From a virus: a stretch of 50,066 bases of DNA. A model generated the notes under the pieces. It was given only the letters and a program-made list of their open reading frames with translations, did no database searches and had not been told where the DNA came from. Positions 1 to 50,066 of this stretch are shown piece after piece. The stretch lies in the IMG/VR virus record IMGVR_UViG_3300031857_000301, positions 1 to 50,066 of that record; one strand, given 5' to 3'. Each line of letters begins with the position of its first letter. The first letter of the stretch is position 1. The position numbers were made by a program, and so were the translations under genes.

Positions 1-912
1 GGTAGACTGCGTAAGGGCAACAACTTACAATATCATTGTCCATTTTGCCATCATCACAAAATGAAGATGGAGGTATGTTTGGATGAACCAAATCAATGGC
101 ACTGTTGGGTATGTAATGCCAAGGGCAGAGGAATATATTGGCTGTTGAAAAAGATGAATGTTGGACAAGATGTTCTGACCAAAGTTGAAAACATCTTTGG
201 TTCATCAGAACCAAAACACAGTCTTTCTGTTTTTGACGCAAAGATTCTTTCATTGACCAAAAAACAGGAAAGCGCCGAAAGCTCGGAAATGTTGAGTCTT
301 ATGCCAGAGTTCAAAAGTCTTGCTGAAAATGATGGTAGTAGAGAACACGCCATTGCTTTGAACTATGCTAAAAAGCGCAAGATTACGATGTGTGATATTA
401 TCAAATACAATATTGGATATTGCGCCAAGGGACCATTCTCAAACAGGCTTGTGTTTCCTTCATATGACAAGCATAACAATTTAAATTTTTACTCTTGTCG
501 CAGCTATTATGATGATGGCTACAAATACAAGAACAGCGAATTCAGCAAAGATATTGTTGGGTTTGAAAACCTTGTAGACTTTGATTTTCCAATTTATCTC
601 TGTGAAGGTGCATTGGATGCCATATCATTGAAGCGTAATGCCATTCCACTCTTTGGCAAGTCAATGAGTAAGAAGCTAAAACAGGCAATCATACAAAGCA
701 ATTGTCCAGAAGTGAACATTGTATTGGACGATGACGCTTTGGAAGATTCAATTAAAATTGCAGAATATGTCCGCAGCATAGGAAAAGAGGCTAAGATTGT
801 AAAATTGGAAGGTAAAGATCCCAATGTTCTTGGATTTGCCAAGACGATGGAACAAATCAAAAAAACAGATCTGCTTGACTTTTCGTCAATGATCAGATTA
901 AAGTTGGAATAA
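1..912 (+). CDS. DnaG-type DNA primase, 5'-truncated by the window edge
   Basis: Makes RNA primers for lagging-strand synthesis. The reading frame is open from base 1, so the ATG at 61 is internal and the true start lies upstream. A CHC2-type zinc ribbon is visible: a Cys-x2-Cys pair at nt 37-48 (CPFC) and a second pair at nt 103-114 (CWVC). Counting residues from the ATG at 61, a Toprim domain follows, with the catalytic Glu in CEGALDA (E182) and an acidic DDD cluster at 223-225. This zinc ribbon plus Toprim layout is that of bacterial and phage primases (T4 gp61, DnaG). It ends 6 nt before the recombination nuclease gene, so the two are probably co-transcribed. A Toprim-containing primase-helicase is less likely because no helicase domain follows. 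Confidence 0.85.
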   Translation, partial: GRLRKGNNLQYHCPFCHHHKMKMEVCLDEPNQWHCWVCNAKGRGIYWLLKKMNVGQDVLTKVENIFGSSEPKHSLSVFDAKILSLTKKQESAESSEMLSLMPEFKSLAENDGSREHAIALNYAKKRKITMCDIIKYNIGYCAKGPFSNRLVFPSYDKHNNLNFYSCRSYYDDGYKYKNSEFSKDIVGFENLVDFDFPIYLCEGALDAISLKRNAIPLFGKSMSKKLKQAIIQSNCPEVNIVLDDDALEDSIKIAEYVRSIGKEAKIVKLEGKDPNVLGFAKTMEQIKKTDLLDFSSMIRLKLE

Positions 913-918
913 TAATTT

Positions 919-3900
919 ATGGTAGATACATACGAAACACTTGATATAGGCTTGGACAAAGTTGATTATGTTGTTCATGTCTCAGACATTCACATTCGCT
1001 TGACCAAACGCCATGAGGAATATCGTGAGGCATTTGCCAAACTATATAAGGAAATTGAAAATACACCAAAGAACACGGTTATCATAAACACGGGTGATAC
1101 ATTGCACAGCAAGGTTGATTTGTCACCTGAAGCTGTTCAACTTACCAGTGAATTGTTTCATAATTTGGCAAATCTTCGTCCTACCATTGTTATTGCGGGA
1201 AATCATGACTGTCTTCTTACCAATGTTACACGTTTGGACAGCATTTCTCCTATCATTGATAATCTAAAACATAAAAATCTGTTTTATATCAAAGGTACAA
1301 AATTGTTTGGCGCGGGAAATCTTCTCATCAACAACATGAGTGTGTTTGATGATCCTACCAAGTACATTCGAATGAAGAATGTGGTGAAGAAGATCAAGAC
1401 AGCATTCGATACCAAGGTTGCGCTATATCATGGATCTGTGTTTAGCGCGATGACTGATGTTGGATATGAGGTTACTGACAAAACCGTATCAAACGAGTTG
1501 TTTGATGGTCATGACATAGCGATGCTTGGTGATATTCATATGGCGCAAAATTTACAGCAATATGATGCCTCTAATGAAAAACCTATCATACGATATGCGG
1601 GATCTTTCATTCAACAAAATCACGGTGAAGCATTAAGTGGCCACGGATTTTCATTATGGGATATTAAAAACAGAGCATATAAGCATATTGAAATACCAAA
1701 TGATTATGGATATTTTACCATTGATATTGACGATGGTAAGTTGATCACAGACATAAGCGGTTTGCCAAGTAAGCCAAAGATGCGTGTAAGATGCAAAGAA
1801 ACGATTGCATCGGAAGTGAAAAAGGTGATAAATGAGATCAAAAAGAACCACGAAATCACTGATATCATTTATATGCGAGTGGAAAGTGATGACGCCACCA
1901 AGGTTGCAAAAAAGCAAGCATCTGCCAATCTCACACAGATTACAAATCTTGATTATCAGAACAAACTGATGTCGGAATGTCTTAAGGTCAAATATCCTGA
2001 AATCATGGACGATGAAACTCTTGAGACTGTATACAAAATTAACAAGGATCTTAATTCATCATTGGACGATGACGATGTTTCAAAGAATATCAGATGGAAG
2101 CCAGTTAAGTTTGAATTCAGTAATATGTTCAGTTATGGCGAGGACAATGTAGTTGATTTCACCAAGCTTGATGATGTATACGGATTGTTCGCGTCGAATG
2201 CCAGTGGTAAATCTTCCTTGATGGATGCATTATGCTTTACAGTATTTGACAAGAGTGCCAGAGCATTCAAGGCAGTACATGTTCTTAATTCGCAAAAAAT
2301 GAGTTTTAGCGGAAAATTCACTTTTGAAATCAATGATATGCAGTATGTCATTGAACGAAAAGGTTCACGTGACAAGAAAAATAATGTGAAAGTTGATGTA
2401 AACTTTTATAAGATTGAAAAGAATGAAAAGATAAGCTTGAACAGCGAAGCTCGCCGCAGTACCAATGAAATCATCAGAGATTATTTGGGAGATTATGATG
2501 ATTTTGTTCTTACCACACTTGCTCTACAGGGAAATCAAGGATCTTTCATTGATATGGGTCAAACAGAGCGCAAAGAACTTCTATCACAGTTCATTGGATT
2601 GAATGTGTTTGATAAGCTTGCTGCCAGTGCCAATGACAAGATCAAGGAACTTACTGGTGCCATCAAAACTTTCAACAAGGAAAACAATCAGTCAAAAATT
2701 GAAGGAATGAAAACTGAGGTTGGATTATTGGAATCTAAACTAATTGATTTGAACGAGCAAAAGGAAAAGCACAGTGATGAATATGTGAAAATAAACGAGA
2801 AGATAAATACCGAGCAATCCAAACTTGTTAAGTTAGATAATGTTCCAACCAATGTTGCCACCTTGAAAAAAGAAAAGGAGACGTTGGAAATAAAAATCAA
2901 ACAAGCAGTTGAAAGTGTTTCAAACATAGACAAAGAAATTCAGACAAAGAAAAAAGAATATGATGAAATTATCAGTAAACTAAACGAATTTCCATCGGAC
3001 TTGAAAGAAAAAGCAGATAAACATGCCAGTTTGAATAGAAACAAGCAGCGGATTGAGCAAGAGATGGAAAAACTGAAACTGGTTGTCAAGGAGAAGCTCA
3101 ATAAACTTGATCATCTATCAAAGCATGAGTATGATCCAAATTGCAAATACTGCTGTAATAATGCATTTGTCAAGGATGCTATGGCTGCAAAAAACAGTCT
3201 CAATGATGACAAAGAGGAAGCAAGAAAACTGTCAGTTTCATTGGCTGAAATAAAATCGCAGATAGAAGAACTTGAACAGTTTGTATCACAATATCAAAAT
3301 AGTTCATCTCTGAAAGATCGTTCAAATATTCTGTCGTCATTTATTTCCAAAAAGGAACTCGAAAAAGCAACACTAAGCAATTTATTGGACAAGAGTAAAA
3401 ACAGATCAACTGAAATTGAAAACCAAATTGAAATTTATGAACGCTCAAAAGAGATCATAGAAAACAATAAAGTTATTCTTTCTGTAATAACAGAATTAAA
3501 GTCAACTAGTAGCGATCTATCGTCCAAGCTCAAGAGCATTGAAAAGTCTCATGTTGATGCATACAGTCGAAAAGTATCAGTGTCTGATCAAATCAAAAAC
3601 ATCGAAGAGCAGATAAAGAAAATAGAAGATTATGAGAATGAAGTGGCCTCATATCAATATTACATTGCTGCGATTGGAAAGGACGGTGTACCATATCGCA
3701 TCATATCAGACGCAATTCCAAAAATTGAACAAGAAGTAAACAATATATTGTCACACATTGTTGAATTCACTATGGAAATGGAAACAGATGGTAAGAATGT
3801 GAATGTGTATATCAAATATGATGATCGTAAATGGCCGCTTGAACTTTGTTCTGGTATGGAAAAGTTTGTGGCTGGTTTAGCACTTCGTGTTGCACTAATC

Positions 3901-4125
3901 AACATCAGTAATCTTCCAAGACCAAATTTCCTTGTGGTAGATGAAGGATTTAGTGCATTGGATGCATCAAATATGCCAATGGTTCATGCATTGTTTGATT
4001 ATTTGAAGACCAATTTTGACTTCATTGTTGTAATAAGTCATCTTGATGCCATGAGAGATATGGTCAATAAACAGCTTGAGATCAGGAAGGAAAACGGGTT
4101 CAGTAAGATAGATAACACGGTTTAA
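919..4125 (+). CDS. Fused Mre11-Rad50 (SbcD-SbcC, T4 gp47-gp46) recombination nuclease
   Basis: One 1068-residue polypeptide joins two subunits that T4 encodes separately. Residues 1 to about 350 are an Mre11/SbcD metallophosphoesterase: DxH at D23/H25, GD at 59-60, GNHD at 94-97, HG at 171-172 and GDIH at 204-207. Residues about 395-1068 are a Rad50/SbcC-type ABC ATPase: Walker A ASNASGKSS (425-433), long coiled coils (about 590-735 and 755-910) flanking a zinc hook CKYC (742-745), signature region CSGMEK (977-982), Walker B FLVVDEG (1004-1010) and H-loop H1041. In T4 the pair resects DNA ends for recombination-dependent replication and helps degrade host DNA. The frame is continuous with no internal stop, so this looks like a true fusion that enforces 1:1 stoichiometry. 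An assembly error that removed a stop codon is the main alternative. Confidence 0.92.
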   Translation: MVDTYETLDIGLDKVDYVVHVSDIHIRLTKRHEEYREAFAKLYKEIENTPKNTVIINTGDTLHSKVDLSPEAVQLTSELFHNLANLRPTIVIAGNHDCLLTNVTRLDSISPIIDNLKHKNLFYIKGTKLFGAGNLLINNMSVFDDPTKYIRMKNVVKKIKTAFDTKVALYHGSVFSAMTDVGYEVTDKTVSNELFDGHDIAMLGDIHMAQNLQQYDASNEKPIIRYAGSFIQQNHGEALSGHGFSLWDIKNRAYKHIEIPNDYGYFTIDIDDGKLITDISGLPSKPKMRVRCKETIASEVKKVINEIKKNHEITDIIYMRVESDDATKVAKKQASANLTQITNLDYQNKLMSECLKVKYPEIMDDETLETVYKINKDLNSSLDDDDVSKNIRWKPVKFEFSNMFSYGEDNVVDFTKLDDVYGLFASNASGKSSLMDALCFTVFDKSARAFKAVHVLNSQKMSFSGKFTFEINDMQYVIERKGSRDKKNNVKVDVNFYKIEKNEKISLNSEARRSTNEIIRDYLGDYDDFVLTTLALQGNQGSFIDMGQTERKELLSQFIGLNVFDKLAASANDKIKELTGAIKTFNKENNQSKIEGMKTEVGLLESKLIDLNEQKEKHSDEYVKINEKINTEQSKLVKLDNVPTNVATLKKEKETLEIKIKQAVESVSNIDKEIQTKKKEYDEIISKLNEFPSDLKEKADKHASLNRNKQRIEQEMEKLKLVVKEKLNKLDHLSKHEYDPNCKYCCNNAFVKDAMAAKNSLNDDKEEARKLSVSLAEIKSQIEELEQFVSQYQNSSSLKDRSNILSSFISKKELEKATLSNLLDKSKNRSTEIENQIEIYERSKEIIENNKVILSVITELKSTSSDLSSKLKSIEKSHVDAYSRKVSVSDQIKNIEEQIKKIEDYENEVASYQYYIAAIGKDGVPYRIISDAIPKIEQEVNNILSHIVEFTMEMETDGKNVNVYIKYDDRKWPLELCSGMEKFVAGLALRVALINISNLPRPNFLVVDEGFSALDASNMPMVHALFDYLKTNFDFIVVISHLDAMRDMVNKQLEIRKENGFSKIDNTV

Positions 4126-4127
4126 GA

Positions 4128-4137
4128 GATATTTATA
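4128..4137 (+). promoter_or_regulatory. Putative late-promoter-like AT element
   Basis: GATATTTATA, 23 nt before the start of the structural gene at 4161. Member of the recurring TATATTTATA motif set. Confidence 0.35.
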
Positions 4138-4160
4138 ACCATAGGCGTATATATAAACCT

Positions 4161-6260
4161 ATGGAACAGATCACAAGCACAGACACCAACTCAAATTCCT
4201 ACTTTCTTTTATCAAATTTCAATGATATACTAAAAGCGGGAAAGAATGCGTTTGTAGTAAATCCTACGCAGTTTATTGTACCAAACACCGAGATAAAAGT
4301 GTTTGCGTATGATAGTAACAACAATCCACTACCTTGTGGTAAAGTAAAACCGACAGACGCGAGATTTGCCGAACAAACCAACACCGGCGATCTTTATTAT
4401 GTACTCGTTTCATCAACAATACCATCTGGTGTTGGTAGAATAGAAATAGTTGGAACAGGAATCGATGCCATAGATTATGTTGGTAAAATTGCATATTTCA
4501 ACAATCAGGCATATGCAGTATCAAACACTCAAAGATTGCCGTTGACTCAAGCGCCCAATTCTTCTCCATTCAAAAAAGTGACAGTAAATTGGACTAGAAA
4601 CTTGTTGATAGATACAACAAAAGCCGCTGATTGTGAAGTTAGGTTTTTTGATTCACCTTATGTGGAAATAACTCCACAGATATATTCTGCTCCATTGTTT
4701 CCAACGGATTCATACAGACTTGCATCAGGTTCATTTTCGTCCATTGCAATTGTTCCAAAACACAATGCAAATGGTGATTATGATTACCAATTTGATACTC
4801 CAATTTACCAACTATATTTGAATACAGGCACCAAGTTCAGTTCTTCGATGGAACATGAAGAAATAAGAATAAAGAGTCCAAGTGTTAAGAATTTCATTTA
4901 TACCAACCAAACAAATAACCAAGTTACATTTGAAGGTCAATTAAATACAGATTTCACGGCAACAATACGAAAAGTAATAAATGACACCACTCTATTATTG
5001 GATATACCATTCTCTACAGTTTCGGATATTATTGAAAAATCAAACACCGATTCTGTTTACAACAAGAACAATTTGGTAAACATAAAAGGATATAATGCAT
5101 CAGATGATGCAAATAGACAAACTGTTTATCATAAGAAAAATTTCTACATTTTAAGCATGGATAGCGGTGAGTTTGAAATTTTTCATAAAAATGTTCCCAC
5201 AGAATTGCCTCGCGCCGTAATTGTCGGATCTACAACTAATAAAAAATCATTACTTAGCATAGATTGTAGTAATCTAAGATTGTTGTGTGGAAATTTGTCA
5301 TCATACAAGATATATGGAAAAAGTTTAAATTCTCCGCAAAGTAAAACACTACTTTGTGATGGTAAAATAGAGCCTAGTAATTTGATATATTCAACCAATT
5401 TCGACAATGGGTTGTATGGCAACCCGAACAAATTTTACAACGCAATCCATCTGTCAAAATATTGGATATCGTCCAGTCTTAATATCACGTTTGAACAATC
5501 TCATACTACTTTGATAGATGGAGCAACCATCAGCCACAGCGATAATCTATCACAAACAGACTATGTTATCTTCAAAGATAATACCACATCTGGGAGAACT
5601 TCTGCTTATATAAGTTATTCACTTGGATCTAATTCATATTGGTATGCAAAATCTCCAGCGTTTGTTAATTTTTCTGTTTATCCAACCGCCTCATACTTGG
5701 GAATAACAAATATATCAACACTATCTGCATACGAAACCTCTCAAGAAAATTTAATATCCGGCTCGATACACGACAGCAATCCAATAAAACTTCAAGCCAA
5801 CACATTGTATGAATTTTCCACATATGTAAAATCGGCGGCATCAAATACTGAAAATTCAATTTTGTATGTGTATTTCATGAGTGGAACCGACAAAATTAAA
5901 ATTGCAGAAATAGATAGTACTTTTAATTTTGGTGGTAATGAAAAATACAGATATACATTTTTCAGCGAAATTGAAAGGTATGGAACGATCATATTAGTTC
6001 CCGTTTCTGGAAATTGGACTGTTTCTGATTTGGGTATATATCCATATCAAAATTTAGATTACAGTCCAGATAGTTTTAATGTCAAAGTTCCTTTGGCTGT
6101 TTCGGTTGAAAATGAATTGTATGAAGTGGAAGTTGAGTTGTATGATGAATCATCAAGATTGGCTTATGGTAGAAATTCATATACATTCACATATAATAAA
6201 AAGTTTCTTCCACTAAAAAAACAAATATTTGTAGATCCAAGCGGCATAACTATAAATTGA
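4161..6260 (+). CDS. Putative virion or tail structural protein, unknown family
   Basis: A 699-residue protein I do not recognise at family level. It is rich in Asn, Ser, Thr and Tyr, with short alternating hydrophobic stretches typical of beta-rich virion proteins. It has no signal peptide, membrane segment or catalytic motif that I can see. The region around residues 530-640 looks like a jelly-roll or carbohydrate-binding type fold (an LYEFSTYVKS stretch followed by regular beta strands), which would suit an adhesin or baseplate decoration. The start is the ATG at 4161, with no Shine-Dalgarno sequence but an AT-rich GATATTTATA element 23 nt upstream. It stands alone between the recombination nuclease and the glycan genes. 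It could itself be a substrate of the downstream glycosyltransferases, but nothing in the sequence shows this. Confidence 0.5.
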   Translation: MEQITSTDTNSNSYFLLSNFNDILKAGKNAFVVNPTQFIVPNTEIKVFAYDSNNNPLPCGKVKPTDARFAEQTNTGDLYYVLVSSTIPSGVGRIEIVGTGIDAIDYVGKIAYFNNQAYAVSNTQRLPLTQAPNSSPFKKVTVNWTRNLLIDTTKAADCEVRFFDSPYVEITPQIYSAPLFPTDSYRLASGSFSSIAIVPKHNANGDYDYQFDTPIYQLYLNTGTKFSSSMEHEEIRIKSPSVKNFIYTNQTNNQVTFEGQLNTDFTATIRKVINDTTLLLDIPFSTVSDIIEKSNTDSVYNKNNLVNIKGYNASDDANRQTVYHKKNFYILSMDSGEFEIFHKNVPTELPRAVIVGSTTNKKSLLSIDCSNLRLLCGNLSSYKIYGKSLNSPQSKTLLCDGKIEPSNLIYSTNFDNGLYGNPNKFYNAIHLSKYWISSSLNITFEQSHTTLIDGATISHSDNLSQTDYVIFKDNTTSGRTSAYISYSLGSNSYWYAKSPAFVNFSVYPTASYLGITNISTLSAYETSQENLISGSIHDSNPIKLQANTLYEFSTYVKSAASNTENSILYVYFMSGTDKIKIAEIDSTFNFGGNEKYRYTFFSEIERYGTIILVPVSGNWTVSDLGIYPYQNLDYSPDSFNVKVPLAVSVENELYEVEVELYDESSRLAYGRNSYTFTYNKKFLPLKKQIFVDPSGITIN

Positions 6261-6312
6261 AGAAGATATTATTTATTTGACAGATACACAAAATGTTATA
6301 ACATAATCCGAT

Positions 6313-8241
6313 ATGAAAATAGTTTATATTTCTCCACACCTTTCAACGGGCGGATGTCCACAGTTTCTATTGAAGAAAATTCAAATGTTACATATGGACC
6401 ACGAGGTGCATTGTATCGAATATAATGATCATGGGTGTTTTACTGTTCAAAAGAATCAGATCAAAGAAATTCTTGGTGATAGACTTTACAGAGTAAATGA
6501 TCGCAAGGAGGAATTGCTGGAAATTATTGATAGAGTTCAGCCAGATGTGGTTCATTTGGAAGAAATGCCAGAATATTTCATGGACAAGAGTATTGCGATG
6601 AAATTGTATAGCAAGGATCGAAAATATAAACTCATTGAAACATCCCATGACAGCAGCTTTGATCCAAAAAACAAAGGATTTTTTCCAGATAGATTTATAT
6701 TCGTCAGTAAGTTTCAGGAAGAAACCATGAAAGTTTTGGGTATTCCAAGTGAAGTTTGTGAATATCCTATTGTTATTATTCCAAGAAAGCCGCGTGAAGA
6801 AGCACTGAAAGTATTGGGGCAAGATCCAAAGAAAAAACATGTAGTTCACGTTGGGTTATTTACTCCAAGAAAAAATCAGGCCGAGATCATTGATTATGCC
6901 AAGTCTCTGATCAATTATCCAATACAATTTCACTTTGTAGGAAATCAAGCTGAAAATTTCAGATTCTATTGGGAACCGTTGATGAAAAATTTTCCAAAGA
7001 ATTGCACTTGGTGGAATGAAAGAAAAGATGTTGGCAATTTTTACCAAATGGCAGATCTATTTCTATTTCCATCAAAGGATGGTATTGGAGACAAAGAGAC
7101 AAGTCCATTGGTGATACGAGAAGCAATATCATATAACATTCCCACACTTATATACAATTCTCCTGTTTATATGGGAATGTATGATAAGTTTGATGCTGTG
7201 GAATATTTGGATCAAAATAGCAAAGATAACAACGCGAAGAAAATATTGGAAATGCTCAGTATTGATTTGAATGATATTGTTCCGATTGAAGCAGAAAAGG
7301 ACGAAGATATCAAGATTGATTATGATCGCGCAGACAATAAGATAAATGTCTCCAGTCGTATCCAAATTGAAAATGCCCTACTATCAATTAAAGAGTTGGA
7401 TAGCAAGCAAGTATTATATGCAGCGCCATACAACCCATTACACAAAGATATCAAGTATTGGATTATTCCTGTGCCCAAGGGGTTCATGGATTTTGAAACA
7501 GATAAATACTTTGGTGGTATATTGGTTGAATTGTACAGCAATGATAAGCTCATATACACCAAGGAATTCAGAATCAAGTATCCAGATGTACTAAAACCTT
7601 CTGTGGTGTTAAAGAACAACACATCGCCTTCATACAGCAATTATATGGAATTTTTTGTACACAAGATATATGATCGTTATCTTGCCAACAAGAAATTTGA
7701 CACCGTGGTTGATGTTGGTGCCAATATCGGATTATGGTCCGAATATATCAGACGCTCGTCAACTTGCCAAAAGATATACGCGGTCGAGCCTAATATCCAA
7801 GCATTGGAGATATTGACCAACTCTTTTACAAACAATGAATTTATTATTGTGGACAAAGCTCTTACAGATAAAGATGGCGAGTTGGAATTCTTCGTAGACA
7901 ACAACAATTCCACAATTGGCGCAACAACAAAACAGGGAAGTCTTCAAAACTCATACAAAGTAAAAGCGGTGTCGTTCAAGACATTCCTAAAAGAGAATGA
8001 CATCAAACATATTGACTTGTTCAAAATGGATATTGAAGGTGGTGAATATTCATTCTTTGAAAGCATGCAGAGCGAAGATTTGAACAAGATTTCCAACCTT
8101 ATGATTGAATTTCATCTTGGAAACGGAAGAACGATGGAAAAAGATGTCGCGATTCTTGAAGCACTTTTCAGAGGTGCTGGGTTCAAGAGCTTTATTTCAA
8201 AGGAACATGACTTGGGTGGATTTATCTTTGCAACCAAATGA
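6313..8241 (+). CDS. Glycosyltransferase (GT4-like) fused to FkbM-family methyltransferase
   Basis: Bifunctional 642-residue enzyme. Residues 1 to about 320 are a GT-B, GT4-like glycosyltransferase: an N-terminal KIVYISPHLSTGG strand-loop, a VVHVGLFTPRKNQ segment (177-189) opening the second Rossmann lobe, and the donor-site region with E263 and an ExIxYNIPTL-like segment (270-280). Residues about 340-440 form a beta-rich linker. Residues about 455-640 are an FkbM-type SAM-dependent O-methyltransferase: VVDVGANIG (465-473), AVEPN (490-494) and MDIEGGEY (572-579). It would add a sugar and O-methylate a glycan. It begins the glycan island; the next gene starts 4 nt after its stop, so they are almost certainly one operon. 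The acceptor is unknown. The same layout (GT4, beta domain, second enzyme) recurs in the gene at 12786. Confidence 0.85.
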   Translation: MKIVYISPHLSTGGCPQFLLKKIQMLHMDHEVHCIEYNDHGCFTVQKNQIKEILGDRLYRVNDRKEELLEIIDRVQPDVVHLEEMPEYFMDKSIAMKLYSKDRKYKLIETSHDSSFDPKNKGFFPDRFIFVSKFQEETMKVLGIPSEVCEYPIVIIPRKPREEALKVLGQDPKKKHVVHVGLFTPRKNQAEIIDYAKSLINYPIQFHFVGNQAENFRFYWEPLMKNFPKNCTWWNERKDVGNFYQMADLFLFPSKDGIGDKETSPLVIREAISYNIPTLIYNSPVYMGMYDKFDAVEYLDQNSKDNNAKKILEMLSIDLNDIVPIEAEKDEDIKIDYDRADNKINVSSRIQIENALLSIKELDSKQVLYAAPYNPLHKDIKYWIIPVPKGFMDFETDKYFGGILVELYSNDKLIYTKEFRIKYPDVLKPSVVLKNNTSPSYSNYMEFFVHKIYDRYLANKKFDTVVDVGANIGLWSEYIRRSSTCQKIYAVEPNIQALEILTNSFTNNEFIIVDKALTDKDGELEFFVDNNNSTIGATTKQGSLQNSYKVKAVSFKTFLKENDIKHIDLFKMDIEGGEYSFFESMQSEDLNKISNLMIEFHLGNGRTMEKDVAILEALFRGAGFKSFISKEHDLGGFIFATK

Positions 8242-8244
8242 TGT

Positions 8245-8892
8245 ATGGAATGGTCTGAAATTACAACAACATACCTTTCTGGGCTTGTAGGTGGAATAGA
8301 TGGTGTATTTCACGCGGGTGCTCATGATGGTGAAGAAATAACCGAGTATGTCAAATGCGGCATAAATAACATTGTTTGGGTCGAAGCCAATTACAGAACA
8401 CTCAATAAGCTGATAAACACCACATCAAAGTATGGAAGAAACCAATTTTGGTATTCACATTGCCTATCCGATGTTGATGATCAGATCAATGTGTTCAACA
8501 TATCCAACAACGATGAAAGTTCTTCCATGCTTGATTTTGGAAAAGATCATAAAGAGCTTATGTCTCATATCGTATATGTTAGCAAACAATATATGCTTAC
8601 CAAGCGAATTGACACATTAGTCAAAGAACAAAAAGATTTTGATTGGAACAGCATCAATTATTTGGTAACAGATTGCCAAGGATGTGATTTGAAGGTGTTG
8701 AAAGGATGTGGAAATTTGCTTGCTTCTCCAAATTTGAAAATAATCAAAAGTGAAGTTGATGTGAAAGAAATGTATCGTGGTGGATCAACGGAAAAAGAAA
8801 TTGGAAATCACTTATCTCAGTTTGGTTTTGAGCTTAGATTTTGGTTCAATGCAAATGGTGGTTGGGGCGAACGTTATTGGTTCAGAAATTAA
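8245..8892 (+). CDS. FkbM-family SAM-dependent methyltransferase
   Basis: A 215-residue stand-alone methyltransferase. The glycine-rich SAM loop is seen as VFHAGAHDGEE (about residues 21-31), an acidic residue of the VEAN segment follows, and the second conserved FkbM element reads TDCQGCDLKVLKG (about 141-153), corresponding to the DIEG motif of the family with Cys-Gln for Ile-Glu. FkbM enzymes O-methylate hydroxyls on sugars or small molecules, so with its neighbours it probably caps a glycan. The ATG at 8245 follows the previous stop by 3 nt and the gene ends 2 nt before the next start, so translation is probably coupled. The altered motif, DCQG rather than DIEG, is noted but the fold assignment seems safe. 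Confidence 0.8.
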   Translation: MEWSEITTTYLSGLVGGIDGVFHAGAHDGEEITEYVKCGINNIVWVEANYRTLNKLINTTSKYGRNQFWYSHCLSDVDDQINVFNISNNDESSSMLDFGKDHKELMSHIVYVSKQYMLTKRIDTLVKEQKDFDWNSINYLVTDCQGCDLKVLKGCGNLLASPNLKIIKSEVDVKEMYRGGSTEKEIGNHLSQFGFELRFWFNANGGWGERYWFRN

Positions 8893-8894
8893 TT

Positions 8895-10205
8895 ATGGAC
8901 GAAAATACATTCATAGACATATGGAATGAGTGCTGTGAGTTCAATATTGAACAGAAGCCAGAGGAATATAGGCAGTTACTTGAACTGTTGGAATTAAAAT
9001 GTAAAAAAGGAGCAGTGTTGGAAATAGGTTCCAACTATGGCGGAACTACGGTTGGATTTTGCAGAATGTTCAACAAAGTTATAACCATTGACATAAAACA
9101 CGATCCAAACTTTGACAAGTTAAAATCCAAGTATTCTGGATATCAGTATGTGTTGGGAGACTCCAAGAGTAATGACATGTTGGAGTATATCAAGAGTCTT
9201 GGCATCAAGTTTGATTTTATCTTCATAGATGGCGATCATTCATATGAAGGCGTGAAAAACGATTATGAAAAATACAAGCAGTTTCTTGCTCATGATGGTT
9301 ATATGGCATTTCATGACATTGTGTATAGCCAAGAAAACGAAGCAAATAATTGCAGAGTAGATAAGCTATGGAATGAATTTGATTCGTATGGTTTGGAAAA
9401 GTATATGTTTATTTCGTCGGCAAAAACTCATTCTTATCGTACAGACCAACTATTCTACACATTTGTCAACAATCGACCATATTCATCATGGGGAGGAATT
9501 GGTGTATTAAAGAACACTCCTGTAGCTGTGTTCTGTCACAATTATTTGGCAAATGGATGGATTGATATTGTGCAAAGTCAATTGAGCAAATTGATCAATT
9601 CTGGATTGTATAAGAGAGCGGACAAAATTGTATATGGAGTATTGCCAACAGATGAAATGTCTTATTCTGCATTCTTGGCTATGATAAGACTTAGGGATGT
9701 TGACAAGAAAATTGAAATATATCGTTACAGCAAAAACATGTATGAATATCCTACGCTCATACATCTTCAGAATTATTGTGCCAATAATCCAAACGCGCAT
9801 GTTTTGTATTATCATGCCAAAGGTACTTCACGCAAGTATGATACCAACATAGAATCTTGGCGCGAATGTCTTGAGTATTTCAATATAGAATTGTGGAGAA
9901 AGGCTGTGAATGATCTTAATATTGGCAACCATGATGTATGTGGAGCATTGTATGTTACTTGGTTTGCTTTCTTGGACAAAGTGTTTACAAACTATTATTC
10001 TGGTAATTTTTGGTGGTCTAGTGCAAAATATATAAACACATTGCCAAACTTGTCCGCCAAAATGATTGAATCAAAAATGGATAGAGATGTGCCAGAAAGA
10101 TGGATTGGGTATGGAGCACATAGATGGGCAAACTATTATAACGAAAATGTGTCATCTTGGTATGAACATTATTTCGATCCCAATATTTATAGACAGGTAA
10201 AATAA
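8895..10205 (+). CDS. Class I methyltransferase fused to a glycosyltransferase-like domain
   Basis: A 436-residue two-domain protein, read from the ATG at 8895 just after the previous stop; an in-frame ATG at 8841 would overlap the upstream gene by 52 nt and is less likely. Residues about 25-190 are a Methyltransf_24-type SAM enzyme: LEIGSNYGG (42-50), VITIDIK (62-68) and FIDGDHSYEG (110-119). Residues about 205-436 resemble a family of glycan-biosynthesis proteins in which a YYHAKG segment (near 303-308) is followed by a GNFWW motif (about 370) and a C-terminal ERWIG segment; I recognise this pattern from glycosyltransferase-like proteins but cannot name the family. It probably acts on the same glycan as its neighbours. 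The next gene starts 3 nt downstream. Confidence 0.72.
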   Translation: MDENTFIDIWNECCEFNIEQKPEEYRQLLELLELKCKKGAVLEIGSNYGGTTVGFCRMFNKVITIDIKHDPNFDKLKSKYSGYQYVLGDSKSNDMLEYIKSLGIKFDFIFIDGDHSYEGVKNDYEKYKQFLAHDGYMAFHDIVYSQENEANNCRVDKLWNEFDSYGLEKYMFISSAKTHSYRTDQLFYTFVNNRPYSSWGGIGVLKNTPVAVFCHNYLANGWIDIVQSQLSKLINSGLYKRADKIVYGVLPTDEMSYSAFLAMIRLRDVDKKIEIYRYSKNMYEYPTLIHLQNYCANNPNAHVLYYHAKGTSRKYDTNIESWRECLEYFNIELWRKAVNDLNIGNHDVCGALYVTWFAFLDKVFTNYYSGNFWWSSAKYINTLPNLSAKMIESKMDRDVPERWIGYGAHRWANYYNENVSSWYEHYFDPNIYRQVK

Positions 10206-10208
10206 GTT

Positions 10209-11006
10209 ATGTACAAAGGTAAAAAGGTTATACTCACAACCACAGCGTGCAGACGCCCACAATTGCTGTATATGGCAATCAAGAGTTTTGGAGTATTTTG
10301 TACAGACAAAGATGTTATAGATGAAATTTATTACTTGGACGATTCATCATCTCAAGAAGATCGTAATTTTGCCATAGAAACATATACAAAGTTTATTGGC
10401 AAACCTGTTATATTCAGATTTGTTGAGCGCGAAACATTTCCAGACAATTATAGACATGCCAGAATGCTCAATATCTGGAGAGAATGTGTTATTGAATCGA
10501 AAGCCGATTATGTGTTTCATCTTGAAGATGATCATCGCATGTATAACATGCTTACTATAGGCCAGCCTATTGATATCATGCAAAAATATCCAGAATATGC
10601 ATACATCGGATATTGTCACAGTTGGAAACATTTTCCAAAAGGCATGGAGCCAAAAAGAGTAATTGGGGATTTTTGGGAAACTGTATATTTTGATGATCGT
10701 CCAATAAATGATCACTTGTTTATGGATGACGCTATGGCTATGCAGACTGGTCCAGAATGGTGGATGTATTATATAAATTGGCCATATTTTTCATTGAGGC
10801 CGGGCGTGCATGATGCAAAAAAACTTTTATCGGTGGGAGAATTTTCAACGACATATGACCGCGAAAAAATGAGTGTAGAACTTGAATTCGCCATCCGTTG
10901 GAAAGATATGGGTTATAAAAGCATGATGAGCAAGAATTTTACTTCACTTCATACTGGACAAAGTCCCGAACTTAGTGCATATAAGTTGAACGCATCTGCC
11001 AGATAA
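10209..11006 (+). CDS. GT2-like (GT-A fold) glycosyltransferase
   Basis: A 265-residue single-domain enzyme. The N-terminus, VILTTTACRRPQLL (7-20), is the nucleotide-sugar-binding strand and loop of GT-A transferases. YYLDDSS (41-47) supplies a second conserved aspartate pair, and HLEDDHR (104-110) fits the metal-binding DxD-like motif. A later EFAIRWKDMGYK segment with a terminal LHTGQ matches the end of GT2-like phage and bacterial transferases. It would transfer one sugar from a nucleotide donor, probably in the cytoplasm because there is no signal peptide or membrane segment. It is spaced 3 nt from the gene before and 2 nt from the gene after, inside a five- to six-gene run that reads as one operon. 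Substrate unknown. Confidence 0.8.
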   Translation: MYKGKKVILTTTACRRPQLLYMAIKSFGVFCTDKDVIDEIYYLDDSSSQEDRNFAIETYTKFIGKPVIFRFVERETFPDNYRHARMLNIWRECVIESKADYVFHLEDDHRMYNMLTIGQPIDIMQKYPEYAYIGYCHSWKHFPKGMEPKRVIGDFWETVYFDDRPINDHLFMDDAMAMQTGPEWWMYYINWPYFSLRPGVHDAKKLLSVGEFSTTYDREKMSVELEFAIRWKDMGYKSMMSKNFTSLHTGQSPELSAYKLNASAR

Positions 11007-11008
11007 AC

Positions 11009-12781
11009 ATGAGCAAACCAATCAGACTAACTGTTATAATTCCTTGTTACAACTTTGAAAAGTATGTAACACAAGCTATCGATTCTGTGTTGAATCAGAA
11101 TGTGAACTTTGGTATTGAAGTATTGATTGTGGATGATAATTCTACTGATAATACTTTCAACATCATAAATCAAAAATATGGATCAAACAATTTGGTGAAG
11201 ATACATCAGTCTCCAAAAAATCAAGGAATAACAAAGAATCTCAAGGACATGATGGATAAGGCGCTGGGCCAGTATCTGTATACAATGGACGGCGATGATT
11301 TCATCATTGATATGAATTATCTTCAACGTGCGGTTGATTTTTTGGATAATAATCCAAAATATTCATTGGTATGTTCTGGCTACAAACTTTTATATAACGA
11401 TGGAACGATGTATCCCACAGAGGACGATCCTGCCGTATGGTCTGCTCCACGTGAAGACATATATCTCAATGATTTGCTCTCGGTGAATTATATTTCATTT
11501 GGCAGAGTATTTCGTAATTACAAGAATATCATAAAGCCTTGGATGCACGATGAACTGCATGAAGATTGGACTATCAATGCGGAAATATTGAAGAACGGCC
11601 CAGCCAGATGTGACAAGAATTATACAGGAATTTACAGAATAACAAAAGCTGGTCGCATAACTTCCATGAGCGAAGGACAGGTACACGAGAAGAACAGAAA
11701 AACTATTGCCGCCATAAAGAGCAATCTTACACTGAAAACAATATCAATTGTTGATTCATTTGTACACAATGAAAATGTTAAAGTTAAGCTTGAGAGATGC
11801 ATTAAATTTTTGAAAGAGGATGGGCATGAAATTTTGCTGGTGTCCAATACTCCTGTGGATAAGCATATTATACAAGATGTAAAATTTTTCATGTATGATA
11901 GCAGAAATCAACTATTCAAGCAGGAATATGAGACAAAAAACACAGTTGATTTTTGGCGTGCATTGAATGGTAATTTGGAAGTACATGATATTGTTACCGC
12001 AGTGCAAAAGCACGGTCTCAGTGTTCTTATCAATCTATTCAATGCACTACATTATGCAAAACAACAGGGATATACACATTTTCAAAGATTTGAAGTCGAT
12101 GATTTGTTTGGTGAAAAATCAAGATCTTGGATCAAGCGAGTTCCAACATATGTACTTGAAGAAGATAAACGAGGATTGATATATTACAATTATGAGAATT
12201 CTCCTTCTGATATTTCGTTTCACTATTTCTTCTGTGAGATAGATTATTTTCTAAAGAAGATAAGCCGCATAACTTGTGAGGAAGATTATGTGAAGTATCT
12301 GCATGACTATTATGGTAACAAGGAATTCAAGATTGTAGAAGTATTCATGTATGATCAATTAAAGAAGAATGGCGACAAGGAAATATTACAGAAGACTGGA
12401 AGAGAAATGAAGATTGATTTTTTCGACACGAAATGGAACACAGAAACTTCCGTAAGTAATTTTGAAACAACATTCTTTGGCTGCACCACCAAGGTGTATG
12501 AAGCTAGAAATTGGAATTCTGTGGCCAGAGAGTTCAATAAGAGGGACGATTATGTGTTGGTAACATATTCATACAATGATACACCTATAAAACGCATAAT
12601 TGATGTTGAAAAACATGATGGTACCAGAGAAACAATCGAGCAGTCTGTACATGCAGCTGGTAGTTGGGTATGGCATGTTCTGTCGCCAAATTCAAAAGCA
12701 GTTTCAGTTTATCAAGACGGTAATCTATTATACAATCAACAAATAAAAAATCTTGAATCTTGGGCTGGATTCAGAAGCTAA
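11009..12781 (+). CDS. GT2 glycosyltransferase with a second GT-like domain
   Basis: A 590-residue protein. Residues 1 to about 235 are a textbook GT2 domain: LTVIIPCYNFEKYV (7-20), LIVDDNSTD (39-47) and the DxDD-type metal site TMDGDDF (92-98). From about residue 242 a second unit begins with a strand-loop (TISIVDSFVHNE) and a helix reminiscent of another GT-A start, running through a FQRFEVDD segment (about 363-370) that could be its metal site. The last 60 residues are beta-rich and end with a VSVYQDGNLLYNQQI-type stretch, like the linker domains in the genes at 6313 and 12786. It probably adds one or two sugars to the common glycan. No Shine-Dalgarno sequence is seen; translation is probably coupled to the preceding gene, whose stop lies 2 nt upstream. 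Confidence 0.8.
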   Translation: MSKPIRLTVIIPCYNFEKYVTQAIDSVLNQNVNFGIEVLIVDDNSTDNTFNIINQKYGSNNLVKIHQSPKNQGITKNLKDMMDKALGQYLYTMDGDDFIIDMNYLQRAVDFLDNNPKYSLVCSGYKLLYNDGTMYPTEDDPAVWSAPREDIYLNDLLSVNYISFGRVFRNYKNIIKPWMHDELHEDWTINAEILKNGPARCDKNYTGIYRITKAGRITSMSEGQVHEKNRKTIAAIKSNLTLKTISIVDSFVHNENVKVKLERCIKFLKEDGHEILLVSNTPVDKHIIQDVKFFMYDSRNQLFKQEYETKNTVDFWRALNGNLEVHDIVTAVQKHGLSVLINLFNALHYAKQQGYTHFQRFEVDDLFGEKSRSWIKRVPTYVLEEDKRGLIYYNYENSPSDISFHYFFCEIDYFLKKISRITCEEDYVKYLHDYYGNKEFKIVEVFMYDQLKKNGDKEILQKTGREMKIDFFDTKWNTETSVSNFETTFFGCTTKVYEARNWNSVAREFNKRDDYVLVTYSYNDTPIKRIIDVEKHDGTRETIEQSVHAAGSWVWHVLSPNSKAVSVYQDGNLLYNQQIKNLESWAGFRS

Positions 12782-12785
12782 CAAT

Positions 12786-14909
12786 ATGAAAGTAATTAAT
12801 GTAAATCCGGGCATACTTCCCATTCCACCAAATGGATGGGGCGCAATCGAAAAAATCATATGGGATTATCATCTCCAACTGCAAAAAATTGGAGTACACA
12901 GTGAGATAAAATACCTTAACGAAATCGAATATGACGATAGCACAATTGTACACGTACATGTGGCAAATTTGGCTAACATGTTTCACGAGAAAGGTGTACC
13001 TTATATTTTTACTATCCATGACCATCATGCATATGTTTATGGAAAAGATTCTCCAGTATTCAAAGAAAACTTAAAAGCCATAGAAAACAGTGTATTTTCA
13101 TTATCACCATGCAAATATTTGCTTCCATATTTTGGTAGCAAAAAACTAAGATATTTTAGTCATGCTGTAAATACCGATGTTTTTACATTCAATAATCGTC
13201 ATAGACACAATCCACTGAAATTGCTTTGTGTAGCTAATAATGGATATGCATATAACCAAAGTGTGGATAGAAAGGGATTTGGAATTGCAATACAAGCAGC
13301 AAAAGAATTAGGTCTTCCAATCACAATTGCTGGGCCAAAAAATAATGACAACTTTTTCAAGACCCTTGACCCAGAACTAAACAACTATTCCAAGCTAACA
13401 AAACTGTATGATTTGGATGAAAAATGGTTGGTAAATTTGTACAACGAAAACGATCTGTTCCTTCATTTCTCTGAATTGGAAGCTGGACATCCGAATCTAA
13501 CATTATTGGAAGCAATGGCGTGTGGTCTTCCGGTTGTTGGAACTTTTGAGGAAAAAGAGTATGATGGCATGGTAGTTTCCGAAAGAAAATTTGAAAATGC
13601 CATAGAATCAATTAAATATGCTGATCAAAATTATGATTTATTGAGAAATCATGCATTAAGCAATGCAAATAAAAATTCATACGCTAACAGAGTACATGGT
13701 TTGGTCAAACTATACAGTGAATATAGAGAGCGTATTTTCAGCAAGCAACTTGAAGTTGCATACAGTAACACCAAGATAACATATACTGAAGCGAAAAATA
13801 GAATCAAAGTAACATTTGATGACGGTGCAAAAGTTGATATATCTGGTGCAGTTCAGAAAAAATACAGAGTAAAATTCATAGATGGTCTTACCAACATGGT
13901 TGTATATCAAACTGATATATACAACAACATGTGGGCCACTACAAATACCAAGTACTACAACAAGTGGTTGGTAGAAGTGTTTGATATCACCGACGGCATT
14001 GAAGTGTTGGAATATTCCGAGGCAATGGATCTAAAGAATCGCACAGTAAAAGTTGTATTCGACAGTGAAAGTTTGGGAGATATTCTTGCGTGGATCGGCG
14101 CCGTCGATGAATTTCAAAATAAACATCAATGCAAGATGTATTGTGTGATATTCAACAAGTACTTGCGTGCTTTACTTGAAAAAAATTATTCAAACATAAA
14201 ATTTTTGGCTGTTGATGTTTACGCCGAAGAATATTATGCAAAGTATAAGATAGGATGTTTTGATTCAAATGGATATCATCCATATATTCCAAAGGATCCG
14301 CGCACATTGAATTTGTGTTCAATTGCAAATTGTATTTTAGGTTTAACAGATGTTGAACATAAACCAAAGCTGAATATTGACAGAAAGAAATACAGTAAAA
14401 ATAAGAAATATGTATGTATTGCTGTGCAAAGTACATGTCAGGCAAAATACTGGAACAATAAGAATGGTTGGAACAATGTGGTCAAATATCTTAAATCTCA
14501 AGGATATGAAGTATGGTGTATAGACAGATTCAACAGCTTTGGCACCAAAGATAATATGAATTATATACCAGACGGTTGCATTGATAAGACCGGAGACTTT
14601 CCGTTGGAAGAACGCATGGCTCAGTTGGCTGGTGCAAAATTTTTCATTGGACTAAGTTCTGGTCTTTCGTGGGTGGCGTGGGCGGTAGGTGTGCCAGTTG
14701 TAATGATTAGTGGATTTACAAAGGCATATAATGAGTTCTATACGCCGCATCGTATCATAAATGAAAATGTATGCAATGGCTGTTGGAACGACGTTAATGT
14801 GAAGTTTGACCGCTCTGATTGGTTATGGTGTCCATATAACAAGAACTTTGAATGTTCTACTCAAATATCTGTGGATAGAGTGCTGTCTGAAGTTAAAAAG
14901 TTGATATAA
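12786..14909 (+). CDS. GT4 glycosyltransferase fused to autotransporter-type protein O-heptosyltransferase domain
   Basis: A 707-residue protein. The ATG at 12786 is chosen because an in-frame ATG at 12753 would overlap the previous gene. Residues 1 to about 320 are GT4-like: a PPNGWGAIEKI loop (15-25) and an SELEAGHPNLTLLEAMACG donor site (229-247). Residues about 355-412 are a beta-rich linker. Residues about 420-707 closely follow the autotransporter O-heptosyltransferase family (TibC, AAH): SLGDILAW (429-436), CIAVQST (544-550), KYWNNKNGW (554-562), FIGLSSGLSWVAWAVG (620-635), VVMISGFT (638-645), and four cysteines C663, C666, C682 and C690 arranged like the TibC iron finger. TibC-type enzymes attach heptose to Ser on autotransporter repeats. 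The phage version suggests Ser/Thr O-glycosylation of a protein. It is the last gene of the glycan island. Confidence 0.9.
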   Translation: MKVINVNPGILPIPPNGWGAIEKIIWDYHLQLQKIGVHSEIKYLNEIEYDDSTIVHVHVANLANMFHEKGVPYIFTIHDHHAYVYGKDSPVFKENLKAIENSVFSLSPCKYLLPYFGSKKLRYFSHAVNTDVFTFNNRHRHNPLKLLCVANNGYAYNQSVDRKGFGIAIQAAKELGLPITIAGPKNNDNFFKTLDPELNNYSKLTKLYDLDEKWLVNLYNENDLFLHFSELEAGHPNLTLLEAMACGLPVVGTFEEKEYDGMVVSERKFENAIESIKYADQNYDLLRNHALSNANKNSYANRVHGLVKLYSEYRERIFSKQLEVAYSNTKITYTEAKNRIKVTFDDGAKVDISGAVQKKYRVKFIDGLTNMVVYQTDIYNNMWATTNTKYYNKWLVEVFDITDGIEVLEYSEAMDLKNRTVKVVFDSESLGDILAWIGAVDEFQNKHQCKMYCVIFNKYLRALLEKNYSNIKFLAVDVYAEEYYAKYKIGCFDSNGYHPYIPKDPRTLNLCSIANCILGLTDVEHKPKLNIDRKKYSKNKKYVCIAVQSTCQAKYWNNKNGWNNVVKYLKSQGYEVWCIDRFNSFGTKDNMNYIPDGCIDKTGDFPLEERMAQLAGAKFFIGLSSGLSWVAWAVGVPVVMISGFTKAYNEFYTPHRIINENVCNGCWNDVNVKFDRSDWLWCPYNKNFECSTQISVDRVLSEVKKLI

Positions 14910-14918
14910 AAACCCATT

Positions 14919-14932
14919 GATATATATTTATA
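14919..14932 (+). promoter_or_regulatory. Putative late-promoter-like AT element
   Basis: GATATATATTTATA ends 4 nt before the ATG at 14937. Identical over 14 bases to the element at 26667. Confidence 0.4.
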
Positions 14933-14936
14933 TCAT

Positions 14937-17900
14937 ATGGACATTTCTATAACCAATCTCAAAAAGTATGTTTTTGAGCCTAAGACAGAGTCTTTGCGAC
15001 TAAAGCGTGCCAATGAGATATTGGGGCAGGGAATGATTGCTACGGAAAAAGTGGATGGCACAAAACTTACTCTTGTTCGTACTAATCAGACTGATCCGAA
15101 TGATTATACCAAGAATTGGGTTGTAGCATATAAGGGAACTGTATTATATCCAAAAGAGTTTGCATACCTTACTCCACAGGGAAAAAAAGATATATCTCAA
15201 TCATCTGTTGGTATAGGCCAATATGCTTTGATTTTTGATCATTTGGAAAAAATCAATAACAAGATTGCTAGTATTCCAAAAAGCACGGAGTTCAGTGTTG
15301 AATTTGCGCAGAACAAGGATACTCTCACAAGAACATATGTTCAGAAAGGTGGAATGTTCTTAAGAAGTTATGGTGAGGTGTCATATCGTATTGTTGGTGG
15401 TGGGTTGAATACTGTTCCGAAACAAGAGATCACAGACTATACCAACGTAAAAAGAATGGCAGATCTTTTGGAAATTAGCGCGTTTCCTATTTTCTTTCAG
15501 GGCAAAATAACAAGAGAAAATGTAGCAAAATATCCATCAATTGCGCCAAAAATGATGAGCGCCGATTGGAATAATCCATTGGATGTGTTAACCAAGTTTT
15601 CTGATGCTATGCTGTCTATACCATCTACTCTTGGTGGTACAACGGAGGGCGTGGTACTGAAACTTGATAATGGAAGCTTTTACAAAATTGTTCAAGCTGA
15701 CCAATATAGCTCTGATGTAAGAGGTGCTAAGAAAGATTTGTATAAACTTGAGCCAGAAGCGGCCACATCATATTTCCAACAGATCAGAGCACTTATTCAA
15801 AAAGTATTTGATACCATTGGCACGGATGGAAAGACAGAAGAAGATATCATATCCGACACAAACTTTTACATTGCCAAAAATGAAAAAAGCTTGGCTAAAT
15901 TTTTTGATGCATTGCAGAAGATTGCTGGAAACAAAAAGAACCTCGTACAGATCAAGGATGATATTCACGACACTGTTCGTCTTATGACTTCAAAGCAGGA
16001 ACTCCTTGGGTCAAAAACAAAATCAATCGCGCTTCTTCCTATTGCTGGCAAACCACTACACATTGGACATTGGAAACTGATTGAAAAGGCGGCAAATGAA
16101 AATGATAATGTTGTGGTCTATACATCAACAACCGACCGTGTGCGTAAAGGAGAATTTCCGATATATGGCGATGATTTTGTGCAGATATGGAGTGATATGC
16201 TCATTCCATCATTGCCAAAGAATGTAAAAGTGAAATTTGTTGATTCTCCATTAAGATCTGTCATGCATGAACTTGGATGGTTTGAACAAAGACTTACTCA
16301 AGACGCTGCAAATGTACCAGTCATTAATCTATATTCAGACAAAGAGGATATTGAAACAAATTTCAAGCAAGAAGATCTGAACAAGTATCCAGAATTATTG
16401 AAAGCTGGAAAGATCAATAAAGTTGGCGTAGAAAGAACAAGTACGGTCAATGTCAGCGGCACAAAGATGAGAGAATTCTTGCAGAACAATGACAAGGACT
16501 CCTTCATGAAATATTTACCTCCTATATCAACCAAGGATAAAGAACAAATATGGAATATTCTTTCATCTCGCAGACCAAGTGATCTTGCTGAAATAAATCC
16601 ATACGCTGTATTGGCTGAAAAACTGATTAATGAAGTTGCAAATGAAATATTGAATGAAGGCGGATGGAGAAATCCAGAGACACAAGAATGGGAAGTTACA
16701 CCAAAGATGGTGGCAAAGATCGTGGAAGACACTAACAAATTTTTGAATGATTTCAATGCATGGTCTGGATTATCCAAGTTGTCAACCAAAGGTCCGACAG
16801 GAAGTGGAAAATATTACAAGAACGACTTGAATGATCCAAGTATAACTTATGGAGATATTGATATTCAACTTGTATTGCCCGTTGAAAGCAATGAAAGAAA
16901 AAATCAATTAGAAGCCAATAAAATTTTTGGAGACAAGATCCGTGAGTTCATAAAGACCAAAAAACCAAGCTATATTCACGACGCAACAAATGATCCAGAT
17001 TTTGGAATTGGATACTTGATATTCAATGTGGATGGTAAAAAAGTTCAAGTTGATCTTGTACTATCATATACTGTTTCAGCTGATTGGACGAGTGTAAGAA
17101 CAACGCCAGAAAAAGGATTGAAGGGATTTGTCACAGGAATGATGTTAAGTGCATTGAGTGACACATTGAATGTTGTTCTTGGGTCAAGCACCAATCCGTA
17201 TATCAACACTGTTGATGGAAAGGTTGTATCATCCTCAATCAAGAAAGATGCTGTGCAAAAATTCCTAAAGCCAAATGAAGTATTTGCCGAGATTGTACGA
17301 TTTTATGGTGAAATGGCGGACATTGAAAACCCAGACTTATCTTTATTGGTTGGTTATATGGGCCTTGATGCCAACGACCCTTCATTAAAAAAGAAATGCC
17401 AAACCGTGGTTGCTTTGGCAAATACACTTGAAAAGAATGGAATATTTGACGCTGGAGTCATAACCTCCAAGGATGGTATAACAATCAAAAGCAGAAAACA
17501 ATTTGTTGATCGCGTAAGAACCACATACATCGATATGATGCAGCGAGCAAAAACAGCCAAAAAACTTGAAAAAGCACAAACACCAAGCGCCATGAGAACA
17601 ATAGAAAAAATAAAAAATCATGCTGATCTGGGAATACAGATGGCAAACGAACTTATTAAAGAACATTATACACTTCTGATGGAATCTGGTAAATCCATAG
17701 CCGCCGTGGACCCAAAAACGCCAAAGATGGTAAATGGTCAGCCAGCACAGGCAACAACCAAATTAAGAATTGTTGATCCGCAGGGCAAGGATGTGCATTC
17801 AGCAGTGTCAAAGGACATCAAGGAACTTGTGTATGTATTGAATGCCAAGGTCGGTTTTTGGAAAAAGAATAATCCGTACATTGAAAATGGATTTATATTC

Positions 17901-18839
17901 AATGGTAGTTCACAATTTCTAATGGATCCAAACAAGTTTGGTGTGTTGAGCAAATACAAAGATTCTTTTGGTGACATAGATGTTATCATTCCAAAATCAA
18001 AATTGGATGCTTTGACATCATTTTTGGACAGCATTGATGACAATAAAGCTGATTGGAATCCGACAACTCAAAACAGATTGTCTAGTAAGTTTTATTATGT
18101 TGGACGCACGAAGAGTTATGCATCCATTCCAGATCAACTTGTAACACTTTGGTATTATGATCCAATGAAGCAAGTTGTTCAAGTGGACTTTGAAGGTGAT
18201 GAAATGTTTCTTGATCCGCAAGGATATGAAAAGCCAAGCGAGTGGACAAAATTCAGCAAAGATTCTCCGTGGGAAGATTTGACCGTAGGTATCAAGGGAT
18301 TGGCTGGGGCATTAATGCTTCGCTCATTAGCAAGAGCAACAACAGTATTACCAAATGCAGTTGTGTTGACGCCGGGCGCAGTCAAGAAAGTTCAGTCTGG
18401 TGCAGTCAAGGAACTTACCGATAAGGAAGTTACTAAAGCAGCACAGCACAGTATTCCATCTGCATACACATTAAATACTGGCGGTGGTGGTACTGGTATA
18501 CGTAAGGCATACGAATTAGTAAAGACAATGCCATATAATGGGAAGATGGTTGATGCATATAGATTTGTGGAAGCCAAAGAAACAAAACCAGAAGACAGAA
18601 TCACGGATGTTGGCAGAATATTTGAAATATTGTTCAAAAAGAAAGCATCGCCTGAAGAAAGAGCTGAATTTCGCAGCTATCAGGGACTGTTAAGACTAAT
18701 GAAGAAATATTTGGACAAGAAAACCATCGACATTGCTATGAATAGATTCACGGAAGTTTTGGCTGGCGAAGGTTTAAATCCAAAGGAATATGCTTCTGTG
18801 CAAAAGGCTACGAAAGATATTCTTGGATTGTCTATATAA
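14937..18839 (+). CDS. Multidomain nucleotidyltransferase: ligase-like, HIGH-type and two pol-beta-like modules
   Basis: A 1300-residue protein with four separate nucleotidyl-transfer signatures. (1) Residues 1 to about 280 resemble an RNA/DNA ligase adenylation domain: EKVDGTK (37-43, nucleotidyl lysine K38), FSVEFAQ (119-125), TEGVVLKL (236-243) and YKIV (249-252). (2) About 360-530 is an NMNAT/cytidylyltransferase fold: PLHIGHW (373-379, the HxGH signature) and VSGTKMRE (506-513). (3) About 595-760 is a pol-beta-superfamily nucleotidyltransferase: TGSG (621-624), YGDIDIQ (638-644) and VQVDLVL (703-709). (4) About 960-1130 is a second such unit: NGSS (989-992), FGDIDVIIP (1011-1019) and VQVDFEG (1081-1087). 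This suggests a nucleic-acid repair or end-modifying machine, perhaps for tRNA or RNA, but no substrate can be named. A TATATATTTATA element lies 4 nt before the ATG. Confidence 0.82.
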   Translation: MDISITNLKKYVFEPKTESLRLKRANEILGQGMIATEKVDGTKLTLVRTNQTDPNDYTKNWVVAYKGTVLYPKEFAYLTPQGKKDISQSSVGIGQYALIFDHLEKINNKIASIPKSTEFSVEFAQNKDTLTRTYVQKGGMFLRSYGEVSYRIVGGGLNTVPKQEITDYTNVKRMADLLEISAFPIFFQGKITRENVAKYPSIAPKMMSADWNNPLDVLTKFSDAMLSIPSTLGGTTEGVVLKLDNGSFYKIVQADQYSSDVRGAKKDLYKLEPEAATSYFQQIRALIQKVFDTIGTDGKTEEDIISDTNFYIAKNEKSLAKFFDALQKIAGNKKNLVQIKDDIHDTVRLMTSKQELLGSKTKSIALLPIAGKPLHIGHWKLIEKAANENDNVVVYTSTTDRVRKGEFPIYGDDFVQIWSDMLIPSLPKNVKVKFVDSPLRSVMHELGWFEQRLTQDAANVPVINLYSDKEDIETNFKQEDLNKYPELLKAGKINKVGVERTSTVNVSGTKMREFLQNNDKDSFMKYLPPISTKDKEQIWNILSSRRPSDLAEINPYAVLAEKLINEVANEILNEGGWRNPETQEWEVTPKMVAKIVEDTNKFLNDFNAWSGLSKLSTKGPTGSGKYYKNDLNDPSITYGDIDIQLVLPVESNERKNQLEANKIFGDKIREFIKTKKPSYIHDATNDPDFGIGYLIFNVDGKKVQVDLVLSYTVSADWTSVRTTPEKGLKGFVTGMMLSALSDTLNVVLGSSTNPYINTVDGKVVSSSIKKDAVQKFLKPNEVFAEIVRFYGEMADIENPDLSLLVGYMGLDANDPSLKKKCQTVVALANTLEKNGIFDAGVITSKDGITIKSRKQFVDRVRTTYIDMMQRAKTAKKLEKAQTPSAMRTIEKIKNHADLGIQMANELIKEHYTLLMESGKSIAAVDPKTPKMVNGQPAQATTKLRIVDPQGKDVHSAVSKDIKELVYVLNAKVGFWKKNNPYIENGFIFNGSSQFLMDPNKFGVLSKYKDSFGDIDVIIPKSKLDALTSFLDSIDDNKADWNPTTQNRLSSKFYYVGRTKSYASIPDQLVTLWYYDPMKQVVQVDFEGDEMFLDPQGYEKPSEWTKFSKDSPWEDLTVGIKGLAGALMLRSLARATTVLPNAVVLTPGAVKKVQSGAVKELTDKEVTKAAQHSIPSAYTLNTGGGGTGIRKAYELVKTMPYNGKMVDAYRFVEAKETKPEDRITDVGRIFEILFKKKASPEERAEFRSYQGLLRLMKKYLDKKTIDIAMNRFTEVLAGEGLNPKEYASVQKATKDILGLSI

Positions 18840-18899
18840 TAAAATACGCGGCAACCTATTATGAACTTTGCCGCATATATATCTTAAAGGTTTTATAAT

Positions 18900-19523
18900 A
18901 TGAAGAAAAATATAGATATTGTCAGAGATTATTTGAACGGTGAACGCCCTGTGATACAGGTTGGATATCGTGGTGATATGGACAAATATATCATCAGAAA
19001 AGTTGGAGAACGTTGGACTGATTCCAGTGGAAAAGAATGGGAACAAAAAGATTATGGACCCGTTGCCGTGACGAGAGTTTCGGATATTATCCGCGAGGAA
19101 ATGAATGATAAATGTGTATGTTGTAAGAAAGAAATAAGATGGGGAACAAGACAAGATCGTAAAATGTATTATCGTACAAAGAAATGTTTGGATTGTGTTG
19201 TGGAAGAAGAAACTCAATTAAAAATCAAAGGAAAATACAAATTGTACGAAACCAAGAAACTGCTTGAGAATGAACTATCGTATTTAAATGATATTCGACA
19301 GAAGCTAAAAGAGAGCAAGGATTATCTTGAAAGTGAAGATTCAAAGACCCTTACATGGGCAAATTCAACAGGTATGGTTGAAGAATGGAGTAATGAAGCA
19401 AGAGGAGAATTACTTGAAAACGTCAAAAAAGATTTTGTGACTTGTTTGAAAAAAATAAAAGCGGCTGAAAAGGAGTTGAAGAAAGTAGATGGAGAAATTA
19501 GCAAAGTTCTTACCCCAAGCTGA
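18900..19523 (+). CDS. Zinc-finger plus coiled-coil protein upstream of terminase, unknown function
   Basis: A 207-residue protein. A four-cysteine zinc site is likely from Cys pairs at 72/75 (CVCC) and 96/99 (CLDC), separated by a basic, aromatic-rich loop. From about residue 105 to the end the protein is highly charged and helical by pattern, with long Lys/Glu/Leu runs that suggest a coiled coil. I do not recognise the family. Its place two genes before the large terminase is where T4-like phages can carry the small terminase (gp16), and a coiled-coil protein with a DNA-binding finger would fit, but T4 gp16 has no zinc finger that I know of. The stop overlaps the next start by 35 nt, implying coupling. 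Confidence 0.6.
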   Translation: MKKNIDIVRDYLNGERPVIQVGYRGDMDKYIIRKVGERWTDSSGKEWEQKDYGPVAVTRVSDIIREEMNDKCVCCKKEIRWGTRQDRKMYYRTKKCLDCVVEEETQLKIKGKYKLYETKKLLENELSYLNDIRQKLKESKDYLESEDSKTLTWANSTGMVEEWSNEARGELLENVKKDFVTCLKKIKAAEKELKKVDGEISKVLTPS

Positions 19524-19878
19524 TGTAATTGATGCATTGGCTCATAGGGTGAAATCAAGATTTTCATCGTCCGATGGGAAATGTGAATACATGGCCCAAG
19601 AACTTGTAAAGGAACTAAGAAGCAGAGGAATAAGAGCGGAGCATGTGATGGGGATATTCACATTGGATGAACCGGGAGCATGGAAATATAGATCGGATGA
19701 AGATGAAAATTTGGATGAATATCAAGTCAATCACGATTGGGTAAATGTTGAAGGAAAAATATTGGATATATCAGCGGACCAATTCAAGAAATATGTTTAT
19801 GTGAACATACCTGATGTGGTGTATATAAGTTACTCTGATCCATTATACAGATATTACGAGGAACTTGGACATGTCTGA
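19489..19878 (+). CDS. Small protein with possible transglutaminase-like Cys-His-Asp triad
   Basis: A 129-residue protein. The start at 19489 overlaps the previous gene by 35 nt but has an upstream AAGGAG-like sequence at 19470-19475, and the next Met is 34 residues in. Three residues are arranged as in transglutaminase-like or papain-like cysteine hydrolases: C32 at the start of a helix (GKCEYMAQEL), H82 in NHDWVNVEGK, and D93 in ILDISADQF. The HxWV...G.I.D...DQF pattern is common in small bacterial members of that superfamily. A role in phage assembly, such as a peptidase or amide-forming enzyme, is possible but unproven. The gene ends inside the start of the terminase gene (8-nt overlap), which puts it in the packaging operon. 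Confidence 0.6.
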   Translation: MEKLAKFLPQADVIDALAHRVKSRFSSSDGKCEYMAQELVKELRSRGIRAEHVMGIFTLDEPGAWKYRSDEDENLDEYQVNHDWVNVEGKILDISADQFKKYVYVNIPDVVYISYSDPLYRYYEELGHV

Positions 19879-21517
19879 GGGTAAGACTAAAAATCTCAAA
19901 GATGTAATCAGAGAAGAATACATCAAGTGCGCCAAAGATCCAATATACTTCATGAAGAAGTATGTGAAAATCCAACATCCTACACGCGGCACTTTGCCAT
20001 TTATCACATACCCATTTCAGGATAAAGCATTGGAAAACTTTGTTCATCATAACCAAAATATTATTCTTAAAAGCCGCCAAATGGGAATTACAACATTGGT
20101 AGCGGGATATAGCATATGGTTGATGACGTTTCATAATGACAAACAGATACTTTGCTTGAGTATTACACAAGAAACATCCAAGGCAATTGTAACCAAAGTA
20201 AGATTTGCAAACGATAATTTACCAAGTTGGTTGAAAGTACCAGCAGTTGAAGATAACAGACTATCACTGAAACTAAAGAATGGATCCGAAATTAAAGCAG
20301 CAAGTAGTGCTGGTACATCTGGTCGTTCAAGTGCATTGTCATTGCTCGTAGTAGACGAAGCTGCGTTTATTGATAACATAGAAGAAATTTGGTTATCATC
20401 CCAATACACATTATCAACGGGTGGTAAAGCAATTATCCTATCAACTCCGAATGGCGTAGGTAATTGGTTCCATAAGATGTGGACAGAATCCGAGGAAGGA
20501 TTGAACAGTATGAATAGAATCAGTCTTCCTTGGCATCTTCATCCAGAGCGAGATCAAAAATGGAGAGATGAACAAACCAAACTCTCTGGAGAAAGAGGAG
20601 CCGCCCAAGAATGTGATTGTGAATTCAGCACATCTGGTAACACTGTAATTGAAATTCCAATACTTGAATGGTACAGCAAGAATCAAGTAACAGAACCAAT
20701 TGAAAAACGGGGAATGGATAGAGGCTATTGGATATTTAAATATCCAGAAGCTGGAAAATCATATATGGTGAGCGCCGACGTAGCCCGTGGTGATGCATCA
20801 GATTATAGCGCCGCTCAAATATTAGATATTGAAACAATGGAGCAAGTGGCAGAATATAAAGGAAAATTGCCAACCAAAGAATATGCTCGTGCGCTAATCA
20901 CAATGGCAACAGAATACAATAATGCACTGCTTGTGATAGAAAACGCAAATGTTGGTTGGGCAGTCATACAGGAAGTATTGGACAACAGTTATCCAAATTT
21001 GTTTTATAGTTCATCGGATCTTCAATATGTTGATGTCGAAAATCAAATGACCAACAAGATAAATGCGCAAGAAAAGAAGATGACTCCGGGGTTCACCACT
21101 TCAAACAAGTCTAAGCCTCTTCTAATATCAAAGCTTGAAAGCTATTTCAGAAATAAGGAAGTTATTATTCATAGTAAAAGATTGGTTGAAGAATTACAAG
21201 TGTTTATATGGAAGAGTGGTGCTGTGTCATCAAAGGCAGAAGCAATGGATGGATATAATGATGACCTTGTTATGTCTTTGGGAATTGGACTTTGGATAAG
21301 AGATGTCGCGCTAAGATTAAGAAAAGACTCAGAAACTATAACAAGAACCATACTTGATAGAATAGGGTCTACTTCAAATGACCAAGTAAAAGGCAACATG
21401 CAATCCTTGTATAGAAATACAAATCCATTTGGAACGCAGCCAAACCCGTGGCAAATGAAGGTTGGTGGTCATGGCTCAAGTCAGCAACCAATCGACTTAA
21501 CATGGTTATTAAAATGA
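19871..21517 (+). CDS. terL: Terminase large subunit (T4 gp17-like)
   Basis: The packaging motor ATPase and headful nuclease. The ATG at 19871 gives 548 residues; an in-frame TTG at 19865 is less likely. The ATPase domain shows the RQxG-type Walker A KSRQMGITT (67-75), in which the usual Lys after Gly is Ile and K67 may serve instead, Walker B LLVVDEAAF (158-166), and the coupling segment STPNG (191-195). The RNase H-like nuclease domain shows the three acidic positions expected of gp17: D303 (SADVARGD), E357 (LVIENANVG) and D464/D465 (GYNDDLV). Length is near that of T4 gp17 (610 residues). It follows two small genes with overlaps and precedes the portal gene by 64 nt, an order seen in many T4-like phages. 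Confidence 0.95.
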   Translation: MSEGKTKNLKDVIREEYIKCAKDPIYFMKKYVKIQHPTRGTLPFITYPFQDKALENFVHHNQNIILKSRQMGITTLVAGYSIWLMTFHNDKQILCLSITQETSKAIVTKVRFANDNLPSWLKVPAVEDNRLSLKLKNGSEIKAASSAGTSGRSSALSLLVVDEAAFIDNIEEIWLSSQYTLSTGGKAIILSTPNGVGNWFHKMWTESEEGLNSMNRISLPWHLHPERDQKWRDEQTKLSGERGAAQECDCEFSTSGNTVIEIPILEWYSKNQVTEPIEKRGMDRGYWIFKYPEAGKSYMVSADVARGDASDYSAAQILDIETMEQVAEYKGKLPTKEYARALITMATEYNNALLVIENANVGWAVIQEVLDNSYPNLFYSSSDLQYVDVENQMTNKINAQEKKMTPGFTTSNKSKPLLISKLESYFRNKEVIIHSKRLVEELQVFIWKSGAVSSKAEAMDGYNDDLVMSLGIGLWIRDVALRLRKDSETITRTILDRIGSTSNDQVKGNMQSLYRNTNPFGTQPNPWQMKVGGHGSSQQPIDLTWLLK

Positions 21518-21537
21518 TTATCTTATAAAAATATAAC

Positions 21538-21552
21538 GAGTATATATTTATA
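21538..21552 (+). promoter_or_regulatory. Putative late-promoter-like AT element
   Basis: GAGTATATATTTATA lies 29 nt before the portal start. Confidence 0.4.
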
Positions 21553-21581
21553 CTTTAGGCGCTCATATATATACAATACTT

Positions 21582-23495
21582 ATGGCTGATCAAAAAGACT
21601 TATTTAGTAGACTGAAAAAGATGTTCTCTACGGACGTTATTGTTCGTAATGTGGGCGGAAAGAAAATCAAAGTTGTAGACACAGATGAAATACAATACGC
21701 AACAGACAGAAATAGTTTGCGCGACCGTTTTAATCGCTTAAGAAGTTCAACATATAATCTTCATAATCGCGATTTGAGCATGGCATATCAGTCAAGCCGT
21801 CTTGAGTTATTCAGAGATTATGATGTAATGGACATGGATCCTATCATTGCATCTGCATTGGATATTTATAGCGATGAATGCCTTGTACCAAGTGAGTTTG
21901 GTAATGTTCTTACTATTCGATCCAAGAATGAAAATATCAAGCGCATTCTTCATAATTTGTTTTATGACATAATGAATGTTGAGTTCAACATGTGGAGTTG
22001 GACTCGTAACATGTGCAAATATGGAGATTTCTTTTTGCGCATGGAAATATCTCCCGAGTATGGTGTGTATCTTGTTCATCCAATCAGTCCATATGAAATC
22101 ACACGCATAGAAGGTAGTGATCCAAAGAACATCAATTATGTAAAATACCAACATGATGGTGTTGGCGGCGGAATGGAATATGAAAATTTTGAAATCGCAC
22201 ACTTTAGACTTTTGAGCGACAGCAATTTTCTTCCATATGGAAAATCGATGGTTGAACCAGCACGCCGTGTATGGAAGCAATTGAGCTTAATGGAAGATGC
22301 CATGCTTATTCATCGTATCATGCGTGCACCAGAAAAGAGAATATTCTCAATTGACGTTGGCAATATTCCTCCTGCTGATATTGACACGGCGATGCAAAAA
22401 ATCATCAGCCAAGTCAAGAAAGTTCCATACATTGATGAGAAAACAGGAGATTATAATCTAAGATTCAATCTTAACAACATGATTGAAGACTTTTATCTGC
22501 CTGTTCGTGGCAGTGACAGTGGAACAAAGATCGATACGTTGCCGGGAATGGAATTCACTGGTATTGATGATCTTGAGTATATTAGAAACAAAATGATGGC
22601 CGCACTCAAGATTCCAAAGGCGTTTCTTGGATATGAAGAAGGATTAAGTGGCAAAGCGACACTTGCGGCGGAAGATGTAAGATTTGCTCGTACTATTGGG
22701 CGCATTCAGCGCATTCTTATTTCCGAATTAACCAAAATTGCAATTGTTCATTTGTATGTTCAAGGATATCAAGATGCATCTCTTGTTGACTTTGAATTGG
22801 AACTAAGTAATCCAAGCACAATCTTTGAACAAGAAAAATTGGAAATTTGGCAAAATAAAATCAATCTTGCATCGGATATGAAAGATAGCAATATGTTTAG
22901 CAAGACATGGATGTATAACAATATATTCAATATGTCAGATGTTGACATTGAAACATTGCAGAATGAGGTTGTTGGTGATAAAAAAGAAGAATGGAGACTG
23001 CAACAAATTACTGATGAGGGCAGCGATCCTGCGTTTGCAACTGGTGGAGGTGAAGGTGCTACTGGTGGAGGTGGTGCAGCACCTGAACTTGGTGGCGGTG
23101 AAGGCGGTGGGGCGGAGGCTGGTGGAGAAGCTGGTGGATTGCCTCCGCTTGAAGAAGAACAAAAAGCCGACGAAGCCATTATTGACGAAGAAACAAGAAA
23201 AGATCGTGAACGTGGAAATCGCGATCAAACAGGAAACAAGGAAAAATATACATCTTCGCACACCAAAAACTTTGGGGAAGATCCTCTTGGTAACAAAGAA
23301 AACAAAGAAAAATCAAAAACAGAACGCAGAACTCGTCATATATACAGAAGCTCTGGATTGTCTTTAGAAGAAGATTTGAAGAATATAAAAAACTCCTTGA
23401 AAAGCAAGCATGTTAATAAACAAAGAAAGGTAATTGTAGAAGGAAAATCCATATTAGATGAATCCAATATCATTGAAGAGGATAAACCTCTCTAA
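21582..23495 (+). CDS. gp20: Portal protein (T4 gp20-like) with long Gly-rich C-terminal extension
   Basis: Forms the dodecameric portal at the capsid vertex through which DNA is packaged. The 637-residue protein follows the T4 gp20 pattern: SMAYQSSRLELFRDYD-type helix near 66-82, DPIIASALDIYSDE (85-98), a stem region, and FLGYEEGLSGKATLA (about 347-361), which resembles the conserved clip/tunnel segment. T4 gp20 is 524 residues; the excess lies at the C-terminus, where residues about 487-521 are nearly all Gly, Ala and Glu, followed by an acidic and then a Lys/Arg-rich tail. Such a flexible tail could reach into the prohead core. A TATATATTTATA element at 21541 precedes the ATG by 29 nt. Confidence 0.95.
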   Translation: MADQKDLFSRLKKMFSTDVIVRNVGGKKIKVVDTDEIQYATDRNSLRDRFNRLRSSTYNLHNRDLSMAYQSSRLELFRDYDVMDMDPIIASALDIYSDECLVPSEFGNVLTIRSKNENIKRILHNLFYDIMNVEFNMWSWTRNMCKYGDFFLRMEISPEYGVYLVHPISPYEITRIEGSDPKNINYVKYQHDGVGGGMEYENFEIAHFRLLSDSNFLPYGKSMVEPARRVWKQLSLMEDAMLIHRIMRAPEKRIFSIDVGNIPPADIDTAMQKIISQVKKVPYIDEKTGDYNLRFNLNNMIEDFYLPVRGSDSGTKIDTLPGMEFTGIDDLEYIRNKMMAALKIPKAFLGYEEGLSGKATLAAEDVRFARTIGRIQRILISELTKIAIVHLYVQGYQDASLVDFELELSNPSTIFEQEKLEIWQNKINLASDMKDSNMFSKTWMYNNIFNMSDVDIETLQNEVVGDKKEEWRLQQITDEGSDPAFATGGGEGATGGGGAAPELGGGEGGGAEAGGEAGGLPPLEEEQKADEAIIDEETRKDRERGNRDQTGNKEKYTSSHTKNFGEDPLGNKENKEKSKTERRTRHIYRSSGLSLEEDLKNIKNSLKSKHVNKQRKVIVEGKSILDESNIIEEDKPL

Positions 23496-23520
23496 AATTG
23501 GGGTTTTTATCAACCATGCT

Positions 23521-23530
23521 CATATTTATA
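23521..23530 (+). promoter_or_regulatory. Putative late-promoter-like AT element
   Basis: CATATTTATA lies 14 nt before the ATG at 23545. The same decamer precedes the two divergent genes near 32400. Confidence 0.4.
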
Positions 23531-23544
23531 AATAATAAAATTGT

Positions 23545-24420
23545 ATGAAGAAGCTGAAACACTCTAAGTATAAGAATGCAGGTATATTATTCGAATTGTT
23601 GGTGCGTCAAGTTACTGCCGACATTCTTAACGGCCAAGAGGACTCTAAAGCAAATGGAATTCTTCGTAAGTATTTCAGCGAGTCAACAGAACTTGGTAGA
23701 GAAAATAGATTATATAGAATCATTTTGGAAGAAAAAGCCAAGGATACATCAGCCGCCGACAGACTTCTTGAAACAATATTGCGCACCAGAAAAAAGCTTG
23801 ATGAAAAAGCACTTAATGTTCAAAAATATAATTTGGTAAAAGAGATCAGTGAAAACTATCCAATTGAAGACTTTTTGAAGGGTAGTATCAACAATTACAA
23901 GCTTCTTGCCAGCATATACAAGGTTTTTGATGAAAGTGTAAATGAAGTTGTTTGTGATCCACGCGAAATTTTCCAAGCTCGCAGCTGCATTGTTGAAAGC
24001 ATCATATCCAACAAGACACCAACTCGTCTTGTAAGTGAAGATGAAAAGAAGGATCTTATCAAGGTATATCAGCAGCAAAATGAAGACGTTCGTCTTCTTG
24101 CATACAAGCTTCTTGTTGATTCATTCAATGAAAAGTACAAGGGATTGGACGATAAACAAAAAGTTCTTATTCGCGAATATATCAATAATGTAAGCAACAC
24201 AAATTCATTGCGTGAATATATCAATGCCGAAGTTCCATTTGTTCGTGCGCAGATAATGGAATTGAAGAGTAAGGTTGATAATGATGTTATCAAGATCAAG
24301 CTTGATGAAACACTCAATCAATTGGACAAGATCACCAAGGGAACACTTGTGAAGGAAAATCAAATCATGGCAATGCTACTCAGCTATGAACTTATTAAAG
24401 AATTAAAAAACCTAAAATAA
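23545..24420 (+). CDS. Conserved head-cluster protein, function unknown
   Basis: A 291-residue, strongly helical and charged protein. It has no Cys-based metal site, membrane segment or recognisable catalytic motif. Its position between portal and prohead protease is that of the small head genes 67 and 68 in T4, but it is much larger and I see no sequence resemblance. The all-helical composition would suit a prohead-core or portal-associated assembly factor. It starts a new unit: CATATTTATA at 23521 lies 14 nt before the ATG, and no Shine-Dalgarno sequence is visible. The four genes that follow are spaced by 10 nt or less, so they are probably transcribed together from here. Confidence 0.6.
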   Translation: MKKLKHSKYKNAGILFELLVRQVTADILNGQEDSKANGILRKYFSESTELGRENRLYRIILEEKAKDTSAADRLLETILRTRKKLDEKALNVQKYNLVKEISENYPIEDFLKGSINNYKLLASIYKVFDESVNEVVCDPREIFQARSCIVESIISNKTPTRLVSEDEKKDLIKVYQQQNEDVRLLAYKLLVDSFNEKYKGLDDKQKVLIREYINNVSNTNSLREYINAEVPFVRAQIMELKSKVDNDVIKIKLDETLNQLDKITKGTLVKENQIMAMLLSYELIKELKNLK

Positions 24421-24427
24421 TACACAT

Positions 24428-24745
24428 ATGACACGCAACGAACTCAAACAAATCATTAGAGAAACAATTGAAGGTGTTCAGGCAGAAGCTGCCAAAGTTT
24501 CACCGTCTGGTACAACATATACTTTCAATCAACTTAACAAATTGCTAAGAGCAAACAAAATCATTGTATTTATTAAGTCCACGTATGATCAAGGACTCAT
24601 TCAGATTGATAATGAAGACGGATTTTTCATGGACGAAGGTGATGATGGTGATCAAGCAGTACATGCTGCTGGGGGAGGTTACAAGTATGAATTTGGTGCA
24701 GACTTTGAAGAAGTATATGTTGCTCAAAAAGTGAATCTTAAATAA
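24428..24745 (+). CDS. Small head-cluster protein with putative capsid-targeting N-terminus
   Basis: A 105-residue acidic protein of unknown function. The N-terminus, MTRNELKQIIRE, carries a hydrophobic doublet ending in I-R-E at residues 10-12, which fits the (I/L)xE cleavage rule of T4-type prohead protease. The remainder is predicted soluble, with an acidic Gly/Asp segment (FFMDEGDDGD) and an Ala/Gly-rich patch. It begins 7 nt after the previous stop, and its stop overlaps the next start as TAATG. The context (portal to protease interval) suggests a prohead-core or internal head protein. It is short and has few diagnostic features, so only the N-terminal signal and the location support the assignment. 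Confidence 0.6.
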   Translation: MTRNELKQIIRETIEGVQAEAAKVSPSGTTYTFNQLNKLLRANKIIVFIKSTYDQGLIQIDNEDGFFMDEGDDGDQAVHAAGGGYKYEFGADFEEVYVAQKVNLK

Positions 24746-25236
24746 TGAAAGATACCAAACAAATCATTCGTGAACTTGTTGAAGAAGTCATAGAAGAAAT
24801 GACAGCAACTGGTGCTGTTGCTGGTTATATGACTCCAGCGGCATTTCGTGGTCACAAGAGCAAAAAGAAGTCAGCTGAAAAATCAATGCCGGGAGGCAAA
24901 GTTGTTGGTAAAGAAGATACGGATGATACCACAGTAGGTGAAGGTGAAACACTTACACTTCGTCGTGATGCACACATAATGGAAGCTCGCAGTCGCTATC
25001 GCAATTTCAAAGAAAGCGACATGATGAAAAATCATGCCAAGATTTCATACGGTATTAATCAAGCCAAGAAAATGCTTGGTGAAGTTGAATATCTGGTTGG
25101 AATCTGTGAAAGATTGAAGACAGAATGTGGATATAGCACAAATAATTTGTGGGCACGTACTCAACCAGACATGAAAGAAATCCACAATCGTCTGAAGGAA
25201 ATCGCCAAACGAATCAACAGAATGGGAAAACAATAA
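24745..25236 (+). CDS. Small head-cluster protein with putative capsid-targeting N-terminus
   Basis: A 163-residue basic protein. The N-terminus MKDTKQIIRELVEE repeats the pattern of its neighbours, with I-R-E at residues 8-10 and further acidic hydrophobic residues after it. A Gly/Pro/Lys-rich stretch follows (TGAVAGYMTPAAFRG, about 29-43, then KSKKKSAEK). I recall similar GYxTPxAF segments in head-region proteins of environmental T4-like phages, where their role is unknown. The C-terminal half is helical. The basic middle would suit contact with packaged DNA after cleavage. Start codon overlaps the previous stop by one base, so translation is probably coupled. Confidence 0.6.
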   Translation: MKDTKQIIRELVEEVIEEMTATGAVAGYMTPAAFRGHKSKKKSAEKSMPGGKVVGKEDTDDTTVGEGETLTLRRDAHIMEARSRYRNFKESDMMKNHAKISYGINQAKKMLGEVEYLVGICERLKTECGYSTNNLWARTQPDMKEIHNRLKEIAKRINRMGKQ

Positions 25237-25240
25237 GACT

Positions 25241-25756
25241 ATGAATCTAACCGACATTGCCAAGAAAATAATCAATGAAGACAGTTGGGGCACATTTCCA
25301 TCTGCTGGTGGAAGCATGGCACCCGGTCGTTCTCCTACCGCAGTGTCTCCGGGACCAACCGCCAAAAGAGTTGACATTTCAAATCTTTACAAGAATTTCA
25401 AACTTGAGTTGGAAAAGCAAGAAGATGCACTCATTCAAAAATTTGAAGCTGATCTTAAAAAGAGCTTTTTGAAGAAAGTTGTAACTGTAAAAGCATCCAA
25501 GGGATCTGTTGGCCAAATTGAAAAGGAATATAATGTTACTGTCAACAACATTGATGTTCGTTATATGAAAGACAAATATTATGTTGTGTTCACTGGTAAA
25601 GAAGGTAACGCATCTGAAAGTGAATATTACTTGGACGATTCTATCATAACTGTGGATGATTCACCTGCTTCAATTTCAACCGTTGGAAGAACAGGTGGCA
25701 TGTCAGTCCCAGAAGATGGCACCGCTGGAAAGAAAAACATCTTACCTCAAGGATAA
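25241..25756 (+). CDS. Small head-cluster protein with putative capsid-targeting N-terminus
   Basis: A 171-residue protein I cannot assign to a family. It begins MNLTDIAKKIINED, again a short amphipathic helix ending in I-N-E (11-13), followed by a Ser/Gly/Pro-rich linker (SAGGSMAPGRSPTA). Residues about 45-80 look like a Lys/Glu-rich helix, and about 85-130 look like a small beta domain (VTVNNIDVRYMKDKYYVVF). The tail is Gly/Ser-rich. The layout, targeting helix then flexible linker then small domain, resembles T4 internal proteins in organisation though not in sequence. It lies 4 nt after the previous gene and 9 nt before the prohead protease gene, which would be the processing enzyme in this model. 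Confidence 0.6.
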   Translation: MNLTDIAKKIINEDSWGTFPSAGGSMAPGRSPTAVSPGPTAKRVDISNLYKNFKLELEKQEDALIQKFEADLKKSFLKKVVTVKASKGSVGQIEKEYNVTVNNIDVRYMKDKYYVVFTGKEGNASESEYYLDDSIITVDDSPASISTVGRTGGMSVPEDGTAGKKNILPQG

Positions 25757-25765
25757 TACAAACAT

Positions 25766-26392
25766 ATGAGCAAGCAACTACTAGTCGATTTTATTCCATT
25801 TGAGATTTCTCCTCAATTGTTAAGTGAAGCCAAAGCAAATCCAAATGCACCATTGGTATTAAAGGGACCATTGCAGAAGGCTGGAGAAAAGAACCATAAC
25901 GGTCGTGTATATCCACGCGAAGTATTGGAACGTGAAGTTGAAAAGTATCAGCAAATCATCAAGGAACGTCGCGCACTTGGTGAACTTGATCACCCAGACA
26001 GTTCAGTCATCAATCTTAAGAATGTATGTCACAATGTAACAGAGTGCCATTGGGAAGGCGATACTGTTGTTGGTACAATTGAAATTCTTACTACACCAAG
26101 CGGTAACATTGCTCGCGATCTTATTCGTAACAATATCCGCATTGGTATCAGCAGTCGTGGATTGGGCAGTGTTCGTCAAATGAACGAAAATACAGTTGAG
26201 GTTCAAGATGACTTTGAACTACTTTGCTTTGACCTTGTATCTTCGCCTTCAACACGCGGTGCATATATGAATCTTGCCGAAGGAATCAATCGTGACAAAC
26301 AATTGATTGGTGGTACACAAGATCGTAAAGACATCAACAAGTATTTGAACATTGAAAATATCATTCGTGATATTCTTTCGGAAACACGTTGA
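25766..26392 (+). CDS. gp21: Prohead core protease (T4 gp21-like)
   Basis: A serine protease of the herpesvirus-assemblin/HK97 fold that degrades the scaffold and trims the capsid protein during prohead maturation. In the 208-residue product the substrate strand region KNHNGRVYPREVLE (42-55) is followed by the catalytic His in LGELDHPDS (H76) and the catalytic Ser in RIGISSRGLG (S129 or S130), with an acidic DDFELLCFDLV segment (149-158) after it. This order and spacing match T4 gp21 and relatives. Length is close to T4 gp21 (212 residues). It has a possible self-cleavage site L-S-E at residues 19-21. A weak AAGGAT sequence 11-16 nt upstream may be the ribosome binding site. Confidence 0.93.
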   Translation: MSKQLLVDFIPFEISPQLLSEAKANPNAPLVLKGPLQKAGEKNHNGRVYPREVLEREVEKYQQIIKERRALGELDHPDSSVINLKNVCHNVTECHWEGDTVVGTIEILTTPSGNIARDLIRNNIRIGISSRGLGSVRQMNENTVEVQDDFELLCFDLVSSPSTRGAYMNLAEGINRDKQLIGGTQDRKDINKYLNIENIIRDILSETR

Positions 26393-26396
26393 CATT

Positions 26397-26660
26397 ATGA
26401 AAATCAAACTAAGCGAAATTGCAAAGAAAGTAATGGAAACAAACAGACCTGCACCAATCATGCTGAATGGAAAGCAAGTTGAAATGGGCTCAATCGAACT
26501 TGCGGACGTTGATCCAAGAGATTTTCCAGATTTTTCAGATGCGTATATCTCACACGCCGAGTATGTTGATGGAACTCCATTGACAGCTCAGGAAATTGAG
26601 CAGTTGGAAAAAGAAAATTATGGGTTGGTCAATGATCTGGCTCACGGTAACATTTTCTAA
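26397..26660 (+). CDS. Small head-cluster protein with putative capsid-targeting N-terminus
   Basis: An 87-residue acidic protein. The ATG at 26397, 4 nt after the protease stop, is preferred; an in-frame ATG at 26352 would lie inside the protease gene. It starts MKIKLSEIAKKVMETN, the same kind of basic amphipathic helix as its neighbours, with L-S-E at 5-7 and V-M-E at 12-14. The rest is rich in Asp, Glu and aromatic residues (DPRDFPDFSDAY, about 39-50) and looks like a small soluble domain. I do not recognise it. The N-terminal motif and place between protease and scaffold point to a prohead-core or internal protein. Confidence 0.6.
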   Translation: MKIKLSEIAKKVMETNRPAPIMLNGKQVEMGSIELADVDPRDFPDFSDAYISHAEYVDGTPLTAQEIEQLEKENYGLVNDLAHGNIF

Positions 26661-26666
26661 CAAGTT

Positions 26667-26680
26667 GATATATATTTATA
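26667..26680 (+). promoter_or_regulatory. Putative late-promoter-like AT element
   Basis: GATATATATTTATA ends 4 nt before the ATG at 26685. Confidence 0.4.
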
Positions 26681-26684
26681 AAAC

Positions 26685-27323
26685 ATGAACAACAAGATAA
26701 CCAATCCACTTCTTAAGCAACTTATTTCTGAAATTGCTAGTAAAGCAAATGAAGGAAGATTTGGATACAATCTTGTAAAGGAAGCAGACGCTAAGAAAGA
26801 AGATCCATTGGGTGATATACTTGGTGGAGAAGGTGGCGGTGAAGGCGAAAAGCAAGCGGTACCATCAGCCGCTCCATCAGCTGCACCAAAGGCACAGGCA
26901 AGTAAAGACGCTGCAACTGCTCCTTCGACGGATGCTGCTGCCGATGAAGCTGGTGCAGAAGATCCAAAAGAACTAGAAGCCGACGCCGCTAAGAAAAAAG
27001 CAGAGGTTGAAAAAGCAAAAGCTGATCTTAAAAAGGCAGAAGATGAGCTTGAACAAAATGCATATATCAAATTGAAGTCAGACAGCGGCGTCAAATATAT
27101 GATTGGAAAAATTATTGGACAATCATTCAAAACAAATACCATAGATGCGTTGGCATCTGAAATGGCGCAAAAATTGAAAATAACAACTCCAAATGATGCA
27201 GATTTGTTTGAAAAAGATATGGCATTGTATAAAAGCATTCCCGGAATGGTTGAACTAATTGCAGCCATAAAAGAATTGGCCGTGGAAGAACCAAAATCTT
27301 CAGAAGAAAAATCTCCAGAATAA
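26685..27323 (+). CDS. Ala/Glu/Lys-rich coiled-coil head protein with putative targeting N-terminus
   Basis: A 212-residue low-complexity protein. The N-terminus MNNKITNPLLKQLISE ends in I-S-E (14-16). Residues about 45-95 are Gly-, Ala-, Pro- and Ser-rich and disordered by composition. Residues about 100-130 form a heptad-like Lys/Glu/Ala helix (KAEVEKAKADLKKAEDELEQ), and the C-terminal third is a helical domain. This composition matches prohead-core scaffold-type proteins. A GATATATATTTATA element ends 4 nt before the ATG, identical over 14 bases to that before the gene at 14937. The next gene begins 11 nt after its stop. Confidence 0.6.
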   Translation: MNNKITNPLLKQLISEIASKANEGRFGYNLVKEADAKKEDPLGDILGGEGGGEGEKQAVPSAAPSAAPKAQASKDAATAPSTDAAADEAGAEDPKELEADAAKKKAEVEKAKADLKKAEDELEQNAYIKLKSDSGVKYMIGKIIGQSFKTNTIDALASEMAQKLKITTPNDADLFEKDMALYKSIPGMVELIAAIKELAVEEPKSSEEKSPE

Positions 27324-27334
27324 AATATCAATTT

Positions 27335-27787
27335 ATGAATACATTGAAACTAAGACCACTTATCGAAAATTTTCAAGCTCCTTCAGAAGCTCCAAAAAAA
27401 GAATGGACCAGTGAATTAAAGAAAGCTGCATTGGAAAATATTGGTTGTTACAATGAATATGCTCAACATCTTCATCGCGAACAAAGTTTAATGGAAATAT
27501 CACATAAGCTTTCTGAAATTGTAAAGAATGCCGAAGAACTTGCATTGCACGAAACAGAAAAATCATCTACCGACGGTAAACATTGGTTCGACGAGCAAAC
27601 AGTAAGAAAAAATTTCGCAAATATGACCAAGGCTATTCAAGAATTTAACAAGTATGCAAAAGAAGCACACATTCTTGAACAAAGAATGCAAGCAACATAC
27701 GAAGATATTGGTCATTTACTCGAACGTTATTACGAAGTAAAGAACCTTCAAGAAGGTCAGTCCGCAGTTAGCAAAATAGCAAAATAA
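27335..27787 (+). CDS. Helical head-cluster protein with putative targeting N-terminus
   Basis: A 150-residue protein, almost entirely helical by pattern and unrecognised at family level. It begins MNTLKLRPLIENF, with L-I-E at 9-11 in the same position as the (I/L)xE sites of neighbouring proteins. The remainder has repeated amphipathic segments (EISHKLSEIVKNAEELA, about 54-70; EQRMQATYEDIGHLLERY, about 114-131) that could form a small helical bundle. No Cys and no catalytic motif are visible. It is the last gene before the scaffold gene's own promoter-like region, from which it is separated by a 142-nt intergenic stretch. Confidence 0.58.
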   Translation: MNTLKLRPLIENFQAPSEAPKKEWTSELKKAALENIGCYNEYAQHLHREQSLMEISHKLSEIVKNAEELALHETEKSSTDGKHWFDEQTVRKNFANMTKAIQEFNKYAKEAHILEQRMQATYEDIGHLLERYYEVKNLQEGQSAVSKIAK

Positions 27788-27822
27788 TAAAAATATAAAA
27801 TATTTTGTATTTTTCGTAAATA

Positions 27823-27835
27823 CATATATATTTAT
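27823..27835 (+). promoter_or_regulatory. Putative late-promoter-like AT element of the scaffold-capsid unit
   Basis: CATATATATTTAT lies 94 nt before the scaffold start, leaving a long leader. This is the only member of the set that would produce a substantial 5' untranslated region. Confidence 0.45.
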
Positions 27836-27847
27836 TTATTATAAAAT

Positions 27848-27907
27848 GCATCATTATTTGATGCTTAGTCGGAATAAAACAATTTCTTGAAACTCTTAAT
27901 AGTTTCA
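27848..27907 (+). promoter_or_regulatory. Two hairpins in the scaffold leader
   Basis: GCATCA/TGATGC (27848-27864, 5-base loop) and TGAAACT/AGTTTCA (27888-27907, 6-base loop) lie between the putative promoter and the Shine-Dalgarno sequence of the scaffold gene. They could stabilise the message or tune translation. Confidence 0.4.
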
Positions 27908-27913
27908 TCAACA

Positions 27914-27920
27914 AAAGGAT
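27914..27920 (+). promoter_or_regulatory. Shine-Dalgarno site of the scaffold gene
   Basis: AAAGGAT centred about 12 nt before the ATG at 27930. Stands out because most genes here lack such a site. Confidence 0.6.
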
Positions 27921-27929
27921 AAAACTATT

Positions 27930-29177
27930 ATGTCAGATCTACTAAAACAAGCAATTGCCGACGCTAAAGCCGTCCGCGCAACTGCACTATCAAATGCAAA
28001 AGCTGCTCTAGAAGAGCACTTTGCACCAAAACTACAAAGCATGCTATCTGAAAAACTAGCTGCTGAGATGGCAGAAGAAGAAGCTGCTGCTCCAGAAGCT
28101 GTTGCTGCTCCAGAAGCAACACCAGCCGATGCCGCAGTTGCTCCTGCTCCAGAAGCTGCTCCTGCTCCAGAAGCTGCTCCTGCTCCAGCAGCAGAAGCTC
28201 CAGTTGAAGAACCAGCACCTGCACTAGAAGAAGAAGAAATTGAAGAATATCAAACTCTAGGCTCAGGACATCCTGACCCAGTTGAGAAGAGTGCTGCATT
28301 GGAAGAAGTAAAGAAAGCATCTTCAAATTACAAGGCAAAAACCAAGGGACACAAGACCGAAGATCATGGTCAAGAAGTTGTTGACGCAACAAAGTTGTCA
28401 ACCGCAGGTGAACCAAAGGCAGCTGCCGACAGCCACAAAGCATCACCTGATTATACAAAGGTGACCGCTGGACACAAAACAGAAGATCCTCAAGGCGCTT
28501 CAAATGAAGTTGTCAAATTGGAAGAATCCGATGAAATTACAGAAGAATCATTGGATGAAATCCTAAAGGAACTTGAAAATTCAGTCAATGAAGTTGGTGG
28601 TATGGAAGAAATGGCCGCTCCTATGGAAGCAGCCGCTCCAGAAGCCAAAGAAGAAGTTGACGAAGTAATCAACCTAGATGAACTTCTATCCGAAGAAAAG
28701 GAAGAAGGCAAAAAGGAAGAAAAAGAAGAAGACGAAAAGGAAGAAGCCAACGAGTCCATCGTCAAAGAAAATCTTTCGTTGAAGAAGGAAATTGAAGAAT
28801 ACCGTAGCGGAATTGAATTTCTACGGAACCAGATCAATGAAATTAACCTGCTCAATGCCAAGTTGCTCTACACGAACAAGCTGTTCAAGGGAGCTAACCT
28901 AAGCAATGAACAGAAACTGAAAGTAATCGAATCATTTGACCTCACAAAGTCCGTTCGTGAAGCCAAACTCGTTTATGCTACACTAGCAGAATCCATCAAT
29001 AGCGGTGCTAAGAAAGTTGAAACTCCTGTAAAGAAGTCTTCAACCGTCAAAAACATCACCGAGGGATTGGCCAGTAAGCCAGTTGCATCGACAAAACCAA
29101 CAACAGCCGCTGTTCTTACAGAAGGTGCCGACATGGCAAACCGCTTTAAGAAATTGGCCGGTATTCGTAGCAAGTAA
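27930..29177 (+). CDS. gp22: Prohead core scaffold protein (T4 gp22-like)
   Basis: The major internal scaffold around which the capsid assembles and which the prohead protease then degrades. The 415-residue product has an N-terminal helix, an Ala/Pro/Glu-rich disordered region (about 50-105, with repeated APAPEAAP units), a strongly acidic and basic charged region (about 195-285), and a C-terminal helical domain with LLYTNKLFKGANLS and LVYATLAESI segments that resemble gp22 of marine T4-like phages. Many (I/L)xE sites such as L-S-E are present, as expected for a protein cut into pieces. It directly precedes the capsid gene. Unlike most genes here it has a good Shine-Dalgarno sequence (AAAGGAT, 27914-27920). 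Confidence 0.85.
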   Translation: MSDLLKQAIADAKAVRATALSNAKAALEEHFAPKLQSMLSEKLAAEMAEEEAAAPEAVAAPEATPADAAVAPAPEAAPAPEAAPAPAAEAPVEEPAPALEEEEIEEYQTLGSGHPDPVEKSAALEEVKKASSNYKAKTKGHKTEDHGQEVVDATKLSTAGEPKAAADSHKASPDYTKVTAGHKTEDPQGASNEVVKLEESDEITEESLDEILKELENSVNEVGGMEEMAAPMEAAAPEAKEEVDEVINLDELLSEEKEEGKKEEKEEDEKEEANESIVKENLSLKKEIEEYRSGIEFLRNQINEINLLNAKLLYTNKLFKGANLSNEQKLKVIESFDLTKSVREAKLVYATLAESINSGAKKVETPVKKSSTVKNITEGLASKPVASTKPTTAAVLTEGADMANRFKKLAGIRSK

Positions 29178-29197
29178 AAATCAACAATCAACCTTAA

Positions 29198-29204
29198 CAA
29201 GGAA
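29198..29204 (+). promoter_or_regulatory. Shine-Dalgarno site of the major capsid gene
   Basis: CAAGGAA-type sequence 5-12 nt before the ATG at 29210, supporting the chosen start and high translation. Confidence 0.65.
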
Positions 29205-29209
29205 AAAAT

Positions 29210-30826
29210 ATGTCAGACATCAAATCACTACTAACTGAGACAACCAATCCAATGGTTAAGCTCATGAGCGAAACCCGTGGACTAGTGTCCAAATGGGAAA
29301 AGACTGGTCTTCTAGAAGGAATTAAGACCGACATGGAAAAATCACACATGTCGATTCTTTTGGAAAACCAAGCAAAGCAACTAATCGACGAAGCTACCCG
29401 CACTGGTACTTCAGCTAACTCCGAACAATGGGCAGGCGTTGCTCTTCCATTGGTTCGCCGTGTTTTCGCTGAAATCGCCGCTAAGGAATTCGTCAGCGTT
29501 CAGCCAATGAACCTACCATCAGGTCTAGTATTCTATCTAGACTTCAAGTATGGTACCAACCAAGCTGGAAAACCAGCATTCGTAAACCAAAGCTTGTTCG
29601 GTGGAACAGGAACAAAGTTGGGTTCAACCGACAGCGCAGTCAATGGTCTATATGGCCAAGGCCGCTTCGGTTACACCATCAATGACGTTTCTGGAAGCTC
29701 AAACTTCACAGGAACAGCCACAACTGGTTCATGGTTGGATGCAAAGTTCGTTCCAGAACTATCATCATCAATCGTTGCTACCGAAATCATCAAGATCACC
29801 GTTGACATGGATCCAGACACATATGGAACCGATCTAAATGGTGCTCGCGCATTCACGATCTCTGGATCTGGAATCGTTGATTTCTACCCAGCATTCACAA
29901 GCGTTTCTGGAAACAATGTTTCGTTCATCGTTTCTGGTTCCGCAATTGGTGCATCCCCATCCGTAAAGATCGTTTATCACAAGCAACCAGCACCAACAAG
30001 CCGTGGCGACTTCGAAGATCTCGGCGCAGGATTGCCAAATCAAACAGGTGTTGCCAATGACGTTGGAATTCCAGAAGTCAACCTAGAGTTGAAGTCCGAA
30101 GCCATCGTTGCAAAGACACGCAAGTTGAAAGCCGTCTGGACACCAGAATTGGCTCAAGACTTGAACGCATATCACTCAATCGACGCAGAAGCAGAATTGA
30201 CTGCTCTATTGAGCGAATACGTTTCGATGGAAATCGACCTAGAAATCCTCGACATGTTGGTAACAGCCGCTCCAACAGCAACAACCGAATACTGGTCAGC
30301 ACGTATCGGTGACGAATATGACACAACACAAAACAAGTTCGTCGCAACTGCTGCTAACCGTACAGCATACGTAAAGAGCACATGGTTCCAAACATTGGGC
30401 AACAAGATCCAAAAGGTCTCCAACAAGATCCACCAGTTGACACTACGTGGTGGAGCAAACTTCCTAGTTTGCAGCCCAGACGTTGCAACCATCATCGAAT
30501 CCATCCCTGGCTTCACAACCAACACAGATGGTGACCAAGCAAAGTTCGCAATGGGCGTTGCCAAGGTCGGTGCTCTAAGCAACCGTTGGACAGTATACAA
30601 GAACCCATACATGACCGACAACGTCATGTTGGTTGGTTTCCGTGGAAGCAACTTCCTAGAAACCGGCGCTGTATACGCTCCATACATCCCACTGATCCAA
30701 ACACCATTGGTGTACGATCCAGTGAACTTCACACCACGCCGTGGTGTGATGACACGTTATGCAAAGAAGATGATCCGCCCAGAATTCTACGGCAAGATCG
30801 TCATCGGTGCATTGAACGAAGTCTAA
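29210..30826 (+). CDS. gp23: Major capsid protein (T4 gp23-like)
   Basis: Forms the hexamers of the head shell. The 538-residue protein (T4 gp23: 521) has the family pattern throughout: an N-terminal helical propeptide, EQWAGVALPLVRRVF (72-86), FYLDFKYG (about 107-114), a central TRKLKAVWTPELAQDL region (about 302-317) and a C-terminal FTPRRGVMTRYAKKM stretch. By the gp21 rule the propeptide could be removed after E61 (I-D-E, 59-61), comparable with cleavage near residue 65 in T4; L-L-E at 50-52 is an alternative. Codons end in C more often than in neighbouring genes, and an AAGGAA Shine-Dalgarno sequence lies just upstream, both consistent with very high expression. An intrinsic terminator follows. 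Confidence 0.96.
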   Translation: MSDIKSLLTETTNPMVKLMSETRGLVSKWEKTGLLEGIKTDMEKSHMSILLENQAKQLIDEATRTGTSANSEQWAGVALPLVRRVFAEIAAKEFVSVQPMNLPSGLVFYLDFKYGTNQAGKPAFVNQSLFGGTGTKLGSTDSAVNGLYGQGRFGYTINDVSGSSNFTGTATTGSWLDAKFVPELSSSIVATEIIKITVDMDPDTYGTDLNGARAFTISGSGIVDFYPAFTSVSGNNVSFIVSGSAIGASPSVKIVYHKQPAPTSRGDFEDLGAGLPNQTGVANDVGIPEVNLELKSEAIVAKTRKLKAVWTPELAQDLNAYHSIDAEAELTALLSEYVSMEIDLEILDMLVTAAPTATTEYWSARIGDEYDTTQNKFVATAANRTAYVKSTWFQTLGNKIQKVSNKIHQLTLRGGANFLVCSPDVATIIESIPGFTTNTDGDQAKFAMGVAKVGALSNRWTVYKNPYMTDNVMLVGFRGSNFLETGAVYAPYIPLIQTPLVYDPVNFTPRRGVMTRYAKKMIRPEFYGKIVIGALNEV

Positions 30827-30854
30827 TTCTTAATAGAGTTAAACTCCTAAACAA

Positions 30855-30886
30855 AAAGACCCGCAGAAATGCGGGTCTTTTTTATT
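30855..30886 (+). terminator. Intrinsic terminator after the major capsid gene
   Basis: A perfect 10-bp stem, AAAGACCCGC with GCGGGTCTTT, around a 6-base AGAAAT loop, continuing into a run of T. It lies 28 nt after the capsid stop codon and is the clearest rho-independent terminator in the window. Confidence 0.92.
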
Positions 30887-30920
30887 GTATATATCATATG
30901 TATTTTTCGTACAAAATATT

Positions 30921-31712
30921 ATGAAGAAACTAAAATATTTATTGTTAAGTTTGTTAACATTGGTATCCATTTTGGTCGCCAATCCTATTGATGACAAGGC
31001 ATCAAAATTTGTTTTAAATGGTGCGCCAATTAGCAAAATTACAAAAGATAATCAATATTTGATCAAAAAAGTATATGCTATTCATTACAGATATGACAAG
31101 AAAACAGCAGAGTATGTAGTAGAGCGTCCTACAAAAGAAGATATACTTGGTGGAGCAAAAAGGCAGGATGATTTCAGACCAGATCCAGAAATACCAGAAA
31201 AGCATCAGTCAAAATTAAGCGACTATGCTGGTAATCCATATGATCGTGGTCATATGGTTCCTGCTGGAAATTCAACAAAGAATGCGGACACAATGAGTGA
31301 AAGCTTTTTTCTTTCAAACATGGTACCACAAGTTCCAAATCATAATCGCGGAATATGGAAGCAATTGGAAACATGTGTAAGAAATTGGGTGGTTGATGAG
31401 GGTAAGGATTTATATGTTATTAGTGGTACAGCATATAATCCAGATCATAAAACAATTGGTGAAAACAAAGTTGGGGTACCAGATTATCTTTGGAAAATTG
31501 TGATTGACGCAAAAACAAATACTTCTATATCATTTTTGTTTCCAAATACTTCATTACCTGTTGAAGATTTACCAAAGTATATTGTTAGTATTTCAGAAAT
31601 AGAAACAAAAACAGGAATTGATTTTAATCCAAAAATGCCATCAAAGCAGCAAAAGGAATTTGAAGCCAGTAAAGCGGATCAAAAGAATTGGACTGGGCTG
31701 ATCAAGAAATAA
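30921..31712 (+). CDS. Signal-peptide-bearing DNA/RNA non-specific endonuclease (NucA/EndoG family)
   Basis: A 263-residue beta-beta-alpha-metal nuclease that cleaves DNA and RNA. The ATG at 30921 is chosen over an in-frame ATG at 30885 because it exposes a clear signal peptide: Lys-rich start, then a hydrophobic core (about residues 6-19) and an Ala-Asn-Pro boundary near 20-22. The catalytic DRGHMVPAG motif is at 108-116 (general base H111), and the metal-ligand region PNHNRGIWKQLE is at 139-150 (N142). Export would place the enzyme in the periplasm or outside the cell, where it could destroy DNA without harming phage replication. It sits between the capsid terminator and a lysozyme-like gene on the other strand, with its own promoter-like region. 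Confidence 0.9.
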   Translation: MKKLKYLLLSLLTLVSILVANPIDDKASKFVLNGAPISKITKDNQYLIKKVYAIHYRYDKKTAEYVVERPTKEDILGGAKRQDDFRPDPEIPEKHQSKLSDYAGNPYDRGHMVPAGNSTKNADTMSESFFLSNMVPQVPNHNRGIWKQLETCVRNWVVDEGKDLYVISGTAYNPDHKTIGENKVGVPDYLWKIVIDAKTNTSISFLFPNTSLPVEDLPKYIVSISEIETKTGIDFNPKMPSKQQKEFEASKADQKNWTGLIKK

Positions 31713-31717
31713 AAATA

Positions 31718-32392
31718 TCAGCCACCTGATTTAAACACAGAAGCATTCCAATTCATTCTTTTCTTAACACCCTGATTGGTTGTTGTCTTATATTCTTTAT
31801 GGTTTAAATATTCCTTGGCTGCGTCTTGGAATTTATATTGGTCCAATAGCTTCATTGTTTCTGGACCAAGATCTCCTTTTTTTCCAAACCCTCTGAATCC
31901 CGCATTTATAATTGCGATTTTGATTGTAAGAGGAAATGTATCAAATTTCTTCATGAGTCTTTTGGCAGTATCAATTGTTCTATTAATGTCTTTGTTCAAC
32001 AATTTAATAGCTTCATCATCAGTAAGTCCTTTACTGAAATCTTCGCCTTGTTGTATTTTGTGACCATATGCAATAGTATCACTGCCACCTTCTAAACTTT
32101 TATGCGGAAACCATTTTTTCAATTGCTTGTTATATCCACCTCTTGGATTATCTTTGCTGTTTTCAAATTTCATGATTACGTTGGCCGCTTTTGATGCAAC
32201 ATCTTCTACCTTGGCCGTACCACTAAAATCAATATCGGGCTGCGTATAAGGCTTTCCAGCGGCACTTGACGCTGGTTGTGCATATGCGTGTTGCGCAGGA
32301 GGCATCACAAACTTTACTGGTGGTAAATCTGCCACAGGAGCTTCAATCAATTTTTGTTCTTTTAGTAAATCTTTTAGTTTGATGATACTCAT
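31718..32392 (-). CDS. Lysozyme-like muramidase with putative capsid-targeting N-terminus
   Basis: The only convincing minus-strand gene, 224 residues. Residues about 60-224 look like a GH24/T4-lysozyme-type muramidase: putative catalytic Glu in MKFENSKDN (E77), then GGSDTIAYGHKI (102-113) corresponding to the family's T-x-GYGH strand, a helix of the LTDDEAIKLL type (123-132), and a terminal GVKKRMNWNASVF (208-220) like the usual G..RR..E end. The first 19 residues, MSIIKLKDLLKEQKLIEAP, match the head-cluster N-termini, with L-K-E at 10-12 and L-I-E at 15-17, followed by a Pro/Ala/Gln linker. This suggests an internal or virion-associated lysozyme rather than a plain endolysin. It has its own CATATTTATA element on the minus strand. 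Confidence 0.8.
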   Translation of the reverse strand: MSIIKLKDLLKEQKLIEAPVADLPPVKFVMPPAQHAYAQPASSAAGKPYTQPDIDFSGTAKVEDVASKAANVIMKFENSKDNPRGGYNKQLKKWFPHKSLEGGSDTIAYGHKIQQGEDFSKGLTDDEAIKLLNKDINRTIDTAKRLMKKFDTFPLTIKIAIINAGFRGFGKKGDLGPETMKLLDQYKFQDAAKEYLNHKEYKTTTNQGVKKRMNWNASVFKSGG

Positions 32393-32398
32393 ATATAT

Positions 32399-32408
32399 TA
32401 TAAATATG
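32399..32408 (-). promoter_or_regulatory. Putative late-promoter-like AT element of the lysozyme gene
   Basis: Read on the minus strand the sequence is CATATTTATA, 6 nt before the minus-strand ATG at 32392. Same decamer and orientation relative to its gene as the + strand copies. Confidence 0.45.
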
Positions 32409-32468
32409 AAGATGACCGAGTATTATGTCTCGCATAATAAATATTGCGATATAAACACGGACCATAAC

Positions 32469-32478
32469 CATATTTATA
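32469..32478 (+). promoter_or_regulatory. Putative late-promoter-like AT element of the neck operon
   Basis: CATATTTATA ends 4 nt before the ATG at 32483, divergent from the copy at 32399-32408. Confidence 0.45.
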
Positions 32479-32482
32479 TAAT

Positions 32483-33709
32483 ATGGCAGACACATCGATA
32501 AATTACACCGTAGATCAGGATCGCGTGAGATGGCCGGGGTCTGGTTCCGCAATCACACCCGGAAGCGGCTCAACTCCTTTTGGATTTTACGATGGTGATG
32601 CAGTTTTTCAGTTGGACGCGCCGAATGCAGCAAAATGGGCGGCAACAAGATTGGGCTATCCAATCACCGACATTGAAATGATTGACAAAAATTTTTATGC
32701 ATGTTTTGAAGAAGCATGTTTTGAATATAGCGCACAAGTAAATCAGTTTAATATTCGCAACAACATGGGTGTGTTGCAAGGAAGTTCAGCCAATGTTAAT
32801 TTGACCCAAACAAATGTTGCAGCAAGTGGACTGCCACAATTGATCAGATTGGCTGAAGGATATGGAACAGAGTTTGGTGTTGGTGGAAAAGTAGATTGGA
32901 AAAAAGGATTTATACATGTTGAAGCAAAAAAGCAAACATATGATCTTCAGGCTTTGTGGGGAAATGTAAGTGAAAGTTTTGATCGTATTGAAATTCGCAG
33001 AATTTTTCATCAGATGCCACCCGCTGCTGCAAGAATTTATGATCCATTCAGCATGACTGGTATGAGCTATAGCAATGTATTGAATGAAATGGGATTTGCT
33101 GGGTATTCTCCTGCCACACAATTTTTGATGACGCCAATCTTTGAAGACTTGCTAAGAATGCAGGCAATTGAATTTAATGACCTTGTTAGAAAATCGGCAT
33201 GGAGTTTTGAATTGGTAAACAACAAATTGAAATTATTCCCAATTCCAACATATGATTTCACGATGTATTTTGAATATCTGCTTGTGAAAGATCGCGACAG
33301 TCAGGGCATATACAATTCTGGTTCATTCTATGTTTCTGGCAGCAACACTGTTGTTTCATCATCTGTGATTGGAGATTATAGCAATGTGCCTTACAACAAT
33401 ATTCCATACACCACCATAAACAGTGTAGGTAAACAATGGATAAGAAAATATTTCCTCGCGCTTTGTAAAGAAGTGCTTGGAAGCATTCGCCAAAAGTATC
33501 AAACCATTCCAATTCCCGGAGCAGAAGTCACACTTGATGGTGGAGAATTGCGTCAAGAAGCATCGTCTGAAAAAGAAGCATTGATTACTCAGCTAAGAGA
33601 AAATCTTGAAGCCACTGGCAGAAAAGCTCAAATGGAACTAAGAGAAGCCGAGGCGCAACAACTTCAAGCAACACTCCAAAAAGTTCCGATGGGAATTTAT
33701 ATTGGATGA
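32483..33709 (+). CDS. gp13: Neck protein, T4 gp13-like head completion protein
   Basis: A 408-residue virion protein that in T4 forms the neck under the portal and readies the head for tail joining. Recognition rests on the C-terminal half, where a WIRKYFLALCKEVLGSIRQKY-type helix leads into IPIPGAEVTLDGGEL (about 345-359) and a long Glu-rich helix (KEALITQLRENLE), the arrangement I know from gp13 of T4-like phages. The N-terminal half has a Gly/Ser-rich start and a compact beta region. It is divergent from the lysozyme gene, and CATATTTATA at 32469 ends 4 nt before the ATG. Its stop overlaps the following nuclease gene by 4 nt. Confidence 0.7.
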   Translation: MADTSINYTVDQDRVRWPGSGSAITPGSGSTPFGFYDGDAVFQLDAPNAAKWAATRLGYPITDIEMIDKNFYACFEEACFEYSAQVNQFNIRNNMGVLQGSSANVNLTQTNVAASGLPQLIRLAEGYGTEFGVGGKVDWKKGFIHVEAKKQTYDLQALWGNVSESFDRIEIRRIFHQMPPAAARIYDPFSMTGMSYSNVLNEMGFAGYSPATQFLMTPIFEDLLRMQAIEFNDLVRKSAWSFELVNNKLKLFPIPTYDFTMYFEYLLVKDRDSQGIYNSGSFYVSGSNTVVSSSVIGDYSNVPYNNIPYTTINSVGKQWIRKYFLALCKEVLGSIRQKYQTIPIPGAEVTLDGGELRQEASSEKEALITQLRENLEATGRKAQMELREAEAQQLQATLQKVPMGIYIG

Positions 33710-34113
33710 AACCTTTCTCGTTACTAGATCAAGTATTGTCCGAGAGTGAAAGAAAAAGAATGAAATTTGTCGGACTAAAAAGAACTCTCAAACCGAGAGG
33801 CAAGTTCACATCATTGGAAAGAAAATATTATCTCATGCTGAAGAACTTGGATGTCTATTATGTTCCGCAATATCCGATGGGAGGAAGATATTACGACGCA
33901 TATCTGCCAGATCAAAACATACTATTTGAATTTGATGGTTCATTTTGGCATCCAAAGAATGAAGATGATGCAAAATATGATTTTCAGAAAAAAGCATTTA
34001 AAGTTGATGAACTGAAAAACAAGATGGCTGAAAAGAAAGGAATGAAGATCATTCGCATTCGTGAAGATGAACCAATCACATTGGAACAGATGAAAAAATT
34101 GATCTTCTCATAA
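33706..34113 (+). CDS. PD-(D/E)XK endonuclease (Vsr/DUF559-like)
   Basis: A 135-residue nuclease domain of the restriction-endonuclease fold. Features: a conserved Ser-Leu-Glu helix (36-38), catalytic Asp in YDAYLP (D64), the ExD-type strand FEFDGSFWH (74-82) with E75 and D77, and a C-terminal KIIRIREDE strand (114-122). The FDGxxWH pattern is typical of Vsr-like and phage-borne homing-type nucleases. It overlaps the gp13-like gene by the ATGA junction and ends 3 nt before the propeller gene, so it is fully embedded in the neck operon. It could act as a free-standing homing endonuclease, a host-DNA nuclease or a recombination accessory; the sequence does not decide. Confidence 0.8.
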   Translation: MKPFSLLDQVLSESERKRMKFVGLKRTLKPRGKFTSLERKYYLMLKNLDVYYVPQYPMGGRYYDAYLPDQNILFEFDGSFWHPKNEDDAKYDFQKKAFKVDELKNKMAEKKGMKIIRIREDEPITLEQMKKLIFS

Positions 34114-34116
34114 GTT

Positions 34117-36093
34117 ATGCCAATCAAGTATATAAATAAAAATACAATTTCTACAACATCCACTTCACTTGGAAGTTTTGTTGGAAGGTCTGCGTCTGAA
34201 GCCAGCGGTTGGAGAGGTATTACATATGGAAATGGTTTATTTGTTGCAACGGCATATTCTTCAGGAACAAACAGAGTAATGACATCTCCAAATGGAATAA
34301 CTTGGACATCTAGGTCAGATGCTCTTAATCCTCAATATGGATCAGATAATTGGATTAGTGTTACATACGGAAACGGATTATTCGTGGCTGTTTCTAGTAC
34401 CTCTGGAGGATCGTCTGGAAAGGTAATGACATCTCCCGATGGAATAACTTGGACAACTAGAAATGCAAATCCTGTAGCCAATATTTGGTATAGTGTTACA
34501 TACGGAAACGGATTATTTGTGGCCGTTGCAGGTAGCGGAACAAACCGAGTAATGACTTCAACAGATGGAATAACTTGGACAGCAAGATCCGCTGCGGAAA
34601 ATAATACTTGGCGAGATGTTACATATGGAGGCGGATTATTTGTAGCCCTTGCACAAGACGGAACAAACCGAGTCATGACTTCAACAGACGGAATAACTTG
34701 GACAGCGAGATCTGCGGCTGAAGCCAATAGTTGGTCTGGTGCAGTATACGGAAACGGATTATTTGTGGCCGTTGCACAAGACGGAACAAACCGAGTCATG
34801 ACTTCAACAGACGGAATAACTTGGACAGCGAGATCTGCGGCTGAAGCCAATAGTTGGCAAAAAATATCATATGGAAATGGTATGTTTGTGGCAGTGGCCT
34901 CAGATGGAACAAATAGAATCATGTCCTCAACAGACGGAATAACTTGGACATCAAGGTCTGCGCCAGAACAAACTCAATGGGTAAATATAACGTATGCCAG
35001 TGGATCTTTTGTTGGAATTGCACAAAGCGGAACTAATAGAGTTATGACCGCAGATTTGACTACAAATGTACTTGTTTCCGGTGGAATGAAATTTATAAAC
35101 AGAAACAATAATACTTCTAATAGAAGAATGGGATTCATAATACCGCCCGGCCCTGTTGTTTATAGTCCAACTCAAAGAGCAATATTTGGGTATGGTGAAG
35201 CTGGAAGTTATCAATCAATCACGAATTTGGTAAGTAATACAGGAGTTCTTGCCAATGATGTTGCCGGTGTTGGTACTGCAAGAGCATATTTAGGTGCTGC
35301 TGGGTATGGAGGAGACAAAGCTATATTTGCGTATGGAGTCGTAGCCGGAACGACTAATATAAAAAACCTTGTCAGCAACACCGGCGTTGTGGCTGCTGAT
35401 TCGTCTGGAGTAGGAACATCTAGAAATAAGCTCGGTGCGGTAAGTTATGGAATAGATAAAGCGATATTTGGATATGGATCAACGGTTTACGGCACTCCTT
35501 CTTCCAGTGAAAGAGTATCAATGACAAATCTAGTTAGTAACACGGGAGTTGTGGCTACTGATACAACAGGTGTTGGTTCAAGTAGATACAACCTTGCTGC
35601 GACTGGCTATGGCGGTGATAAAGCTATGTTTGTATATGGTCAATTAGATGGTAACAACAACGGATTGTTAACAGTCAATCTTGTGAGCAACACTGGAGTT
35701 GTTGCGTCTGATACAAGCGCCGCCGCTGGCACTGCAAAGACACAAGGCGCGGGAGCAAATTACGGAGGAGATAAGGGTATAATTGGATTTGGAATATCCG
35801 GCGGCTCATATACGAGAGAAACCAATTTAGTTTCTAACACAGGAGTAATTGCATCGAACACCGCTAACTATTATGGTTACATAGGTGGGGTGAACGATGT
35901 TCTAGAAAGAGGTTGGTTGGCCGCTGCTGGATATGGTGGTGATAAAGCCATATTTGGATTTGGGGCATTGAATGCAAGTAGATATAGTTATACAAATCTT
36001 GTCAGTAATACAGGTGTGGTCGCGTCAAATACATATAATTCCAATCCAACTACAAGATATGGACTGGCCGCAGCAGGATACTCTTTAACATAA
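34117..36093 (+). CDS. Double beta-propeller-like virion or adhesin protein
   Basis: A 658-residue protein built of two repeat arrays. Residues about 28-325 hold seven copies of a roughly 41-residue unit with consensus W..VTYGNGLFVAVA, then GTNRVMTSTDGITWT; seven such units suggest a seven-bladed propeller. Residues about 350-658 hold six copies of a different unit (YGGDKAIFGYG, then NLVSNTGVVA, then GTSR). A short IPPGPVV linker separates them. Both units are Kelch/BNR-like in style and are found in environmental phage adhesins. Two adjacent first-type blades share an exact 84-base DNA repeat, implying recent duplication. Its place among neck genes is odd for a fibre, but a decoration protein or receptor-binding head or neck fibre is plausible. 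Confidence 0.75.
   Translation: MPIKYINKNTISTTSTSLGSFVGRSASEASGWRGITYGNGLFVATAYSSGTNRVMTSPNGITWTSRSDALNPQYGSDNWISVTYGNGLFVAVSSTSGGSSGKVMTSPDGITWTTRNANPVANIWYSVTYGNGLFVAVAGSGTNRVMTSTDGITWTARSAAENNTWRDVTYGGGLFVALAQDGTNRVMTSTDGITWTARSAAEANSWSGAVYGNGLFVAVAQDGTNRVMTSTDGITWTARSAAEANSWQKISYGNGMFVAVASDGTNRIMSSTDGITWTSRSAPEQTQWVNITYASGSFVGIAQSGTNRVMTADLTTNVLVSGGMKFINRNNNTSNRRMGFIIPPGPVVYSPTQRAIFGYGEAGSYQSITNLVSNTGVLANDVAGVGTARAYLGAAGYGGDKAIFAYGVVAGTTNIKNLVSNTGVVAADSSGVGTSRNKLGAVSYGIDKAIFGYGSTVYGTPSSSERVSMTNLVSNTGVVATDTTGVGSSRYNLAATGYGGDKAMFVYGQLDGNNNGLLTVNLVSNTGVVASDTSAAAGTAKTQGAGANYGGDKGIIGFGISGGSYTRETNLVSNTGVIASNTANYYGYIGGVNDVLERGWLAAAGYGGDKAIFGFGALNASRYSYTNLVSNTGVVASNTYNSNPTTRYGLAAAGYSLT
34207..35060 (+). 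repeat. Seven-copy propeller repeat array
   Basis: Seven units of about 41 residues, each with YGNGLFVAVA and GITWT landmarks. Within it an exact 84-base repeat occurs at 34651-34734 and 34774-34857, one 123-base blade apart. Confidence 0.85.
35167..36090 (+). repeat. Six-copy DKAIFGYG/NLVSNTGVV repeat array
   Basis: Six units of about 45-57 residues, each with an aromatic-Gly strand (AIFGYG or variant), NLVSNTGVV and a GGDK end. Distinct in sequence from the array before it. Confidence 0.85.
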
Positions 36094-36132
36094 ACAATTT
36101 TCAGATAAACAACAACAGTTATATAAAATATT

Positions 36133-36768
36133 ATGGCATCAAATCTAAATTCAGAATTCAACTATAGATACCAAGTAATTGGTTCTACTCCTTGGGAAAA
36201 ACTAAAGACCCTAAAAGGGTTTTTGGTTGGTCGCAAACGTGCTGCTGCATTGGAAAAATGTGCAGAACTAAAATACAAAGCAAAGTTGGAAGAATATAAA
36301 CATCTTAAAACAGTTCCTGCATTACCGCATATATTGCTTAATCTTGAAGCAGAAATCATAGAACTTGAATCTCACTTGGATGATCAAAAGCATGCATTTG
36401 AACTTAATCGTAAAGAAATTGAGATACTTGAAAAATTGATTGCAGAGCTTTATGAAATTTGTGAGCCAACCAGAATTCCCGGCTACACAGACGATCAAAT
36501 GTTTGAAGCTAATGCAAATTATGAATTTACTGTCACTGTTGGTAGAGAATTACAATCAGAAATCATTGCCAATGGTCGTCCAAGTCCAGCCAAACTATTG
36601 AATGCTATGAGCAATCCGCAAACAATGCAGATGCTACAATCCATTGGATTGGTTCCAGAAGGCACTCAATTGCTTGGTGGAGAATATGGCGATGATCTGC
36701 TTAAATTGTATTCTGAAGTAAAAACCGCACAACTCACAGACAATAACAAGTTGATCGCTAATACTTAA
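36133..36768 (+). CDS. Helical protein of the neck cluster, unknown function
   Basis: A 211-residue protein, Lys/Glu-rich and helical. Residues about 36-105 form a long amphipathic, possibly coiled-coil stretch, ending with EIEILEKLIAELYEI. A shorter helical domain follows with a MSNPQTMQMLQSIGLVP segment. No catalytic motif, Cys or membrane segment is visible. I do not recognise the family. It lies between the propeller gene and the gp14-like gene, 4 nt from the latter, so a role in head completion or as a tail-assembly chaperone is a reasonable guess only. Confidence 0.6.
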   Translation: MASNLNSEFNYRYQVIGSTPWEKLKTLKGFLVGRKRAAALEKCAELKYKAKLEEYKHLKTVPALPHILLNLEAEIIELESHLDDQKHAFELNRKEIEILEKLIAELYEICEPTRIPGYTDDQMFEANANYEFTVTVGRELQSEIIANGRPSPAKLLNAMSNPQTMQMLQSIGLVPEGTQLLGGEYGDDLLKLYSEVKTAQLTDNNKLIANT

Positions 36769-36772
36769 TTAT

Positions 36773-37246
36773 ATGGGATTAAAAGGCAGATATTTTTCAG
36801 CACGTGACCTAAAAATGGTAGCTCAGTTCAATGCTGAACTGATGGGTGACATTATTGAGAATATCATTCAGATATACAAGATCTGCCCCAATGAAACAAA
36901 AACCAATATATATGGAGAAACTTCATCCGAGTCTGGCAAGTGGTATCTACCCGCCATTCAAATTTCAGCACTTATTGAACGCAGTGATATGGAAGCTGAA
37001 TATGATGACTTTGGTCCAAACAGAAGACAGGATTATGTATTTAAGATGCGCGAAGAAATGTTGAAGAAGCTTGAATTTTATCCAGAAATTGGTGATGTGG
37101 TTTTCTTCAATGACCGTTACTATGAAATAGATAATGTGGTGCAGGAACAATTGCTTGGTGGTCAACCAGACAAATCACACAGCATCATCTGCAACGCACA
37201 TTACACGAAGTATACTTCGTTGAATATAATGGAAAGGAATGACTGA
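36773..37246 (+). CDS. Neck protein, probable T4 gp14-like
   Basis: A 157-residue protein. In order: an N-terminal helix (ARDLKMVAQFNAELMGDIIE, about 10-29), a loop region, a predicted beta segment (GKWYLPAIQISALIER, about 55-70), and a C-terminal beta hairpin IGDVVFFNDRYYEIDNV (about 110-126) typical of phage head-to-tail connector proteins. T4 gp14 is longer (256 residues), and my assignment leans on position between gp13-like and gp15-like genes, so it is moderate. The gene is spaced 4 nt from the one before and 2 nt from the one after. Confidence 0.6.
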   Translation: MGLKGRYFSARDLKMVAQFNAELMGDIIENIIQIYKICPNETKTNIYGETSSESGKWYLPAIQISALIERSDMEAEYDDFGPNRRQDYVFKMREEMLKKLEFYPEIGDVVFFNDRYYEIDNVVQEQLLGGQPDKSHSIICNAHYTKYTSLNIMERND

Positions 37247-37248
37247 TT

Positions 37249-38649
37249 ATGGCATGGCGCGGACCAACTCAAAGACCAACGGTCAATAAGCCTGTTCCAA
37301 ATCCAATAAATTATGGACCAGAGATGTCTGACTCAAAAAAGCCTGTATCTCAGGCCGTGGCTGGTCCTGAATACAAGCCAAACAGAGCATTTGATGTTCG
37401 TCGCGATACTGATAAACAGAAGAACTTTTCTGTTAAACTAGTTGACGTTGATTCGACCATATTGAGTTATCTTGACACCGTCATTAGTCCTACAATCGTT
37501 GACTCAGGAAGACAAATCAAAGTACCAATCAATTATGCTTCACCAGAAAGATGGAAAGCTATAAGAAAAGATGGAGCATTGCGTGACAAAAATGGAAAAG
37601 TGCAAACTCCTGCCATTGCATTTCGTCGCAGCACAATGCAAAGAAATGATCAGCTGATAACTCTAAACAGATATTTGCAATATCCTGTGCAGAAGAAATT
37701 CAGCGAAAAGAACAAATATGACAAATTTAGTGTCATGCATGGATTTGCGCCAACAAAGGAAATATACAGTGTGGCGATGCCAGATCATGTTATTGTGAAT
37801 TATGAATTCATCGTGTGGACTGAACTTGTCGAGCAAGGTAATGCCATAGTCGAAGCAATCAATTTTTCTACCGAGGATTATTGGGGCGACAAGAAAAGAT
37901 TCAAATTCAGAACAAGTATCAGCGACTATAGTTTTGAAACCGCCACAGACGCTGGTAATGATAGACTCGTAAGAAGCACATTCACATTATTGTGTTATGC
38001 ATATCTGCTTCCGGATAAATATGAAAATTACAAGAGTGTAGTGCAAAAAGCGTTCACACCAAGAAAAATACTTTTCACCACAGAAGTTGTTACAGAAAAT
38101 TTAAATGCAAGAACAACCGAACTTGGTTCAGCAACACCTGTTCAAATGAAATCGCCCGCTGCTTCATCTGGTGTGTTTGGTGGATTCCCGGGCATTACTC
38201 AAATCGCTAACTACGCAAATGCAGCAGGAACAGCAAATACAGCAAATTATGCAACAACTGCAAGCTATGTAAACTTCTCTGAAATAAATGGAAATTTCAA
38301 TGGTATCACTATCAACGGAGAATCTGGTGCAACAGGATCAATCAACACAAATGTCACAGTTAATGTTACACCAGATTCTGGTTCTGTATATATCGACAGT
38401 ATACCAATCTCAAGTGGAAATACAGCAAAATGGCTGATATCCATTAATGATGGTGTTAATAATTTCAAGGCTAGCGAAATGGTAGCAAGTTGGAACAATA
38501 CTATGGTCAAATATTACAACACAGAAGTAAGTGAAATAGGAAGCGTGCCAGTAACACTCTCGGTGGATAACACTGGCGGCAATATAAATCTACTTGCGAC
38601 GGCGTTCAGCGGCAATTGGACAATAAAAATGATACGCATGGTTGTTTGA
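37249..38649 (+). CDS. Probable T4 gp15-like tail terminator with fibre-like C-terminal domain
   Basis: A 466-residue protein. Residues about 55-300 resemble T4 gp15-type tail-completion proteins: a strand-rich segment RQIKVPINYASPERW (about 88-102), a stretch ending TPAIAFRRSTM (about 121-131), and an IVWTELVEQGNAIVEAINF helix (about 188-206). In T4, gp15 caps the tail tube and sheath. From about residue 318 the character changes to an Ala/Asn/Thr-rich repeat (ANYANAAGTANTANYATTASYV, partly shown as short units) and a beta-rich end resembling the adjacent giant fibre's ASYA repeats. This looks like a fused surface domain. It is the last gene of the neck operon. Confidence 0.55.
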   Translation: MAWRGPTQRPTVNKPVPNPINYGPEMSDSKKPVSQAVAGPEYKPNRAFDVRRDTDKQKNFSVKLVDVDSTILSYLDTVISPTIVDSGRQIKVPINYASPERWKAIRKDGALRDKNGKVQTPAIAFRRSTMQRNDQLITLNRYLQYPVQKKFSEKNKYDKFSVMHGFAPTKEIYSVAMPDHVIVNYEFIVWTELVEQGNAIVEAINFSTEDYWGDKKRFKFRTSISDYSFETATDAGNDRLVRSTFTLLCYAYLLPDKYENYKSVVQKAFTPRKILFTTEVVTENLNARTTELGSATPVQMKSPAASSGVFGGFPGITQIANYANAAGTANTANYATTASYVNFSEINGNFNGITINGESGATGSINTNVTVNVTPDSGSVYIDSIPISSGNTAKWLISINDGVNNFKASEMVASWNNTMVKYYNTEVSEIGSVPVTLSVDNTGGNINLLATAFSGNWTIKMIRMVV

Positions 38650-38689
38650 TTTTTCAAACATGCGTCTCTTGATCATATCTCATATAAAA

Positions 38690-38705
38690 ACGGGATTCTT
38701 CCCGT
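38690..38705. other. Hairpin between the tail-completion gene and the giant fibre
   Basis: A 6-bp stem ACGGGA/TCCCGT with a TTCT loop. There is no T-run on the + strand, but on the minus strand it is followed by TTTTT, so it would suit termination of minus-strand transcription. Its role is uncertain. Confidence 0.4.
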
Positions 38706-38730
38706 ATATAAAAAGATATTTCCAGAGGCA

Positions 38731-38743
38731 GTATATATTTATA
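38731..38743 (+). promoter_or_regulatory. Putative late-promoter-like AT element of the giant fibre
   Basis: GTATATATTTATA lies 20 nt before the ATG at 38764. Confidence 0.4.
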
Positions 38744-38763
38744 ATATATTCGCATAAATCTTT

Positions 38764-41700
38764 ATGAGCAACGAACTAATTGTCAGAAATGGCTTGATTG
38801 TATCTGGTACATCCAGCTTTTCTGGCAGCGTATTCATAAATGGAAATACTGTTGTAACAGGTTCTATCATCAGTAATCAAGTTGCATACTTAACAGCAAG
38901 CCAAGCTTTGACAGCTTCACATGTTCTTGGATTGCCAGATACATCAAGTTGGGCTCTTAATGCTGTATCTGCTGCCTTTTCAGAATATGCAGTAAGTGCA
39001 TCATATGTTATTGGCGCACCTGATACAGCAAGTTGGGCATTAAATGCTGTTTCATCTTCATACGCATTATCATCTTCATATGCTGTTTCGTCATCTTATT
39101 CATTATCGGGGTCGTATGTTGATACTGCTTCATATTCAAATTATGCAGTAAGTGCGTCATATGTTATTGGTGCTCCAGATACTGCTTCATGGGCATTGAA
39201 TGCTGTTACAGCTTCTTATGTTGAATATACAAATGTAGATAAGATAACATCAACATCACAATTTGCTGGAACAGCAAGTTATGCTCAAAGAGCAAACAGC
39301 ATCAAAAGTGGAATTGACATTGATGTAACTTCAATAACAGCATCAGCAATACGTGTTGATAATCTACATGTTGTTACCATAACAAGTAGTGTAAATTTTG
39401 TTTCTGGTAGCACAGACTTTGGAACAAGTATAACTGATACACATGTTTTCACAGGCAGTCTTTTTGTTCAAGGAAACATAAATGTTGAAGATGGTTATGG
39501 TATACAAGGAACTTCGTCGTATGCTGTAACAGCAAGTTATGCTTTTAACACCAGTACATCTGGTACTAGTGGCACAAGCGGAAGTAGTGGAAGCAGTGGC
39601 AGTAGCGGAACAAGTGGTAGTAGTGGAAGTGCTGGTACAAGTGGTAGCAGTGGCACAAGTGGCACCGATGGATCAAGTGGTAGTAGTGGAACGGGAGGAA
39701 GTAGTGGTAGTAGTGGAACAAGTGGTAGTAGTGGTAGTAGTGGCAGCAGTGGATCAAGCGGATCATCTGGTACAAGTGGATCATCTGGTACAAGTGGATC
39801 AAGTGGAACAACGGGTACGAGTGGTAGTAGTGGAAGCGGTGGTACAAGTGGAACCAGCGGTTCGTCTGGAACAAGCGGAACGAGTGGAAGTAGTGGTACA
39901 AGTGGAACAGACGGATCGTCTGGATCTAGCGGCAGTAGTGGATCTTCTGGTACAAGTGGAAGTAGTGGTACAAGTGGAACTGGTGGATCGTCTGGTTCGA
40001 GTGGAAGTAGCGGTTCTTCGGGAACAAGTGGATCAAGTGGAACTTCTGGCTCAAGCGGTACTTCTGGATCAAGTGGTAGCAGCGGTAGTAGTGGTAGTAG
40101 TGGAACAAGTGGAAGCAGTGGAACAAGTGGTAGTAGTGGTAGTAGCGGCACTAGCGGCAGCAGCGGAACAACAGGAACAAGTGGTAGCAGTGGATCTTCT
40201 GGTACAACTGGAACGAGTGGAAGCAGTGGAAGTGCTGGTACCAGCGGAAGTAGTGGAACCAGTGGTACAGATGGTTCAAGTGGAAGTAGTGGCAGTGCCG
40301 GTACAAGTGGCAGTAGCGGCAGTAGTGGAACCAGCGGTTCAAGTGGTAGCAGCGGTACAAGTGCAACATCGGGATCAAGTGGTACTAGCGGAAGCAGTGG
40401 TAGTAGTGGATCTTCTGGTACAAGCGGAAGCGGAGGAACAAGCGGCAGTAGCGGAAGTAGTGGTACTACTGGAACAAGCGGTAGTAGCGGTACCAGTGGA
40501 ACAGATGGTAGCTCTGGGTCAAGTGGAAGTGCTGGAACAAGTGGTTCTAGTGGATCTAGTGGAAGTAGTGGTACGAGTGGATCAAGTGGAAGTAGTGGAA
40601 CTAGTGGCAGCAGCGGCAGCAGCGGAACAAGTGCAACTTCTGGATCTTCTGGAACAAGCGGTAGTAGTGGCAGCAGTGGAAGTAGTGGAACCAGTGGCTC
40701 GTCTGGATCGGCAGGTACAAGTGGATCTAGTGGAAGTGCTGGTACAAGTGGTAGCAGTGGCACAAGTGGTACCGATGGTTCCAGTGGTAGCAGCGGAAGC
40801 AGCGGATCGTCTGGTTCTTCTGGTACCAGTGGAAGTAGCGGAACCAGTGGGTCTTCTGGTACAAGTGGAAGTAGCGGTACCAGCGGTAGTAGTGGAACAA
40901 GCGGAAGCAGCGGTAGCAGTGGTAGTAGTGGAACCAGTGGTAGCAGTGGAAGCAGCGGCAGTAGTGGAAGCAGTGGTAGTAGTGGAACAGCAGGTTCTTC
41001 TGGTAGCAGTGGATCAAGTGGATACACACCAGAAAACATGGTTACAAGTTCTTTCCAACTTTCAAACGATGGCGGTCTTGCATTCAGCAGTGCAAACAAT
41101 GTTACATTTGGTCAAATCACCGCTTCTATTATCACTGTATCAACATTATATGTTCAAAACATAACAAGCAGTACAGAACTTGTAACTGGAAGTTTTGTTG
41201 TAAGTGGATCCTTTGATGCAATCGGTGGAGTAACAGGAAGTCTTCTTGGTACAGCAAGTTATGCTCTACAAGCTCTGACCGCTTCATATGCACTTAATGC
41301 TGAAGGATCAAATAAAACACAACTTACTGCTTCAACAATATTATTTACAGGAAGCGCGACAAATCTTTCACTAAATGTTTCATCGTCGGGTGATGTTGCC
41401 ATAACTGGCATAAATAATGGAGATATTGTTGTAATATCAGATTCAACAAGTTCAACTCCATTATTTGGAATTGAAAGTGTAAACAATCCTTTATTCAGTG
41501 TATATAATAGCGGAAATGCATATTTGAGTGGAAGCTTGTCTGCTTCATTATATGGTACAGCAAGTTGGGCAGTTACAGCAAGCTATGCTTTAAGCTACAG
41601 TGGAACATCTGGTAGTAGTGGCACAAGCGGAACATCTGGTTCAAGTGGCAGTGCTGGTACAAGTGGTAGTAGTGGAACAAGTGGAACAGACGGTAGTTCG

Positions 41701-44700
41701 GGTTCGTCTGGAACTGGTGGATCAAGTGGATCTTCAGGTAGCTCTGGTACGTCTGCAACTTCTGGAACTGGTGGATCAAGTGGAAGTTCTGGAACTAGTG
41801 GAAGTAGTGGAACAGGAGGTTCTTCTGGAAGCAGTGGAACAAGTGGAAGTAGTGGTAGCGGTGGAAGTAGTGGTTCAAGTGGAACTTCTGGTTCATCAGG
41901 AACCAGTGGAAGCAGCGGAACTTCTGGTACAGATGGTAGTAGTGGAAGTGCTGGTACCAGTGGCAGTGCAGGTACTAGTGGTACAGACGGATCAAGTGGT
42001 ACCAGTGGTAGTGCAGGTACGAGTGGAAGTAGTGGTACCAGCGGTAGCAGTGGTACAAGTGGAACTGCTGGATCAAGCGGAACGTCTGGGTCAAGTGGTT
42101 CTTCTGGTACAACTGGAACTTCTGGAAGCAGCGGAACTGCTGGTTCAAGTGGAAGTGCAGGAACATCGGGAAGTGCTGGATCTTCTGGTTCGGCTGGAAC
42201 AAGTGGTAGTAGTGCAAGTGCCGGTACCAGTGGCACAAGCGGCACAGATGGATCAAGTGGTAGCAGTGGTTCTGGTGGATCAAGCGGAAGTAGTGGCACA
42301 GCTGGTAGCAGTGGAAGTAGTGGTACAAGCGGTAGCAGTGGTTCGAGTGGAACCAGTGCAACCAGTGGAAGTAGCGGTACATCTGGTACCAGTGGAAGTA
42401 GCGGTACATCTGGTTCAAGTGGAACAAGCGGTACTGATGGTAGCAGCGGAAGTAGTGGTAGTAGTGGATCTTCGGGATCAAGTGGTACTGGTGGAACAAG
42501 TGGTAGCAGTGGTACCACAGGAAGTAGTGGTAGTAGTGGTAGCGCAGGAAGTAGTGGTAGTAGTGGTTCATCTGGATCAAGTGGTACAGGAGGAAGTTCA
42601 GGAACAAGTGGAACCAGTGGTAGCAGTGGAACGGGTGGTAGTAGCGGATCAAGTGGTACTAGCGGAACAGATGGTAGCAGTGGTAGCAGCGGCAGTGGAG
42701 GAAGTTCTGGAACAAGCGGTACAGATGGTACCAGTGGTAGCAGTGGAACTTCAGGTACTTCTGGTTCAAGTGGAAGTGCAGGAACTAGTGGCAGCAGCGG
42801 AAGTAGTGGCACTACTGGAACAAGCGGTAGTAGCGGTACCAGTGGAACAGATGGTAGTAGCGGTAGTAGTGGAACAAGTGGGTCTACTGGTACAAGTGGT
42901 AGCAGCGGATCAAGTGGTAGTAGTGGTAGTAGTGGAACAACAGGAACAAGTGGTAGTAGTGGTACAAGTGGAACATCTGGTTCGGCTGGCTCTGCCGGAT
43001 CAAGCGGTAGCAGCGGTAGTAGTGGAGCAGGAACAATTTCTGGTGGAACAAGCAACTATGTGGCAAAATTTAGCAATGCCACAACACTGACTACAAGTTC
43101 AATCTTTGATGGTGGATCTGGAGTTGGTATAAATAAATCTACAGCAAATTCCACACTTGATGTAAATGGTAATACAATAATCACTGGATCATTGACTGTT
43201 ACCCAGAACGTAACCGCTTCAAACATTGTTGTTACAAATCTTTATGTACAAAACATAACTGCTTCCACGGAAATTGTAACAGGAAGTACTCAGTTTGGAA
43301 CATTGCTTTCAAACAAGCATATGTTCACTGGAAGTGTTGAAATAACAAGTTCATTAAAGGTAAATGGTGATTTTTCAGTAAATGGAAATACAGGCAGCTT
43401 GGCTTTCTCAAGCAACGCAGATACTTTGGAAATAACTGGTTCATTATTATTAAGTGGATCAATGTTTGTTACAGGAAGTATCTCTGTAAATGGTAGTATA
43501 ACTGGTTCACTTTTTGGCACGGCTTCGTATGCATTAAACGCACTTACTGCTTCATACGCTTTAAGTTATAGTGGTACGAGCGGTAGCAGTGGAACCAGTG
43601 GGTCTTCTGGTACGTCTGGTACAAATGGAACCAGTGGATCAAGCGGAACTGGCGGAACCAGTGGAAGCAGTGGTACAGGTGGATCTTCTGGAAGTAGCGG
43701 AACGAGTGGTAGTAGTGGAAGTTCTGGTACAAGTGGTACGAGTGGTAGTAGTGGAACATCTGGAACAGATGGTAGTTCTGGATCAAGCGGTTCAAGTGGC
43801 TCCAGTGGATCATCTGGTACTTCTGGTAGCGCAGGAACATCGGGATCTGCTGGATCGGCTGGAAGTAGCGGTAGCAGTGGAAGTGCTGGTACAAGTGGTA
43901 CGAGTGGTAGTAGTGGAACATCTGGCACGGACGGAAGTAGTGGAAGTTCTGGTAGTAGTGGTACCGCTGGTACTTCTGGTAGTGCAGGTACTAGTGGAAG
44001 TAGTGGTTCGAGTGGAACATCTGGAACAGATGGAAGCAGTGGTAGTAGTGGTACTTCTGGTAGTGCCGGTACTGGTGGTTCAAGTGGAAGCAGTGGTTCA
44101 TCTGGAACGAGTGGGGAAGGCGGAAGTGCAGGAACATCTGGTACAAGCGGCAGTGCTGGTACGAGTGGAACGAGTGGTAGTGCTGGAACTGCTGGATCCA
44201 GTGGTAGTGCGGGAACATCAGGTTCTGCTGGATCAGCTGGAACAAGTGGTAGTAGTGGAAGTGCTGGTACAAGTGGTACCAGCGGTTCAAGCGGAACATC
44301 TGGAACCAGTGGAAGTAGTGGATCCAGTGGAAGCAGCGGATCTTCTGGAACGAGTGGTAGTGCTGGTACTTCTGGTAGTAGTGGAACAGCTGGAACAAGT
44401 GGATCGGCCGGTTCAAGTGGTTCTTCTGGAAGTGGAGGAAGTTCTGGATCGGCTGGAACATCTGGTACAAGCGGCAGTTCTGGTACAAGTGGTACAAATG
44501 GCTCAAGTGGTACTTCTGGTACTAGCGGATCTTCTGGAACGGGTGGAACTAGTGGTAGTAGTGGAAGTGCTGGCAGTGCAGGTAGTGCAGGATCAAGCGG
44601 CACAAGTCCAATAATAACTGGAACAAACTTCACGCTTGCATTGTTCAGCGGAAGTAATGGATTGAGTAGCAGTGTGTTAAGTCAATATGATAATGGATTA

Positions 44701-47700
44701 TATTTGACTGGATCGTTGAATGTAAGTGGATCAACTCTACAAGTTGGTAATAACACATTACTTGGTAACACATCACTTAGTGGTAGTTTAACAATTTCTG
44801 GTGCATTTGCCACAGCAACACCAAGTGTAAATATTTTCGGAGATATTTCACAGACTGGATATCTCAGATTTAACCCAGTTAATACAAATATAAATCAAAG
44901 CATTTCCGCTTCATACATTTATGTCTCTGGTAGTACAAATGATTTATATTTTGCTCAGAATGGAAGTGGATACAGTAACAATACTCGTCTTCGTTGGTTG
45001 GAAGGAGTATTATATACTGGATTGCTAAATGGTGGATTGGTATCAAGCACAGTTGGTTCTACTACTTTCAACATATCTTCTGGCAGTGGTATAATTGTAA
45101 CTTTAAATGCTAGTTTAAGCACAGATCCATTTCCAACTGTAAAATATGTAAATTGGGGAAATTACAATAATCAACCAATAACATACTCTGGCTCCGCCAA
45201 GTTGACATATGTTGGTATTGATTCGAATGGGGCAGTTGTTCAACAAGTTGAGCCTTGGGGTTCAACAAACATAGATCAATTTGACAGCCAAATATTACTT
45301 GGTATTGTGTTGCATTTGAGTGGAAGTATTTCATCGGGAGTATTTAATTCACCACAAACAGCATATGGTAATTCTCAAAAATCAGACGACTTTTTCAGAT
45401 CGTTTGGTCCATTAAAAGTAAGTGGGCATACATTGCAAACCAGTGGGTCTTCGCTTGGCCTTACAAAGGCTGGTGGTACAGCATACAGAGATGGTGCAAA
45501 TTATGTTACCAACCCAAATCACCCATCAACGGTCGTTGAAAATTCTATAACAACAAGTAAAATTTACAGATATTATGTGTCTGGATCAACGCCTATAATT
45601 GATACTGGTGTTGGTGCATCAGGTTATACCGCAATAGATCCAAATAATTACAACAATAATGGAGTACTTACTTCTGTTCCTTCAAACAATTATACTATTC
45701 AGAGAGTATTTTGGACTCCAAATTCTCCAACTAATGCATTTGTAGTTTATTATGGAACTGCAACATATTCCAATTTGTTGACCGCAGTCAATGCCAAGGA
45801 TAGTGAACCATTTTCAGAAGCTCCAGATACAGCCGCCGATGCAATCTTCTTAGGTCATATTGTTGTAAAAGAAGGAACTACAAACCTAACTGTTGCAAAT
45901 GATTGCACGATAATTCAAGGCGGACTATTTAGAAATATTGCAGGTGTTGGATCAAGTGGAACTGCTGCTCCTGTTGTAAATCTTTCTGGTTTGGGTGACG
46001 TTTTAATATCCGTACCAACAGACGGTCAACCTCTTGTATATGATTCAACAGCATTGAAGTGGAGAAACTTGTCTGCCATAACCGCTTCGTTGTATGGTAA
46101 TGCATCAACGGCAACAAGTGCTTCGTATGCTACCACAGCAAGCTATGCTTTCAGTTATAGCGGAACGTCTGGTAGCAGCGGCACAAGCGGAACTTCTGGT
46201 ACAGCAGGATCTGCTGGAACTTCTGGTACAAGCGGAAGTAGTGGCACAAGTGGAACAAATGGATCTTCTGGTACAAGTGGAACTAGTGGATCAAGCGGAA
46301 CAAGTGGAACAAGCGCATCCGCTGGAAGTAGTGGTTCAAGTGGAAGCGCAGGAACTGCTGGATCTAGTGGTAGTGCTGGAACAAGTGGCAGCAGCGGAAC
46401 GTCTGGTACTGGCGGTAGCAGTGGAACATCTGGTAGTAGTGGATCTGGCGGTAGCAGTGGTTCAGCTGGATCGTCTGGATCAAGTGGCAGTGCTGGAACA
46501 AGTGGAAGTGCAGGAACATCTGGGTCAACAGGTTCGAGTGGAAGCAGTGGAAGTGCAGGTAGTGCGGGAACATCTGGATCAAGTGGTAGTGCTGGAACTG
46601 CTGGTAGTGCTGGTTCGGCTGGTACAAGTGGAACGAGTGGATCTTCTGGAAGCAGTGGAAGTTCTGGATCAAGTGGTACAAGTGGAACTTCTGGATCAAG
46701 TGGAACTTCTGGATCAAGTGGTAGTAGTGGAACAAGTGCTTCATCTGGAAGCAGTGGCACAAGCGGAGCAACGGGTGCATCTGGGTCAAGTGGTACAAGT
46801 GGAACTTCTGGCTCCGCAGGTTCTGCTGGATCAAGTGGTAGTAGTGGAAGCAGCGGTGCTGGAACAATATCAGGCGGTACAGCAAATTATGTAACAAAGT
46901 TTAGCAATGCGACTACATTGACCACGAGTTCAATATTTGATGGTGGTTCTGGTGTTGGCGTAAACAAATCATATGCTAATTCGACGCTCGATGTAAATGG
47001 AAACACAATCATCACAGGTTCGTTGAATGTTACTCAAAATGTGACTGCGTCAAATATTTTGGTGACAAATCTTTATGTCCAAAATATTACCGCTTCAACT
47101 GAAATTGTAACGGGTAGCACGCAGTTTGGTTCATTGCTTACCAACAAACATATGTTTACAGGCAGCGTTGAAATAACAAATTCATTGAGTGTATCTGGTC
47201 AGATATATGGAACATCTTCATATGCATTGACTGCATCATACGCGATGAATGCAGCGGGTTCAAATAATTCTGTACTAACTGCTTCAGCAATACTCTTTAC
47301 AGGTAGTACAACAAATGTTTCACTTTATGTTTCTGCCTCCGGCGATGTTGTATTCACGGGAACAAACAATGGAGATATATTTGTAATATCCGACTCATCA
47401 ACCGCTGGTGATCCATTGTTCAGAGTTGATGATGGTGGAGTGACATTGTTTCAAGTTTATCAAGGTGGCAATGCATATTTGAGTGGAAGTTTAACCGCAT
47501 CACTTAATGGAACTGCAAGTTATGCTGTTACTGCAAGCTATGCGTTGAGTTATAGTGGAACAAGCGGTAGTAGTGGTACAAGCGGAACAGGTGGCAGCGC
47601 AGGATCAAGCGGCTCTTCTGGATCAAGTGGCAGTAGTGGAACTACTGGTACAAGTGGCAGCAGTGGTACAAGCGGAGCTACAGGTGCATCTGGATCAAGT

Positions 47701-48996
47701 GGAACAAGTGGTACGAGTGGAAGTAGTGGTACTTCTGGTACAGGTGGTAGTAGTGGAAGTTCTGGAAGCAGTGGCAGTAGTGGAAGTTCTGGTACAAGTG
47801 GAAGTGCAGGTACAAGCGGAAGTGCAGGAACAGGAGGATCGTCGGGTAGTAGTGGTAGTAGTGGATCTTCTGGAAGCGCGGGAACAAGCGGTAGTAGCGG
47901 TAGTGCTGGAACAAGCGGAACCAGTGGTAGTGCTGGCACAGGTGGTACAAGTGGTTCGTCTGGTAGCAGCGGTAGCAGTGGCAGTAGCGGTAGTGCTGGA
48001 ACAAGCGGAACCAGTGGCAGTTCTGGAACAACAGGATCAAGCGGATCATCTGGCACAAGTGGTACAAGTGGCTCGTCTGGTACAAGTGGAAGCTCTGGTA
48101 CAAGTGGCAGCAGTGGTACAAGCGGCGCAACTGGTGCGTCGGGTTCAAGTGGCACAAGTGGTACGGGTGGAAGCAGTGGAACCAGTGGTGCAACTGGAGC
48201 ATCAGGTTCTAGTGGAACAAGTGGTACCAGTGGATCATCTGGAACGTCTGGTTCGGCTGGATCAAGCGGCAGTAGTGGAAGCAGCGGTGCTGGAACAATT
48301 TCTGGCGGTACAACGAGTTATGTTGCCAAGTATCTAAATTCAACAACGCTGACAACTGGTTCATTATTTGATGATGGTACAAATGTAAGTGTTGGCAAAA
48401 CAACATCCGCGTCCGCCAAACTTGATGTAAATGGAAATGTACTTATCACAGGTTCACTTAATGTTACTCAGAATGTAACTGCATCAAACATTGTTGTCAC
48501 AAATCTTTATGTTCAGACGATTACTGGTTCTGTTGAATTTATAACTGGTAGTACACAATTTGGATCATTACTAACCAACAAACATCAATTTACTGGTAGT
48601 GTTGAAATGACTGGATCTGGTTTGGATGTTATGGGCAGTGTTGGTATAGGAACATACACTCCAAATGAAAAACTTGAAGTTGTTGGAAATATCAGACTTA
48701 CTGCCGGTGCATACATTGACTATATATCAGAATTAAGATATGTTGGCTCGGCATGGTTAACATACAATACTAGTACTGGTAAGATAACGATAAAGAATGC
48801 ATCGGGAAATGGTGTGGCAATAGATGGTGGAAATGTTACCGTCGGAAAACAATCGGCAGCAAATGCTTTATTTGATATAGCCGGCAATACTATTATATCA
48901 GGTTCACTCAATATAACCTCTGGTGTAACAGGATCATTGCTTGGAACATCAAGTTATACACTTACGGCGAGCTATATAGATGGAGGAACGTTCTAA
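38764..48996 (+). CDS. Giant modular fibre protein with five Ser/Thr-rich Gly-X-Y repeat blocks
   Basis: A 3410-residue fibre. After an N-terminal beta region and a TASYAL-type repeat (about 50-180) come five Gly-X-Y blocks (nt 39559-41022, 41599-43026, 43570-44607, 46159-46857, 47554-48288), about 1,788 residues or just over half the protein. X and Y are mostly Ser or Thr, with some Ala, Asp and Gly and almost no Pro. Blocks are separated by beta-rich spacers; three spacers begin with the same AGTISGGT motif, and blocks 2-5 are led by a TASYALSYSGTSG-like junction. A distinct 517-residue unit (nt 44608-46158) interrupts the pattern. No intramolecular chaperone or peptidase S74 domain is seen at the end. 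It is probably a trimeric host-recognition fibre. Confidence 0.85.
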   Translation: MSNELIVRNGLIVSGTSSFSGSVFINGNTVVTGSIISNQVAYLTASQALTASHVLGLPDTSSWALNAVSAAFSEYAVSASYVIGAPDTASWALNAVSSSYALSSSYAVSSSYSLSGSYVDTASYSNYAVSASYVIGAPDTASWALNAVTASYVEYTNVDKITSTSQFAGTASYAQRANSIKSGIDIDVTSITASAIRVDNLHVVTITSSVNFVSGSTDFGTSITDTHVFTGSLFVQGNINVEDGYGIQGTSSYAVTASYAFNTSTSGTSGTSGSSGSSGSSGTSGSSGSAGTSGSSGTSGTDGSSGSSGTGGSSGSSGTSGSSGSSGSSGSSGSSGTSGSSGTSGSSGTTGTSGSSGSGGTSGTSGSSGTSGTSGSSGTSGTDGSSGSSGSSGSSGTSGSSGTSGTGGSSGSSGSSGSSGTSGSSGTSGSSGTSGSSGSSGSSGSSGTSGSSGTSGSSGSSGTSGSSGTTGTSGSSGSSGTTGTSGSSGSAGTSGSSGTSGTDGSSGSSGSAGTSGSSGSSGTSGSSGSSGTSATSGSSGTSGSSGSSGSSGTSGSGGTSGSSGSSGTTGTSGSSGTSGTDGSSGSSGSAGTSGSSGSSGSSGTSGSSGSSGTSGSSGSSGTSATSGSSGTSGSSGSSGSSGTSGSSGSAGTSGSSGSAGTSGSSGTSGTDGSSGSSGSSGSSGSSGTSGSSGTSGSSGTSGSSGTSGSSGTSGSSGSSGSSGTSGSSGSSGSSGSSGSSGTAGSSGSSGSSGYTPENMVTSSFQLSNDGGLAFSSANNVTFGQITASIITVSTLYVQNITSSTELVTGSFVVSGSFDAIGGVTGSLLGTASYALQALTASYALNAEGSNKTQLTASTILFTGSATNLSLNVSSSGDVAITGINNGDIVVISDSTSSTPLFGIESVNNPLFSVYNSGNAYLSGSLSASLYGTASWAVTASYALSYSGTSGSSGTSGTSGSSGSAGTSGSSGTSGTDGSSGSSGTGGSSGSSGSSGTSATSGTGGSSGSSGTSGSSGTGGSSGSSGTSGSSGSGGSSGSSGTSGSSGTSGSSGTSGTDGSSGSAGTSGSAGTSGTDGSSGTSGSAGTSGSSGTSGSSGTSGTAGSSGTSGSSGSSGTTGTSGSSGTAGSSGSAGTSGSAGSSGSAGTSGSSASAGTSGTSGTDGSSGSSGSGGSSGSSGTAGSSGSSGTSGSSGSSGTSATSGSSGTSGTSGSSGTSGSSGTSGTDGSSGSSGSSGSSGSSGTGGTSGSSGTTGSSGSSGSAGSSGSSGSSGSSGTGGSSGTSGTSGSSGTGGSSGSSGTSGTDGSSGSSGSGGSSGTSGTDGTSGSSGTSGTSGSSGSAGTSGSSGSSGTTGTSGSSGTSGTDGSSGSSGTSGSTGTSGSSGSSGSSGSSGTTGTSGSSGTSGTSGSAGSAGSSGSSGSSGAGTISGGTSNYVAKFSNATTLTTSSIFDGGSGVGINKSTANSTLDVNGNTIITGSLTVTQNVTASNIVVTNLYVQNITASTEIVTGSTQFGTLLSNKHMFTGSVEITSSLKVNGDFSVNGNTGSLAFSSNADTLEITGSLLLSGSMFVTGSISVNGSITGSLFGTASYALNALTASYALSYSGTSGSSGTSGSSGTSGTNGTSGSSGTGGTSGSSGTGGSSGSSGTSGSSGSSGTSGTSGSSGTSGTDGSSGSSGSSGSSGSSGTSGSAGTSGSAGSAGSSGSSGSAGTSGTSGSSGTSGTDGSSGSSGSSGTAGTSGSAGTSGSSGSSGTSGTDGSSGSSGTSGSAGTGGSSGSSGSSGTSGEGGSAGTSGTSGSAGTSGTSGSAGTAGSSGSAGTSGSAGSAGTSGSSGSAGTSGTSGSSGTSGTSGSSGSSGSSGSSGTSGSAGTSGSSGTAGTSGSAGSSGSSGSGGSSGSAGTSGTSGSSGTSGTNGSSGTSGTSGSSGTGGTSGSSGSAGSAGSAGSSGTSPIITGTNFTLALFSGSNGLSSSVLSQYDNGLYLTGSLNVSGSTLQVGNNTLLGNTSLSGSLTISGAFATATPSVNIFGDISQTGYLRFNPVNTNINQSISASYIYVSGSTNDLYFAQNGSGYSNNTRLRWLEGVLYTGLLNGGLVSSTVGSTTFNISSGSGIIVTLNASLSTDPFPTVKYVNWGNYNNQPITYSGSAKLTYVGIDSNGAVVQQVEPWGSTNIDQFDSQILLGIVLHLSGSISSGVFNSPQTAYGNSQKSDDFFRSFGPLKVSGHTLQTSGSSLGLTKAGGTAYRDGANYVTNPNHPSTVVENSITTSKIYRYYVSGSTPIIDTGVGASGYTAIDPNNYNNNGVLTSVPSNNYTIQRVFWTPNSPTNAFVVYYGTATYSNLLTAVNAKDSEPFSEAPDTAADAIFLGHIVVKEGTTNLTVANDCTIIQGGLFRNIAGVGSSGTAAPVVNLSGLGDVLISVPTDGQPLVYDSTALKWRNLSAITASLYGNASTATSASYATTASYAFSYSGTSGSSGTSGTSGTAGSAGTSGTSGSSGTSGTNGSSGTSGTSGSSGTSGTSASAGSSGSSGSAGTAGSSGSAGTSGSSGTSGTGGSSGTSGSSGSGGSSGSAGSSGSSGSAGTSGSAGTSGSTGSSGSSGSAGSAGTSGSSGSAGTAGSAGSAGTSGTSGSSGSSGSSGSSGTSGTSGSSGTSGSSGSSGTSASSGSSGTSGATGASGSSGTSGTSGSAGSAGSSGSSGSSGAGTISGGTANYVTKFSNATTLTTSSIFDGGSGVGVNKSYANSTLDVNGNTIITGSLNVTQNVTASNILVTNLYVQNITASTEIVTGSTQFGSLLTNKHMFTGSVEITNSLSVSGQIYGTSSYALTASYAMNAAGSNNSVLTASAILFTGSTTNVSLYVSASGDVVFTGTNNGDIFVISDSSTAGDPLFRVDDGGVTLFQVYQGGNAYLSGSLTASLNGTASYAVTASYALSYSGTSGSSGTSGTGGSAGSSGSSGSSGSSGTTGTSGSSGTSGATGASGSSGTSGTSGSSGTSGTGGSSGSSGSSGSSGSSGTSGSAGTSGSAGTGGSSGSSGSSGSSGSAGTSGSSGSAGTSGTSGSAGTGGTSGSSGSSGSSGSSGSAGTSGTSGSSGTTGSSGSSGTSGTSGSSGTSGSSGTSGSSGTSGATGASGSSGTSGTGGSSGTSGATGASGSSGTSGTSGSSGTSGSAGSSGSSGSSGAGTISGGTTSYVAKYLNSTTLTTGSLFDDGTNVSVGKTTSASAKLDVNGNVLITGSLNVTQNVTASNIVVTNLYVQTITGSVEFITGSTQFGSLLTNKHQFTGSVEMTGSGLDVMGSVGIGTYTPNEKLEVVGNIRLTAGAYIDYISELRYVGSAWLTYNTSTGKITIKNASGNGVAIDGGNVTVGKQSAANALFDIAGNTIISGSLNITSGVTGSLLGTSSYTLTASYIDGGTF
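38890..39300 (+). repeat. ASYA/ASWALNA tandem motif region in the giant fibre
   Basis: Repeated units such as DTASWALNAV and YAVSASYVIGAP recur several times near the N-terminus. The spacing suggests a beta-helical or triple-stranded stalk. The same SASY/TASY units reappear before every Gly-X-Y block. Confidence 0.75.
39559..41022 (+). repeat. Gly-X-Y block 1 (about 488 residues)
   Basis: Glycine at every third residue with Ser or Thr at most X and Y positions. Codons for Ser (AGT, AGC, TCT, TCA, TCG) and Gly (GGT, GGA, GGC, GGG) are mixed, so the DNA is degenerate although the protein is very regular. Confidence 0.95.
41599..43026 (+). repeat. Gly-X-Y block 2 (about 476 residues)
   Basis: Same triplet pattern as block 1, with more GTA, GSA and GGS triplets. 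It is entered through a TASYALSYSGTSG-like junction and left through GAGTISGGT. Confidence 0.95.
43570..44607 (+). repeat. Gly-X-Y block 3 (about 346 residues)
   Basis: Same triplet pattern, Ala-richer (GSA is frequent). Ends at TSPIITG, leading into the unique central domain rather than an AGTISGGT spacer. Confidence 0.95.
46159..46857 (+). repeat. Gly-X-Y block 4 (about 233 residues)
   Basis: Same triplet pattern, entered through TASYAFSYSGTSG and followed by AGTISGGT. Confidence 0.95.
47554..48288 (+). repeat. Gly-X-Y block 5 (about 245 residues)
   Basis: Same triplet pattern, including several SGATGAS units that also dominate the block in the next fibre gene. Followed by AGTISGGT. Confidence 0.95.
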
Positions 48997-49025
48997 TATG
49001 AAAATCAAAATCTATAAGGTTGCCT

Positions 49026-49040
49026 GATATATATATTTAT
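49026..49040 (+). promoter_or_regulatory. AT element overlapping the second fibre start
   Basis: GATATATATATTTAT runs into the ATG at 49039. If it were a -10 box, transcription would begin after the start codon, so here it may act differently or be coincidental. Confidence 0.3.
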
Positions 49041-50066
49041 GCCAGATAGAATATTACATAAAAGAAATACAACAATTGGAGCAGTTCCATCAACATCATC
49101 ATTGATTGTTGGTGAATTGGCAATAAATGTTGCAGATGGAAAATTGTTTACTAGAAAATCTGGCAGTAGTTCCGATGTCGTTGTTTCATATCTTGGATCT
49201 GATGTATCAAATACAGGAAGTTATACCATTTCTGGTTCTCTTATAGTATCTGGTAATTTCTTAGCAACTGGAAACACTGGTAGTATTGCATTTTCAAGTA
49301 ATGCGGACACTTTGGAAATAACTGGTTCTTTACTATTAAGTGGCTCAATGGTTGCCACGGGCAGTATATCAGTAAATGGTAGTGTAACCGCATCACTTCT
49401 TGGTACAGCTTCTTATGCATTAAATTCACTAACAGCGTCTTATGCTTTCAGTTACAGTGGAACGTCTGGAAGCAGTGGTACCGCTGGGTCAAGCGGAAGC
49501 AGTGGTAGTAGTGGAAGTGGTGGATCTTCTGGTTCAAGTGGAACGGGTGGATCAAGTGGCAGTAGTGGGACTGGTGGATCAAGTGGCAGTAGCGGTACTA
49601 GCGGTGCTGCTGGTACTTCGGGTTCAAGCGGCACGAGTGGAACTGGTGGTAGCAGCGGAACAAGTGGTGCGACAGGTGCATCTGGTTCAAGTGGAACCAG
49701 TGGAACTGGTGGTAGCAGCGGAACAAGTGGTGCAACTGGCGCGTCTGGTTCAAGTGGAACTAGTGGCACGGGTGGAAGCAGTGGAACAAGTGGTGCAACG
49801 GGTGCATCTGGTTCAAGCGGATCGTCTGGTTCAAGTGGAAGCGCGGGGACGAGTGGAAGTGCAGGAACAGGAGGGTCGTCTGGAAGCGCGGGTACTGGTG
49901 GAACGAGTGGAAGTAGCGGTACGAGCGGTACAAGTGGAACTGGTGGCAGTAGCGGCAGCAGTGGAACTTCTGGTAGTAGTGGAACGGGTGGAACCAGTGG
50001 TAGCAGTGGTACTACAGGAACAAGTGGTAGCAGTGGTAGTAGCGGCACAAGTGGAACTAGTGCATC
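49039..50066 (+). CDS. Second Gly-X-Y fibre protein, 3'-truncated by the window edge
   Basis: An open frame from the ATG at 49039 to the end of the window, at least 342 residues and with no stop. It begins MPDRILHKRNTTIGAVPS followed by GELAINVADGKLF (25-37), a start I recognise from many phage tail-fibre and adhesin proteins. Residues about 75-140 nearly repeat a spacer of the upstream giant fibre (FSSNADTLEITGSLLLSGSM is shared). From nt 49456 a Ser/Thr/Gly Gly-X-Y block begins, here with frequent GATGAS units. It is probably a partner or paralogue of the upstream fibre. A TATATATTTAT element overlaps its start codon. Confidence 0.85.
   Translation, partial: MPDRILHKRNTTIGAVPSTSSLIVGELAINVADGKLFTRKSGSSSDVVVSYLGSDVSNTGSYTISGSLIVSGNFLATGNTGSIAFSSNADTLEITGSLLLSGSMVATGSISVNGSVTASLLGTASYALNSLTASYAFSYSGTSGSSGTAGSSGSSGSSGSGGSSGSSGTGGSSGSSGTGGSSGSSGTSGAAGTSGSSGTSGTGGSSGTSGATGASGSSGTSGTGGSSGTSGATGASGSSGTSGTGGSSGTSGATGASGSSGSSGSSGSAGTSGSAGTGGSSGSAGTGGTSGSSGTSGTSGTGGSSGSSGTSGSSGTGGTSGSSGTTGTSGSSGSSGTSGTSA
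49456..50066 (+). repeat. Gly-X-Y block of the second fibre gene, runs off the window
   Basis: At least 200 residues of Gly-X-Y with Ser/Thr, led by a TASYAFSYSGTSG junction. Contains three closely similar GTSGATGASGSSGTSG-type units spaced about 60-70 bases apart. Confidence 0.95.

Follow-up and report, generated by a model that had tools for sequence, protein, structure and literature searches.

The best reading of a glycan island found in a 50,066-nt stretch of viral DNA (termed the window) is that the phage itself encodes the Ser O-glycosylation of its collagen-like fibres on the virion, at a probability of about 0.7. The window is positions 1 to 50,066 of the IMG/VR virus record IMGVR_UViG_3300031857_000301 and is read as DNA of a large aquatic phage. 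The data show the gene content, the conservation of residues, the predicted fold, and the co-occurrence and adjacency of enzyme and repeat on which this reading is built. An enzyme of the TibC/AAH type is found together with Ser/Thr-rich collagen-like proteins in many phages and in a few bacteria, thus these viruses probably sugar-coat their own fibres.

Glycan island

The open reading frame list and family searches of the window show six open reading frames at positions 6313–14909, all on the + strand. An earlier note on this DNA had described a six-gene glycan island ending in an O-heptosyltransferase-like domain, and the open reading frames together with the TIGR04414 match bear this out. 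The first locus (6313–8241) encodes a 642 aa fusion of GT4 and FkbM sequences (PF00534, 1.5e-16; PF05050, 1.3e-17; TIGR01444, 87 bits). It is followed by an FkbM-type methyltransferase that may cap a sugar (8245–8892; PF05050, 4.9e-10), whose TIGR01444 score of 33.3 bits is below the cut-off of 37.7, and by a methyltransferase of the Methyltransf_24/CmcI-like type, similar to rhamnosyl O-methyltransferases (8841–10205; PF13578, 3.9e-14; PF04989, 1.1e-6). The fourth locus (10209–11006) encodes a 265 aa protein that appears GT-A-like by eye only; it gives no Pfam, NCBIfam or PHROG match, and homologues with 72%–73% identity are present in three relatives (L454, L455 and L457). The fifth is a 590 aa GT2 glycosyltransferase with a possible role in chain extension (11009–12781; PF00535, 3.4e-25). 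The last is a 707 aa GT4-TibC fusion glycosyltransferase with Pfam GT4 and GT9 matches (12786–14909), the candidate fibre O-glycosyltransferase; its reading frame extends upstream to a TTG at position 12753.

DNA-metabolism genes (primase, SbcCD-like) flank the island on one side and packaging genes on the other.

The GT4-TibC fusion enzyme

TIGR04414 matches residues 332–706 of the fusion protein with 377.6 bits (5.8e-113) against a cut-off of 200, which places it in the BAHT family; the earlier label "TIGR04414-like" was thus correct. GT4-type Pfam matches are at residues 160–286. The TibC/AAH-type domain, a beta-barrel plus a GT-B catalytic domain, is encoded at positions 13779–14906 (+ strand), and the only PDB matches of the protein are to TibC (4rap/4rb4, E-value = 1.5e-78).

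The predicted catalytic residue is Asp432 and the predicted donor contacts are Thr550, Lys554, Arg610 and Trp629. These are identical, all five, to TibC Asp110, Thr226, Lys230, Arg286 and Trp305. Among 71 TibC sequences, some of them closely related to one another (57 clusters at 90% identity, 12 at 50%), the equivalents of Asp110, Lys230 and Trp305 are present in 71/71; that of Thr226 is Thr in 68 and Ser in 3, and that of Arg286 is found in 43, the window included. Cysteines at residues 663, 666, 682 and 690 (14772–14855, + strand) align with TibC Cys339, 342, 358 and 370 of the iron finger, and every one is kept in 70 of the 71.

Phe265 and Val266 form the tip of the hydrophobic beta-hairpin thumb that TibC requires for its dodecamer. 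The window has Asp and Asn at these positions, and both columns are variable across the 71 sequences. By sequence, the enzyme is a member of the TibC/AAH family, and the TibC dodecamer is not claimed for it.

The AlphaFold model of the protein (pLDDT 86.6) resembles TibC with a TM score of 0.87; in the Foldseek search, 21 TibC chains occupy ranks 1–21 with target TM scores of 0.85–0.88. In this predicted model seven strands at residues 339–413, the N-terminal beta-barrel, precede the catalytic domain. The fusion is also found elsewhere: an alignment of 20 fusion proteins shows 27%–94% identity to the window, and 18 members (window counted) can be aligned end to end by BLAST, the other two from residue 116 on. 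One uncultured-phage protein in the structure library already carries the name "Glycosyltransferase Aah/TibC", thus the presence of the enzyme in phages is not itself new.

Two families of the ADP-heptose pathway, TIGR02199 and TIGR00441, are over their cut-offs in none of 32 TibC-positive records; below cut-off there are six weak matches to the former and one to the latter. The protein encoded at positions 14937–18839 has a nucleotidyltransferase centre and was considered as an ADP-heptose synthase. Its best named matches are PanC/NadR-like and weak, and the centre has no PDB match up to an E-value of 0.1; it was therefore dropped as evidence for a donor.

Gly-X-Y fibres

The proposed acceptor is a giant fibre of 3,410 aa (38764–48996, + strand) with tandem repeats, whose NCBIfam matches are collagen-like adhesins. 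Five Gly-X-Y blocks alternate with other stretches: residues 267–752 with two short breaks (39562–41019), 947–1420 with short breaks (41602–43023), 1604–1945 (43573–44598), 2467–2697 with short breaks (46162–46854) and 2932–3174 (47557–48285), all on the + strand. There are 578 strict triplets and the longest run is 342 residues, i.e. a long collagen-like repeat. A second Gly-X-Y fibre (49039–50066, + strand) is cut by the window end and open at its 3′ end; the 342 aa seen contain 66 strict triplets.

The X position of the giant fibre is occupied by Ser (336), Thr (233), Ala (8) and Glu (1), and the Y position by Ser (450), Ala (67), Gly (26), Asp (16), Thr (16) and Asn (3). The earlier description of X and Y as mainly Ser or Thr holds for X; at Y the residue is mostly Ser, and Thr is rare. 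Proline had been said to be almost absent, and there are 29 Pro in 3,410 residues, so that the fibre does not have the Pro/hydroxyproline content of collagen (the strict triplet pattern itself excludes Pro, and its absence from the counted triplets follows from this). Under a looser rule, with X and Y left free, the giant fibre has 1,770 residues of repeat, 36 more than the 1,734 of the strict rule, and the second fibre has 201. Both fibres together have about 1,970, close to the 2,000 residues estimated before. Residue-shuffled versions of the giant fibre (200 shuffles, looser rule) average 92 residues and reach 186 at most, thus the repeat is far beyond what composition provides.

Peptidase_S74 domains are chaperones of trimeric fibres. 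A 3,096 aa Gly-X-Y fibre in a related locus (L459) has a C-terminal Peptidase_S74 domain and 11 Pfam Collagen stretches.

Two further uses of the repeat sequence were discarded. For purifying selection on the repeat, the comparison of the window with its near-twin G003 offers too few codon differences (13 synonymous, 2 nonsynonymous; 33 gap columns). Gly-X-Y composition finds no support as a fingerprint of the enzyme: by eye, X/Y composition, including the Ser share at Y, is alike in 26 TibC-positive and 16 TibC-negative loci (16 of the 23 TibC-negative contigs described below; the other seven, which have short or odd tracts, and L129 were left out).

Co-occurrence of enzyme and repeat

Viral contigs of at least 30 kb picked by the repeat have a TIGR04414 match in 20/43 cases (19 over cut-off), compared with 0/30 random contigs that were unmatched for habitat or phage type (Fisher p = 2.4e-6). 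The 43 are all contigs of at least 30 kb among 80 of 119 repeat-picked stretches, a double-listed contig being counted once; three of them (L145, L148 and L188) were kept, which by translation are not true Ser/Thr Gly-X-Y. The 30 are those of at least 30 kb among 80 of 120 random stretches. At 100 kb or more the counts are 8/11 and 0/5. A lack of co-occurrence had been named beforehand as one outcome that would refute the proposal, and enzyme and repeat are found together.

The reverse search gives a similar picture. When 27 viral records were fetched by the TibC domain, the repeat pattern was present in all 7 that are at least 60 kb long (at least 50 matches in six, 2 in one). By a translation rule that counted any open frame of at least 120 aa, overlapping frames included, a Gly-X-Y open reading frame is found in 6/27 of the TibC-fetched viral loci (up to 10 kb on each side) vs 1/120 random viral loci, all 120 being used.

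The repeat is within 10 kb of the TibC gene in 12/20 contigs, where 5.2 are expected (p = 0.0004); a test on mean log distance between the two gives p = 0.14. Loci fetched by the enzyme from a genome collection show a Ser/Thr Gly-X-Y open reading frame in 9/10 vs 1/120 random loci, the 10 including bacterial loci and the random loci being viral. That enzyme and Ser/Thr Gly-X-Y fibres belong together, as proposed from the window, is supported by these counts.

Enzyme and repeat also occur alone. TibC-positive contigs without the repeat include G048 (63 kb), G050 (74 kb), G054 (91 kb), G155 (91 kb), G161 (76 kb), G168 (27 kb) and shorter ones. The repeat is present without TibC in 23/43 contigs, one of them (G086) of 148 kb. 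Relatives identified by terminase comprise a first set of 42 records (from 80 relatives, >10 kb, the window's twins left out) and a second of 15 new records >23 kb. In these the repeat is found in 11/34 TibC-positive vs 4/23 TibC-negative records, which is not significant (p = 0.17). The second set alone is opposite in direction (1/7 vs 4/8), and among records that include the 8 kb before the terminase the counts are 11/29 vs 0/7 (p = 0.058). The TibC-positive contigs without repeat and the non-significance in terminase relatives suggest that this enzyme family probably has acceptors besides Gly-X-Y.

These data could also mean that the enzyme modifies a different virion protein, such as the 4161 protein, a decoration of the capsid or a coiled-coil fibre rich in Ser, and that Gly-X-Y fibres just happen to be frequent in the same large phages. 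In accordance with this, G161 encodes a 2,557 aa Ser-rich fibre without Gly-X-Y, and the 4161 gene adjoins the island on its upstream side. This explanation is rather improbable: bacterial loci have TibC adjoining a Gly-X-Y open reading frame (see below), 4161 homologues are present on TibC-negative contigs (L068, L460, L461 and L462, all 10–36 kb fragments), and one of these homologues is contained in a Gly-X-Y fibre.

The 4161 protein (4161–6260, + strand) is 699 aa long and has homologues at 20 loci, window twins counted. Family searches give no match, the single PDB match is at chance level (E-value = 0.9) and the predicted model is poor (pLDDT 54.8); it was thus rejected as a beta-helix acceptor. 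One homologue (L454) has a 13-triplet Gly-X-Y tail, and in L459 the homologue is the N-terminal part of the 3,096 aa fibre. Only because of this fusion is the protein kept as a candidate; the earlier guess that it takes part has gained support.

Phage and bacterial loci

In Microcystis phage Mel-JY01, an isolate whose host is Microcystis elabens, two annotated genes separate the TibC gene from a Gly-X-Y open reading frame upstream of it. In the 735-kb phage genome LR756501, a single glycosyltransferase gene stands between a 695 aa Gly-X-Y open reading frame and the GT4-TibC gene. Mel-JY01 is not named in the open-licence literature searched, and the open-licence matches listed contain no report of phage TibC enzymes or of their link to Gly-X-Y fibres.

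In bacteria, a stand-alone TibC open reading frame follows a Gly-X-Y gene in Methylobacter luteus (287 aa), Methylobacter sp. BlB1 (293 aa) and a Methylococcaceae MAG (323 aa); its first possible start is 40, 40 and 12 bp, respectively, after the Gly-X-Y gene. The starts of these Gly-X-Y genes are signal-peptide-like by eye. In a gammaproteobacterial MAG the Gly-X-Y open reading frame is just downstream of TibC. In BAHT systems the autotransporter partner gene often comes after the BAHT gene (excerpt of PMC4358343). No autotransporter is recognised among the window proteins scanned, and in several relatives a Gly-X-Y gene is near the enzyme instead.

The island might instead remodel the host surface (LPS, S-layer or slime) in the course of infection to exclude competing phages, its proximity to fibres reflecting a host-interaction cluster. 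For the GT2 gene there is a PHROG match to "GtrB-like O-antigen conversion" (4.8e-12), and glycosyltransferases of a pelagimyophage host-recognition cluster have been read in this way (excerpt of PMC7029224). We consider this unlikely. The core enzyme is from a protein-O-glycosyltransferase family, and by a simple 19-residue hydropathy rule no membrane anchor is apparent in the island proteins (maxima of 1.68, inside the TibC catalytic core, and 1.13 in the other five proteins). In addition, six partly displayed open reading frames neighbouring the Methylobacter luteus pair show, by eye, no glycan gene.

The location of the island beside DNA-metabolism and packaging genes, and the existence of virus-encoded DNA-modifying glycosyltransferases (Pyle 2024, cited in an excerpt of PMC12619734), would fit an island that protects DNA from host nucleases by glycosylation or hypermodification. 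That role is very improbable: no base-modifying enzyme is recognised among the window proteins scanned, the target of the TibC family is protein Ser (excerpt of PMC4358343), and TibC adjoins collagen-like genes in bacteria.

Proposed mechanism and comparison with known systems

For Ser O-glycosylation of the fibres, we infer an acceptor, a sugar chain, a trimer state and a role of the glycan as follows. The TibC-type domain would use an ADP-activated sugar to modify Ser of the Gly-X-Y tracts, with Ser at the Y position of the giant fibres as the chief acceptor. The donor could be ADP-heptose or a different ADP-sugar that the host supplies, and the reaction may occur in the cytoplasm of the host while the fibre is being assembled or earlier. 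Chain extension could fall to the fused GT4 domain, the GT2 protein and the GT4-FkbM protein, and O-methylation to the FkbM and CmcI-like methyltransferases. The fibres are probably trimers. A dense glycan in place of the missing proline/hydroxyproline may hold the collagen-like stalk together and render it hydrophilic and protease-resistant.

The phage enzyme is similar to TibC/AAH, which act with TibA/AIDA-I, in family model, predicted fold, catalytic and donor-site residues and iron finger, and in many relatives its gene is likewise near that of a repetitive Ser-rich protein. It differs in the GT4 fusion, in being phage-borne and in the non-conserved dodecamer thumb residues. Its neighbour is a collagen-like fibre and not a beta-helical autotransporter, and no donor-pathway gene is over cut-off for the two families searched.

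Clostridium difficile SgtA/BclA3 and Bacillus BclA are glycosylated collagen-like exosporium systems in which repeat Thr (or Ser) is modified and a glycosyltransferase gene adjoins the collagen-like gene; SgtA however is a GT-A enzyme with a UDP-GlcNAc donor, acting on a Gly-Pro-Thr repeat on a spore and not a virion (excerpt of PMC7157674). EPclA of E. coli prophages is also a prophage-encoded Gly-X-Y protein and trimeric, but is proline-rich and charged, the recombinant protein is unglycosylated, and the excerpt of PMC3368898 mentions no linked glycosyltransferase. Mycobacteriophages likewise carry glycans on virion proteins, but at the C-termini of capsid and tail-tube subunits (Freeman 2023, via an excerpt of PMC12619734).

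It may tentatively be proposed, at a little under even odds, that Ser/Thr Gly-X-Y proteins of phages and free-living bacteria are a second, perhaps larger, substrate class of TibC/AAH enzymes, and that Ser O-glycosylation stabilises them as hydroxyproline does animal collagen. This would extend a family known from pathogen adhesins to collagen-like proteins, and a collagen-like fibre that is poor in proline and held together by sugars would count as a natural material of a new sort. Large aquatic phages, with genomes of up to 735 kb, would then in many cases have collagen-like fibres that a GT4-TibC enzyme coats with sugar, and virion glycosylation would be common among them. Phage glycosyltransferase clusters, often taken as host-surface modifiers, would gain a likely function, and the phage enzyme, which is present in many contigs, would have a testable acceptor. 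Tractable systems are at hand in the isolate Mel-JY01 and in the Methylobacter pair, which consists of just two genes.

Glycan island and enzyme

The glycan island at positions 6313–14909 encodes, in order, a GT4-FkbM protein, an FkbM protein, a CmcI/Methyltransf_24-like methyltransferase, a 265-aa protein with no match, a GT2 protein and a 707-aa protein (12786–14909). The naming in the earlier note is correct. The 707-aa protein displays GT4 matches at residues 160–286 and a TIGR04414 match at 332–706 (377.6 bits), and a PDB sequence search gives TibC (4rap, 4rb4) as the only match. On superposition with TibC, its predicted structure (pLDDT 86.6, pTM 0.55) reaches a target TM-score of 0.87. 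Twenty such GT4-TibC fusions were aligned; by BLAST, 18 (including that of the window) are alignable over their full length and the other two from residue 116 onward, with 27%–94% identity to the window enzyme; the entire fusion is also present in the 735-kb phage genome LR756501 (39%).

Residues examined in the TibC paper (PMC4358343, in part) were mapped onto 71 collected TibC sequences. Equivalents of Asp110, Lys230 and Trp305 are found in all 71, Thr226 is Thr in 68 and Ser in the remaining 3, and each of the four iron-finger cysteines is present in 70. The equivalent of Arg286, an adenine contact in TibC according to the same source, is present in 43, the window among them. At the position of Pro300, described there as limiting TibC to the D,D epimer, the window enzyme has Ser, as does AAH. 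The TibC dodecamer requires two hydrophobic thumb residues (PMC4358343, in part); these are Asp and Asn in the window enzyme, and thus a TibC-like ring is not supported.

A second short TibC-like open reading frame without the beta-barrel part (about 285–319 aa) lies beside the first TibC match in viral contigs G152, G153, G155, G110 and G035, in the last about 5 kb away. It is possibly a partner subunit.

Gly-X-Y fibres and their association with the enzyme

Fibre 1 (38764–48996, 3410 aa) has 578 strict Gly-X-Y triplets, in which X is Ser/Thr in 569 and Y is Ser in 450. By a looser count, fibre 1 and fibre 2 (49039 onward, cut by the window end) have about 1,970 residues within Gly-X-Y; the shuffled fibre 1 sequence reaches at most 186. 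In 26 loci of phages with a TIGR04414 match (TibC-positive) and 16 of TibC-negative contigs, Y is Ser at 52%–100% and X is mainly Ser/Thr. TibC modified Ser, not Thr, in a TibA peptide (PMC4358343, in part).

The earlier note proposed that these fibres, or the 4161 protein, are substrates of the enzyme and suggested a survey of co-occurrence. Co-occurrence is found, and the association is real and wider than was supposed. Among the matches listed, TIGR04414 is present in 20 of the 43 contigs that were picked by the Ser/Thr Gly-X-Y repeat and reach 30 kb (19 over the cut-off), versus 0 of 30 random viral contigs of this size (Fisher, 2.4e-6); one of these 30 shows the repeat, with 3 matches. 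The enzyme is at most 10 kb from the fetched repeat locus in 12 of the 20 contigs, where random placement expects 5.2 (p = 0.0004); a second adjacency statistic on the same contigs, mean log distance, gives p = 0.14.

When 27 viral relatives were fetched by the enzyme, the repeat was present in 12 of 28 records (window included) and in all seven of at least 60 kb, six with at least 50 matches and one with 2. A Gly-X-Y open reading frame, defined by translation as at least 10 triplets in which half or more of the X and Y residues are Ser/Thr, is found in 6 of these 27 loci versus 1 of 120 random viral loci.

Among close relatives, collected by terminase, the co-occurrence test is weak. The repeat is present in 10/27 TibC-positive versus 0/15 TibC-negative records of a first set (p = 0.006), in 1/7 versus 4/8 of a second, and in 11/34 versus 4/23 of the two pooled (p = 0.17). 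All four TibC-negative, repeat-positive contigs stop at most 2.5 kb upstream of the terminase, short of the TibC gene's site in relatives, e.g. locus L420 (about 6.8 kb upstream). With only contigs reaching 8 kb upstream, the counts are 11/29 versus 0/7 (p = 0.058). The repeat is absent from TibC-positive contigs G048, G050, G054, G155 and G161 (63–91 kb); the 2,557-aa fibre of G161 is rich in Ser and lacks Gly-X-Y.

Bacterial loci

A genome collection described as covering 84,980 species was scanned with the GT4-TibC fusion alignment and yielded 10 loci. Nine have a Gly-X-Y open reading frame, versus the 1/120 random viral loci; locus lengths are unequal (166 kb versus 1,022 kb in total), and the rate per 100 kb is still 5.4 versus 0.1. 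Some (L469, L470 and L475, the last with a terminase-like open reading frame) may be phage DNA in MAGs. Four loci, described next, look chromosomal; that of Methylobacter luteus is on a 4.5-Mb scaffold.

In M. luteus, Methylobacter sp. BlB1 and a Methylococcaceae MAG, a Gly-X-Y gene of 287, 293 and 323 aa, respectively, precedes a stand-alone TibC open reading frame, whose earliest potential start comes 40, 40 and 12 bp after that gene. In a gammaproteobacterial MAG, the Gly-X-Y open reading frame immediately follows TibC. Pfam classes the M. luteus repeat as Collagen. This arrangement resembles that in Clostridium difficile, where sgtA adjoins the gene for collagen-like BclA3 and its product modifies that protein (PMC7157674, in part). 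The short Methylobacter-type and gammaproteobacterial loci give the strongest hint that Gly-X-Y is the acceptor. We infer with fair confidence that the phage Gly-X-Y fibres are the acceptor of the enzyme; the enzyme family is known, its architecture here is new, and so, apparently, is the class of substrate.

The 4161 protein

The 699-aa product of 4161–6260 (+), directly upstream of the island, has 20 homologue loci, window twins included. In locus L459 (TibC-positive contig G035), a 3,096-aa fibre has the homologue as its first ~690 residues; the fibre contains 452 Gly-X-Y triplets and ends in a Peptidase_S74 domain. In L068, L460, L461 and L462 a 212-aa gene and then terminase come after the homologue, with no island. 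The 4161 protein thus likely belongs to the same fibre system.

In L453 (12113 onward) and L452 (12248 onward), a 2,400–2,560-aa Ser-rich repetitive fibre takes the island's place after the 4161 gene.

Donor sugar

Two ADP-heptose pathway families, TIGR02199 and TIGR00441, were searched in 32 TibC-positive records. Neither is over cut-off in any: TIGR02199 gives 6 weak matches, and TIGR00441 a single one in G095 (180 bits, cut-off 209). The near-twin contig G003 and Microcystis phage Mel-JY01 match neither. The donor would have to come from the host. Heptose is often missing from cyanobacterial lipopolysaccharide and ADP-glucose is abundant in cyanobacteria, so an ADP-sugar other than ADP-heptose is a possible donor if the host is a cyanobacterium.

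The match in G095, a TibC-positive and repeat-rich phage contig, is a GmhA-like sugar isomerase at 64359–64814 that stays under the cut-off.

Phage type and gene order

Gene content by profile matches shows the window, a virus record of 50,066 bases, to be from a T4-like tailed phage, with the order primase, joined SbcD/SbcC-like protein, large terminase, portal, prohead protease and T4-type major head protein. The end of the viral contig G003 (184,824 bases) is nearly identical to it. The isolate Mel-JY01 (PP395634, 190,001 bases), with 53.5% terminase identity, shares the order primase, SbcCD-like, structural protein, TibC gene, terminase, portal and capsid.

A 1300-aa protein (14937–18839) resembles a nucleotidyltransferase in its centre and, weakly, an RNA ligase at its start; in L454, L455 and L457 its homologue has the 4161 homologue on one side and the island on the other. 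A DNA/RNA non-specific endonuclease (30885–31712; PF01223, 7.8e-50) directly follows the major capsid gene. An HNH homing-endonuclease-like open reading frame (33706–34113) lies within the structural gene cluster, and a structural-region protein (34117–36093) has 123-nt tandem repeats and DUF6242/EPTP matches.

In Mel-JY01 (locus L039), a Gly-X-Y open reading frame spans 2–3052 (+), beginning at the record start; the annotation covers its last part only (2519–3052, +), and two opposite-strand hypothetical proteins overlie the remainder.
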